Position numbers and translations under genes: made by a program | Shown here: piece by piece, positions 1 to 64,000 of the stretch | Layout of the letters: each line of letters begins with the position of its first letter | Position numbering within the stretch: the stretch's first letter is position 1 | Origin: Nereocystis luetkeana | Lineage: Eukaryota; Sar; Phaeophyceae; Laminariales; Laminariaceae | Reading direction: 5' to 3' | Assembly (NCBI GenBank): GCA_031213475.1 | Contig: JARUPZ010000024.1 | Coordinates: forward strand, 9,117,324 to 9,181,323 | Length of the DNA stretch: 64,000 nt | Notes under the pieces: model-generated | What the model was told of the DNA's origin: nothing | What the model saw: only the letters and a program-made list of their open reading frames with translations | Databases searched by the model: none

Positions 1-57
1 CCCCCCCCCCGCCCCCTCTCGTGTACTGTTACTGCTTGATTGGTCAAAAAAAAAAAA

Positions 58-720
58 AAAAAAAATCGAACAGAAAAGGTTCTCTCTCAAGCCTCGTACG
101 CCGCCCGCCCCTCTCGCGACCATCTCGCAACCGATTCGGTCCGGGTAAAGCTTTCTTTCCTCTCTGCCACAGTGAGCCCCGTCGCCCACCTCACGTGAAA
201 CCCGATGCTCACCGTGGCCCTCTTTCGCCAGCTCGACAAATTTTGGTGCTCAGAATGCGTCGCTCTTATTGATTTTAGTTTCGTCGCAAAAATAAGCGCC
301 GCTTGAATTTTATTTTACATACCTGGTATCAAAACGAGACCCTTATATACTCGTACATAGTATAACGGGAACCACACCAGAAGGCCAGACAGAGCCCATT
401 CATTCATGCTTCCCTCGTGCCTCGAGGCACACGCGACGCCTAGCCACGAAAACGGCGACCGCGCTCCTTGCAACCCCACCTCTACCCGCCACCACCCGCT
501 GACACCCGCGACGGTGCCGCGCTCGCCCGCGGTGCCGTACTCGGAGTACACGCACGCACACGAAACGAAAGAAGAAAAAAGGGAGAAATGACCGAGAGTG
601 CCAAGAGAAATGGAGAAACGAAGACCCGCTGGAAAGGTCCGGCAGGTAATGAAAGGAGGCGGTTTCAAGATGGGAGCTCTGAGAGGCCAGGGATGTACCA
701 ACCGAGCACGCTCAGCACCT
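58..720 (+). repeat. Dispersed repeat family R1, copy a
   Basis: This block of about 0.65 kb recurs at 47424-48240 (+) and 52187-52812 (-). Shared landmarks are CGATTCGGTCCGGGTAAA near one end, GCGACGCCTAGCCACGAAA in the middle and GAGCACGCTCA at the other end. Short open frames inside it (for example 406-591) are diverged between copies and do not look coding. I see no clear terminal inverted repeat and do not recognise the class; a non-autonomous element or LTR-like piece is possible. Confidence 0.75.
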
Positions 721-780
721 GTGTTGCACTCCCCACGAAAAAAGCTGATATTGCCAAAAGTCCCGACAACCTATTAATAG

Positions 781-1338
781 ACAATGGAACCACGTCTGCC
801 ACCGTTTTTTTTCAGAGGACTTTTCGTTATTCTGCTCCAGCTCCGAACGTGTCCATCGAGCCAAAATTTGGCAGGCCGGATAGGAGCTCCCTGGTGCACT
901 CCCGTCAGTGTGTCAAAGAGACAGCACTTTACGTGTCCTCCTTCGGGGCGGACCTTGTCGCTGAAGATTGAAAATGCGGTTCCAGGCGCTTGAAATTTCA
1001 AGTATGTTTTCTGCTGTAGAACGAGAAGGAGGAACGTAATCAGTACGACGTCTGGGTTCCTCCTGCTCGTTCTACAGCAGAAAAAAAAAGACTTGACTGC
1101 AGTACCAGAAACCGAATTTTCAAGCGCCTGGAACCACATTTTCAACCTTCAGCGACAAGGCCCGCCCCGAAGGAGGACACGAAAAGTGCTGTCGCTTTGG
1201 CACACTCACAGGAGTGCACCAAAGAGCTCATATCCGGCCTGCCAATTTTTGGCTCGCTGGAAACGTTCGCATTCGGAGCTGGAGCAGAAAAACGAAAAGT
1301 CCTTGTAAAAAAAACGGGGGCAGACGTGCTTCCATTGT
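781..1338. mobile_element. Foldback element with long terminal inverted repeats
   Basis: Two arms of roughly 250-280 bp are inverted copies of each other around a spacer of about 20 bp near 1035-1055. The outer ends read ACAATGGAACCACGTCTG (781 onward) and, inverted, the block ending CTTCCATTGT (1338). The inner ends share TTTTCTGCTGTAGAACGAG and its inverse CTCGTTCTACAGCAGAAAA. The arms differ by substitutions and small indels, so the element is not young. No transposase is present and I found no convincing target-site duplication. Confidence 0.75.
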
Positions 1339-1339
1339 T

Positions 1340-4300
1340 TTTTTGGTCGGGACCATTTTTTGTGTTTTGTGGGCAGGGCTGCAGTGCAACACTGGTGTGT
1401 CAGAGAGCGAGATCTAAGTGGCTACCTGGTATGTTATGTTGATGTGAGAATCGACCGGTCTGTTGGGCCGGGCTTTCCGTTCGTGAAAGAAAAAAAACGG
1501 CACGTCGCATATACGTACGCACGTGTTTTTTCTTGGATATCGGTTATCGTATCGGCATCAAAAATTTTAGCGATCCGATTCGATTCGATCCGATCCGATC
1601 CGATAAATGTCGGACATCGTTTTTTGGGCCTGTATCGGATCCGAATCGATTCGTGAATTGATATCCTTGCTCTGCTGCTTGCTGTGTGGCAGCTGCTCCG
1701 ACTCTCGTTACGTAGATTCGCTCGAAGCAAAGGTTATGTGCGACAAACAATGCACAATCAATCACACACGCAACGAACAAGTAGGTGTACGTGCATACGT
1801 CCGGTAGGTATCATGGGCGTATACCGTACCTGGTACGGACACTCGTATTATAGTAGAAAGGCATGGCACCTCATGCATCTATTAATAGCTACCTGGTACT
1901 CGCATCTAGCTTGGAGACTTGGAGTCGAGAGAGGCGCGTGGATTATTTAGGATGAGGATATTTCAAATTTCGATTTCGACCAACTTCTCGATCTCTTGAT
2001 GATCTCATTCTGCGTGACACATGCCACACCGCCCGTCCCGACGCTCGCTCGTCACTAACCCCAACACTCAATACCAGGTACCAGGTATCAAACTAGGAGC
2101 GCATACACACGGCCGCTGTCGATGTCTCCCATGGGCATCCACGCTGGGTGCTAGTGGTACGTGACCTTACACATACATAAAATCTATAAACATAAAATCT
2201 ATAAACCAGGTTCCTTCGATGCTGCTTGTTCTGCTGCGCAATACACACAAACGCGCTCGCGCTTACTTTACGCGGGGAGTCACCGGAATTGAGCAGGTTT
2301 CCTTGCGCCTCACTGGTGTCATTCAAGAGTGCCAGGATCGCCATCCCAGCGTGCAAGGGTTCCATGCTTGATGCATCACACATAGCGAAGGCTTGTAGGC
2401 TTCTTCGAGTGGGCGACGCGATGCTTCTCTACTCTCCACATCTGCTGTTGTGTACCAGGTACCGATTGATAGTATGTAGCATGTGTAGCGAGCGTTCTCC
2501 ACTTGCCGCTCCCAAGTGAAGTTGGAGAGACGAGAAATCTCGCCGCAAACTCGAAACGATCCGTTTCGATAAAAAAAGGCCAAAACTATGCCAAATGAAT
2601 CGCCAAAAATCATTCGGATTTCGATATTTTTTTTAAATATCGCATAAATCTCCAATTCTCCGTACTTTGTCCTATACCAGGTATTAATTTGGAGATTCGT
2701 AGGTGCCTCCTCAAATCTCAAATCTTCCACGTATGCAGACATATGATACCAGGAGGTGTACGTGAAAAGAAAAGATACCGTACGTACGTACGCTGGATGC
2801 AACCTATATCCGCGAAAAAATAAAGGCAACAACACCACCACGCGACCCACCCACGGCGCGTTAGAAAGCATTGGATCGCAGTGGCTTGGTGTTGCTCGGG
2901 GTGGTAGGATCACAGTAGTGGCTTCGCCATGGTCGGCGACCGGCGCAGCGACCAGACGATCGATACCCCTCACCAGTAAGAAATCTCTCGAGTATTTACA
3001 ACCAGCTTTACCGTAGATGAACCAGAAACCAACAAATGATACCAGGTGCCCACCATATGTACACCACCCGTACAGCAGGATCTGTAGAGCCTTTAGTGGG
3101 GAGAGGGAAACACGGCAGGCACCCCGTACAGGCACGTGCTGTGTGGCTATCTACTGGATCGGCACTGACCTTGACACTCGCCCTCTGCTTATGTTTGGCT
3201 TGGTCTCGAGGCTGGGTGGATTGGGCAGTCGATTTCGAAGGAGATTGCACAGTAGTAGACTTGCCCGAGCCACGAGTCGATGCCACAAAGAACAAAAAAC
3301 GTAATCCAGTTTGTCCGTAAATATAAGGATTTATGTGGTATTAAAATTAGTACACTAATGTTTTTAATTTACGGACACATCGGTGAAAGAGTGAAGGTCC
3401 CCAAAACATCAAACGATGATCTAAAGTTTGGCAATTGACCAATCATTGTGGTGCACTATACGCCCCCCCCCCCTCCAGATTTGCTTTGGTCGTCATGTGT
3501 CGACAGAAACCGCCCTGGCGCTGTTGTTGCTGCTGCTGTTTCCTTCCTGCCTCCCTTTTGGATTTTGGATTGTTCATCCTCGGGCAAGGAACAAGTTGGC
3601 CTGGGTTTTATTTTTGGTGGGTGGGTGCGACAACGTGGTGAACGAAAACGGATGGACAACACGTCTGTTTGACGATAGACAGACATAAATGAGTGCCAGG
3701 TACTGAATACGCAGGAGGCTGCCCAAGAGAAAAACAACGCGTGGATTCAGGCAGGCCCAGTGGATATCCGATCTTCTCTCAAACCTCCGGGTATGAGTAC
3801 AACAGCGAAACAACACTACTTGTACATGCCTTTCCATTTGCTGTTTGTTCTGTTTTGTTGTACCAGGTATGCCAGTACCAGCATTATCCCAGTACTCCGT
3901 GGTCCCAGGTTATAACAAGTACCGGTCGGTGTCGTCATACTCGTACGAACCATCTCATCATGCATAGCTGTTTGGTCGTAAGAGGCGTTTCACCACATAA
4001 CTTGCAGAAATAAATGCTCAATGAAACACAAGCAACGTGCTTTAGACGCCTAAGATCAGCCGACACGCATCATGCGGCTCTGCCTGTAGAATACCAGTAC
4101 CAGCTCGTATGTGCATATATATGGTGTACTGCTTGCTGTAGTACCGTATACGGTAGTACAGCTCAACTCGCCCCCCCTTCTCCAAATACACGATTTCAAG
4201 ACGTAGAGAAGACAGCAAGCACACACGCAAAGCGCGATGAACGGAGCGACTAGGAAAAAGGACGGTCTCCCGACCGATTGGTGGTGGGACCGAAGGCAAC

Positions 4301-5400
4301 GTGCTGCGTATATCAGTACGTCTACGGGCGGGCGCGGTCGGCGGTCGATGTGAAGAATGCAGACACACTATATATCGAGCGATCGGACGATCGGCAGTCG
4401 GTCCAGCACGGGAACGTTTTCTCGGAAATATATTGGGTATTACTATCAATAGAAGTAAAAGTATGCACGAACGACTAACGAGTACGCACACGAGGCTATA
4501 CCAGTACAACAGACAACATAAAGACAGAATAATAACAGCTCATCAATATTCTCCACCTCGCACGATGGGACCGGACGTCTGGAGGTTCCATGCCTATCTC
4601 ACCTGCCCACTGTTTTTCATATTGAAGACGGCCTCCCGAGTAATACGACACACGTTCCCGTACCCTATCTTACCGGCCTTCCACTGCAAAATATCCTATT
4701 ACTAGCCCACCCTCACGACCCCGTGCGTGTAAGAAAAAACATGGGAGATTCAGAGAAATGTCGATTCCGCGATCTACTGTACCTGTACAGCAAAACATGG
4801 ATTGAAGGTGCGCCCCGTCAAAACCCACTCCCCCATCTCTATAAACAGCGAGGATACGAAGCCACGAAGAAACGCCAACAAAAGGGGGGGGGGGGGAGGA
4901 ACCCTATCCGTAAGGGGTCGGAGAAATGTCAAACGGTAAACGCCACCGCCACATCACCAGCAAGGGAGGAAGCGGGGCGAGAATGTGCCGACGAAAATGG
5001 GGACAAACTGGATATTACCGACATATCTCCAGCGAGGGGGGGCGGGGCTGACATACGCGGGCGAAAAGGTAAAAACATCGAAAATCACACAGTTCTGAGC
5101 CGCAGTATGAGCGACCAGATTGCTCAGACTACGAGCGGGGGAGGGTGCAGCGTAGCGAAAATACAAAACAATGCGAAGAAGACGATCCTGTGCCGCAGGT
5201 TCGGCGGCAGTACCCTGATCGCCCCCGGTCACGAGGGAGGGGGGGGGGGGGGATCGGCAGGTAAAAAAAAGAAATGAACGGCCTCGAAACTGACCAAAAA
5301 TGCTCATAAAACGACAAGGAGTATGCGAGAACCCCCCGGCCCCGAACACCCAGAAATGGAAAACAGTCGAATGCAGGGGTGATGAGAAAACAGCCTATCA
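1340..5400. other. Intergenic repeat mosaic, no supported gene
   Basis: Open frames of up to 270 codons occur here (for example 2323-3135 on the - strand and 4723-5277 on the + strand), but none shows a recognisable domain, a conserved copy or a convincing start. The stretch holds CGATC/CGATT-rich simple sequence near 1560-1650, poly-G and poly-C runs, and eight of the 22 TACCWGGTA near-palindromes of the window. I annotate no gene. Confidence 0.5.
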
Positions 5401-5999
5401 CGTGACCCTCGGCACAAACATACTATCTTAATTGACATGCAGCCACCAAGAACCCCGTGCAGTCCCTATCGAACTCCGGTAGCGCACCGAAATGAGAGGG
5501 AGCTCGATTGGTCCAGGGTCATCTGGAAAAACGCACGAAACATACGCCCTCCGTAGATGTTTTTCGCGCTGACGCCATCCCTCAACCGTCGCCGACCCTG
5601 TACCAAGAGTGAGCACCGTTGGGAAACACCGTGGAGCTGTAGCGATGAAGCCATTCCGCGCACGGGACGCAGTCGAAGCCTCACGCCCGAAAACGCTCGT
5701 CGTTACCTCGAGATCGTTCCCGCTGCGTACGTAGCGCCAATGCGCATCCGGCGGCACTGTCGATAGGTTTGGCGGTGCCTACTGGGGGTACCGGCCCGGT
5801 AGAGCAAGACCTGATAGCGAGAGAGAGCTGGAGGTACATTTCCTGTTCCAAGGATGGGCGAGAGAACCCCGTCCAGCGCGTTTCCTGCATCGCCGCGATA
5901 GCCCCGTCTCGACCGCAAACCGGCCGGTGGACGGTGGTAAAACCCGAGGCGTTGAAGAGGAGCCGACAGGAGTGACTTGGTGGGGCGGATTTCTTAGTG

Positions 6000-8900
6000 A
6001 GGTTGTTGAGCACGTATTTGCGCAATGCCCCTGGGATTTATTGTCGGCAGGTCGATACTGATCGTAGGGATTGGCACGGGTCTTGCCCCGCAAAGCTTGC
6101 AGCACGCCACAGAAACGCGGCGGTGGGCATGGGCGTCCGGTATGTCAGAAACAACGCAGAGTAGGAGTTGAGGGCCGAGAGGGGAGCCGTCCGGGGTGTC
6201 GCTGGAGGGGAAGGGGCCAACTGCAAGACTTTCGAAGGGGCTGGTCCGATTGAGCGTTTTTTCCCTTCTTTGAGGGCTCTGAAGTTCACGACAGCTTTCA
6301 AGCCTTGGCGGATAGTGGCGGCCGTACTGTGCACCCACGCCCAATCGCCAACGATGAATTTGGGGCCTGGAGCGGCGCGTCGGCAAGAGAAAGGTTTCGG
6401 CGGTCCACGCGGGATATTTCCAAAGGTCATGGTGCTCGCGAACGATGCTGCACGAGAGCTGCTGGCGGTCGTCGCCTAATTGCAGTAATCGAGCTGGTCA
6501 TTGGGCAAATTCCAAAGTCTGGCTACTCCGTTCTGTTCGAAAGTCGTGAGAGGGGGAAGAGGAAGCCTACCCATGTAGACTTCGTTGGGAGCAAAGCCAG
6601 TGGTGGCGTTGACCGAAATATTGTACGCAACATCGACGTGAGGGAGCTGCGCGTGCCAGTCATCTTGGCGCTCATTAGCGAACATGACCAGCATTTTGGG
6701 CCATCGTGTGTTTCACTCGCTCCACCCCGCCGTTGAACTTCAGATCGTAGGAGCCGGTCGCTGTTTTGCGAATGCCGGTAAGTTTGCTGGCAGCGTGTGC
6801 AAAAGCTGCAAGAAGAACTGCCGCTGTCCGAGAGTACGTGATGCAAGCTACGATGGGGGGGCGTCTAATATTTAAAGAGGCTCCTCACATGAGATCTTCT
6901 GTACTCTGTACCCCACCCCAACACCTGACCTTGAGAAAATAGAAAGAGCTAAACCCGATGAATATGGCCATGGCTTAGTAGTAAGGTATATATCGGAAAA
7001 CGGCCAGCGTAAAAACGAATGTGGTTCTGGGATATTAGGCCATTCCCCAGTTGACGAGCAATCAGATATAATTTTGAGAAAAAGTGCTTCCCTTATCGTG
7101 GCACGCGTCATATCGCGCGAACACCCGCAGAAAGAGATGCGCCTGTTGGCGAAGACGCTTGCCGTACCTTCGCATATAAACTCGGCGCCCTCGACATCCA
7201 GAACGCGCCAAGGCTGCACGGTCGGTGAAGAGGGAAAATAGATGTTACCCAGGGGTGTGACCGGAGGCGGGCCTAAGTTATCGACGCTGATATGGGTGTC
7301 AGGTCCCGCTGGCAGGGGCATCGATATGATGGGCCAGCGGGCCGTCAGCCGCGAGAGTTTTCTGTGCTTGGCACTTCGGCCAGTTGCAAAGTTACGATCT
7401 GGGGCAAGCGTTCATACCATTCCGCCAGTAGAACCTTTCGAGTATTCGTAGAGTACGCGTGTTGCCGAAGTGGCAGGAAGCTATGGAATGTCAAGTACGT
7501 ACGATCCAAGGGCGCATGAACAGCGGCACGTGATTGCGACCAGACTCGTCGTTGAATACGCAGATCAAATCCACCGCTGTGGGCCAGGCGGGCAAAGGTG
7601 AGGTCGGATTTTACGAACGAGCAGAATGATATTGTCGTCGGTGGTATGGAGTCGACCCTTGCTAGCAGAATCCTGAACGAGAAGGAAGGTCGCTGGTGTA
7701 AGGAGAAACGCAATGAGAAATCGGCGGGTGGGACCAGTGACCGGTCGATCATGATGTACCGCATGTTGGCTTGGTGCGTGGACTCGGCCTGCTGTCCCCG
7801 CTCCCTACCGATGTGCGAGTAAGGCACGGCGGAATCACCACACTGCTATTAGGCAGCAGCGCCACGAGCACCCAAGCCGGTCGTTGCGGCGTACGGGTTG
7901 CCGCGCCGGAGTAGGAGGCTTTAAATAAGAACTTCGACAGACTTGGCGCGGTCGCAGTCGGACGGAATGGGTACCGTCGGGACAGGCGAGGGGGCAGGAG
8001 CAGGGGCCGTAACGAAGGCCGGAGGTAGATCATGGTCGTTGGGCTCGCGGAGGGGTGTCGACCAGATGAACGAGTGGACGAGGAGCCCCGCCGGGCCTGA
8101 AGCCATATTTAGGTGCAGGCAGCCCAGGGCCTGTAGCTGCGGCTGGTCATCGGCACGTCCGAGTGGAAATGCGGGCCGAAAGCAGCAGTTCGACGGCAGT
8201 CGGAGGCGCCAGAGTGTCTGTCAAGGCGAAGGGGGGAACGAGCTCGCCGACCAGTGATTTAGACGCTTCATGCGTAGTGCCTGGTACTCGTTCGTGAAGG
8301 GGGGTGGTGGGTGGCATTTGTCGTAGCAAGGTGGATTTAGGTGGAGCCTGTGCCTCCGACTGAGATTACGAGAAATAAAACAAAAACGAAGGCGGTGTAG
8401 GCGGAAAGAAAACTTACCCCGCGGCCGGCGCGGCATTGACGGTCGTGACAGATTCAGAAACACGAGCGAAGAATCTCCCCGGAGGAGAAGAAAGATCGTC
8501 GGGCCTCATACGTGGCGCTCGTAAGCATAAATCACGGAAATAAGAAATTTAGTCGTGAGCCCACCTAAAACAGCGCGGGGCACCAATCCACGCAAGCCGA
8601 CGACGGGGACCAGGGAGCAGAGCCCGTAGGTCCGAATGGGGTAGATCACCGTGTCATCTGCAGGGGCGACTCAAAATACACCCACTGCGATCATGTTTCG
8701 TGACGGGCTGTGACAGGTGGGACATAGTAGCAGCGTTACGTTAACGCTGCCCTATAAACGAGGCACCGCTGGGTGCGTACGATGTGGTCCCCAGTATCGC
8801 CGATGTTTTCCAGCGCTTTGTGGTCCGAAAGTATCCGGAGCTTCGCGCTCCAAATATAGCTACTGAGATAACTTACACTATATTCGTAGGCAGACTTGCA
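6000..8900 (-). mobile_element. Broken Ty3/Gypsy-type LTR retrotransposon remnant (pol)
   Basis: Read on the - strand the order is RNase H, then integrase, as in Ty3/Gypsy pol. A short RNase H piece with a DHKAL-type motif lies near 8820-8870. The integrase zinc-finger region, with FYW and CQAQK-like residues, lies near 7360-7500. The integrase core starts near 7320 (DNLGPPPVTPLGN) and its end lies at 6480-6694 (ATTGFAPNEVYMGR). A C-terminal KFIVGDW-type stretch follows near 6300-6430. The copy is broken in several places and truncated: no convincing reverse transcriptase, gag or paired LTRs are visible. It looks old. Confidence 0.75.
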
Positions 8901-9169
8901 GGAAGAAAGGATTTCGGGTTCCGTTCATTGCACTGAAGATGGTGTAGAACTCACCCTTCCCCACATCAGAAATCGACCAATCCAGCCTGGGTCATTGCTC
9001 TTGTGTCATGCCACGGAGGTGGGGTGACAGACCCACACGTATAGTGTGGGGATGGAGCCTGGATTCAACTCATGACGTAAGAGTAGAAGATAAGTGGACG
9101 TGAAAAGAGAGAATTGTGGAGCAAGGGTAGCGGGTTGAGTAGATCGATGTTAAACAGGAAGTGTGTGTG

Positions 9170-9345
9170 TTCTTCACATTAAACCCGTTATTTCCACCCG
9201 TCGGCATCCAGCACAACCAGTGTCAGTACCGATTCTTCAACTCTAGAGAGATACAAGCTTTGTGGTCACAAAACTACACAGAGATACTGCATTGTTATGC
9301 AGTAAGCAGAGTAGGCAATGCCATGCCAGTACACCGTGAGGGAGT
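9170..9345 (+). repeat. Dispersed repeat R2, copy a
   Basis: About 175 bp is shared in direct orientation with 12905-13095. Common stretches include CATCCAGCACAAC, CCGATTCTTCAA and TAGAGAGATACAAG, ending at CAATGCCATGCCA. This copy borders the upstream side of the Ty3/Gypsy remnant, but the partner lies 3.7 kb away and the spacing does not make a convincing LTR pair. Confidence 0.6.
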
Positions 9346-9656
9346 TAGATTACGTGGATAGTTTTTTTTATTTTTTTCGCTTTGTGTTGCTTCTCCTTTC
9401 TGGCGATGTTCGTGAGTGATCGGTCTTCAGGCTCGTCTTGCTGCACATTGTTGGATTTCCATGGGAAGCAAAATAACATAAAACTTACCAGGTACCAGGT
9501 ATATTATCAGAGAGGCGACCTGTACTGCTAGTTGTGACATTTTATGAGAGGTACAGCAGTATAGTAGCTGGCTTTACGTCTGTCTACGGTTGATGCTTTC
9601 CAAGCGTGTGTTCTGTAGGGTAAATCGGTTCCTGGGGTATTATTGGTGGGCGTACT

Positions 9657-10030
9657 GAAATCTACCGAAGTGTCGGGCGCCGGTATTGAGGTCACCGAAG
9701 TGTCGGGTGCCGGTACTGAGGTTGTACCAAACTCTATGAAGTATCGGGTACCAGTATTGAGTTCGTACTGACCTATGTCGGAGTGTATCGAGGAGGTCTT
9801 GACTCGCTTTGGTAAGGTGAATACCCCAGGTATGCCCTTCCCGAAGTGTCGGGTGCCGGTATTGGGGTCGTACCGAACTTACAGGAGTGCCGTTTTTTAG
9901 ATCGTATCGAACTTACCGAAGTGTCGGGTATATTACCAGCACTGAGTTCGCACAAAAAACCTTACCGGAGTGCTCGGTAGGGTATTGAGGCCGTGCCAAC
10001 CTTACCGAAGACTCCGGTAGGGTTCTTTCC
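9657..10030 (+). repeat. Degenerate minisatellite, unit about 45-60 bp
   Basis: Seven or eight imperfect units share the core CCGAAGTGTCGGGTGCCGG followed by TATTGAGGTCGTACC. Unit length and sequence drift along the array. There are no unique spacers of uniform size, which argues against a CRISPR-like arrangement. Confidence 0.7.
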
Positions 10031-10147
10031 GAGCAACGACCCCCGGTAAAGGCGTTCTGCAGTAATAGAGGTTCACCCTGAATTTTCTGAGGCTTCTATA
10101 TATATCCCCCCAAGGTATACTGCGGGATTCAACGGGTATTACTCACT

Positions 10148-10466
10148 GGGCTATAGGGGTAAAAGACCGATCGATTACCCAGCCCAGGGTAATCCTTATA
10201 ACACCCCCCCCCCTCTGCACGGCGGGATATTTGGGGCGTCGGCACCGTATACGGCCGTACGCTGATCTACCCGCTTCGTTTTCATTATCTGGGGAACCAG
10301 GAAAATATGTCTCTAGGGACGCACGCGCAAACGTGTCTATAAAATAAACTTTCGACGTAAGACTCGAACCAGTGTCCTCGACGACGTCAAATGTGAAGGT
10401 ATTACCGGCGGAGCTAAAGGGATAAAGGACCGATCGATTACCCAGCCCAGGGCAATCCCTATAACA
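10148..10466 (-). repeat. Direct repeat pair with tRNA-like ends
   Basis: A stretch of about 55 bp at 10148-10203 recurs at 10411-10466; both contain CCGATCGATTACCCAGCCC. On the - strand each copy runs into a tRNA-like A-box (TAGCTC..GGTAATACC in the upper copy), and the upper copy also has a B-box-like GGTTCGAGTC near 10365-10380. The stems do not fold into a proper tRNA, so a tRNA-derived SINE fragment is the most I would claim. Confidence 0.35.
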
Positions 10467-12904
10467 GGGGACAAACGCATGAGTACGACTGATGCTTGGG
10501 ATGCGTGGGGCGCGCACCTTCAAATAATTACCGATATCCCCACGAATATGTGGTACGTACTGTACCTCCTTCAACTGGCGCCCTGTAACGGTCTGCTTGG
10601 AAACATTTTTTTTCCCAAATGTGACACCTACCTCTATCGTAGAAAGCCTCGGTATACTTTGGTTCGTACCCCATGGATGGAAGGTTTTGTTATGTTTCGC
10701 AGTGGATGCGCAGCAGCAGTACTTATAACACATAATGAAGTTCAGCTTCGCGTACCTGAACCGCGCGCTCGTGCTACGTAAAGCTGCATGCAGCTGCCGC
10801 TATGTATAATCCGCCTGGTTCGAACACGTGTATACATCCAGCTGGTATGATATGCCTGGTTATAGTACCTGCATGTATGTGTGGTATTGTCAGTACGAAC
10901 TATTAATAGTATGACTCATATAAATATGCTCCGCACTCACTCGGAACGCGTGAACATCATATACTAGTACTACGTGTACTACTATTCATATTAATATGAT
11001 CTGTTGTTGATAACTGCAGCATTTATTCTGTACAGTAAAAAAACACGATTTAATACTCGTACGAGGAGGCTCGCGACCAGCAGTAGTAGCAGTGTTGACG
11101 CGTTTTTTGTGTTTACTGGCCGTACCCTGTATTACTGCCCAGCTGGCAGCTACAGCAGCCGTGATCAATCCAGCTGAAGCTAAGAAGCTCACGCAGCGGT
11201 AGCAGCAAGCTCACCAGCTGAAGCTAACAACGAACACCGAATAACCATGAAACAACAGCTTTGCTGTTTCTGTCTTCTTTGATGGGGGCGTGAAGAATGC
11301 TGATTGGCCGGCGAAAATTGATGCAAAAAAACTCGCCGCATTTTCTTCACGAACCTTGGCTTGCTGGGGAAGGACGAAGGACACCAATCTACCTGCTGTT
11401 TCAAGCGCTCGCCCGGAGAAGTGGCGCCGTGCTTCGCGCCAAAGACACTCCCGAGGAGATAGGGGGACTAAGTCAGGACACGTGCAGCAGCAACGGAGTC
11501 CGCCGCATCTTGCAACGCTTCGATTACCGCGGTAAATATCTGGTCGCTCTGCACACACAGAGCTCCTTTGTTGTAAAAGAAGAGCTGGCCGGGGTGGGGG
11601 GGGGCATTTATTTTTGAAAGTACAACGAGCACGCCGCACGTTATTCCTTCAGCGGGGATGCCCGTGCGCAATAGATAGACGTGCTGCCGCGCTGTTGAGT
11701 AGTGATGTCGTGTATACGTTTCGGGGCACATCGCCGACAATGCGAGCCTGCTTGGACGCCGACCGAAAAATCGAGTTGGTTTCGTACGCTCGGGGGGAGG
11801 GGGGGGGGGGGGGCGTATGGCCGTGTTCCTGCTTGTTCAAAAAAACAACAGGTACGCACATAAAAAAAGTACTCGTATCATCGTATATGCTTGCTGTACG
11901 AGCAAGTTGCCCGCAGGAGTACTACTGCTGTAGCAATGCTGTGCTTCGTACAAGTAGTATAATGGCCAAGTGGTGTGTGGCAGTGCTTCATGTAACCCAT
12001 ATGCACGAGACAACACTCACAAGCCTCTTCTACAACGTGGACTGTCAGGTTTCACGACGGAGCGTCTCGTGGCCTCTGTTATTGGAAATTGGAAGTCTCT
12101 GGCAAGGGTGCGCGGTGAAATTAATCTTCCGAGAAACATCTGTCCCTGGTGCACAGCACACAGCAGAACGCGAGCTTGTGTGTATCATACACCTGGTATA
12201 CAGACAGGCCAAGCGCGCCGACCGACCCTTGCTCGAGAAATATGCTCCATTTTGTCGATTGGCATGCTGCTTGTAGTTTTCTCCGTGAGCACGAGCGAGG
12301 TGTGGCAGTCAGTGGAGGAAGTATACTTGTACAGCGGTAGTAGAGAGTAGTGGTACTCGTATTCTCACAGGTATTAATTGGGACGTAAAACAGTAGTACC
12401 TACCTGGTATGTTACACCGGTCGGAGTTGTTGGCAGACCGCGGTACACAGCAATATCGCGGTCTTGAGCCCCTTTTCTGACAGAGGCGTACCCACCTCTG
12501 TTAGGTTCGCGGACGAACTACGAGCAATGGCGTACCGCGTACGTAACGGAACGAGCAACGAGCTATCGAGCCCTTTTTCAGGACAGAGTGACACCTTCGG
12601 TATTCCATACCTGGTACATGCTGCTGTACGTAGGTTGCGGTAGTTTTCGGCAAGACTGCTGCTGTCGTATGGATAGTTGGCGGTGGTGGTTGAATGGGAA
12701 TGCTGCCATTTGTGTTTCTATTACTCGTACTTGTACAGGATTACAGCAGTAATTCAGACCTCGTGCACCGGTATACAGTTCCCGGTATACCTGGTACATT
12801 TTGTGAGTTGAATATCTGGTATATTGCTGCACGTGGAGCTATTATGCGACGAGCCTGGCACATGGTACTAACTGCTGTATTCATTATACAAACGATATCA
12901 TACG

Positions 12905-13095
12905 AGATGTGCGTATTCTTTCTACCCGTCGACATCCAGCACAACTATTAATATTAATAGTGTCCGTGCCGATTCTTCAATCCTAGAGAGATACAAGTTT
13001 ATGTGGTCACAAAAATACGCCACAGAGATTCGAGTACATTGATATATTGTTATGCATCAAGCAGAGAACAATATGCAATGCCATGCCATCTTACT
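12905..13095 (+). repeat. Dispersed repeat R2, copy b
   Basis: This is the direct-orientation partner of 9170-9345. It contains an extra palindromic ATTAATATTAAT stretch that copy a lacks. Confidence 0.6.
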
Positions 13096-13229
13096 GGAAA
13101 CGACAGGCACGACATACACATTCTGTGAAAGAGAGAAAACGAAATACCTGGTAGGCGATAGAACGAATCGAAAGAAAAAGTAACGAATAAATAAATTAGT
13201 GTCGCCCCCCCCCCCCCTGAGAGCCCATC

Positions 13230-13321
13230 TTAACCCCTTCAGTACTGCAGTCCGGTTATGGGGACAGACCACTTTAATTTCAAGTGTTTTGTCCCCAAAA
13301 CGGGACTGCGGTCCTATTTAA
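13230..13321. mobile_element. Short palindromic element (TTAACCC...GGGTTAA type)
   Basis: The ends read TTAACCCCTTCAGTACTGCA and, inverted, GACTGCGGTCC..TTAA, with GGGGAC and GTCCCC facing each other inside. A sister copy lies at 20759-20840. A related but disrupted version spans about 17612-17840 (TTTTGTCCCC and GGGACTGCAGTCC). Confidence 0.55.
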
Positions 13322-14310
13322 CGTTTTTTAACGTTTTTTTTCATACTCCGCTAATACTTTTTTCGTTCGATTTGGTCTGGATCTGATTGGTCGATAAGTG
13401 AATCATCAATCAGGCAGTTTCACATTTGAGTCGAAGAAAACGAATAAAAACGAATTCGACAAGAAATCTTTTGGGACTTCTTTTGCTCTTCATGTTATTC
13501 GATTCGGGGAGTTTGTCCCGCTCAACGTGGCATGCTCCTGAAACCGGAGCAAGCCACGCAAAATTTAGACGTGTTGTCGACTGCTTCCTAGGTGAGATCC
13601 ACCATTCCCGAGAAACAGGGCCACCGGAGCAGCCGCACCGCGAGGTCCGACGGCCCCTAGCACAGAGTAGACCATTCGCGGCGCCTAAAAAATGTACAAG
13701 GCCGTCGCAAACCCAGCTTTTCATCCCTCCTTGCCCTAGCAAACCACACGAGCACCGACCAGGTCACGACTTCGCTCAGAAGTTCGATTGCTGTATCCCC
13801 GTCGTTGTTGCCTGCGTGGGGCTTCGGGGTTGCGGCAGCCACCCAAGACGTCCCAAGAGCGATAGCTTCTTCGGCGGTGCCGGCAGAAACAATCGGGCGC
13901 TGACCTCGGCGCCCCGGGGAGGACGCGGGCCATCGCTCGGCTAGTTGGTTGCCCTCTGGTGTTCGTTGACCCATGTGCGTTATTCGATTTTGTTTTTTAC
14001 TACGCTGTTCCTCGATAGGATCCAAAGGCTTATTTTTCACGAAATTATTTTCGAATCAAATCAAATTATTTTTTTCCTATTCGATTATCATGAAAAAGGT
14101 TTCTCGTTAAGACGGGCCCTAATGGATGTGGCAGACAAAACAGAACAAGCTAAAGAAACAACATCACACATAAAAAAGAGTGATAATAAGAACAAAGGGA
14201 GATAATAGGCAAACCCGGGCGTACGTATATACTATTGATAGAGCCCCACGATACTATTTACAGAGTGGGGGTCCCGCTTTTCGGCGATGACGTTTGCTTG
14301 TCACGGCTTC

Positions 14311-14356
14311 GTCCCACTTTAGTGCGGCTAGCGCGGTTGCCGCACTAAAGCGGGAC
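14311..14356. repeat. Near-perfect 18-bp-arm hairpin
   Basis: GTCCCACTTTAGTGCGGC is followed after 10 bp by its inverse GCCGCACTAAAGCGGGAC, with one mismatch in 18. Related fragments (CACTTTATTGCGGC, GACTTTAGTGCG) lie near 15970 and 16015, so it is probably the core of a small palindromic transposon. Confidence 0.65.
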
Positions 14357-15018
14357 CCGTCCTTCGCCTGGGCGTTCCCCGCATCACAGCGAGCCCTTCA
14401 CGGCTCCGAGTCACTACCAACAACAGGTCAGTACGGCCGTATCTATTTGTAGACATGATCATACGGGAGAAAACCACGGGTCAGACACGAAAATGCCACA
14501 GCAGTTTTGGTGTTCCCGGTTTGTTTCGCCGTTCTTTTGGAAACCCAGTTTATGGGGATAAAATCGCGCATTATCAGGAAGCAGGGTGCCTTTGGTGGAC
14601 CCTGCCGGCGACGAATCACATATGCCAAGGGACAGTTTGGAGAGATAGGCTCGAATGGGACCAGGTCGGCGCGGGATCAGAATGCCAAGTTGGAGCAGGG
14701 TCGGAAAACGCGTCGATCTGTAAAGTTACTTGACAGGATCGTGCCTACCAATAGAGTCTGTCGTTCGGTACAGGGCAGTAGCAGCAGTAGTACCAGCCCC
14801 ACGGCAATACAGCAAGCAGTGCTCAGGGGGCTGTAGCCCCACCCCACGATAAGTGCGAGCACGCACAATGCCATGGGCTGCAGGGAAACTGCTACGCCAG
14901 ATTATAAACGCCACGCCCAAGGGCTCTCGGCAGCCGCAAATGTTGCGGAGGATGTGGCGGCGGCTTCCACGGCATTCGTAGTGAAGTGGAGGATCCAGAC
15001 AGTAATATCGTAGTGGCA

Positions 15019-15243
15019 TACCATATAACACGTGTGACAAGATAACGCAGCCCTTGAACGAATTTGGTTTTCTTGACAACGAGGAGAGTGCAAACGCCTA
15101 GCCATGCGTGTATGGAAAGGCCTCGACGAGATATTTCCAAAGGCACTGTTTCTGGTTGCATGTGATTTCCGTGTCATGGAGAAAATCCTGCCCGGAAATT
15201 CGGTCCAGGGGGTGTGTTGTCTTATCACACGTTTTCTACGGTA
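15019..15243. mobile_element. MITE family V, copy 1
   Basis: The terminal inverted repeat begins TACCATATAACACGTGTGAC on the left and, inverted, TACCGTAGAAAACGTGTGAT on the right; both continue into AAGACAAC-like sequence. Sister copies lie at 27078-27307 and 57954-58206. No coding sequence is present. Confidence 0.7.
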
Positions 15244-15404
15244 ACCCGTTCCACCGCACTACATGGGCCTACGTGCCTTTTACCGCCAAGGTGGCTTGCC
15301 TATGACACCTCGAAAGCGCTGGCGGGAAAGTTTTCAAGCGGAGGGCACGCCCGGCCATCGGGGCGGGGTTGTGATGAACTTATTTACACTTTCGCACCTG
15401 AGGT

Positions 15405-15625
15405 ATACCATACACAGATACTCGTAGATCAGATAGATAATTTAGATCATCTAGTTCCTCGCTTGCGGTTGTGAGGGCTTGTGCAGGATTTGCACACTCA
15501 TAGTACGAATCCAAGCCAAGAAACATGAGCTACTACTGAATATTGTCCAGATTTCACAGCTCCCACCTGGTAACATAAGCTACGAAACAGCAGATCATAC
15601 GTACAGGATCGGGGATAAATCGGCC
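15405..15625 (+). repeat. GATC-rich element, copy 1
   Basis: The left part has GATCAT/CTAG-rich repeats. A body follows with GGTTGTGAGG, GCAGGAT and GCTCCCACCTGG, then ACAT(A/G)AGCTAC and more GATC. Related copies lie near 19975, 22060, 22645 (inverted), 23185 (inverted), 30190 and 62100 (inverted). Confidence 0.55.
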
Positions 15626-16847
15626 TTGAGATATCGGTCTACTGTAGAGTAGATCATGAACTGTGGGGAATCGATTACCTGTCCAAGGTTTGAACGCTTG
15701 AAAGCCCAGGTGGACTTAGGTCTTGCATGCGGCTGGTTCAAGCCCGTAAGCTTGAGATCCTGGGGCTATATACTGAAGCGGAAGGTAGCACACGCTGTAC
15801 ATACGCCGATATCTAAGCACCGTTTGGACATAGTGCTAGTATACATATGGTCCTTCTCTTTCGAGGCAGCGTGGTGCCATACTGGTAGATATTTTAGCAG
15901 GTTATGGTACGATATTTCGGTGACGGCCGTGTTTGCATTCTACCTGGTGTTTGAAAAATATATATATCCCACTTTATTGCGGCACCGCACTTAACCGGGA
16001 TATTTCGGAATCCGACTTTAGTGCGCTTATCGTCGTCTGGCGAGGCACCGGATTCAAGTGGGATTCCCACTGCTGAAATGATGTTTTCTGATGTATGATT
16101 TCATGCAGCGGTAGTAGGTACTACTGTAGAAACAACACCAACTACTACCAGGTTCCTGATACCTGGTATCATATTGCGCCGCTCGTTTGCGAAAGTAGAC
16201 ATTTTCACCCCCCCTCGTATCTATGTATTTAGTGCTACCTGGCATGCGCTGTAGTAAAGGTGCCGTAAATGGTACCAGGTACCTGGCATTTAGTAAATGT
16301 GGCTGTGACTGAACGCTGTGGACGTGTGGAGAGCGCCCAATTGGCTGCACCGTCCATATCTTGTCATTGACACTACGTCATCAGGTGGGCGTGGACTGCC
16401 GCGTTTGTAGACTCTATCAGTTGCGCTTTTAAGTACCTGACAGGCAAGGGGGAGCGGAAGTATCAGGCACTGAGCCCTACTGTGCGTTGCTGGTAGCGTA
16501 CCTAGGAGGCGTTACTACCGTGTTGGCTTCTGTGCGCCAGTCGCTGTTTCCTGTTGGACTCCTGAACGACTTTCAGCAACATTGTACGAGAGTTCTACCC
16601 TTGATATATATATTTGTCGTACGGTTCTCAGCCTCCTTCCATTAACGGCACTCTGCACCACAGAGAGCTCGTATACCATGCACCTGTCGGGCTGGGCATG
16701 CTGCACTAGGCTTTCGCGCTTCTTTATACCAACGCACGATTGCTGTGTTGCCCTGCTTAGCCCCTTCGCGTGGTGCTGCATCGCCCAGGAGGGTTATGGT
16801 ATTAATATTAATAGTAGTGTGTATAGTCTACATCGTTTTACTAGTAT

Positions 16848-16937
16848 TGGTCGGTGGGGAGGTGGAGGTGTTGTTGGGGGTGGGGATAGGTTGGCGGTGT
16901 TGATGTTGATGGTGTTGGTGTTGGTGTTGGTGGTGTT
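16848..16937 (+). repeat. GGTGTT-rich simple sequence
   Basis: This is a G/T-only stretch of GGTGTTG-like units. It is low-complexity sequence with no coding evidence. Confidence 0.7.
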
Positions 16938-18076
16938 ATGTCAGCAAATCGGTTTTTCGTTGCGGACATGCAGTCAGCAGCACCTCCTCCCCCCTCATCT
17001 TTCTCCTCCCCCGCACCGCGTCAGCGCGTTTTCTTCCGTGGCTTGCCATCACTTGCCAGGAAGAAGGTACTAATCGTTATTGAATCCTTGTTACTGCTGC
17101 AGAATTGGCCCTACTCTATTTTTGAGTAGCTTGGCCCCAAAAACGTGGGTGTACTTCTGTAGTAAAAGGTGCTGCCGTACGAAGACGTTCGGCTTGCTAT
17201 CACCTGTGCACACCATTTTTCTCTCCACACCCATCCAAGAATGTAACAAGGCACGAACGTTCACCCCTGCATTGGCACGTTCTTACCTTTCCGATCGCAC
17301 GTCGTTTTCCTCCCGGAAATATATGCTCTACGGTTCCGGTTGCATCGTCTCCTTTCCCAGGCATTATATCCCGCGAATCCAACGAGCTGCGCATCAACCA
17401 TTGTATGTACGAGGACGCAGATCCGGGGATTTGATCGCCTTCGGCGTATATCAGACACTCTGCACGACGATACTAGGAACAGTCCCTGAAGACTGCTGCA
17501 CCTGCCCAAAGTCGCAGACGACTAGGTTTGTAAAGGTTCCCACTAGTGACGTCGTCTTGGCGTCCGCCACGTCTCTGGAGCGCTCAAGTCTATTTCCCGC
17601 CGCAAACATAATCCCACTTTAATTTTGAGTGTTTTGTCCCCTAACACCGGTACGTTTTACTGCTGCAAACATTGCTTTACTCTACCAGGTAATTCCAAGC
17701 TGTCTGCCCTCAAAAACTCGGGTGCGGTTCTTGACCCGTTCCTAGTAGTACTGCGCTGTACATGGCCTAGATTTGGCGCTAATTCCCAGTGTTTCGTTCC
17801 CACAACGGGACTGCAGTCCTATAGGCCTACGAGGGGTTAACTCGTTTTTTGGTATACAAATTTGTAACAGCGTCGAGGCTTCCACTTGAAGGGTAACATA
17901 TTCCGATATAGTGTTCTTCGCAGCCTATCATACCCTTTCTATGTTTTAGTAGTTGATGTGGTGCCTGCGCACAGCACAGCATGTACGCCGACGACCCACA
18001 AATGCAGTGCGCACTACCACTACTCTCGCGTTGTGTTGCGAGGGCAAGAATATTTGTTTCGGAAGGGAAGGAATAA

Positions 18077-18313
18077 AACCTGAAGCTGTCCTGTGACCTT
18101 TCGCTTTGCCCGTGGCATCTTGAGCTCTTGTGCGAGGGCAGCTTTACCGCCTTGCTATGTATAACGTCGCATGCCGCCCTTTCCTGCATCGCCCAAGTAT
18201 TGTAGAACCTGAAGTTGGCCTGTGACCTCCCGCTTCTGCCCGCTGCATCTCGAGCTCTGTACGCGGGCAGCTTCGCTGCCGTGCCTAAATATGACGCCGC
18301 ATGCCGCACTTTA
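18077..18313 (+). repeat. Tandem duplication, period about 129 bp, upstream of the five-motif gene
   Basis: AACCTGAAG..GGCCTGTGACC starts at 18077 and again at 18206. Each unit continues through GAGCTCT, a CGGGCAGCTT-like stretch and CGCATGCCGC. The array ends about 140 bp before the proposed ATG at 18453, so it may lie in the promoter or 5' leader. No regulatory site is recognisable in it. Confidence 0.65.
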
Positions 18314-18452
18314 TTCGTACGAACTGGCTCGTTTCACGTGCTCACAGCTCACAGCAACCTTTCTCCTCTCCGCCCGCTGGTGGCGCTGACATCCATGGTT
18401 GCAGGCGGCTTTATCATTGACCCTGCATGGCCGATCGCCTCCAGGGGATGCC

Positions 18453-18624
18453 ATGGAGAACGAGCGATACGTCTCGCACGATGCCAAACACGATGACAAG
18501 GGTCGGTACTGTTTCCCAGAGGAAGTGTTCCACGTTGTGTCCTACACGCACTCGCCATCCCCCACGCTGCTAGCGTACGAAGAGGCGTTTCGCTCTTCTC
18601 GACCAAAGCAGTGGCCTGGTGGAG
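18453..18624 (+). CDS. Five-motif EsV-1-7 gene, plus arm, exon 1
   Basis: This proposed start exon encodes 57 residues beginning MENERYVSHD and ending with KQWPGG. The ATG sits in a good context (GATGCCATGG). The exon ends in GG, A, G followed by donor GTGAGG, phase 1, which fits the phase-1 acceptor of exon 2. Support is weaker than for the other exons because the matching exon of the minus arm is not in the window. Confidence 0.5.
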
Positions 18625-21600
18625 GTGAGGAGACACTGGTTGGTGTCCAGTATTTAATGACCTGCCCCAGTGAGTGCTTACCGTGGTACCCGGGGTTTCC
18701 TCTTACCAGCGGCTGTTAGTTTTGTTTTTTTGTCATCCTCCAGCGGGTGGATAAAAGTAAAGCCTAGGCTCACCGCACTTCCACATATCAATACGGGTCG
18801 TGTGTTATTTCGACTCTGTTGTATCACTAGTAATCTACGGTTGTTTTGTTGTTAATTGGTGGTACCCAACCGTACTACTACCATTGCAATGGCAGCGCAA
18901 GCTGCGGTGACCTCGGACGTGGCTGTTGGCACAGCAGGTAGGACAGAATGCGTTGGGCACCTCATTCACGATTTTTCCCGGTGAATTCTGCCGCGGAGCC
19001 GAGGGTTTCCTTCTACGAACGACTCTTTTGCCACGGCAGTGGGCCCGCCAGGATGCACTGAACAGCTTTTTCTACCGACGCTAGCTGGGGTAGGGGTATA
19101 CACCTAATTTTATGTGGCTCTTCGTATTTTGGGGCTCACTAGGTCAGTCAATAACCGACTCTCAAGGAAAGTGTACGCTAAGCATCTAATGACTGGGCTT
19201 GGTGAAAAAATCAGATCGAAATCCGAAGACACAATGGTTGGGTGGTTTGAGAGTTACAATGGTTGGGCTCAAGAGTGCAACCCCTATTAGCAACCCCTAC
19301 CGCATGGCGGCTCTACTGGTGACGCCGGTGATGTCACGCGTGACATGCAAGGAAAACTGCACTCACTTTACCGCGCATTTCCTCCCTTTGTCGAAATTCG
19401 CGTTGCTGGTGGGATGGCCAGGCGATGGCCGAGGGGCATACTGCGAAGGTGGGCACAACTGCTCGGCACCACCTTCCTACAGTGTCGACGGCAGAAAACC
19501 CGCGGTCCTGTGCGGAACCCACCGGGAAAACGGCATGCACCGCGTTTGGCACGATGACCGGAACTGCGGTTACAAAGGGTAAGCACGTCTATGCCACGCG
19601 GGCGAGACTGTCGTAAACGAGAGCTCACCGCGCTAGCCGGTGCATGGTGTATACCTCGTACCGCCCAAAACGGCTACACCACTTTCGTCCAAGCGTTGAC
19701 ATGGGCGCTGTTGGCTTTCTGAGCGGAACCGCGGGTATCCCAGTGGTTCTTTCTGGCGCTCAAACGCGGATGTGGAACCTTACTACCGTACTCGCTCCCT
19801 TCCTTTCCCCTTTCGACGCAGATGTGGACGTCTTGCCCAAGTCCGTTACATGTCCGAGGACGGCAAAATCAACCGTTTTTGTCCCAAGCACAAGAATCCT
19901 GACGTGATCGTCACCAGGACTAGGCACTGCCAGGTGATACCTCGCGCAACTATCAATAGTGTGAAGTATTGCACACATCGGACAGATGATGTACAGATAT
20001 CTCATCTACAGATGTATAATCTAAGTGATCTAGATCCTTACCTGCCGTTATGATATGTTGTGCTGGATCTGTATACTACGGGGGACCAACTCTTGCTATT
20101 AATAGTAGAAATGGTTAAACATATAGTTTTTTATATATACCATAGGTCCTATTGACTATGGCCCCCCATAATAGTACAGACCCAACCCGGGAATCTTGTA
20201 GATTATACCAATCGGGAGTACGTCTGCCCTGGATGATATACTGTGGTGGGAATGGGTGTTCTGTCTGACGTGTCCACTATTGCTTTCGCATGCGTTTACC
20301 TGTATCACTTGCGGCCGCATCCTACAGCAGAAGCTTGAGTGGGCATGCTCACTTTCGACATGTCCTAGCCCGCTGACACAGAGTACCGCGCCCGAACGTT
20401 AGCATTTGCTTCCTTTATGACAGGACATTGTGCCCCCCTCCACCCCAATTTCCGCTCTAACGTACCGATCGCGTGGCTTGGTGGCACGCAACGACGACGC
20501 CAACAATGCCGTTGAGTCTCAATGCCCCAATTTCCCTTGGCATGCTATGGCAAAAGGATGGGTGCATCTGCAACTTTCTGAGACTCTTTTCTTGGGGACC
20601 TCTGTATGCCATCCCCCCAAAAAACGTGTTCTAGAAAAGGTGCACGCTTAACCCGATGGGCAATCCCATGGCCTATGCCTGGTATATCGGAAGACCAGTG
20701 CTACGGTAGGAGTAGCACTTTTTCGCTGAAAAACAATTTGAATGACTGTCCTGCCTAACTAACCCTTTCGGAACTGCAGCATCGCTTTGGGGACTGAGTC
20801 GTTTGTCCCCACAATGGGGCTGAATTACTAAAAGGGTTAACCCTTAATCGTCGGAGTGTCACAATTTTTCGTTCGCCATACGATACACCTGGTATGGGAT
20901 TTATCATCGGGTTGAACTTTCATTTTTTTCAAAATCAGTTGTTGGGTGAATTACTAGTGGTTAGGGCTCCTCACGTCAGGAACCTCAGAAAAAATATGGT
21001 GTGCCTCTATATTAGCGTGTGTCCAAGCATACAGTAACAAAAAACGGTGCAATGGTTGGGTGGTACCTCAGTTGAGTTTTATTTAACCAATGGCTGAGTG
21101 CATCAGACATACCGGTAAATAGTATTTGAACACGCGTCACCCAGAACAAACGACCGTGTCCGAACGTTTCGTGGTCCAAACCTTAGCAAGCGTTAGCAGG
21201 TGTTTCCTTGTTGTCATAAAGGATGCTTTGCCCCCCCGCCCCCAGAGGCTTGCTACGTTAGTAAGGGCGGGTGCGCCCATGAATTTATTTGGCTCCTCAA
21301 TTCGAGGGTCTTTATATTGTTAGCGAACTCGTCACCATCAATAAAACTTTGGCCGAACATGGAAGTGCAACCTGAGGAGCAATCCCGTGGGCTATGTATG
21401 TAGGTATAGAAGGCATGCCTTATTATCGAGCGCTGATGAGACTCAATAGATAATAAGACACGGCCTATAGGGCATGTGCCTTGTTAGGCATGCCTCATTG
21501 GGGTAGCTTCTCGGTTGAGGGCCCCCGTCATGTCAAAAATACTTAGCCCGAAACTGCTATTTCCGAGGACCACAGCAGTAATCAGGACCCAGCTTACACT

Positions 21601-24600
21601 CAGAATCCTATTTATTCGAGTATTTCTACTTCTCGTCTGGAGTCCTGATTGCTACGTTCCCCCGTAACACTCGCGACGCCTATCGTGGCAAACGTTCCTA
21701 TGCTCCCTCTCTAGCTTCCCTCTCTAACGTGCCGATCGCTCGGCGTGATGACACACATTGCACAACGCCGTTTGGCAGTACGCTCGCTGCTACAGCACTC
21801 CGGGCTACGGCATGAAGGGAGGACCTCAGAGCTTTTGCCGGGAGCACAAGAGGGCCGGCATGTTCACCAGCCGCAACGGCGAACTCTTGGTGGCGACTAG
21901 AGACGGCAGTGGTAAGGGTGTGGGCTCTCAGAGCAGTAAATTAGGTAAAAGGAGAGCTTCATGCGAAGTACCTTGCAGTGCTGCAGTTCGTGCTGCGCGT
22001 TACCCCTTCTGCGAGAACGGTGTCAGCTTTGCTTGTCGTCCCGCTTGCCACTATTTCGCACCTCGGACAGTTCACGATCTAGATCATCTACAGCAGATCA
22101 TCTACAGAGAGATCACGATCTAGATCCTAATCAGCCGTTGTGGCGTTTTCGGCAGGATCTGTGCAGCACGGATCCAACCCTGGGAACATGTTCTAGACCA
22201 TGCAGGATAGGCGGCTCCACCCGGCAACATGCATGAGCTACAGTAGATATCTACAAATGAGGAATACTGTCACCCTGAAAGATCTTCAAGTGGGGATTGA
22301 TGATTTGTCAGAGGTGTGGGGCTTTTTCAAGTGGAAGAGAAGAGACGCGCGTCCCACCAACGGTTCCCCTGAGTAGCGGAAATAACGTTGCTCGGTAGTT
22401 TAGCCATTGCCGTGACGCTTGCTTTGCGTTCAGTGCTGATTGTCGTCAGAACGGTGGCGGCGCGAGATAGGCCTCTCTACAATGTTTTTGTTCCTGCTCC
22501 GGTTTCGAGGAGTCTACGTAGGGTGAATGGGTTTCAGCGGCGAATTCTTGATGGCGACCCGAGAGGGGGATGGCGGAGCTGTGGGCTCTCAGGGCACCAA
22601 CGTACGTAAGAACTGTACTACAGCACCCGATTTTTCTAGGAAGATACACCCCGATTTTGTATGATCTGTATGATCTAGCTCATGCTGCCGGGCGGGATTT
22701 TGGTGTAGTCTGCATGGTCTACTGTAGCACATGTTTCCTGGGCTGGATCTATCTGTACTGTGTGCAGACCCTGCATCTCAACGGCAGGGGAAAAATGACC
22801 GTAAAATAATTAATGATCTCCACTGTAACGGTAGATCATGTCATGATCTGTTTAAGGTGTGTATTGTCCGAACAAAAACGTCACCAGCCCTTAATTATTT
22901 CGTTTTCGGAGGTTTCGCCGCGACCGGTCGTAGGGTTTAGGCTTCGGCGATCTCGAACGGGGTAGGTACAGCAGCGCCTTTTTTTTTCCGCCTCCGAGTA
23001 AATAAAAAACATCGCAGCTGCTCGTGATAACTGTCGTGCGTTACTATGTCTACCGAGGAGTGTTAGCATCGCTGTTGACCCCACTTCCCACTGTTCACAT
23101 CGGACAGTTCACTGACAGATCACTGACAGATCGCCGACATATCACCGCTCCCCACTCGATGGCCTAGTGCTTTCAGGGAGGATGATTCTTGGTCTGTGTG
23201 ATTTACAGTAGCTAAACGTTGCCGGGTGGGGGCTGTATTTCATGCGTGATCTGTGTAGCACATGTTTCCTTGGCTATATCTGTGTTATACCGATCCTGCA
23301 CGACACATGATAACAGAGGGTTAGGATCTGCAGATGATCTAGATCATGACCTGTCCGATGTGACCGTTTCTGGTGTTGAAGAGATACGCATCCCGCCCTA
23401 CGGGTACGTAGCAGGTACGTGCGCAGTTCACAGTACGTACCATAGACAGGGGTGTGAGTTGGCCGAGTATATCCCCTCTGGAAACCCTCGTGAGGGATAG
23501 CGACCAAAACGATGGTTGATCACTAGGGTGTTACCAACCATTGAACCGTCCAGGAGCAGTGTGAGCGCCCAGCAGTAGTACGGATAGGATCAGGCTTCGC
23601 CTGTACCGTACGACTCCTTGCATTCAACCATTGTAGCTCGGACACGCAACTTCTTTCCCCCGTCAACCATGCAGTGGCCACAATGGTTGCCGTAATCGTC
23701 GCTTTTACCGTCACCTTTTCCCTCTAAGTCCCAAAGGGGTTAAGTCGCCGACTAGTTGGCAGTTGGCTAGGTAGACTATAGCAATCAGTTGCGTGCGGTA
23801 ATTGGCGGAGCTCTGCGCCTTTAGGTGGCTCTGACTGGCACTGTGGCTCGAACTGTCTATGTGTTTTGTTTTGTCAGTGAAGACTAAAGCCAGTTAGTAG
23901 GATCACTTACCTCGCCGCCTAACTGATAAGTAGGCGTAATAACACAGTAAGCCAACTCAAAGTCCCCAAAAATACTGTGTTTGTTGCCAGGGTTTGCCTT
24001 GCGTTCAGTGCTGGTCGACATACGCACGGTAGCGGCACACCGTAGGTCTTGCTGAGGGTCTGTTTTTAATCCTGCTCTTTTTCCACGGGGTCTGGCATGC
24101 GAGACGTTCAGGTCGATGCCTGTATAATATACGTAAACCTTACGGTACGGTTGAAACTGCTTGTCTCATCACATGACCATATCCGCCGTGCTTGGCGCTA
24201 TACTGCCGTTCTCCTTTGTGCCGCGATAACTCTGCAGCATTCAGAACGGAGGCTTCGACTGTACCAAGCGTAGTCCGCAAGGGTGCTAACGAGGGTGAGC
24301 GCACGTAGCCAGTCGGTATGAACCGCAATAGTTGGGGCAACGGGGGTGCTGCTGCGAACGTAGTGGGCAACGTTTTTTTTTGTCTCGGAAACTCCTCATC
24401 CTTTTCCGTGGTATTATGTCTCTTCCTGATACGCCTCGCAGACGGGTACGTACAGCCCCCCAGGAAGTGCATAAGCACCAGCGGTGACCGATACCAGTAC
24501 CCCCCCCCCCTCCCCCTTTCCGCCGCAAACTACGTCGTACAGTCAGGGTGCGTAGTCGTGCGTGCTGCGGCTCGGTAGTTCGCCCACGGAAAGCCCGACG

Positions 24601-27600
24601 TGAAAGCGGAAGGGTTAAATATGCACGCATATATACACTTCCGGCCGTCACGGCTGTTGCCGCCCTTATTGCAAGAGAATATCCCCACTTCCCGTCGTAT
24701 CTCACCCCGTTATTGCTCGATACATCACACCATCAACAAGCCTTTCTTCGTCTTCACCTCGTTTTTGTTTTTTCCTTGCTCGCTCGTTAGCGTCCGGCAG
24801 CGCTGACAGCACCCCACACTCTCCTGCGCGATCAGCCCCAGGCGGGGGCCCAGCAGCCAAGTCGGCAGAGGTCGCCTCAAGCCCTCTCCAGGATTCCAAG
24901 ACCTCGCCGTATTCGCCCGGGAAAAACATGCGTAAGAGGATTGCAATCGGGGGTTGCCATCGGGGGTTGCAATCAGGGGTTGCAATCAGGGTTGCCGTTA
25001 ATGGTTGCCACTAGGGGTTACAGTTAGGGGCTGCAAATAGGGGTCGGAATTGGGGTTTGCCAGTAGGGGGTGCAATCAGGGGTTGCAATTGGGGCTGAAA
25101 ATAGGGGTTGCAACTAGAGGTTGCAATCGTTTGTCTCTGACTAGTGATATATTCCTCAACTGAGGAGCTGTCGGTACTCAAAATCGTGGGGGCTGGTGAA
25201 AGAAGTAGATATACAGCACTGGGGGCTAGTGTTTATTTGCTACATCCGTAGTCGTTGTATTGGGCAGTTTGGAGTGAATCCACGCTTTTTCGAGAGCACG
25301 TGTCCGCGAGCTTTTGTGGTGCTACGTATATATCCCTCTGCCCGGAAATTTAAGGGCAGTTTTTTTTCATAGTAACAGTTAAAACATACTTATATTCCTG
25401 GGCAGAGTGGTGCAGTATCTGATCGCCGGCGTCGTAGTTGTACCGTGATAGCAAGCTTACGATGTTTGTACTATATCAAAATGTTTTCATCGACATATGG
25501 ACAAGTTGAAGAGAACAACCGAAACATATATCTACTATTAATACCAACCACCCTCCCTCTGCAGTACGTACCTACTATGAATAGTAGCCAATGGCATTGA
25601 TGTGTATCGGGCTCAGCTTACGAGTCTCTTAAAATGGCTCCTTGGGGGGCTTCTTAGGTCCGGGGTCAGGGGTCCCTGAACATTTTGGTGAGACCGCGAC
25701 CGTGAATGACCGTGGTACTCGGCTGTTAAGGTGGTGGAGAAAAACGCCGCCGTTATACTCGCCGCTTTTGAACGAAGGCTCTGACTGCGGGTGTATGCAT
25801 AGAGTTGTACTTGGGTCGTGGAATGCCAAGCTTCAAAACGAGAGTACGTTATCGCTGCATCAGTTTTTTTGTCTGACTCGTACCGCTGTCCCGAAATGTA
25901 ACAACCTTTTGGATAGTAATGTGATGAAAACGATATATATATATATATATTTCGAACCATCGTGACAATATCCACCTCCAAGTCGCAACACGATAATTAG
26001 CTACAGGTATCACCACTGCAGCTGATCTTTGTTGCTGTTGCTCGCAAGACGCTCAGGGTTATCGCACACGCACAACCCCTGCCCCTCCTTGCTTAGCGAC
26101 CCCATTGTGAACGCGGCACTACGTACAGCAGCTGTCCCTGTACTGCCGCGCGCTGTGCGCAAGCTTGACGCACCACTTCTGCAAACGCAGACTTCCCTCG
26201 ACGTACACGTAACTGCGCGATGGCTTGCTGTGTTCCTTACGCGCCATGCCCTACGCTGGCGCTCCCGCTTTTCTGTCTGCGTGCTGCGCTCCCCACGGCT
26301 GCAGTGCTGTCCCGAAAATTGTGCGAGGTTCCTGGCTGTCGAGTTCAGCCCAGCTACGGGGAAACCGGTAAGGCTGCGTTGTGTCCTTCCGAGAGTTGGC
26401 AATCGTTCTGAAAAACGACGGCGATCGTTTTCGTTTCGAGTCGCCGGTCTACAAAGGACGATATTTGAATCTCTCAAGGCGTTCTTCGATAATATTGTCG
26501 TCTCGATCTCGATCTCGATCTCGATTCTCACGTAGAACTTTACCAGTTTTGTTGCGACACGTGTCGTGTGAATCACCAACGTATTTCTTGTGGTTTGTAG
26601 ATGCCCATATTGGTTGGGCCGTAACCGGCAATTGTCAAAACCGGCGGCACGGTGTACAGCGGTAGAGTAGGCCGACTGCAGGTCGGTCTGAAACCAGCGA
26701 CGGCATAGCCAAGGCAGGCTTTTTCTACCCCTTTTGGAGCTTTCGTTTTGGGAAAAAACCATCCGAAAACTGTGTGGAGTAGTTTTTTTACAGGAGTGGC
26801 AAGGTTATAATCCTTGCACTATTGTACTGAAAAACGTGTCTCACACTCTTTCCAAGTAGTATGTCCCAAAACAATGGTTGCGTTTCTCTCAAGGGGGTAA
26901 CGCGCAGTCTGTGTACTTCGCTTACTTTCTCGAGTGAAGAAGGCGATGAACGTCAGGATGAACCTGGTAATGAAGTGCCGAAAACAATGCCGTTCATGAA
27001 GCGGCCGTTGTCGGGCGAAGTAGTGGCGATTGACGTTCTAGTCGAGGACAGGATTCGAGTTCCGAGCGCCTACTTAATACCGTATCACCCGTGTGATAAG
27101 GTAGCACGCCCCCTGGGATGATTTTTTTTCTCCAGAACGAGGGAGGCACACACGACGGAGGTGGCGGCTTACGGGAATATCTCGTCAAGGTCTTTCCATA
27201 GGCTGTTGTATCGCTTGGCACCATGTAGCACTTTCCTCGTTGCGGCGAAAATCAACATCGAAAACCGTCCGAGGGAGTGCGTTGTCTTATCACACGTGTT
27301 CTACGCAGCCGTGCTCGTCGTCGGCGCTGCGGCTAAGAGTTCTCGTTGCACGTGAGGAGTACATGGGGGACATGTCCCACTTTTTTCCCTCGAGAAGACT
27401 TTGCGTTCGCCTAACCTCGCTTCTGCCACATGGACTGCTCCGCCTGCTGTGTTTCCCCCCCAGGCACAAGCCGGCCGCGTTTCTGCTCTGGCCACAAAAA
27501 GAAAGGCATGGTGGGTCTCAAGAACCGTCCGTGCCTCTTCCCAGGGTGAGGAGCGATATTTTTTTTTCCCCTCGGCGGGCGGTGGCTTTCCGTGTCGTGT

Positions 27601-28375
27601 ATTTTTGGTGCAGTACGGGCGGCGCTAGGAAGCCTTGGCCGCGATGTACCACTCTGATTGTTTCTTGAAACTGTAAGATATGCTTGATCTGGTGCCCACG
27701 AAACTGCGTGGCCACTGCGAGGACGTTGCGCACTGTAAACAACAAGCGGTTTATGTACTACCGGGTACAGAAGAGCTAAATTGACACACTGACACATGCT
27801 TTATGTGGAAGTGTGGTAAGGACAAGCTTTACTTCTACCCATGCACGGGAGGATTGGCAGAAACAAACACCGCCAAAGCAGGGAGGCGGGCATCCGCCGG
27901 AGGATTAACAGAGAAGGTACTGCCGAAGCACCAGATGATAGGAGTTGGAATCCCTTCTCCGCTAAATACATATTTAAAGGTATTGTCTTGCAACTTTGGT
28001 GAAATTAGGAAGACCCATCAGGTGCAGTTTTTATTTTTCAAGAGCACCGCTTCAAATCCGATACGACGCTAAATGGTAAGCGCAACCCAGATGTTTGAGG
28101 TTCTCCAAGAGTTTGGAGGCCACGCAGGGCAGGCTTCCGTGGCGCAACACCGCACCTGATATATGCTCGTTTTGGAAACGACGCTAACAACGTTTGCCCT
28201 CTCGTGCTCCTGCGTGCGATGCGGTGGCAACGACCGTAGGTGTGACATACGACCCCACTACGGGCTGTCGGGGGGGCGGCCGCAGTACTGCGCCAGCCAC
28301 AAGAGCGACGACATGATTCACCTGCTGAAGGAGTCCATGAGCCGAGAGAGGGTGCACACTCCGAGGTGCGATTGA
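18453..28375 (+). CDS. Five-motif EsV-1-7 protein gene, plus arm (7 exons)
   Basis: The exons are 18453-18624, 19422-19578, 19822-19933, 21779-21911, 26305-26367, 27464-27545 and 28240-28375. They sum to 855 nt and encode 284 residues. After an unrecognised N-terminus (1-58) come five EsV-1-7 units with Cys/Cys/Cys/His at 65/71/88/91, 106/111/130/133, 146/151/167/170, 198/203/220/223 and 236/241/257/260. Unit 4 fits the family spacing exactly (X4, X16, X2, X12); unit 1 has X5, and units 2, 3 and 5 have X18, X15 and X15. Introns have GT/AG ends, phases 1, 2, 0, 1, 1, 2, and most cut inside a motif. I see no signal peptide or membrane segment. EsV-1-7 proteins include the Ectocarpus regulator IMM; metal binding or a scaffold role is inference. 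A copy with the same exon lengths lies on the - strand (55336-63120). An alternative end would splice on into the gene at 29773. Confidence 0.8.
19422..19578 (+). CDS. Five-motif EsV-1-7 gene, plus arm, exon 2
   Basis: The exon encodes C-EGGHN-C, then PPSYSVDGRKP, then C-GT-H-RENGM, and ends in NC-GYKG, the start of motif 2. Acceptor GGCCAG and donor GTAAGC are conserved in the minus-arm copy (62964-63120), which has the same length of 157 nt. Confidence 0.8.
19822..19933 (+). CDS. Five-motif EsV-1-7 gene, plus arm, exon 3
   Basis: The exon opens with the second Cys of motif 2 and runs through RFC-PK-H-KNPD to C-Q, the first Cys of motif 3. The acceptor tract is CCCCTTTCGACGCAG and the donor GTGATA; both are conserved at 62319-62430. 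Joining in phase 2 gives an exact C-X4-C with exon 2. Confidence 0.85.
19975..20110 (+). repeat. GATC-rich element, copy 2 (intron 3)
   Basis: The element starts at CACATCGGACAG about 40 nt after the exon 3 donor and runs through ATCTACAGATGT and CTAGATCC..CTGCCGTTATGA. A related element sits at the same place and gene orientation in the minus arm (about 62060-62285), suggesting it predates the duplication. Confidence 0.6.
20110..20176 (+). mobile_element. Partial MITE (CTATTACGGGGGGCC family)
   Basis: The right half, ACCATAGGTCC..GACTATGG and CCCCCCATAATAG, matches the complete element at 44917-45027. The left inverted repeat is decayed or lost. Confidence 0.55.
20459..20525 (+). pseudogene. 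Relic duplicate of the exon 4 acceptor region
   Basis: CTAACGTACCGATCGCG..GACGACGCC..GCCGTT closely matches the 60 or so bases upstream of exon 4 at 21720-21778 and of its minus-arm counterpart. The exon itself does not follow in a usable form. It looks like a partial tandem copy of exon 4 with its upstream intron. Confidence 0.45.
20759..20840. mobile_element. Short palindromic element (TTAACCC...GGGTTAA type), copy 2
   Basis: AACCCTTTCGGAACTGCAGC on the left and GGGGCTGAATTACTAAAAGG on the right form an imperfect inverted pair around TTTGTCCCC. It is related to 13230-13321. Confidence 0.55.
21779..21911 (+). CDS. Five-motif EsV-1-7 gene, plus arm, exon 4
   Basis: The exon encodes YAR-C, GYGMKGGPQSF, C-RE-H-KRAGM and a tail ending ATRDGS. 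It joins exon 3 in phase 0 to give C-QYAR-C, exactly X4. The donor is GTAAGG, phase 1. The minus-arm copy (61195-61327) has the same 133 nt and an almost identical protein from KGGPQSF onward. Confidence 0.85.
22060..22255 (+). repeat. GATC-rich element, copy 3 (intron 4)
   Basis: CACCTCGGACAG is followed by GATCTAGATCATCTACAG-like repeats, then CCAACCCTGGGAACATG and GACCATGCAGGA, ending near ACAGTAGATATC. It belongs to the family described at 15405 and 30190. Confidence 0.6.
22520..22615 (+). pseudogene. Relic duplicate of the 3' half of exon 4
   Basis: GCGGCGAATTCTTGATGGCG and the following CGAGAGG..GTGGGCTCTCAGGGC match the 3' end of exon 4 and the first intron bases after it. The cysteine-bearing 5' half is absent. 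A similar remnant lies downstream of the minus-arm exon (about 60740-60830). Confidence 0.45.
22645..22860 (-). repeat. GATC-rich element, copy 4 (inverted)
   Basis: TGTATGATCTAGCTCATG, then TCTGCATGGTCTACTGTAG and GTAGATCATG, are the reverse of the 30190-30450 copy. It lies in intron 4. Confidence 0.55.
23185..23365 (-). repeat. GATC-rich element, copy 5 (inverted)
   Basis: This stretch begins near TTACAGTAGC, continues through GATCTGTGTAGCACATG and AGGATCTGCAGATG, and ends at CTGTCCGATGTG, the inverted form of the CACATCGGACAG end. A direct half-copy (CACATCGGACAGTTCACTG) lies at 23097-23150. Confidence 0.55.
24945..25240 (+). repeat. GGGGTTGCAAT-rich element with internal short repeats
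   Basis: About a dozen degenerate units of the type GGGGTTGCAATC run from 24945 to 25125, followed by CCTCAACTGAGGAGC. The same signature occurs at 19215-19310 (inverted), 30755-31030, 51807-51945 and 55180-55305 (inverted), and more weakly near 21040, 23600, 44290-44600 and 58350. It is a dispersed, non-coding element family, often ending in AATGGTTGGG. Confidence 0.6.
26305..26367 (+). CDS. Five-motif EsV-1-7 gene, plus arm, exon 5
   Basis: This 63-nt exon encodes LSRKL, then C-EVPG-C, then QPSYGET, the first half of motif 4. Acceptor CACGGCTGCAG and donor GTAAGG are both in phase 1. The minus-arm exon (57591-57653) is also 63 nt with the same phases. Confidence 0.8.
26502..26526 (+). repeat. 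TCGATC microsatellite
   Basis: Four consecutive TCGATC-type units lie in intron 5. Confidence 0.8.
27078..27307. mobile_element. MITE family V, copy 2 (intron 5)
   Basis: The left end TACCGTATCACCCGTGTGAT and the inverted right end TGCGTAGAACACGTGTGATA face each other over 230 bp. It sits between exons 5 and 6. The minus-arm copy of the family is in the preceding intron, so the two insertions are independent. Confidence 0.7.
27464..27545 (+). CDS. Five-motif EsV-1-7 gene, plus arm, exon 6
   Basis: The exon encodes TSRPRF-C-SG-H-KKKGMVGLKNRP-C-LFP. It completes motif 4 with the family's exact X16, X2 and X12 spacing and starts motif 5. The acceptor follows a strong pyrimidine tract (TTTCCCCCCCAG); donor GTGAGG is in phase 2. 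The minus-arm exon (56131-56212) is also 82 nt. Confidence 0.85.
27797..27865 (+). repeat. Short intronic repeat (ATGTGGAAGTGTGG type)
   Basis: TTATGTGGAAGTGTGGT..AAGCTTTACTT..CCC..GGAGGA recurs inverted at 18728-18800 and 55822-55905 and in direct form at 56265-56330. In both arms one copy lies in the last intron in the same gene orientation. Translations of the copies resemble each other (MWKCG...FYP), but frames and ends differ and I do not call an exon. Confidence 0.5.
28240..28375 (+). CDS. Five-motif EsV-1-7 gene, plus arm, exon 7 (last)
   Basis: The exon opens with the second Cys of motif 5, then RPHYGLSGGRPQY, C-AS-H-KSDDMIHLL and a tail ending RCD before TGA. It joins exon 6 in phase 2 to give C-LFPG-C. 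By eye 21 of 136 bases differ from the minus-arm exon (55336-55471); 14 of these are silent, which suggests purifying selection. A GTGCGA at 28366, conserved in the other arm, could be an alternative phase-2 donor. Confidence 0.85.
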
Positions 28376-29772
28376 GTGCCCGACGTGTGCCTCGTACGGA
28401 AGGGGTAGCCGCACCTAACGTTTTATAAGGTTCTCAACTTGATGAACTCTGTATCTCACTCGCTTATCCGAAACTCGAACGATCTGAGAAGAAAAATGAA
28501 CGCTCGACCCGATTAACAAAATCCCATGGGCTGCGTAGGTGTGCGATATAACGACTCATGGGTTGAAATTAACCACGAAGGTGATTTCCAAGTCTATTTG
28601 ATAGTTGCCCGTGCCCTTTAGGAGCTCTGACAAGCGGAAATGTTTTGGCGAAACAAGTGGTTACCGTAGTACACGTGAGACGATAGCTTTGGTGTTAGCT
28701 TTATCGAATAGAGGGTGGTGCTCTATGCTGTCCATCTCGATACGGGTGAGTCCGAGTGGGCGTATGACATCGCCCACGGGCAGCCTTACCTAACCGGGCA
28801 GAGGGGGCGGGGAGTTGCCGGGCCTCAGTATGTGGCACGACGACTTTCAGGAGGTTGAGGCTCTCGAGGCTCTGACGCAGCCAGCCTCTACAGTAGTGCA
28901 GTATCACCTCCATCCGGATATGTAAGGGCAGTTTCTAGGACTGTAAGTTGGTTGAACTTCCCGGCTAGATACTAGTTGGATGGCAAAGCCAAGCAACCAG
29001 CTGCCTGCAGTTGACAAGCGACTGGCGCTAGCTGGCTTCCGTTTAAATTAAAACATAGAAATGAAAATGAAACACCAACGGCGTTCGGCACTGCCGTCGG
29101 CACTGGCACCGCCATCAGTTGCGGTAGAGCTCTCAGCTCTCTCTTTCTCCCTGTTTGGACGAGTGGTCTCACGGAGAAATGCGCACCCCATAGAGCAAAT
29201 AAACCTTCTATAAACAAGGAAACCCAATTATTCGGATAGTTGGCACATAAGCAACTAAGATGTATACCTGACCAAGTAAAACATAACTGGGGAGTTTGTG
29301 CTATCCAACTCACAGCTCCAACAGTTTGAATGTTTTTAATAGTACATAAATAAGCCTTACGATGCCGGACAGGGTAGTGGTCGTAACGCCTACCGCAAAC
29401 CCCCTGAACTGCCCCACATCAATCGTCGTCTTTAATATTCGCCCGTCGCCTTTCTGTGTGTTGTTCTCTCTCCCTTCCTGCTAGAAGATACTTTACTCAT
29501 CCTCCGTTGGTCGTGTTTGCGACAGCGTATCTCACAAGCGCAGTCACCGTTCCCATCCGGTCTTTCTCACTGCGTCACTGCCACGATCGCGCGTTGCGCG
29601 GAACCAGCTGTCTCGGCACGTCAAGCGTTTGTGGTGGCAGACTATCAGACGTGTCTGGGGTGGAGTTTTGGGTAGCTCTGCATGCCACCTTACACCCTTT
29701 TGAATTGCTGTAGCTGTGTATGGCCAGCTTTCGTGAACCTCAGCGTACGGCTCCGCCCTCCCTGCTCTGCAG
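28376..29772. other. Gap between the two plus-arm genes
   Basis: I see no coding exon supported by the other arm here. Under the fused-gene alternative this stretch is an intron running from GTGCGA at 28366 to the acceptor before 29773. Confidence 0.4.
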
Positions 29773-30056
29773 AAAGCTCGACGGACATGGGCCTGTTGCG
29801 ACGGACACAAAGGACCGCCCGGCGGTCGCAGGGTCGAAGGAAAAAAAGCACAAGGCTTTAGGTGTGCGAGAGACTGCGGGTAGGGAGGGTGACAACGGGG
29901 ACGAACAGAACAAGGAGCAACAGGAAACGAAGGGGAGAGCGAAGGGCAAGAATTCGAAACGAGTTGTGGTTGTGGCTGGGAAGGGGAACTCCGGAAGGAA
30001 GGGAAAGGTCAGCGCCTCCCAGCCGCCGTCAGCTTCACCACCGCCCGTCCTTCAAG
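29773..30056 (+). CDS. Single-motif EsV-1-7-like gene, plus arm, first recognised exon
   Basis: The exon follows the acceptor CTCCCTGCTCTGCAG and ends at donor GTGGGC in phase 1. It encodes KLDGHGPVATDTKDRP, a charged EQNKEQQETKGRAKG stretch and a Pro/Ser tail (PPSASPPPVLQ). The minus-arm exon (53883-54388) has the same boundaries and phases and is 222 nt longer through in-frame low-complexity expansion. Confidence 0.65.
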
Positions 30057-33000
30057 GTGGGCGTCGTATTGTACAGTTGCGGTGCGGTATCACACCAAAC
30101 ATCACCGTCGTTTCTTTTTTCTGGGTCTTGAGTGAGAAGGAGCTTAATGTCGAAAAACGTGAACTTGAGAAATTTACGAATATTTCACATCTCGAATAGA
30201 TCATCTAGAGATAGATCATCTAGAGATTGGTCATCTACAGATTGATCATCTACAGATTGATCATCTACAGATCATCTAGATCCTAACCTACGGTTATGAG
30301 ATGTTGTGCATGATCTGTAGAGTACAGACCCAACCCAGGAATCACGCCCTGCAGTAGACCATGCAGATTTTTTCGGCTCCCACTTGGCAACATCAGCTAG
30401 TGGACCTCTACAGATCAAATCAACCTCTCGATCTGTCCTGAAATATCTAGATCATGATGTGGGAATCGATTTCGTAGCGAGACGGGAAACGTTTGCTTCG
30501 CCCCGCCGCTGTAAAAGCCGATATACATATACCAGGTACTACATGCTGCTGTATCACCTCACTGCTTTTTCACCGCGGCTGTTTATACATGGGCCGCGCG
30601 TTTGGAACTCAAGTGTGAGTGAATACATGTGCCAAGTAGATTTTGTTTTTGGGTGTCACCAACATAGTCATAATTATTGTTCGAAAAGGTACAGGTCGCG
30701 TTCAGCCGCTCACCACGACACTTTGCGCCACTAAAACCATGCTGCGGTGGAAGGGGTTGCAATTCAAGGTTTTCGTTCAGGCGTTGCAATCAGGGTTGCA
30801 CTTTTGAGCCGAAACAGCTCTCACTGACGGGGAGGAGCTCGGCTCCTCAACCATTGCATCGACCGTTACAAACTCTCAAACAACCCAACCATTGTATGTG
30901 TTGATCCGATGTGCATGCATTTTACAACTTATTTTGTTCGTAAACCAATTACATGGGATTTTTTGTATGTCAGGTTTAGCGTGCATTTTTTCTCAAACTA
31001 CCCAACCATTGTATGGGAAACAGGGGTGCAGCACGTAACACTTTTTGGCCGACATATTTGTTACTGATAGGGCTTCTCATCTAAGGAACTACCCAACAAG
31101 CCACGCTTTTATCGTTCCGGTTTGCAGCTTTTTTGGTTGCAGACCGGGTTTGCTCAAAATCGGACCACGTGTGCTTTTTGTATTTTTACGCCAGTTTTTT
31201 TGTTACATCAATAGAGTTCCTCAAGCGAGGAGGAGCCGCAGAAATTTACAGGTGCTTCCCTACCGTAGTATGCCTCCATCTCTCCTCAAACGACGGGCCA
31301 CAGTTTTTTTACACGCTATACCCCTCGTACCGGGGCACGGGTCCACTTTTTCGCGGCACCGTCCTCCCCTTGGGAGCCTCCCAAATGACCCGGCACCAGC
31401 ACCCACAGCGGAACTCAAGTTGTTGCCACGTTACAGCGTGATCTGTGGTTGGTTGAGTGTTTTTGTCTTTCGGTAGTTGAACAAATTTCGTGCAGCACCA
31501 CGCCTGCGTAGCTTTCGGCCCAGACAATTGCGCCGCCCGATTACGAGGCATCGTTCGAGGCTTATGTCTTATGTCACCCTCGAAGCAAGCGCACCAAATC
31601 GTCCAGGACTCCTTTGCCCTGTAGTATCGTCCGCAGGCAGCTAAACTACCTCAGACCCACAGTCGTATGAGAATGCTAGCCGGCCGGAGGTCGAGAAATA
31701 ACCAGGCCGCGTGCGTGGAGGCGTTCGGGTGTAAGCGTGCGGGCAGGGATTTTCCTTGAGCGCGAAGGGAACGTTGTAGACGCTGATCCGTGTTGAATGT
31801 ACATTCGTTTCACATTTGATAACATTTAATAGGTATATCATATCATGGTTATTGAACTTGCAGAATCTTATCTGCCCCCGATGGATGGGAATCGACGGTT
31901 TCACGAATATTGTGTATATGTTTTTGTGCAGCGTACGTATCTATATGATTGTCAAGCTGTTTAACACCGTCTTTCCCGTGCTAACCACCGAAGCGGCCCG
32001 TATTCCTGGGGTGCATTTGTTTTTTGTTTTTTGTTTTTTGTTTTTCGGGCCTCGTGTTCTCATTCAAAGCCGCACCTTGTAGTAATGCATCTGCGAAGGG
32101 CTCCGAGATAGCTCCTACCGCGCAGACTTTGGCTGGGGGTATGAAGAGCCCGCCGACCACCTCGCGCATGGCAGAGGCGCCCGGGATGGCCCCTTCCGTA
32201 GAGATCAGGCTGTTCCGGGAGGCCAGAGAATCCGCAAAGGCAGCGGCGGCGGCGACCGGATCGGGAAGGCGGGCTCGAGCTCCGTCACGCAAAGCTTTGG
32301 AGGCTTCGGGGAAAATGAGCAGCGAGGGCGCGCAGTGGATGACGAGGGAGAAGAGGGAGGAGCAGGAGAGGCAGAAGAGAGATATGAAGGAAAAACGGCG
32401 GGCGGCCGCGGCAGCAGGGCTTAAGGCGGGGCACGTGATTGAATCGTTCGCTGTCGCCGCTGCTGGTGGCGCAGGAAGCCGGAGTGGGGGCGGCGTGGGA
32501 AGCAGAAGCCTGGGCGTCGGTAACCGTGGTAAACTGGTAGTATCGTCGAGTTGCACCACCGGTGAGCTCGTCCCGGCAGAAACTCTGCAGGCGGCCGCGC
32601 GACAACCGTCGGAGGAAGGATTCACCCCTACCACGGATGACAGCAACGCTATCGCCGAGGGTAGGGCCGAGGTTGCCGGCAGCAATGGTCGTGCAGGGGG
32701 GGTTACGCCCGTTGCTGTCGTGGAGGCTAGCAAGGAGCCGGCCAAGAAACGGGAGCTGGCGGAGTCGGAAGCGGACCGCGGAGTCGAAAGCGGGAAGAAA
32801 AAAAAGCGGAGGGGAAAAGCAAAAGTCGGCTCATATGGTGGCGGCGAGGTCCACACGGAGCGAACTCCGAACAAAGAGGTCAAGAAGAGAAGCGGCCGGA
32901 AGGGGAAAGAGGGTATGGGTGGGGGGTCGGTAGTGAGAGGAGCGGCTCGCAGCACGGTCTTGTGCGATTTCCAGAGCTGCCCGAAGGCGGCCTTGTACGG

Positions 33001-33864
33001 AGTCAACGACACCGTGCGCTACTGGTGAGTGACTATTAGATGTGGTCCAGTGTTTGATCTGGTGCTATTGTCTGTGTGGCAGAACCTGTTGACGAAACTT
33101 GTTGGCATCGATTGTCTTATGCCGACTGGGTCGCCTCCAGACGACCACATCTGATATAGGGGAGGCTGCCCGGATCGTATACCATGGACGCTGCGGGTTT
33201 GATGCCGCGGCAGCGCCTCCGTTAACCTAACCGTTAGGGTGATTGTAGCCTGAAACTTGAAGCGCCATCGCCTCCATAAAATGAGGTTCACATATTTGCG
33301 TTTATTATTATTATTTTGCGGAAGTGCATCCTTTGGGATAGCGCTGCGTGACTGATAGGACCGATGGAATACTATGATGTAGCCGGAACTGGACCTCTGT
33401 GTGAGTGATGGCCGTATGCATGAACCAATTGTGCTGCCGTCGACCCTCCAAGCATGGGCGGGAACAGCATCGATAACGTGATCGAGAAGAGTAGCTATCG
33501 CGAGCGACTCTTCTTTAAGAGTTAAGGTTATGGCCGAGGTGTGAGGCGACCGGTGTTTTGGAGGCGCGTCAGGACTCGTTTGTCCCTATTAGACTGGCTT
33601 TAGAATAGGAGGCGGTCAGTCAAAGTATCAAACCGCGGTCTCCTGTGACAGCATATTTTATTGTAGCTAAGCGACCTTGCGGATAGCCCGCGTGCCAAGC
33701 AAGACAAACCGGATTGTCCCACCTACCTGCTTCTGGAAACGCTCTGACTACATATGTACCGCTCTGTTCTGCGCTCTGTTCTCTTTTTCCGACACGTTGA
33801 CCTTAAAACCCTCAGCAAGGAGCACCGTCTCTTTGGCATGCACAGGATAGAAGACAAAGCATGA
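29773..33864 (+). CDS. Basic low-complexity protein with one C-terminal EsV-1-7-like motif, plus arm (5' end unresolved)
   Basis: The exons are 29773-30056, 32070-33024 and 33816-33864 (1288 nt, about 429 residues). The product is rich in Lys, Arg, Glu, Ala and Gly. It includes a conserved core (SRMAEAPGMAPS, then REARESAKAAAA), a charged helix-prone stretch (TREKREEQERQKRDMK) and several KKR-type clusters that could direct nuclear entry. The C-terminus carries C-DFQS-C, then AALYG, then C-KE-H-RLFGM, with X14 where the family usually has X16. The intron splits the third Cys codon (TG|C). The first exon needs an upstream partner in phase 2; that could be exon 7 of the preceding gene, an exon I missed, or an in-frame ATG at 29720 without splicing. 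The minus-arm copy differs only by in-frame indels. Function is unknown. Confidence 0.7.
30190..30450 (+). repeat. GATC-rich element, copy 6
   Basis: Five or six GATCATCTACAGATT-type units (30190-30280) are followed by CCTACGGTTATGAGATG, CAGACCCAACCCAGGAATC, GTAGACCATGCAG and CTCCCACTTGGCAACATCAG. This is the clearest copy of the family. It lies in the intron after 30056. Confidence 0.65.
30755..31030 (+). repeat. GGGGTTGCAAT-type element
   Basis: GGGGTTGCAATTCAAGG, then CTCACTGACGGGGAGGAGC, CCTCAACCATTGCA and ACCCAACCATTGTATG. It is the same family as 24945-25240 and 51807-51945 and lies in an intron. Confidence 0.6.
32070..33024 (+). CDS. Single-motif EsV-1-7-like gene, plus arm, middle exon
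   Basis: The exon starts after a T-rich acceptor ending TCATTCAAAG, in phase 1. The frame is open further upstream, but its hydrophobic translation is intron tract and contains no ATG. The exon encodes the conserved SRMAEAPGMAPS core and ends in VLC-DFQS-C-PKAALYG..RY plus TG of a split Cys codon, followed by donor GTGAGT. It is homologous to 50701-51697 on the - strand; the 42-nt length difference is a multiple of three. Confidence 0.75.
33816..33864 (+). CDS. Single-motif EsV-1-7-like gene, plus arm, last exon
   Basis: After acceptor AAAACCCTCAG the first base completes TGC. The exon encodes KE-H-RLFGMHRIEDKA and stops at TGA (33862-33864). The minus-arm counterpart (50096-50141) reads C-KT-H-RLPGLHKINKK, stop, with the same split codon. 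Confidence 0.7.
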
Positions 33865-34954
33865 AGACAGAAGACGACCTGAACTCAGTGCGGAGTTGTC
33901 AAGCTACTCTCGTCATTACTCTAGACCGAAATATTAGAGCCGTTATCGTACAAACATGAAGTCTCAACGGTGCTCACGTTTCCTGCCAGAGTGGTATGAT
34001 GATTATATGATATTTATGATGCAGCGATTGGCCTCAAAATACAACTACCAGCACAAGTCCATCGTATGACTGAAGTCTGCTCGTTCAACAGCGGCTTTCT
34101 GCGCCGGCGCGTACCGGTACATGTTGATGATAAAAAGCGTGAAATCACCTCGTTCAAGAGGGGCTTCCTGCGTGGGCCTTTTGCAAGGTGAACGGTTATA
34201 CACTCTGCTGCCTTGCTGAAGGTTCCCGACGGAGAAATAGGCGTTTTTGTGTTCGTAGCCCGGTATATAGTATCGGGGGTGTTGTGTGCGCGCGTTGAGT
34301 CCAGTGCTGAGAGGTTTCGCTGTTTTTTGGCTCCTCTGAGAATTGAGATTGAAAAGTATCGATGATTTCCTGGCCCATAATAGATGGTCCAGATGCTTGG
34401 GCTTCGGAGATTACTGCAAAAAAACACAGAAATACCGGTTCAAGTTTCCCCCCATAGTATTTTATCTGGTTGATGATTGATGGTGAGTACCTGCGTTCGC
34501 GTAGTGGGTAGATTAGCTCAATAATGCCGAACAAGGTTGCACGTAGCTCGTGCAGCTGTCATGCCGACATTGCAAGGAAGCGCAATGATGTGCGTGAAAC
34601 ACCGCTGTTTTGGATGTCGGGTGGACTCGGCTCAACGTATGAAAAATGGAGTTCCGTCGCGACCGTGGGCGCTTGCAAGGTAGATGCCACGCCAGAGGTA
34701 GAAAAGGAGACTGCTCTGCACGCACGCATGCTAGAGGCAGATTCGAGCGCGGTGATATCATCATGGGTAACACCCCGTCTTCATTTCCAGGGAGGCGGGT
34801 TAACCCTACTGTGGGTAGTTTCGGGCTGGGGGATAAACCATGGGCGACGCCACATCCTTTTCGGGGAGGCGGGCTAACTCTTTCGGAAGTTGAGAGGGGA
34901 TCAGTGACAACCAAAAAGGACGGTTACAGCATCGGCCACTGCTCAGTTTGCGGA

Positions 34955-35225
34955 ATGGGGGGTGTACTCCATAGGAGGGATGTACTCGATCTCATGCATG
35001 GCCGTATATGTATGCGGGGGGGGGGGGTACTCGATATCATGCATGGCCGTACTCGAATGACCATGAACCCTCGCATCCCTACAATGCCCAGACGGAACAC
35101 GTCGGATTTTCACCGCCCAGGCAGACATGGCTTGCACCAAGTCCGATGCGCCGTGAGGTGTTCGGCGAGTTGCGTGAAGGGTAAACTGCATCCTACTAAG
35201 AACCGCTTGTGAGGCGGACTTGCAT
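34955..35225 (+). repeat. Repeat family E, copy 1
   Basis: Shared landmarks are CTCGATCTCATGCATGGCCG, GACCCTCGCATCCCTACAA, then a TCGG(G/A)TTTTCACCG stretch and GCTTGCACCAAG, ending GCTTGTGAGGCGGACTTGC. Copy 2 follows in tandem. Confidence 0.7.
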
Positions 35226-35344
35226 ATGGATGACAGCGTCAATGAGTCGGTTTATCCATCTGTTGCTTGCCGAGTTATTCGCCCATTGACCACGCATCCA
35301 TTTCGAGGCGGAGCACCGTTCCTATTCCTGCTAGGTTGGTTGGG

Positions 35345-35575
35345 GGGGGGTGTATTCGATAGGAGAGATGTACTCGATCTCATGCATGGCCGTAGGCGTA
35401 TGACCATAGACCCTCGCATCCCCACAATGCCGGGACGGACCATGTCGGGTTTTCTCCGACCAGGCAGACATTGCTTGTACCAAGCGCGAAGCGCCGTGAG
35501 GTGTCCGGCGAGTTGGATGAAGGGTGAGCTGCGTCCTACGAAAAAGCGCTTGTGAGGCGGACTTGCATATGGATC
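35345..35575 (+). repeat. Repeat family E, copy 2
   Basis: This is a tandem neighbour of copy 1 and repeats its landmarks through to GCTTGTGAGGCGGACTTGC. The two units share about 80 bp of related flank (GAGGCGG..), so the duplicated unit is nearer 370-390 bp. Confidence 0.7.
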
Positions 35576-36140
35576 ACAGCTTCAATGGGTTCTTTTAATT
35601 TCCGTTGTAGCCACTTCCAGAGACAGCAATTGGAGTACTATGTAACTGCCTCTTGGGTGCTATACCATAAGCACTAAATGATACAATAATTCTCCTTGTG
35701 CGGAGTAAAGGTTCTTCTCCTCCCACAAATGATCTAACTCGACCACCAGCTGTGGGCGACCGCAAAAAAAAACGAAAAAAACGGCCCCCTGGTTGTCCAA
35801 CTCAAGTAGTGAGCGACATGTTTTACAGGGTCGTTATCAAACGACGCCAATCCAACCTATCTATGTATAATAGGGCAGGGGTTGAACGGGGGGGGGTAAA
35901 TCAAGTAATGGAAGTACGAGGTATGCTACTATTGGTACTATTGATACTGCTGCGCGCTCGCTCGAGCAAGATGTGCTTGATAGGACCAAGACCTCAGTAT
36001 TTTGGTCGCTAGTTTAGTCGCTATCTCTGGACCCTAAAAGGGCGAAGCATACGAGTCAGACTTGCTCCCTTGTCGTTCGCAAAAAGTTAAACAGACACAA
36101 AAACTGCACTACTATTGTATACCTGCATTTGGCCCTAAAC

Positions 36141-36195
36141 ACCACCTGGGGTGATCAGTGGTTTCGTTTTTGCTCTTCGCATCACCCAGGGTGGT
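36141..36195. repeat. Hairpin-forming inverted repeat
   Basis: ACCACCTGGGGTGAT and, 25 bp later, ATCACCCAGGGTGGT pair with one mismatch in 15. Further CACC/GGTG-rich fragments continue to about 36540. Confidence 0.5.
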
Positions 36196-37029
36196 ATCCT
36201 GCGATGGAGTGGTACAGTATCGAACGAACCCCGGTGATGTATGTGGCATGCCTTATTTGATACTAGCTTTATTTATCACCGGGGGGTAGTTTCTCATGGG
36301 GGGTGGTACACAATTGACACGTTTTGCACCTCCACCCAGGCAGCAGGGGGGGTGATAGTAAGATGGAAACCAGGGTGAGGTGCGAACAGCAAAGCAAAGT
36401 CGTGAGTGATGCCAAAGAAAAACGACTAGAAAGAAAAAATCCACACCCCTGCGCATAATAAGGGGGGTGCCACAGCGCAAGCTGTGATAATTTGTACGTT
36501 TCGACGCTTCGAGGCAGGTACCAGGGAGGGTGATAGCGACGTGTAGAAATACCCGTATTGTTTGCATATCACTTTATTTGAAGCCGCCAGTGCAGTCTAT
36601 GGCTGGGGCGCCACGCGCTGCTGTCGGAGCCTGAGGCGTAGGTGCAGCAGAGATAGTTTGAGAACGGGCGAAACAATGTGCGATCGTGGCTCGGGTCATG
36701 GCTTCTACAGGCAAAGAACCAGATATAGAGTTTTAGATCGAGAGGTTTGGGTGTACGAAAATTGCGATATTGAATTCGGCGCAAAGAGTCGAAATATCAC
36801 CCTCTCTTGAGTTTTATATATGTCCAGTGATCGGCATATTAGGTCGTTACATATGATATTCATACGACGTATTCTACTCTTACATGCCTTATATACTGAA
36901 ACATACCTTACCACCAGGCCGTATTCAGCCATATAAAACATCCACCGCACCGTACCAAATACTATGCCACCAACATACCATACCACATACCGTGACTATA
37001 GTGTATCAAACCGTACCATCATACCATAC

Positions 37030-37145
37030 CAACACCCCGGTGGTTCAAGTGGTTAACCTCGAATTCTACTTGTGTTTGAGTCCTGGGTTCGAGCCCCAGG
37101 TGGGTCGGACATTTGACTTTGTTTGCAAAAATAAAAATAAAAAAG
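37030..37145 (+). repeat. Possible tRNA-derived SINE or tRNA-like fragment
   Basis: An A-box-like TGGTTCAAGTGG (with a GGTT..AACC D-arm) is followed by a canonical T-arm: CTGGG, loop TTCGAGC, CCCAG. An A-rich tail with AAAAATAAAAATAAAAAAGG ends the stretch. The acceptor and anticodon stems do not pair well, so it is not a functional tRNA. Confidence 0.4.
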
Positions 37146-37519
37146 GATTCAATTGTTGAGAGCGCCTTGCAGCGTGGGTAGGCACAATTCGATGCGAGTC
37201 GACGAGGGAAGAAAAGGCTGAAATCTTCTCGCGATAAAAATGAAGGCACGTACCGTAGCGGGAAGGGGGTAGAAGAGCCTGCTATGTGACCCCAGATCTT
37301 AGTTACGAGTTGGAAGGAGAGAGAGAAGAAGATGTGCGAAGATAATAAATGGGATGAGCAAAAAAACAAAAAAAAACAAAAAAAACATACGATATCACAT
37401 ACCGTGCCACAGCGCACACCATACCACACCGCACCGAACCACGTACCATACCATACCCATACTATACCAACACCACCCGAGGGGCTCAACCATACGGGCA
37501 CTGAACGAGTGTAAATACC

Positions 37520-37900
37520 ATCATACTGCTGTACCAACAAACACCACAAGTAAGTGCGCAAGAGCATGCCTTCAGGTCGACAGAGCAGGAGCGGGATCGG
37601 ATACCATACTGCTGCACCAACACCACAAGTACACAGGGGCATGCCAGCAGAAGCGAGTTTAGATACCATAATGATGCACCAACACCACAAGTACACAAGA
37701 GCATGCGAGCGCGCAACGAGGGAAGGCAGAGCGTCAAGTGCACAAGAGCATGCCTTCAGGGCGACAGAGCAGGAGCGAGTATAGATACCGTATCATACTA
37801 CCAACACCACAAGCACACAAGACCATGCGAGCGCGCGACGAGCGATGACAGAGCGTCAGCTCTCTGACCGCATATTGCTGTATCAACACCATCAGTACAC
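37520..37900 (+). repeat. Degenerate minisatellite (CACCACAAGTACACAAGAGC type)
   Basis: Five or six units of about 60-80 bp share ACCAACACCACAAGTACAC, GAGCATGC and GATACCATA-like blocks. The array is irregular. Confidence 0.7.
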
Positions 37901-38114
37901 AAACAGAAAAATAATCGAAGGTATGATACGAGCATTCGCGGAGTAGCATGGGGTGCTCCGTGAGCTAGGTGACGGCCCGTGCACGGGAGATATGGAGCTC
38001 TTTCAAGAGGATCAACTACTACTGTGGTAGAGAGGGAAGGAAAGAGGGGCGGATCACGTTGAGGGGGTCGATTCGGGATCTAAGTAAGTGAAGGGCAAGG
38101 GTGCGGGGTGTACT

Positions 38115-38300
38115 TGTTGTCATGCTATGACACATATGACTACAGACCCTCGCATCCCTACAATTCCGGGACGGAGCACGCCGGGTTTTCACCGGCCTAG
38201 CACATATTGCTTGCACCAAACGCGAAGCGCCCTGATGTTGTTCGGTATGTCGCTGAAGGTTGAACTGCATCCTACTAACATCGGCTTGAGAAGCGGACTT
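38115..38300 (+). repeat. Repeat family E, copy 3
   Basis: GACCCTCGCATCCCTACAAT, CCGGGTTTTCACCG, GCTTGCACCAAACGCGAAGC and GAACTGCATCCTACTAAC match copies 1 and 2. Confidence 0.65.
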
Positions 38301-38915
38301 CGGCACTTTATGCGAACATTCTTGCTTAAAGCTGATAGTGTCGATTTATTAATACAGCAGTATTGACCCCCCTATAGTACTGGGCACAGTTATTAATTCA
38401 CTGATGCACAGAAGGTAGGGAACTAACATAACATATATATGTTATAGCACACGAGAACAAGGGCCTTCAAATTTCTTGCGTCACCCTCGTTATGATTGTA
38501 TCACGATTCCCAAGGGAAATATTGTACATATATATATATTAATAGGTGTTCGTGCTCCTGTGGAAGTTGAAGTGCAGTAATTGTACAAGTTTTCTGCGCT
38601 GTGACGCGCACCGCCTACGTAACTTTTAAACCGATTATCTCAATGAAATCGGCCCCCCTGCTGTTGCACTGTATCGTGGCTCGTGCCGCTGTGGTGCGCT
38701 GCGGCTGGTGGCATTTTAAAACCGAAATGTTGCTCCTGTGCCGGTTGTTGTGTGCCCGTTGTTCTCTGCCGGCTGAGGCAGCACCTGTCGCCTGTTCCTG
38801 TCCAGCTGGCGGGGCGTTTGTGGTTAGCGCTACTGTACATGACGAGGCTGAGAACGACAGCAACACATCCATGACAGTACAACCGCCAACAGTTGGGACC
38901 TTGACCACTGCCGCC

Positions 38916-38916
<1 letters not shown>

Positions 38917-38947
<31 letters not shown>
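38917..38947 (+). repeat. TA microsatellite
   Basis: About fifteen TA units. Similar but shorter AT tracts lie at 25932-25950, 40362-40387, 41416-41431 and 53283-53302. Confidence 0.9.
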
Positions 38948-38952
<5 letters not shown>

Positions 38953-39418
38953 AGGTTCCCCTCGGGGAAGTGCCTAGGGGAGTGGCGCAAGAGCGAACTA
39001 ATGCTCGTATGAAATACCTGCACACTCCTGTTGAGAACTAACTGCATCCACCAATCATGTGAAGAACACACACACATATTTTTTAGGACAGACTACATAG
39101 TAGTGCTTTTAGTGGAAATAGTGTGCGATCTACTACATACAGTAAAATAAAAGAGGGTATATCGGTAAGTAGATATTGATCCTGAACAGATGACTCGCGG
39201 CGATCATTTCGTTGCTTGCAGCGTAAATAAATGTCATTAATTACAAAAAGTTGCGTGAGGTCGAGGTTGCGTTATATTACTTTTGTGACCGGCTGAGTAA
39301 AATCCAGCACATACATCAAAATATTTCCATTCCTCCCTAAAAAATGATGTTTTTTGACGCTCTGGGTAAAAAAAATCTTCACGGACACAGAGTAGAAGAC
39401 GCTCAAGAATAACTCGTA

Positions 39419-39790
39419 GTCCGAGTACTGAGAGTATTGAAGTACTGGAAGCCAGTATATAGTGAGTACTGAGAAGGCCCAACAACTGAGAGTATACTGA
39501 GAGTACGAGCAGTACGGAATCTCGAGAGTACAGGCAAAAATATGTACCCGCAGTAGTAGTATTGAAACACGAAATACTTGGAGTACAGAAAATATCTTAA
39601 GTGCGGAACCTCGAATCGAATCCCGAATTATTAGTGTGAGCCCGAAAGTATCCGCAGAGTCGTATCCTCAGTATAGTAGCAGTACAGAACCTCGAAATAC
39701 TACACAGTGACAGTAATAATGCGAGTACTCGCAGTATCTATCTGCTGCTGCAGTGAAAACCCGGAATACTGCAAGTAAAGTGCACGAAGT
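39419..39790 (+). repeat. Degenerate GAGTACTGAGAGTA-type simple repeat
   Basis: Short units around AGTACTGAGAGTA, GAGTAC and CAGTACAG(A/G)A recur with drifting spacing. No coding content. Confidence 0.55.
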
Positions 39791-42404
39791 AGTACCTGCA
39801 TTATTTTCTCGAACATACATTGACTTAGTCCCAAGTATTGGGAGCAACTAAATAAAACCTGTGAAATATTGAGGTGCATGAACGCACACGCCAAGCGTAT
39901 GCGTGCCCAAAATCCGTGGCATTGCGTGAAAACACACAACTTGTAGGCTAAGTGTATCATACGACGCGTACATAGCACAGGTCAGAAAATCAAGGTGGGT
40001 GTGGACAGCGGATTTTTGGTAGATAGATGCTTTTCAGGGGGGGGTGGTTGTTTTTCTGGTGGAACTGATGAGGGATGTTGGTTGTGGTACAGTAGCAGTA
40101 GTCTTCATGCGCATCAAATCGGTTTAGTTGTCGTATGATTCTATTATTAATACTAGTATTATAATGTAATGGTGGAAATTTGAAGAAAAAAAGAGCAAGG
40201 ATCGTCCGAGTCGAACCTGGGTACAGAAGTAACGAAACACATATAAATATTTTAAAGCGCGGTTTGTCATCGATCATACATACGCTCCATACAGCAGTAC
40301 TCACACACTGACACGTTGAGTGTTTTCACGCAGTCTCAAACACATCGCAGGATATAACAGCATATATATATATAAATATATATATATGTATGTACAGCTC
40401 AGGGCTGTTTTAGAATGCCATGTGATATGATACGACAGATTAATAAGATACGCGTAATAAGATACGCGTACTGCGACAAAGGAACGTGTACTGGTACCAG
40501 GTACTCTTTCGGCTGGCTTTAGGATCGGTTAGCAGTGTAGGGCACACAGTCCGTAACTTTTGTTTTTTTGTACGAATGCTGCTGTACGTGATGCCTTGTA
40601 GGAATGATTTGCTGCGATCAGGGGATGATCGGTACGGAGTTAAAAATGCCGGTCACACACTGCATGCATCAGGTAGGTATGTGAATAGGCCAAATGCCGA
40701 AGACAACAACAACACACACCATCCTTGCTGGCTGTAGTACTGAGAGTACAGCGCGGATCTGCCACGTGTGCATAGTACGCTACCTGCTGCTGTTGGCGCA
40801 CTGTGTCGAGCACGGCTGGAGCAGTGACAGTGTTGGATCACACACAGCAATAATACGCATTACGTAGAAGAAGCAGAGATAGAGAGGTGTGTTGTTGCGG
40901 GATGATCGATATCGGGCCAGAAAAAAGCAGATAGCCACAGCAATACAGCAGCATGTAGACCTGCCACACGTGCCCGTGACTGATCACTGGGCTGCTGCTG
41001 CTAGAAGACAGGATTGCAGTGCTGTATGCAGCTGGGGATAACCACGCTTTCTGCTCTGCTGCTGGATTGGGTTGTCTGTTATCTGTGTTGTGTGTTGTGT
41101 TCAGGCGCCAAAAAACGTACCGGTACGTACTACGAGTACATGAAGGACAAAAAAAATGACGACATTTCAGAGGTACGTCCGTACAAAAAAAAGGCCTCTC
41201 GTATCGAAACCAGGGAGATCGTCTTATCCACTCCCGCCGGAAAAAACGCTCGAGCGCCTGTCACGCGCTCCAGAGTGCACGGGTCGCGCCGAGACCTCGA
41301 CCAATGTGTCCGGCCGGGCTTCATGTGTCCGAGTACTTGCTGTTTCTCCGAAAAGCGCTCGTACGAAGAGAAAAGTTGGCAAAACTACGAAATTGTGGCA
41401 AACATGCGTATTATACATATATATATATATCTGTCACGTTCGTCATGCCCACTCTTCTAGTAATAATACGAAGTAGAACTGTAAAAGGGCCAAGCGCATC
41501 ACTACCAACAACGCGAAGCAGAAATGCTTTAGCATGTCGAATGCCCTCGACGAATCATGACGAATATCCCATATCTCCGCCCAGTACGACCACACGAGTA
41601 GTACCGATAGTTAGCACGCAGACGTTCAGCCTGAGCTAAACCCCGCCTGGTGGGGTGCGGTCTGTGCCGGTGCCGACTGGTCTCTCTTGTCACCCTCACC
41701 AACTCCAACTAACTGCGACTTCACAAAAAAAGACAAGCAATCTGAGCTCTCGATGCATTTCATCGAGGGCAACAACAATAATATAGTAAACATTATAATG
41801 TAGGTATACCGGTATATAATATAATGTACCACGTATGTCTGGTGTATGTATCGAGGCTCGCTTTTTCTGGTCGCAGCAGCCTTCTTGATAGCGTTTGTTC
41901 GTCGCATGTATGCCCATGTATGAAATGCGCGTTTTTTTAGGAACACCTTTTTTTTCTTCTAGGGCCGCCGGTCTTCTCTTGCGCTCTCGGTGCGTGGCGC
42001 ACAGGGGGGGGGGCGTGTACACCACGGGGCAAATGCGAGCCCCGTCCGAGTTCCGTGGTGCGTGCTCTGGGCCTTCAAATTCACGAATTTTGGCTAGTAA
42101 CTACGGGGAGGCCTTCCGGCCTGCTAGAGTCAAGCAGGAGGGCAACCCCGCAAATTGATTTTTTTTATTTTCTGCTGGCTGCTGGCTGTTGTTGTATCAT
42201 GTCTGATCACACCGCCCCTCGAGCTCTCTACAACGAGACAGCCACGAAACAGTAGCAGTCGTACATCAAGGTCGTCCTTTTGTGGCGGACACGGACGCCG
42301 CATATTTATATTATGTGTGTGCGTGTGTGGACCGTGATTCCTAAGTCCCACCTTCTGCCCACGCCTACACCGACCCTGGTACCTACCCGATCGTGCTCTC
42401 TGGC

Positions 42405-42560
42405 TCCAACCCTGTACGCGCGGCGCGTTCGGCCCCCCTCCCTTGGTGCAAGCAATATCTCCCCGAATGGTGAAAACACGGCGTGCTCCGTCCCCCTGTG
42501 TAGAGAGGCGAGGGTCTATGGTAATGCGACCACGGTCACGCATGGCATAGGAACACCCCC
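42405..42560 (-). repeat. Repeat family E, copy 4 (inverted)
   Basis: CTTGGTGCAAGCAATATC, CGGTGAAAACACGGCG-like sequence, GCGAGGGTCTATGG and GCATGGCATAG are the reverse complement of copies 1-3. Confidence 0.6.
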
Positions 42561-44916
42561 CCACTTCCCCACGCCTACTTCCACGCGCCCGCAAATTCGC
42601 CTTGCCACTCGGGTTGGCTCCTCCATCTCGCAGAGCCTGTGGCACTATTTTGTCTTGGTCGGCTACTCCTACCCTTCTCTGTATACCCTCCGCTCCGCTT
42701 ATTTCCTGCGTCGCTCTAATCTCCGCTCTCGCTTACACGGCATACCCAATGTGCGCCTCGGAAACCTTTTTGTGATACTCGATGTGATCCACTCTCCACG
42801 TGAACCCCCCCCCCCCCCATCCTCTCCTAGCCCCACCCCGACTCTCCCCTGTGGCGTTGGGAACACCCTTGGATATCCTCATGGGTTTACTACTGATATA
42901 TAGGCATGCATGATATTACTCACATTGTGGCGTGTAACCGATATAGGCACTTGCATTTTTCAACATCCACGAAGTACATAAAATCCCTCTGTTTTCTCTA
43001 TTTTTTTTGCATTCCCGACGCCACACCCCCTTGTCTCCTCCGACCCCCTTCCGCGCACCCCCGAGCTGGACGTCCACGAGTCCTTCCTTTCCATAATACC
43101 CTGGCACATACGACGCTTGCCACGCTAGGGTTGGCACTCGTTGACCAATATATTTCTGGCTGACGGGCAACTGAGGGCCTCCAGTTTGGTTGGGACATAT
43201 TTTGTGCTCCACAATACTGCAGTATTCGTTACACTCCTCAGGCCTACGGTATACACAGGCCACGATGAATTTGCTAGGGTGGGCCTTCAATTTTTTTTTT
43301 TCCGAAAATTAAGTTTTTCGGGGTAATCATAAAGCTCCTCGAGTCAGGAGCCTGAGAAAAATATCGATGCGCCCCTACTGTAGCACGCGTCATATGATAC
43401 CCACCGTGTCGTCGCCGCCTCCGGGAACTATCAGGTGGTCTTGAACCCGGATTGCGGGGTCAGTAGCTCGCCACATTGATCCAGGTATATACTGCATCTC
43501 GTTCTATCCACAACGTCGTCTCTAGCGCCTTAATAGCCCGTGCGTACAGGCCAAAAGGTGGACGAACTAAATCATGATTCAGCGCCGGAGTCTTGCGACG
43601 TTCGGGGTCGGACTGTCATCAACTCTCCGCACAACGAACTTGAGACAACCCCCCGATTTTCTCAACCCCTTGCCCTGCCCCCCCGCTCAGCCTCTGTAGT
43701 CGCGCCCACTGAATTCGTTGCAACAAAGGTCACATCATCCCGAATGGCACACCCACCGGGAACGGTATCACAACCCCCACTCCCCCCTCCCATGGCAGAT
43801 AGGTTCAACCTTTCGTAGTCCGCCTCGCCCCGAGAATGATGATACACGGTATGGTCCTGCTTTTCGCAATCCGGGGTCACACCCACGCATGGCCGCGATC
43901 GAGTTGTTGTCGATTTCCTCCCCGAGGGACGCCCAGGCGGCGGTGTGGTGTTATTAATAGCTCGTTTTCCACTTTGACTCCATCCTACATGCTCTCATGT
44001 CGCCCCCTCTCCCATACCGTGCGCCGGCATACCGTATCGCCCTCCGTGCAGTCCTACTGAAGGCGTCGTTTGACCGAACTGATCCAATGCTTGTGTCCCG
44101 AGATGGGCTCCTTCGCTCCGAGCAATCAGCTCATAAACATGTTGTTCAAGTGACGCCCAGGCCTCGCTTGCGGCTGTACCTTGAATGCCAGCGCGAGCGT
44201 TATCCCCAATACAGGTTGCTCGTACCAGCGATCTTCTACGATATGTCGGCCTAACCAATTCCGCGAGAGAGCAATGCTACAGTAGAGGTTGCACTTGCGG
44301 CTCAGCTATTTCTCCCTGATGGAATTTCTCAACCGTTGCAACTGTGAGGAGCTACTCCCAGAATCTCCGGAGCCGATGCTTATTTATATCACCACCCGTC
44401 GGGCATGTAGCCTACGAGGTAGGTACGTAAAAAACAAATCGGTTGTTAAACCTTCTCAAGTGAGGAATCTGGTAATGTCTCATTGTAGGTGCTGCTACCT
44501 TCGTGAGTGTGTGTAGTGCTGCGGTGGAGGTTGCAAGTTTGTCCCTAACACATTCACCACTGACGGAGCTCCTACCATGAAATGAGGAGGAGCCACGCAA
44601 CCGCTATATATATCGTTGTGGACCGATGTGAATCTCTCAGAGGATAATCGATAGATACCTAGCCCACGCGATCGTGCTTTGGAGCGACTCAGTAATTTCA
44701 ACATTTTTCGAAAAGTCGGCAGTTGGCCTCTATACTATAATCAAGTGATGAACTCCAGAAAAATCGGGTGCTACCCACACCGTAGCCCGCGTCACTTCGG
44801 AAAATCATATCCGGGACGCGAGCAACGGTACAGGGGTTATCTCCATTTTTAGTACAGTGCCGTCATTTTCTCTACAATATCGTCATTTTCACTACAGTAT
44901 TGCCGGGGTTTGACTA

Positions 44917-45027
44917 CTATTACGGGGGGCCATAGTTAACGTGACCAAATATTGTTAGTAAAAATTTTTAAACATATAGGTTTTTATGTATACCATAGGT
45001 CCTGTTAACTATGGCCCCCCGTAATAG
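44917..45027. mobile_element. MITE with perfect 24-bp terminal inverted repeats
   Basis: The left end starts CTATTACGGGGGGCCATAGT and the right end is its exact inverse over 24 bp, finishing CCCCCCGTAATAG. The 63-bp interior is AT-rich. A decayed relative lies at 20110-20176. The perfect arms suggest a comparatively recent insertion. Confidence 0.8.
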
Positions 45028-45139
45028 CGCGAGATGCCCTGCACCTAACCTCACTCCAAGCGGGTTCTCGCAAGAGCGGCCTTGAGCCGCTGAAACAAAG
45101 GGCCCTCAAAGAACCCCCCACTGTATTCGACTCTGCCAT

Positions 45140-45320
45140 CCACGTGCAAGAAAGTCCGCCTCACCACAGGATGAAGCCATATCACTCGCCGAACATCTCA
45201 CGGCACTTCGCGCTTGGTGCAAAAAATGCCTGCCTGGTCGACGAAAACCCGACGTGCTCCGTGCTGGCCTTGTAGGAATGCGAGGGTCTATGGCTTTACG
45301 GCTACGGCCATGTATGACAT
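45140..45320 (-). repeat. Repeat family E, copy 5 (inverted)
   Basis: AAGTCCGCCTCACCACAGGA, CTTCGCGCTTGGTGCAA, GAAAACCCGACGTGCTCCGT and GCGAGGGTCTATGG reverse the landmarks of copies 1-3. Confidence 0.65.
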
Positions 45321-45486
45321 GAGTGCACTCCTACCACACCCTTGGTCCTCGATGGGTCAAAGCATCGACGCCAGTATACGCGGGCTAGTCGTGGCGGAGC
45401 GTATAAGAACCCGTCGCTGCCGAGGCATGGTGCGTTGTCTGTGCAAGGCGCGCTCTTGACCAACGCGCCACTTATCCTCTCATCGG

Positions 45487-45815
45487 ACTGCCATACCTTC
45501 ATAGGACTGCGATGGACTCGCATGGGATGCCATATAACTGCCATGAGATTGTCATGGGACTACAGTACCATGGCGTCATGGAACTACCATGGCTTCATGG
45601 CTCTGCCATGAAACTGTCAAGGACTCCCATGGGGGTTGCTAAGGCTGCCTGGGACTTGCCATGGTTTCATGACGCAGCCATGGGAATGTCACGGGCGGCC
45701 ACAGCTTCATAGCACTTTCATGTGGTTACCATGGGATGCCATGGTACTGCCATTGCTTCATGGCACTGCAATACGACCACCATGGAGCTGCCATAGGACT
45801 GTCATGGCAGTTTAT
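45487..45815 (+). repeat. ACTGCCATGG minisatellite
   Basis: About twenty degenerate units of 14-17 bp around ACTGCCATGG and GCTTCATGG. Every unit is rich in the CCATGG palindrome. Confidence 0.75.
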
Positions 45816-45831
45816 TGGGCAGGTTGCCTTG

Positions 45832-45887
45832 TTGGGATGTAAAACGTCCAGGTCAGGCATTGGGATGTAAAACGTCCAGGTCAGGCA
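45832..45887 (+). repeat. Exact 28-bp tandem duplication
   Basis: TTGGGATGTAAAACGTCCAG and the following GTCAGGCA occur twice back to back without a mismatch, so this is a recent slippage event. Confidence 0.85.
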
Positions 45888-46440
45888 TCACAGGATAGGT
45901 GCACGTTCAGGCTGTCTACTGTAGTAATCGTGGCTATACCGGCAACGTATTGACCCATAATGGTCGGGTTGCTGGACGCCTGTAAACGTTCAGCTGGTAA
46001 ACTGGTGTGCGAGGACAGCGCACAGCTACAGTAGTATACTGGTCAACTGTACTTCATGCCGGTACCGGATATCGTACGTTTTTGTCTCGTGGGTCGCGTG
46101 CCTAGCCTTCACGAATGCCATTGGGAGGCCTTACGCATGATAATGGTTCTCGCGTATTAATTAGCTTAGTCTATGTACGTGTCCTCCAGAACTGATGACT
46201 CCCCAACCGTATTCTCCTTCATAAAGAACCGAACAAACAGATATACAGTAACACCTGCTCAACAAATGCAACCCCCATGGCGACTATATGGTGGTACAGG
46301 AGCAACCGCGAATCCCGCCAAAGATCAGCTGTACGAGAACAACGAAATATAACCCGTCGTTATGCTTTGGGTCACCTACGACGATGGTGTGCGTGCTCAG
46401 CTTCAAACCGCCTCTTCTTGCCACCAGCTCCAGAGCCCAC

Positions 46441-46495
46441 TAGCCGCCAGCTCCCAGTTCCCAGCTTCCAGCTTCCAGCTTCCAGCCCCCAAGCT
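46441..46495 (+). repeat. Short CAGCTTC-type tandem repeat
   Basis: CCAGCTTCCAGCTTCCAGC and flanking CCAGCTCCCAGTTCC form a microsatellite of 7-9 bp units. Confidence 0.7.
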
Positions 46496-47423
46496 GCCAT
46501 TCCCGTCGCTTCAGATGTTGTATGTTGAGCATTCGCGCGCCCACTCCCAGCCATTGAGGGTCCGCTGCTGCTACCCACCTTGTTTCCCTCCTTACTGTTG
46601 CCTCTCTATGATCGATCTGGTAGGGCATGCCCGGCAGTTCCAGCAACACTCCTTTGGTTGGCTGTGATGGGTCGGATCATCAGTGATCTGGCGACAATCT
46701 GACACCATCCCCTGTTTTGTTTTGAGTCGTCCGTGTGTGTGGGCATACTCTTGAACTCTGCATATATGGCAGTGGCATCAAAACAAACAATACTACTGCC
46801 ACTCTGTTGGTACGTATTGCCGTTCCAGCACATTGAGCCGGCAGCACAACGAAAGGTAAACAACAAAATCAAGTTCTTCGGTATCTCTCGATACAGTGCC
46901 AGCGCTGCGCTTAGTGGGCACACAACGCCTCCGCATTTGAGCTGTAGTATGGAAAACTCGATGGTCCGCGTTCGGATTCAGAGCAGGTTCGGGTTCGCTC
47001 GTGGTGAATCTGCGTCTTTGCGTTTTTTTGGGAATTATTAGATCCCTTCTTCGGTTCGGACTGTAGTTTTTCGAGCGTCTGTAATACGTTGGAGGCACGC
47101 CTCTCTATAACATCGAGTTATCTTACAGTAATCAAGAGTAATTCGTTCACGGGTCGTGTGAGCTGAGGCTTCATGTGAGCGTCAACAGTTGTTCCGACAA
47201 TACCCTCGTCGACAATTACCTTGGGTTTGACGTGCAGATCGTGGATTGCTTTATCGAAGTCGTCTTCTCGATATTTTGGGTGCGAGGAGCGCAGACGAAG
47301 TGCACCCTTTGGGGTTTTCCTGGCATGGCGGACGATGATATCCTGCCTGACACGCCGTATTACCTCCGTGAACCTTCGGCGTGGGGCGGCGATGAAGACT
47401 GAGCTACTGTAATGTGGCGCAGC

Positions 47424-48240
47424 AGAGCTTCTCTCTCAGTCTCGGACGTCGCCCGCCTGTCTCGTGACCACCTCCCCACCGATTCGGTCCGGGTAAATAT
47501 TTCCTTCCTCTCTGCCACACTGGGTCCCGTCGCCCGCCTCGCGTCAAGCCCGGTGCTCACCGGAGTAGGTTTAGCAGGTTGGGAGAAGGGATATTTAGGG
47601 ATGTTTTTTACTTGAAAAATATGTAGCGTGGTCTGCACTTAGGAATCGTCGTCCGCAACTGAGAAATTTCCTGGTTCGATGCAAACTCGGCGCAGCCGCG
47701 TTTATGGCGAGTTTTGGCCCGTTTTGGCTGCGGTTTGGGGTCAGGGTTAGGGGGTTAGGGTTAGAGTCAGGGGTGGGGTTGGGTCTTCGCCCGTATCTTG
47801 ATCCCAACAGGAACCAAAACACTAGAACAGCCTACAAACCTAAAGATCCCTTCTTCCAGATTGCTAAAGGTCCTCGCTCACCGTGACTCTTGTTTGCCAG
47901 CTCGACAAAGGTGGTGCTCGGACTGCGTAGCTCTCTCTATGAACTTCAGCTTGGTCGCAAGTATAGGCACCGCTAGATCGTTATTATGCAATCCCGAACG
48001 ACCCATACAGACTCGTACAATTATATCCGCAATTCCACGGATGGAGGCCAGACACAGTCCATTCATGCTCCCCTCGTGTCTCGAGGGACACGCGACGCCT
48101 AGCCACGAAACCCGCGACCACGCTCCGTGCAACCCACCCTCTCCCCGGCAGCACCCGTTGATACCCGCGACGGCGCCGGGCTCGCCTGCGGGGCCGTGCT
48201 CTGAGTACACGCACGCACACGAAACGATAGAAATTTTCTT
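47424..48240 (+). repeat. Dispersed repeat family R1, copy b, interrupted
   Basis: This copy matches 58-720 but is split by an insertion at 47563-47875. After the insertion it resumes at CTCACCGTG and ends near CACACGAAACGATAGAAA. Confidence 0.75.
47563..47875. mobile_element. hAT-like non-autonomous insertion with 8-bp target duplication
   Basis: GCTCACCG occurs on both sides (47555-47562 and 47876-47883), and the R1 repeat is contiguous without the insert. The insert ends, GAGTAGGTTTAGCAGGTTGG and the inverted GAGGACCTTTAGCAATCTGG, match at 14 of 20 positions. An 8-bp duplication suits hAT-type transposition; no transposase is present. The interior has telomere-like GGGTTAGGGGGTTAGGGTTA near 47744-47765. 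Confidence 0.7.
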
Positions 48241-49691
48241 CAGAAATATAAGCTACGCTTGAGTATCCGTCTGAATACGAGTACGAGAAAGCGCTTGTAA
48301 TCATGAACGCGGTTTTCGTTCGTAATTAAAAACTACACCAGACATTGATTTGCTATCAGAAAAAGGTATACCATGACAGAAAACGTCATCTAGGGTTTAG
48401 TATGCCGTGATTACCTCGAGTTTTTTTCGTAACGTAAACATGCAAAAAAGTACACTGGTGTACCGTTTTTTTTTTTCATTTTCGTGACTTGGTCGGACGG
48501 GCATTGACATTTTGCCAGAATACGTTAAACCTTGACAAATAAACGTCATCTAATAGGACAGGTTACTCCTAGAAACCCTACGTAAACCGACAGAATACCG
48601 TAAACTAACAGGAAAAAAATGGTGTATCTCGTTCAATGGCTATTTTTCGAGTTTGACGAACACTTGAGGATTTTCCGCCGCAGAGGACTCGAGTTAGCTG
48701 GGGGATACTCTTGGAAAAAAGCTAGGCGGGAGACGGACAGGAGAATCGTCAGGGTTGCACCATACACCAGCTGCTGACAGAGAAGCCGATTTGGAGGGTG
48801 GCGATACATAGTATCGGGGCTAGGCAAAGATGCTCACAGAAAGTCATTTCAGCACGGCCGCAAGCTGCGGAGACTTCAAGAAGGGTTTGGGAGGTCAAAA
48901 CGTCCCCGCGTACGTGTTGACAAGGCGAAGACTTTACGGGGTTCGACTTGAGCAGGGTCAATTTACGTCGTTCTTTTTGATGCAGAACCACAACAGTCGT
49001 AAAGGAAAAAATAGCCGGTTGAAGACGGAGAGATTGCCAGACTGCATGCGTGTACACTGTCGAGCGTAAGAGTCAGGGCGGGGATATCTGCCTAGCGCTA
49101 TCTGGTCCCTGAAACCAATCTCAAGCGAGCCTTTTCGAGAGTGACGGCAGGAATTACTGCTTGCGGGGGGTTACGCACGCCCGGTTTGCCGTTCGGGAGG
49201 GGGGAGTTGTGCTGAACGGCAATCGGCAGATCGAAGCATAACAGCGACACCCCACCAGCTGCGCCCGGGTTGGGACATCAAACAACATATTCTCTGGGAC
49301 AGCCTTGTGACAGCGTGGAGGCCGTCGCTGCCGAAGAAACGGTCGAGAAAATTGATCCATAGGTTCACCCGCGATGTACAACATCATCGTGAGGGGGGGG
49401 GGGGCACATGGCGTTCTACGTGAATATATATACATACGTATATGTTAGGGTACCCTGAAGATTTCTAACGGTGTCACCTCACAGATTTTTCGTTGACAGA
49501 ACTGTTGCTGCGCTCGGCCTTTTCGAGAGTGCTGCAACCTCAGAAGTGCACTAGCTCTGTGAGAGCTGACGATCGTACGCTTGCCATGATTCGACGCTCT
49601 TAACTCGCCCTCGCCGACCTCCTCTCGTCATACCGCGACGCTTCTAACCCGTACGCGCCAGTATCCTCGCCACAGCGCACTACACCCATGA

Positions 49692-49965
49692 CTCTGCGAC
49701 GGGCACAACTTAGCACGATTGAAGTCAGGTTTGAACCCGCTTTGCCTAATGCACCTCGCCGCATCGAGCTTATCCCTACGCGTATGGCTCTGCGCTGGGC
49801 ACTACACATCGCGATTGCAGTCAGGTTTTAAACCGTTTTATCTATGATGTATCTCCTCGCATCGAACATCTCTATGCCCTTGGCTCTGCGCTGGGCGATA
49901 CACACCACGAGTGCGGTTAAGCCTGAAACCCTTTTATATCTATAATGCTACCTCCCGGAATCGGG
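49692..49965 (+). repeat. Tandem repeat, period about 96 bp, three units
   Basis: Each unit begins CTCTGCG(C/A)(T/C)GGGC, continues through a CACGATTG-like block and CAGGTTT..AACC, and ends near CGCATCGA(G/A)C followed by CCCT. The units have drifted. Confidence 0.7.
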
Positions 49966-50095
49966 GACCTCTCCGACGAGGACGCGTGTGTCCAACACAT
50001 GCTCCAATGCGGAACCGACTCAAACGCCTGGCACAACCACTCAAGACATGCACATAGGCTCCAGAAACTCCCAAAGCGGGTGCACGTCACGTTCT

Positions 50096-50141
50096 TCATT
50101 TCTTGTTGATCTTGTGCAGCCCGGGAAGACGGTGCGTCTTG
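50096..50141 (-). CDS. Single-motif EsV-1-7-like gene, minus arm, last exon
   Basis: On the - strand the acceptor CTGATTTTTCCAG is followed by C, completing TGC, then KT-H-RLPGLHKINKK and TGA. It is homologous to 33816-33864 and 3 nt shorter. Confidence 0.7.
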
Positions 50142-53100
50142 CTGGAAAAATCAGGAACGTTCATTTACGGCAGGGGTACATGGCGGGGGGAAGGGGGGTT
50201 TTCGCCAGAGGGATGAACGAGAGGCAGATAAATTGGGGGCTTGCTACACGCGTGTTCACGCGCAAGTGTTGAAGTATTGACTTGTGACGACACTATTCCT
50301 ATGTCGAAATGTATCACACGATCGGCGCTTTAGTGGGCTACGTCAGTGTCGCCCGGTTCGTCAAGCATGGGGGGTCGACTGGAACACGGCAGATGGGGCG
50401 CACATTCGACCAGTCATACTCATACATCTTTATACGGTAGGTCGTAGAGTTAGCGGTATGCGTTACATCAATCAAACGGCAGCCACAAAAGTGATACGCG
50501 GGAATATGATCCAATCACTGGCACTGTCACGATTTCGCGCCTACAGTTCATACCATGGCATACCGGCTGATGAGACCAGCTACGATATCCGATACGGCAC
50601 TCGATATAACTTTTCAGCCGAAACAAGATAACCACGCACAGCAAAACCATCGCATACACCTTGGCGCTCTAGACAACCTTGACCACGCAGGTGGGCTTAC
50701 CAAAAGCGCGCAGTTCCGTTGCTCCCGTACATGGCCGCCTTTGAGCAGCTCTCAAACTCGCATATGGTCGTGCTGCCAGCCGCTTCTCCCGCTGCTGTAA
50801 TTCCCCCACCTACTTCCTCCTTCCCTCTCCGGCGGCGTCTCTTCTTAACCTCTTTGTTCGGAGCTTGCTCCACGCGGTCGTTGTTGTCATCTCCTGCGGC
50901 TTCTTTTGTTTTCCTACCCCGCTTAGGCTCCTTCCCCTTATCCACGTCGGAAACTGGTGCGCACTCCACTTTCGACTCCGGCTTTTTTCTTTTCTTGGCC
51001 GGTTCCTTGCTGGCCTCGACCGCGACCGGCGAAACCCCGCGTCCCCGCTGCTTGCCGCCGCCAACCGCGGCATTCGGCTCGACGTTAGCGCCATTGTCGT
51101 GCGCTTTTGGATTGGCCTTCGGCTCGTTGGCAGCCCCTTTGTCGTGCGCTTTCGGGTTGGCCTTTTCCGTCGCCGGTTGACGCGCGGCCGCTTCAAGAAT
51201 CTCCGCCGGAGAGAGTTTGCGCCAATTGGGACTCGATGGCACTGCCACCCCACCACGACCACCAGCGCCACGGTCGCCGCCCCCTCCTCCGTCTCCCGCA
51301 TCACTTGCCACGGGAATGGCACACGCTTCAATCACGTGCCCAGTCTTCAGTCCCGCCGCCGCCGCCGCTCTCCGCTGCTCCTTCAGCTCTCGCTTCGCCC
51401 TGGCCAGTTCCTCCTTTTTCTCTCTCGTCATCCACTGCGCGCCTTCGCTACTCATCTTCCCCGATGCCTCCAGAGCTTTGCGAGACGGAGCCCGCGCCCG
51501 CCTCCCCGATCCGTTCGCCGCTGCCGCCGCCTTTGCGGATTCTCTGGCTTCCCGGAGCAGCCTGATCTCGATGGACGGGGCCATTCCGGGAGCTTCTGCC
51601 ATGCGCGAGGCCGGCGGACTTTGCTCAGCGCTGGGTGAGGTCTCCGCGGTACTGGTAGGTGACGTCTCGGCGTCCTCCGCACTTGCACACAGTGCCCCTA
51701 AGATCGAGGCCGAGAGGAAAACGGACGCGAGTGAGTGCAGGACGCTATGCGGTTTACTGCGCGGTGTTTCTTGCTTGGTTGGCATGGCGCCGTTCTACGA
51801 CATGTATTGGGGTTGCAGTCAGGGGCTGCCCTTTTTGAACCCAAACAATTGTTCCCGACGGGGCTCCTCAACCGTTGCATTAACCATTGTAACTCTCAAA
51901 ATACCCAACCATTGTGTCTTCGGATTCGATCTGTTTTTACACTAATGGTTTTCATTACAGGGTCGATACCTAGAGTAGACTGCGAATAAAAATGGGGTTG
52001 AGTATCGGGCTTAGCTTAGCTTACCACCAGCTTTTGTGAACGTCGGTTGTTTGGTTACCACGGCCTACTTCAAGTATTGAGGTGTAGAGCTCCTCAAGGG
52101 AGGACTCTCAAAACATTCAGGTGCCACCCCTACCGTAGTACGTTTCACCGACCATATATATAGAACTACATACTTAGATCACAACCCCTGAGCGTGCTCG
52201 GTTGGTGCATCCCTGGCCTCTCAGAGCTCCCACTTCCAAACCGCCTCATTTCATTACTTGCCGGACCTTTCCAGCAATTCTTTGTTTTCTCGGTCCTTTC
52301 TTCCTTTTTTCTTCTTTCGTTTCGTGTGCGTGCGTGTTCTCCGAGCACGGCATCGCGGGAGGACCCGGCACCGTCGCGGGTGTCAGCGGGTGCTGGCGGG
52401 TAGAGGGGGGGTTGCAAGGAGCGCGGTCGTCGCTTTTGTGCCTAGGCGTCGCGTGTGCCTCGAGACACGAGGGGTGCATGAACGGGCTTTGGCTGGCTTC
52501 GATTTATGATTGTTGATAGAGTATGTACGAGTTATGAAGGTCGTTCGGGAGGGCAAGATAATATTCAAGCGGTGCTTATTTTTGCGACCACGCTAGAGTT
52601 GAAAGAGGGAGGTGTGCAGTTTGAACACCAACGTTATCGAGCTGGCGAACGACGGCCACGGTGAGCACCGGGCTTCACGCGAGGCGGGCGACGGGGCTGA
52701 TTGTGGCAGAGAGTGATAAAAGCTTTACCCGGACCGAATCGGTACCGAGGTGGTCGTGAGAGGGGCGGGCGGCGTACGAGGCTGAGAGAGAAGCTCTTCT
52801 GTGCGATTTTTTCTTTTCTTCTTTTCGACCGGGTGTAAGGTGTTCCAATCAGGCAGAAAAGTATTACACGAGAGGGGACGGGGATTTTTTTTCCATTCCG
52901 AGTTTTCGGTTTCATTTTCATTGTTTTTGCTGCTGTGCCGTGCTGTGCTTTCGCTTTCTTCGTACATACAGTACAGACATAGAGCAAATCGAAAGAAGAA
53001 AATAAGTACAGACAGTAGTACCCTACCTGGGGTATGTACGTACGTACGACATCCGCGACGCGAAGCGTATATGTGGCATCCAAGCTGACGTCGGAGCTGT

Positions 53101-54388
53101 TTTTTCCTGAAGCATGGCGGCGGGACTCTTGGCATTATCAAGTCGCCGGTTTGCAATTACGATCCTTGCAAAAACTAAACTCAATCGTGGACCTCTGTTC
53201 GCTTCGCATAATTTGATGTACTTTTTTCCTTCCTGAGCGAGCGTAGCGGGCGGCGAAGGCCGCCCGCGGAGCGAAGCGCCTTGTATATATATATATATAT
53301 AATGCCTTCCACGCACAAAATTTCTCCAAGTAACGGAGGCAGACAGGGACAAGCTTGAGTCCAAAGAGCGTGCTAGGGCAAGCGCTCTGCAGCAAGCGTG
53401 GAACATGTACGAGTTACGGCGCAGGCTTACACGACATTTCGCGGGGGCAATCCACGCGAACATAGTATCCGACGTGAAGCTGCTCGCCTCCTGGACGCTG
53501 CAGGAAAAACGAGACGGAAGCTTCTTGAAGCCGCATCGTACAGTGGTGTCAGCCCGACCACAATCCGCACAACCATGCTATCCAACCTGGATCCGCCCCC
53601 TCTCTCCAAGCAGCAGAAACCCGCTACTGGCGTGGTGCTTGAAAGCGCATCGCACGGGGCCAGTCCAACCACGTGCCGCATGCTACTCAATCTGAAGCCG
53701 CACGCTCTCTCTAGGCAACAGAAAAACAAGACGCGGAGGTAAAACTTGAAAACGCATCGCACAGTGACAGTCAAACCACGAGCCGCATATTTTCTAATGT
53801 TGATGCTGCTCGAGTTCTCTAAGAAGCAGATAAACGAGAAGCATGTGATGCTTGAAAGCCTATCGTATAGTGCCATTCCCACCTTCAGTGGCGGGTGGTG
53901 GTGAAGCCGGCAGCCCCGAGGAGGAGGAGGAGGAGGAGGAGGAGGAGGAAGCCGGGGAACTTGCAGACGGCGGCGTTAACGCAGGCGGCTTGGGAGAGCT
54001 AATCTTCACTTTCGCAGGTAGCTTGGGAGAGCTAATCTTAACTTTCGTGCCTCCAGTTCCAGCCGTTCCCGTAGTTCCTGTAGTTTCAGCAGTTCCAGCA
54101 GTTGCAGTTCCGGCAGTTCCAGCAGTTCCTGTCGCGGCAGTTGCTACGTTCCGCCTAGACCTCTTCCGCTTGGCTCTTACCCTTACCCTCGTCTCCTGCT
54201 CTTCCTCGGGCCGTTCGTTTTCGTTGACACGCTCTCCCCCTGACGCCTCTTTTGCGCCCAATGCCTTGTCATCTCCCTCCCCCGCAGTCTCTTTCAGGTC
54301 CGACACCTTGAATTTGATCTCCGTCGATTCTGCAGCGGCTGGGCGATCCTCCTTTTTCGTCTCAGTCGGCCGTTTTTCCTTTTTCTTC
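50096..54388 (-). CDS. Basic low-complexity protein with one C-terminal EsV-1-7-like motif, minus arm (5' end unresolved)
   Basis: The exons, in order on the - strand, are 54388-53883, 51697-50701 and 50141-50096 (1549 nt, about 516 residues). It is the paralogue of the plus-strand gene at 29773-33864, with the same three exons, intron phases (2 in, then 1 and 2) and split third-Cys codon. The product is Lys/Arg/Glu/Ala/Gly-rich. It has the SRMAEAPGMAPS core and a helix-prone charged stretch, and ends C-EFES-C, AAMYG, C-KT-H-RLPGL. The first exon has grown in frame: a Gly-Thr-Ala repeat tract, a doubled KVKISSPK unit and a poly-Ser run encoded by the GAG microsatellite at 53918-53949. An ATG at 51785 followed by a hydrophobic stretch mimics a signal peptide, but the homologous acceptor at 51698 makes that stretch intronic. 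Function is unknown. Confidence 0.7.
50701..51697 (-). CDS. Single-motif EsV-1-7-like gene, minus arm, middle exon
   Basis: The acceptor tract (TCCTCTCGGCCTCGATCTTAG on the - strand, ending at 51698) aligns with the plus-arm acceptor before 32070, in the same phase 1. The exon ends in C-EFES-C-SKAAMYG..RF plus TG, followed by donor GTAAGC. Conservation with the plus arm is highest from SRMAEAPGMAPS to the AAAAAGLKTGHVIE block and at the motif. Confidence 0.75.
51807..51945 (+). repeat. GGGGTTGCAAT-type element
   Basis: GGGGTTGCAGTCAGGGGCTG, GGGGCTCCTCAACCGTTGCA and ACCCAACCATTGTGTC. It is the same family as 24945-25240 and lies in the intron after 53883. Confidence 0.6.
52187..52812 (-). repeat. 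Dispersed repeat family R1, copy c (inverted)
   Basis: This is the reverse complement of 58-720, from GAGCGTGCTCGGTTGGTGCA to GAGGCTGAGAGAGAAGC. It lies in the intron of the minus-arm single-motif gene. Confidence 0.75.
53500..53872 (+). repeat. Tandem repeat, period about 110 bp
   Basis: Three to four units share CTTGAA(G/A)(C/G)C.CATCG.ACAG, CAACCA(C/T), CTCTCTA(G/C)GCA and ACAGAAA-like blocks. One + strand frame over part of it looks like a repeated peptide but is interrupted, so I read it as an intronic minisatellite. Confidence 0.55.
53883..54388 (-). CDS. Single-motif EsV-1-7-like gene, minus arm, first recognised exon
   Basis: It starts after acceptor CCCTTTGTTCTCCGCAG and ends at donor GTGGGA, phases 2 and 1 as in the plus arm. 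It encodes KKKEKRPTETKKEDRPAAA, an EEEQETRVRVRAKRKRSRR block, a Gly/Thr/Ala repeat tract and poly-Ser. The 222-nt excess over the plus-arm exon is in frame. Confidence 0.65.
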
Positions 54389-55335
54389 CTGCGGAGAACA
54401 AAGGGGTGTATACCTTCACGTGAGAAACCGGGACTGCAAGGGAACTGCGACCGCATCCCAGGGGCATCATCACGGTCTACAGCACTAGACGCTGGATGTG
54501 TCAGCGCCTCGAGCCCCCCTACCCCGTGACATTTGTTATGTTCGAACTTAGGTCAGCCCCCACCCACCGCCTCCTTTGCCCGAATACAATGCCTTGACGG
54601 TGGGAGGTACTTCCACTTGGACTCATCCGTATCGAGACAAATAGCGTAGCACCCGCTATATACAAAGTACGCGAGCCGGGATGGATAGCGTGGTACTTGC
54701 TACGGGTCTGCTGTAGGCAATATACGCCGTGCTACGGTAAAGGGTCTTATCAATTTTTCTGAGGATTGTCCCTTGAAGGAGCTCTGTACCTCACCTAACA
54801 ACCGACTTCGACAAATATTGTACGCTACGACGACCACAAAATCCTATTGGGCTAGCTAGATATCTAATTGGGCTAGCTAGATAGCTAGATATCCGAGGAA
54901 TAAGTTTTAAAGACTAACAAAAACACATCGGATCCAAAAAAATACTGGGTAGGGTATATTTGCATAGTACAGTATATAGCCCCACGAATAGCAAATTACT
55001 CAATACGATTCATGGACGCTGCACACATCTCAGCGGCGTACGCTACACTAAATTTCTACCTGGTACACAATAATTCAAGCTCAACGCTGCTCGAGGACGG
55101 TGCCACGACAAGCTTCGTAAGCTTTGCTCAGATATCGGCGACTCTTGTTGGCGGGTCCATACCGCAGTCCTCAGCCGCAATGGTTGAGGAACCCCGCCTC
55201 GTCAGTGATAAAATACTCGGGTTCAAGAGTGCGAGCCTTAATTTGCAACCCTTGATTGCAACCCCTAGCAGCGAGCCCTAATTGCAACCCCTATCGTAGC
55301 AATGCTCAAAATCTAACAAGACCGCCATCGTCTGC
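54389..55335. other. Gap between the two minus-arm genes
   Basis: No exon here is supported by the plus arm. It contains a GGGGTTGCAAT-type element (55180-55305, inverted). Under the fused-gene alternative it is an intron. Confidence 0.4.
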
Positions 55336-55471
55336 TCAGTCGCACCTCGGAGCGCGCACCCTGACTCGGCTCATGGATTCCTTCAGCAAGTGAATCATTT
55401 CGTCGCTCTTGTGGGAAGCGCAGAACTGTGGCCGTCCTCCAGATAGTCCGTAGTGGGGTCTTGTGTCGCAC
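55336..55471 (-). CDS. Five-motif EsV-1-7 gene, minus arm, last exon
   Basis: The exon encodes C-D, then RPHYGLSGGRPQF, C-AS-H-KSDEMIHLL and ends APRCD, stop. The acceptor is CGGCTATTGTAG. By eye 38 of 44 residues equal plus-arm exon 7. Confidence 0.85.
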
Positions 55472-57036
55472 CTACAATAGCCGGTACATATAGGGAGTTG
55501 GACTTCGGGCACGGGTTTCCTTCTGGCTTTGGTTTCCCTTCAATAACGGTTTTCTTACATCGGGAAATGTTTCTGAGTGATCAACGTTTAAAGCTCATGA
55601 TATTGATAGCACATTGCCGGATACGATGGTAAACGCAATGCTAATAATACAGCCGTTGGCTTCGCCGAGCGGGATCAAAGGCGGCGATACGGGGAGGCAC
55701 AAAATACGTTGACGATGTCCACACGAGCATAGCACTGGAGTACGTCGTTGCGCCACGGAAGCCTGCCGTGAGTGCTCTAAAAAAACACTCAAGAGACCCC
55801 TCCGTGCTGTGACAGTCTGTTATTTTTTTCTCCTCCGGTGGGTGGGTGGGTGAGTGGGTGGGCAAAAGGAAAGCATAAGCTCACCACACTTCCACATAAA
55901 AAATACGCGCCGTGGGCCAACTTAACTGTGCTGGACCTAGTATGTAGTACATACCGGTGCCGCCGCAGCCACACAGCGTTACCCGGGCACCCCATCAGGC
56001 ATACGATACGCGCAGTTTCGAGAAACAACTGAGTGGTAGCGGCCAAGCTTCTCAGAGTCGGGAGTGCAACATAAAAGACGTATCACAGAAAGCCGCCGCC
56101 CATCGAGGGCAAGATAATAACGCGGCTCACCCTGGGAAGAGGCACGGTCGATTCTTGAGACCCACCATACCCTTTTTCTTGTGTCCAGAGCAAAACCGCG
56201 GCCGACCGGTGCCTGGGGGTAAAGAGATACGCGATGAAGCAGCCGCACGGGGGGGGTGAGGGGATGCGGAAGTGTGGTGGTGAGCTTCAGCTTAATTTTT
56301 ACCCACCCGGCGGAGGATTATAAAAAAACAACAACAAAAAAATCATGGCATGGAGGGATCTCGTAGGTGTTTTCGAGAGCACTCACGGCAGGCGTTCCTG
56401 GAGCAACCTCGTGCTTCAGAGCAATGTTCGCAAAGCCCTATGAACGGTGAACAATGCGACATCACTCCGAAGCACCCCTCGAGTGCAAAGGGGCAGTTTA
56501 GGGCTGCGCAATGACACCCTCAAGCGGTAGAGACTATGTTGGCTTCGCGAGCAGTCAGTATGCTGAGTTCAATGCTGTATTGACGGGGGATGGTTGGGGG
56601 CATCGACACGAAAAGGAGCAGAGGAATACATTGAAGACATAACCAGTAGGACTTATGGCGATGGTGAGGCGAGCAATTTGTTTTGCACGCGCTCTCTTTT
56701 ATCCCAGCCGGAACTCATTCTTTATGGGTTTCAGTTTATAATATGGCGCTTATCTTGGAGGTACATGGTGTTAATATTACTGGCAGCATATGCTGCCAGG
56801 CTCAATCAGTAGATAGCTTCTGGCAGAAGAAATCGACTGTCAGTACCTGCAAGTATACACTGTGCCAGCGTGTAACCCTAGGAAATTTCAACCGCACTGC
56901 GAAAAATAGCAGAGTCAAAGGACCCCCTGAGCTCGAACATCTTTCCTGGACTAAGATGGCACTCACCACTCTCCTCCAAGTCGTCGAACAACGAACTCAT
57001 GCGGCGTTTAGTACTACACTTCTACCAGGTATGTTT

Positions 57037-57071
<35 letters not shown>

Positions 57072-60000
57072 GATGATGTTTTCATCTTGACTCATCGCTA
57101 AACAAACTAGTCCGTGAATGGAAGGTGGGTTTAACGTCTTGGTGGGAACAAAAAAACGTTCGGCAATAAGAACAAGCGTAATCCTGAGCTCCTACTCCCT
57201 CCTACTCCCATTGAAAGTTGTTTCTAAAGACCTTGCGGTCGCAAGACAACGCGCAACGTTTGATGAATACGACAGAAACCTATTGCTTAACACCATTGTC
57301 GCCTGCACTCGAGGACTAAAAAAACGACGTTCAGAACATGCGGAATCGCACGAAAAGCTTAACGTTCCAGCGGGACAAGCAAACACAAACAACGAACACT
57401 ATCCTGACGTCGTCTCCTCTCTCCAGATAAATAAACGTTCCTTTACAGGCCTTGCGTGAACGGCTCACCTAGCTACACACCGCTGACGTTAGAGCGAACT
57501 AGAGACGGCCTGAGTTACAGCATACCAAAACTACGCAGTTGTTGCGGTTGCCTTTGCGGCACAGTCAACACTAACACATGTCAGCCATACCTGTTTCCCC
57601 GTAGCTGGGCTGGACCATGCAGCCGGGGACCTCGCACAACCTCCTATTCAGAGCTGCCGATGCAAAAAATGCATGCACCACACAGGCAAGGAACGAGGGG
57701 GAAGCCAGGTCAAAGAAGAGCGCGTGCAACAACATCCAACTAAGGGGTAAGCACAGCATCCCAACCACGGGCATGTACATACAAAATTCAACCGAGGGGT
57801 ATACGGTGATATGCAGGGGGAATGTGTCCACATTAGGAGGCGTTAGACGATCAATTCAAAGCCCCATCGGCAGCTATAACGGAACGTGCTAAGTGGTGCT
57901 GGGTGTTCATAGCGGGTTTCGTGCTATCAGCAAGGAAGCCTGGACCAACTGTATGCCGTATAACACGCAAGGTAACACACCCCCTGGGATATTGTGTAGA
58001 GAAGAGTTCTCCAAAACGTGCCTTAAGGCCTTAAGGGGAGGAACACACAAACACAAAACGAAAATGATGGTGGTGTTGGAAACATCCCGTCGAGTTATTC
58101 TCATAGACGCATCGCTCGGCGTTTGCACCCCCCCGTTGTCTACATTAATTCAGCTTTGAAATTCGTCCGACGGGGTGTGTTGTCTTATCACAAGTGTTAT
58201 ACGGTACACGTATCACAAACACATGTATTTTAGCCCCCGTGGGACTTGAAGGCATGCCTTAACCCTCTCGAGACTTCAGAGCGAAAAGTTGACCGTAAAA
58301 AGTGACGATTGCAGCAACGGTTACTGCGTGGTTGGGGGATGATGCAATGCTTGGTGTCCGAGTTACGATGGTTGAATGCAAGGAGTCATACGGCACGGCC
58401 GCAAGATGGTCTACCTGTACCGCTCGGCGCATGCTGCTCGTAGACGATTGACAGCACCAAAATTTGTCATTGGTGTTGAAACAAATGTCGACAAAAAAGT
58501 GACCTGATTATAGCACAGCATCGTTCACACGGAGCAACACAAGGAGGCATGCTGAGGCAGGGGCAGACCCGAGCAACATTGCCAGGAGATCCCCTGGCAC
58601 GCGCGCGCTGCATGCATGGCAAAAGGCGTACTGCTGCGCCCTCCCACTGTACGAGGTGCGAACAATTCAGCCATAGTAGTACTCAGAACCAAATAAGATA
58701 TGTAAACATAGGGGGGTGTTTGTTTTTTTGGGTCCATTGGGGGGTCTGAGTACTGTATATCACCATGTACTACTACAGCCCTCCCCCACCACAATAGACG
58801 GTCGATAATACCATATGCCTGGTGTTGATTTGGTTGCTATACTGCGAATAAAGCCACGAAAGGGTTGAGTGACACTCGGGCACCGGCTATAGACAAAGCG
58901 GGCGCAGCAATGGCCATAGTCCAGTTCACTTCCATTTTGCAAGCTGGGGTTGCACGAAGAGGCAGTTCTGGTTCTACTGTAGTTCTAGTTCCGCGTGAAT
59001 CACAGCAGCAGCAGCAGTGTGAGACCTTCTTTCGAAAGGCGACTTGAAATGGATGGTTTACTCCACCAACCGTGGATAAAGACCGCGGCAGCTCTCGTTT
59101 CCGCGTGGATCACAGCAGCAGGGTGACCCTTCTTGTCATCAGGCGACTTGCAACGGTTGCGGTGCTCCCCCACTCACTTTGGACAACACCGCAAGAGTTT
59201 CTCTCACTCACGTATCATTTTTCCGGGAGAGTAAGCCGAGGTCCTGGTTTCCTGGTGAGAGCTGGAGCTGTCTTCTGGCGGCTCGGCTACGACCGGCTGG
59301 ACGGGAGAGCGTGGGGTCTCGACAGCGCGGGCGGCGGACGCTGTAGGGGGTGCAAACGAGGGGGCCAGAGCAACGCAGACGAACTGTTGAAGCGGATGTA
59401 AAGGCTTCAATAATCGACGAGCGGCACGCAGGGGAGCGACGGCGACTTTTTCGAAACGTCGAGCTGCGACGGCCCAAATCAATGCACATTTGTTCGCGGG
59501 CGCCAGATTCCTTGTACGGGAAACGTCAAATACCGTCAGGTTTCTTTCGAGGGAACCTTTAAATGGGGTCAGTGTTTTTTTGCAGGCGAAAGCGCCAAAA
59601 GGCGTCATTTGTCTTCGTAGGGTGAAGCGCCAAATCACAGCTCGCGCAATTACGCGAACCGCAAAAAAGCATGTGTACAGTAGCCTGAAGCGGTGAACAG
59701 GGGAGTGTGCCAGTATCGAGCATGCCTCGTCCACTGTTAGTGGTTCCGTCAGACTTTCCCACCGTAGATGTCAGTTCGGCGTCGGATCAGGCAAGATGGT
59801 ACTGCGGAAGGTGCAGGCGGTTCCGGGACTAAACCTTTGAGTGTGGACGGCATCTCCGCTACTCCGGTGGTTGCGCTTCACGCTGTAGAGCTGCGAGAGG
59901 GCTGGGTTTCACGGCTACAGAAGTTTCTAGTTGGACTACAGTAGTTGGGCAAAGAAGTAAGCCAATCAACTGACTTGTAGAGTAATTACCAACAGCAACA

Positions 60001-61109
60001 AAAACGAAAATTTGAGCCACAGACGCCCCAGTCCGATGAAATATGCGGACGAGAACTCCGCACGTTACCGCACGCAACCAACAGCAACATCTAGCATACT
60101 AACTGGTCGGCGGCTTAACGTTAGCCAACTCACAGCCCTTTCATATCATACCGCAACTATGGCCACAGACCAAACGACCTAAGGGTAAGAAAAATCTGAC
60201 AGTTTCCGCTCACCGTCTTTAGCACTGCTGTTTTCTGCAGCCGAAACCTCTGCTCTGTACGCTGTACGTACAAACATTGTGGCACGGAGGGCAACACAGC
60301 AGTGGAACGGCGTACATGGTAGTGGTCAGACGGTCGTTTTCCATCGTACCGTTGGTGTACCGTTGATCTACACATGTCGGCGTGAAACCCCCTCATGGCA
60401 GACTCCTTGGAACCGGAGCGGAGAAAAACAAATTACCAGAGGCGTACCTCGTGCCTCTTCCGTTCTCGCGACAATCAGCACTGACCGCGAAGCAGAGGTA
60501 GCAACAAATCATTCAACGCATGGCGCATTATGCCCTGTGCTTGTGCCTGCTACACCGTTGCGGGCTATACCGTTAGCGAGATGCGCCTCTTTCCTTCCGC
60601 TTGAAACTTGAAATAGGGGCAAGTGGGGCGAAGGGCGATGCTAACACCTTTTCTGTACACATGGTAACCAGACGCATTAACTATAATTGCACACTTTCCA
60701 CCACAGAGGAGCCCAGGAAATTGGGGGCAAACGTTTGGGCATACGTTGGTGCCCTGAGAGTCCACGGGTCACCACTGCCGTCGCGAGTCACCGCCGGGAG
60801 TAGTCCGTTGACACCCTGTCATGCCACGAAGACTACTTCTTGAGCCGGAGTAAAAAACCCCAGTAAAATCGCCAAAAACAAGAGGCCTCCCTAGCCCCGC
60901 TACTGTTTTCATGACGATCAGCTCTACACGCTATTAGTTCAAACAACTGCAAGAAGCGCGGTACTGGGCAGTGTCTGTATTCTCACACGCCAGATCCCCG
61001 ACTTACCATTACCACCACCACTAACTACTGTTCAATACTACTACAATGCTACTGCTACTATATTACTGCTACTACTATTGATCTACTACTATTCATGCTA
61101 CGATCGTAT

Positions 61110-61155
<46 letters not shown>

Positions 61156-63120
61156 GCTACTACTACCACTGTTATCAAGACTGCACACCCTTACCACTGC
61201 CGTCTCTAGTCGCCACCAAGAGTTCGCCGTTGCGGCTGGTGAACATGCCGGCCCTCTTGTGCTCCCGGCAGAAACTCTGGGGTCCTCCCTTCACCCCGTA
61301 CAACGGAGCGCTGTCGCAGCCAGCGTACTGCTTAGCAGCGGCGTCGTCATTGTTACGTGTCGTCATGCCGCGCGATCGGTACGAGGGAGGGAAGAAGGGA
61401 GGCAGCGGGATGCTCAATCCCCGGGCAAGAAGGAAGCAGCTACCGAAGCTGCAGGCACTACCGCTGTATTTTGCATACAAAATACCCGTAGCTGCTGGAG
61501 CTGGGAGCACAACTGTGATCTGTATAAAAATATCAGCAGCCGCTAAAGCTGGGGGCACTACTGCTGTGTCCTAGATACCAGTAGCTGCTAGACCCGGGGG
61601 CACTGCTGCTGTGTTCAGCGTATCATATACCAGTACATAGCTGCTAAAGTTCGGGGCACCAATGGTTTGTTGTGCATAAAACATACCAATAGATGCTGAA
61701 CCTGGGGGTACTACGAACTGCCGTGTTCTGCGTAAAACACACTGGAAATGTGCTGCTGTAACAGCGGGTCGTATTCAGAGGCGGAGGAAGGGGGGCGGAG
61801 CGCGGCTGGTTCGAGAAGAGCTGGCTCTTCATTCTGCGGCGACCAAGCTGTTATCGAGGGATGAGATTGTTGTAGTCAGAGGGAAGGATAGAGGTCGTCG
61901 AACGCAATAATCAGATACGGATGGCCGAAAAGAGAAGAGATAGTCTGGGTTTCGGAGATTTAGGTAAACAAACATGCCCGCCCACACCTCTTCGGTAGGA
62001 TGCGCCAGCGATATAGCGCACGAATGCGACGGCAAACGTTCACACATCGGAAAGATCAGATCAGATCCCGACATAGATGACTTCAATACTTCAGGACAGA
62101 TAAAATTATTGATCTGTATGATCTACTGTAGTTCATGTTGCCGGGCGGAGCCCTAGAATCTGCAGAATCTAGCTCCTGGGGTTGATATCTACTACAGTAT
62201 ACAGATCCTGAACAACATCTTGTTACGGCAGGTTAGTATTTAGATGATCTAGATGATACATCTGTGAATGATTTGTCCGGTGTGTTCAATATGTAGCATG
62301 AAGTGTTCGAGGTATCACCTGGCAGCGCCTGTTCCTGGTGACTATCACGTCCGGATTCTTGTGCTTGGGACAAAAGCGGTTAATTTTGCCGTCTTCGGAC
62401 ATGTAGCGGACTTGGGCGAGACGTCCGCACCTGCGTCGAAAGGAAAAGCAAGGGAGCGACTGACAAGGTTAATACCGCTACGAGGAGGGCGTTCGGCAGT
62501 GACTCTGTGCGCCATAGCGGCCACATATGCGCCTTAACGGCCATACATTACACAATGCAGCCCGTCTCGAGGAACATTAACAGCCGTATGGTCCTTCAGA
62601 TAGACGATGTCGGCTCGCCCGCAGCAATAGTGGGTGCGCACCAAGCGCAGGCCGGCGGTGACTGGCAAAGCAAAAGCATTTAGGCCTACCGATAGAGTCA
62701 CCAACGAAGTGGGCATTTCCGTGTGGATGATACTGTGATATAGCCTACGTCACGCGAGACACAGCACGTTTGGCGCGAAAGAAAGTGCCACTGGTCTGCC
62801 CGCGGTGCCGCACAAAAAGGCCAGATAGACGATGTCAACGTTTCGACGAAAAACATATGGTTCGGTCTTTCAGTGGTAAATACTACAGGTAGTACGAGGT
62901 ATGCACCGGCTAGTACAGTGAGCTTTCGTCCGCGACAGCCATCACCGCGTGGTACTTGCTTACCCTTTGTGCCCGCAGTTCCGGTTGTCGTGAAAAACGC
63001 GATACATGCCATGTTCCCGGTGACTTCCGCAGAGTACCGCGGGTTTTCTGCCGTCGACACTGTAGGAGGGAGGTGTCGAGCAGTTGTGCCCGCCTTGGCA
63101 GTATGTTCCTCGGCCATCGC
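55336..63120 (-). CDS. Five-motif EsV-1-7 protein gene, minus arm (6 exons seen, 5' partial)
   Basis: The exons on the - strand are 63120-62964, 62430-62319, 61327-61195, 57653-57591, 56212-56131 and 55471-55336. Each has exactly the length of its plus-arm counterpart and the frame is open throughout (about 227 residues seen). All five motifs keep their Cys/Cys/Cys/His. Examples are C-QGGHN-C..C-GS-H, C-GHKG-C..C-PK-H, C-QYAG-C..C-RE-H, C-EVPG-C..C-SG-H and C-LFPG-C..C-AS-H. Splice sites and phases (2, 0, 1, 1, 2) agree with the plus arm. The first exon would lie beyond 63121; I find no match to plus-arm exon 1 up to 64000. Intron sequence is mostly unalignable, so the duplication is old. The function inferred is as for the plus-arm gene. 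Confidence 0.8.
56131..56212 (-). CDS. Five-motif EsV-1-7 gene, minus arm, motif 4-5 exon
   Basis: The exon encodes TGRPRF-C-SG-H-KKKGMVGLKNRP-C-LFP. The acceptor tract is TCTCTTTACCCCCAG and the donor GTGAGC. The 82 nt match plus-arm exon 6, with one residue change seen. Confidence 0.85.
57038..57072 (+). repeat. TTG microsatellite
   Basis: About twelve TTG units lie in an intron of the minus-arm five-motif gene. Confidence 0.9.
57591..57653 (-). CDS. Five-motif EsV-1-7 gene, minus arm, motif 4 first-half exon
   Basis: The exon encodes LNRRL, C-EVPG-C and VQPSYGET; 63 nt, donor GTATGG, acceptor TCGGCAG, phases 1 and 1 as in plus-arm exon 5. Confidence 0.8.
57954..58206. mobile_element. MITE family V, copy 3
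   Basis: The left end is TGCCGTATAACACGCAAGGT and the inverted right end TACCGTATAACACTTGTGAT, continuing into AAGACAACACACCCC. It is 253 bp, without coding sequence, and lies in an intron. Confidence 0.75.
60740..60830 (-). pseudogene. Relic duplicate of the exon 4 counterpart, 3' part
   Basis: On the - strand GCGACGGCAGTGGTGACC and GTGGACTCTCAGGGCACCAA resemble the 3' end of the exon at 61195-61327 and the adjacent intron. A similar remnant follows exon 4 in the plus arm (22520-22615). Confidence 0.4.
61111..61155 (+). repeat. ACT microsatellite
   Basis: Fifteen ACT units, with further degenerate ACT/TAC sequence from about 61018. The array lies about 40 bp from the exon at 61195-61327. 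Confidence 0.9.
61195..61327 (-). CDS. Five-motif EsV-1-7 gene, minus arm, motif 3 exon
   Basis: The exon encodes YAG-C-DSAPLYGVKGGPQSF-C-RE-H-KRAGM and ends ATRDGS. It is 133 nt with donor GTAAGG; the acceptor follows TGCTAAGCAG. From KGGPQSF onward the protein is identical to plus-arm exon 4. Confidence 0.85.
61447..61742 (+). repeat. Minisatellite, period about 50-60 bp
   Basis: Five or six units share CAGTAGCTGCTA(A/G)A, CTGGGGGCAC and ACTGCTGTGT-like blocks. The array lies in the intron between the motif 2 and motif 3 exons. Confidence 0.65.
62060..62285 (-). repeat. GATC-rich element, copy 7 (intron, inverted on +)
   Basis: On the - strand it begins ACACCGGACA about 40 nt after the exon donor at 62318 and contains CATCTAGATCATCTAA, a CTGCCGTAACAAGATG block and CAACATGAACTACAGTAG. 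Its place and orientation relative to the gene equal those of copy 2 at 19975. Confidence 0.6.
62319..62430 (-). CDS. Five-motif EsV-1-7 gene, minus arm, motif 2 exon
   Basis: The exon encodes C-GRLAQVRYMSEDG, RF-C-PK-H-KNPDVIV and ends C-Q. It is 112 nt, with acceptor CTTTCGACGCAG and donor GTGATA as in plus-arm exon 3. Only two residue changes were seen. Confidence 0.85.
62964..63120 (-). CDS. Five-motif EsV-1-7 gene, minus arm, motif 1 exon
   Basis: The exon encodes DGRGTY-C-QGGHN-C-STPPSYSVDGRKP, C-GS-H-REHGM and NC-GHKG. It is 157 nt; the acceptor GGGATGATCAG and donor GTAAGC match plus-arm exon 2. Confidence 0.8.
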
Positions 63121-64000
63121 CTGATCATCCCGTCAGCAAGGCGAATTCAACGAAAGGACGAGCCGCGTGGGAAATGAGGTGCAACTACCTTACAAAACGA
63201 CGCTCCAATTTTAGTGGATGGATGAAATAGTTCGTAACACACCCACAGCTGGGGACTAGACGGAGTTGACAGAAAACAATTCGTTGAGGACGGTAGCACT
63301 GTTATCTTACGTGTTCATATACTCGCATCCGTTGAACGGCGTGAAGATTACCAATGAGCAATGCCCCTTCTGGGGTGGTGCCTTATTATTTTCTGAACAC
63401 CTCACGCGAGGAGTACCATATCCCACCGAAATATGACTTCGAAGAAGAATGTTGGTGCAATCCGAGCAAAATTTCTCTGCGCCACTTGTAGGCCTAAAAA
63501 AACAGAACATTTCAATTATCACACTGTTGGTAGTGATAATAACAGGTAGTTGCTCGAGGAGCCGCACCGGTCAGAATATATTGAGTCAAAAAGTGGTATC
63601 GCTACTGTGGCATCACTCGAACATCATCCTTTCGAAACACCAACACTATACCTTGAGGCACTTTGGTCTGTTTACCGGGTTTGTTGCTTTCTTAACGGAG
63701 TTGTCACGATACAGGTGACCTTCGGGTTTCTTGCATGGTATTTCTCTGGGGCAACGGTATATACCGAAAAGAGCGCAACCAATGCGCGCCTTCCCCCGCT
63801 TCGCACTCCAGCCACTGGACCAGATACACATCGTTCGTCCTTCGTTACCGTACCACGGCCGCTGTCTCACGGTAGAAAGTTACGACCCAACCCCGCGTTC
63901 ACCGCCATTAACCCTTTTCTACTGGATTAATCCACACAAATTCCAAGTAGTTTGTGCGGAAACAGTTCTACAGGGGAAAGCCAACGCATCCGAAATACCC
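63121..64000. other. Upstream side of the minus-arm gene, no exon found
   Basis: I searched both strands for a match to plus-arm exon 1 and found none. The plus-arm intron here is 797 bp, so a counterpart exon may fall just outside the window or have diverged. Confidence 0.4.

Follow-up and report, generated by a model that had tools for sequence, protein, structure and literature searches.

A mirrored pair of predicted 11-exon EsV-1-7 genes as half of a local four-copy array in the brown alga Nereocystis luetkeana

The window analyzed here, a stretch of 64,000 nucleotides (C24:9117324-9181323) from the 465-Mb assembly of 1987 contigs in which our genome searches were carried out, contains two arms of homologous DNA on opposite strands, arm A at 19.4-33.0 kb (+) and arm B at 63.2-50.7 kb (-). 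The original prediction described them as an old inverted duplication with arms pointing inward, and proposed comparison of the window with itself as a check. Self-BLASTN bears out this arrangement: the arms are tied by 11 collinear inverted matches that run from 19358/63183 to 33029/50696 in mirror order. The longest of these is also the best (933 columns, 68%, E 2e-104), and two weak ones (28121 and 28735, both with E 5e-4) are lost when a larger stretch is compared. Off-diagonal matches are repeats, and a translated comparison shows most of the 11 to be centred on exons.

On the plus strand, the predicted exon 1 of arm A (E1, 18453-18624) has a start codon, is 172 nt long, ends in phase 1 and joins E2 in frame. 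E2 (19422-19578) encodes EsV-1-7 repeat 1, identified with Pfam, and the first half of repeat 2, whose remainder is found in E3 (19822-19933) together with the start of repeat 3. E4 (21779-21911) encodes repeat 3 and includes the greater part of a tract of 87 bp in which the two arms are identical. A Ser/Pro-rich linker with a dN/dS of 0.94 is specified by E5 (24791-24931), the first half of repeat 4 by E6 (26305-26367), the remainder of repeat 4 and the start of repeat 5 by E7 (27464-27545; dN/dS 0.02), and repeat 5 by E8 (28240-28365). The newly found E9 (29773-30056) encodes a basic linker, E10 (32070-33024), which was gene 2 of the original prediction, a subfamily-specific core (about 32165-32446) and the first half of repeat 6, and E11 (33816-33864) the end of repeat 6 and the stop codon. 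On the minus strand, arm B has E2 at 62964-63120, E3 at 62319-62430, E4 at 61195-61327 (again with most of the 87-bp tract), E5 at 59212-59340, E6 at 57591-57653, E7 at 56131-56212, E8 at 55346-55471, E9, also newly found and encoding a basic, low-complexity linker, at 53883-54388, E10 at 50701-51697 and E11, with the stop codon, at 50096-50141. Its partner of E1 lies outside the window, at 64062-64308 (tblastn match to E1 of arm A, 34% identity, E 3e-6). The spacer between the 3′ ends (33865-50095) contains dispersed repeats, one of them at 37.0-37.4 kb (best 40 of 596 candidates scored), and four long ORFs that were tested and lack a Pfam domain. Two inverted repeats that resemble a part of the mirror, at 0.1-0.7 kb and 52.2-52.8 kb, proved to be another dispersed element present on many contigs (42 matches drawn from the best 40 of 3565 candidates). 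No Pfam match was obtained for ten long ORFs outside the arms, out of 136 ORFs of at least 90 aa, and tRNA and Rfam searches of the window gave no match.

Each arm had been predicted to carry a gene pair, a description that we revise because each is best read as a single predicted 11-exon gene, a strongly constrained model. In both arms, the apparent stop of gene 1 lies just past a phase-2 AG/GT donor at the end of E8 (AG/GTGCGA), E9 enters in phase 2 and exits in phase 1, thereby joining E8 to E10 in frame, and the E10 acceptor is in phase 1. The donor ahead of the stop, E9 and the acceptor together argue for one gene per arm and not a pair; the E1 to E11 frames would then be spliced into one transcript. 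These 11-exon frames are unbroken and specify proteins of 757 aa (arm A) and 865 aa (arm B). The E8 donors (GTGCGA) and the E9 donors (GTGGGC and GTGGGA) of the two arms are not the strongest. Two further copies on the same contig, C and D, are read by eye to have an E8 donor in the same phase (GTGGGC in C, GTGAGG in D) and a phase-1 E10 acceptor. A candidate E9 with matching phases was also read by eye in copy D; the one in copy C offers weaker support because it came from a scan that required those phases. E9 of arms A and B align with a z of 10.3, and E9 of copy D aligns with that of A at 3.8 and that of B at 1.5 (300 shuffles). More distant copies on contigs C19 and C5 have an E8-like exon and E10 in the same order and on the same strand. 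That two separate, adjoining EsV-1-7 genes were instead duplicated together as a pair would agree with the in-frame stop that straight readthrough from E8 meets at the same place in both arms, and with an ATG upstream of the acceptor in the E10 frame of arm B (51785). We consider it decidedly unlikely, given that the donor, E9 and acceptor phases fit in A and B, and less firmly in C and D, that the first ATG of the open E10 frame in arm A (32141) comes after the acceptor, and that the linkage of E8-type exons to E10 recurs in the C19 and C5 copies. The corrected gene model is supplied here; automatic annotation may likewise split such a gene in two.

Both predicted proteins belong to the EsV-1-7 family, as had been proposed. 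The Pfam domain PF19114 occurs six times in each, with scores of 133.2 bits for arm A (E 2.6e-39) and 151.5 bits for arm B without exon 1 (E 5.1e-45), well above the curated cut-off of 25 bits. In the predicted layout, repeats 1-3 are followed by a Ser/Pro linker and repeats 4 and 5 by a long basic linker with the core, and repeat 6 comes last. Only repeat 1 lies within a single exon, E2; the other five are cut by introns, repeat 6 being divided between E10 and E11. By eye, the Cys-Cys-Cys-His ligands, ending in C-x2-H, are complete in all six repeats of A and of B. The common spacing is C-x4-C-x16-C-x2-H, with a middle spacing of 16 in 61 of 65 domains from other loci. In arm A the middle spacings of repeats 1 to 6 are 16, 18, 15, 16, 15 and 14, and repeat 1 starts with C-x5-C, so that only repeat 4 has exactly the common spacing. 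A regular-expression search for the EsV motif gave no match because most repeats are interrupted by an intron or unusually spaced. At the settings used, searches of Pfam, NCBIfam and viral contigs gave no match for the E10 core, and repeats 1-3 had no match in a phage collection. A predicted structure of a single repeat is of low confidence (pLDDT 69) and had no fold match in the PDB. The spacing of Cys and His in zinc finger 1 of SBP (SQUAMOSA promoter-binding) proteins is similar to that of the EsV-1-7 repeat. Membership of the SBP family is not supported, with sub-threshold Pfam scores of 10.8 bits for arm B and 14.7 bits for another locus, L018 (E 0.63 and 0.038), against a PF03110 cut-off of 27; a profile search of PDB sequences returned 13 matches up to E 10 and no SBP among them, and a genome search for SBP gave no match, but its positive controls gave none either. 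A link between the EsV-1-7 repeat and the SBP zinc finger is a lead only.

Comparison of the arms exon by exon supports the view that nine homologous exons (E2-E8, E10 and E11) share their boundaries and phases. Six pairs are of equal length (E2 157, E3 112, E4 133, E6 63, E7 82 and E8 126 nt), and three differ by multiples of three (E5 141/129, E10 955/997 and E11 49/46 nt). This inventory was correct as far as it went, but overlooked the shared E9 and could not include the arm B partner of E1, which is outside the window; in all 11 pairs, length differences are multiples of three and splice phases agree. The collinear matches cover 1524 of the 2274 exon bases of arm A versus 1147 of its 13138 intron bases. 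Introns are therefore largely unalignable between the arms, also in agreement with the original description.

Genome searches placed the mirror in a larger arrangement. The E10 core was found at only six places (16 candidates scored), four of them on contig C24 within 94 kb and on alternating strands. In addition to A (+) and B (-) in the window, these are copy C at C24:9092191 (-, 69% to B) and copy D at C24:9074985 (+, 63% over part of the query); the two others are at C19:1180843 (+, 55%) and C5:9966858 (+, 50%). The local order is thus D(+) C(-) A(+) B(-), in which D and C, like A and B, are convergent, and C and A divergent. Copies C and D have their recognised exons in the expected order. 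In window coordinates, those of copy C, on the minus strand, begin with E2 at about -11.5 kb and end with E11 at -26.1 kb; those of copy D, on the plus strand, begin with E6 at -47.1 kb and end with E11 at -39.2 kb. Exons 1, 3 and 5 were not recognised in copy C, and no E2-E4 motif was found in copy D within 16.8 kb upstream of E6, its exons 1 and 5 having been searched for over 6.8 kb; C and D may be incomplete in view of these unrecognised exons. To the right of the window, 40 kb of sequence yielded a single match, a weak one to exon 2 that contains a stop (at 83.3 kb in window coordinates, E 0.001) and that we excluded from the copy count. Searches of the 1987 contigs found A and B once each. 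The mirror is real, and its two copies make up only half of a local four-copy array.

Over 688 aligned codons, A and B differ with a dS of 0.71, a dN of 0.23 and a dN/dS of 0.32 (0.12 in the EsV exons and 0.41 in the linkers). A and B are old coding paralogues under purifying selection, not alleles. Across the 163 codons common to the four copies, where dS is near saturation (0.96 for A-B and 1.07-1.49 for the other pairs), dN is 0.09 for A-B versus 0.24-0.29 for the other pairs. A and B are sisters in the tree (SH-aLRT/bootstrap 98.3/95). As adjacent sister paralogues on opposite strands, they are inverted tandem duplicates. The best unconstrained tree groups C with the C5 copy (76.7/75) and D with the C19 copy (43.7/53), which leaves one common origin for all four local copies unproven. 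In this alignment, the C19 row is without E6 and E7 and the C5 row without E7, the start of E10 in copy D is loosely aligned, and the E11 letters of the C19 copy rest on a weak tblastn match (E 0.23). The topologies ((A,B),C),D and ((A,B),D),C fit about equally, and ((A,B),(C,D)) has a marginal fit (AU 0.054). Very probably, then, each arm is one 11-exon gene, the two are sister paralogues derived by inverted duplication, and they represent half of the D-C-A-B array. A and B would have arisen by an inverted, tail-to-tail tandem duplication and the array, on the best explanation, by successive inverted duplications; the repeats would since have changed slowly and the linkers fast. The layout D+ C- A+ B- also resembles the same mirror repeated twice, as though block duplication of one inverted pair had given rise to D-C and A-B. 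This scenario is highly improbable: (A,D)(B,C), expected from a direct doubling, and (A,C)(B,D), expected from an inverted one, are both rejected (AU 0.004 and 0.0004), so that simply doubling one mirror does not account for the array. When the DNA of the four copies is compared in direct and inverted orientation, matches between D and A, C and B, C and A, and D and B are located at exons, with only short scattered repeats elsewhere, and a block doubling could be masked only by conversion over nearly all shared exons.

The 87-bp tract identical between the arms spans 21836-21922 in arm A and extends 11 bases into the intron. Exon 4 has a dS of 0.17 between A and B, versus 0.41 to 2.7 in the other exons. 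Permutation within the EsV exons gave a p of 0.0006 for the run of identical codons, and permutation restricted to synonymous choices a p of 0.014, both uncorrected for choosing the longest run. At exon 4, copy C is less similar (58% protein identity) and does not share the tract. The simplest reading of these observations suggests a short gene-conversion tract between A and B. A broader proposal, that the arms still exchange sequence by short conversion and that the array serves a multi-exon subfamily of developmental regulators as a reservoir in which repeat variants recombine, seems to us rather unlikely; if true, EsV repeats would be kept alike while linkers diverge, in a subfamily marked by the undescribed E10 core.

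We also analyzed the orientation of EsV-1-7 neighbours elsewhere in the genome, using listed matches (about one per ORF) in which same-strand matches less than 6 kb apart were merged, giving 111 loci, with the array of the window and the C19 copy left out. Among the listed neighbours less than 60 kb apart, 17 of 44 pairs are on opposite strands and 27 on the same strand; inverted neighbours are accordingly common for this family. Alternating runs were no commoner than expected by chance (p 0.27 and 0.41 for two distance limits), and a special rule of alternation for the family is unsupported. The earlier description of a diverged but maintained mirror goes further than these results allow: the coding sequence is under purifying selection, but none of the tests points to selection on orientation, and mixed orientation is common among the listed family neighbours. 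A mirror that has a function of its own and is preserved by selection, be it for shared control or for conversion between arms, would be in keeping with the 87-bp tract that is identical in A and B and absent from C; it appears very unlikely, as introns and spacer are not conserved, listed neighbours are of mixed orientation and alternation is at chance level. The probability that two haplotypes were misjoined head-on during assembly is next to negligible, as the original prediction had held, since nothing was found in its favour, such alleles would be near-identical in sequence, introns included, and the arms have a dS of 0.71 and introns matched over only 1147 of 13138 bases, copies C and D lie alongside, and genome searches found no second copy of either arm.

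The EsV-1-7 family is large in this genome, all of the best 150 of 1710 candidates scored being above the Pfam cut-off. It is reported to be expanded in brown algae, and this expansion has been proposed to accompany complex multicellularity in the group (PMC12993054, PMC7457493). The size of the family would by itself point to a brown alga. One member, IMM (IMMEDIATE UPRIGHT), is described as controlling the first divisions and early development of the Ectocarpus sporophyte (PMC7457493). EsV-1-7 proteins have been presented as candidate zinc-finger transcription factors (PMC12629598) and as possibly forming an uncharacterised zinc-finger class (PMC12477816). Because the literature treats the family in this way, the repeats of A and B may by analogy bind zinc, and the proteins may act as nuclear regulators. 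We found no description of the D-C-A-B array in the literature searched; one may be in print elsewhere. As a structurally resolved and dated array of intron-rich members, it shows one route by which the EsV-1-7 family grows, namely inverted local duplication.

The A/B mirror is an ordinary case of inverted duplication and gene-family growth in a known family, and not a new kind of structure. Like other EsV-1-7 proteins, including IMM, the predicted products of A and B have repeats of the Cys/His motif, which score far above the Pfam cut-off. Most of the 150 listed family matches are found in ORFs without interruption, several hundred to 1739 residues long, whereas A and B have six repeats distributed over 11 exons, with linkers and a subfamily core. 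Two other EsV-1-7 clusters, at C1 18.24-18.34 Mb and C14 7.01-7.12 Mb, similarly alternate in strand with a spacing of 20-27 kb, but their matches are in long uninterrupted ORFs and no E10 core was found there. Compared with inverted tandem gene duplicates in general, A and B are likewise paralogues that adjoin each other on opposite strands, their exon structure conserved and their introns diverged, and differ only by their inclusion in a four-step alternating array and by a possible short conversion tract.

The two convergent EsV-1-7 gene copies, arm A (+) and arm B (−), share an 87-bp tract without any difference, at 21836-21922 on the + strand in arm A and inside 61184-61327 on the − strand in arm B, whereas elsewhere between the arms dS is about 0.7. 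Gene conversion is a candidate source of this tract. Directly after exon 4, intron 4 of arm B carries an imperfect tandem array of TAC, roughly 44 units long (61036-61170); no comparable TAC array is found in arm A among the tandem arrays listed.

The conserved core of exon 10 (32165-32446 in arm A; 51605-51324 in arm B) had zero matches in Pfam and NCBIfam, and a genome search found six copies of it. This core is possibly an undescribed domain that marks the EsV-1-7 subfamily of the two arms.

Two dispersed repeat families were also observed. One has three copies in the window, at 90-715, at 47417-48232 on the same strand and, inverted, at 52188-52830, the left-edge copy extending beyond the window to −385. 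A genome search for this family gave 42 rows from the best 40 of 3565 candidates scored, among which full-length matches besides self are at 81-91%. The other, a young repeat at 37022-37400, has long matches at 93-98% among the best 40 of 596 candidates scored, and no more than 40 kb outside the window there are at least three further copies, at about −34.3, 72.8 and 75.6 kb.

Elsewhere in the genome, EsV-1-7 genes cluster on contigs C1 (18.24-18.34 Mb) and C14 (7.01-7.12 Mb), where strand alternates across the first four listed members; taken overall, strand alternation of the listed EsV-1-7 members shows no excess over chance. A distant link between the EsV-1-7 and SQUAMOSA promoter-binding (SBP) zinc-finger types is possible: EsV-1-7 repeats gave sub-threshold SBP-domain matches in L018, another locus of the family (E 0.038), and in the arm B protein (E 0.63).
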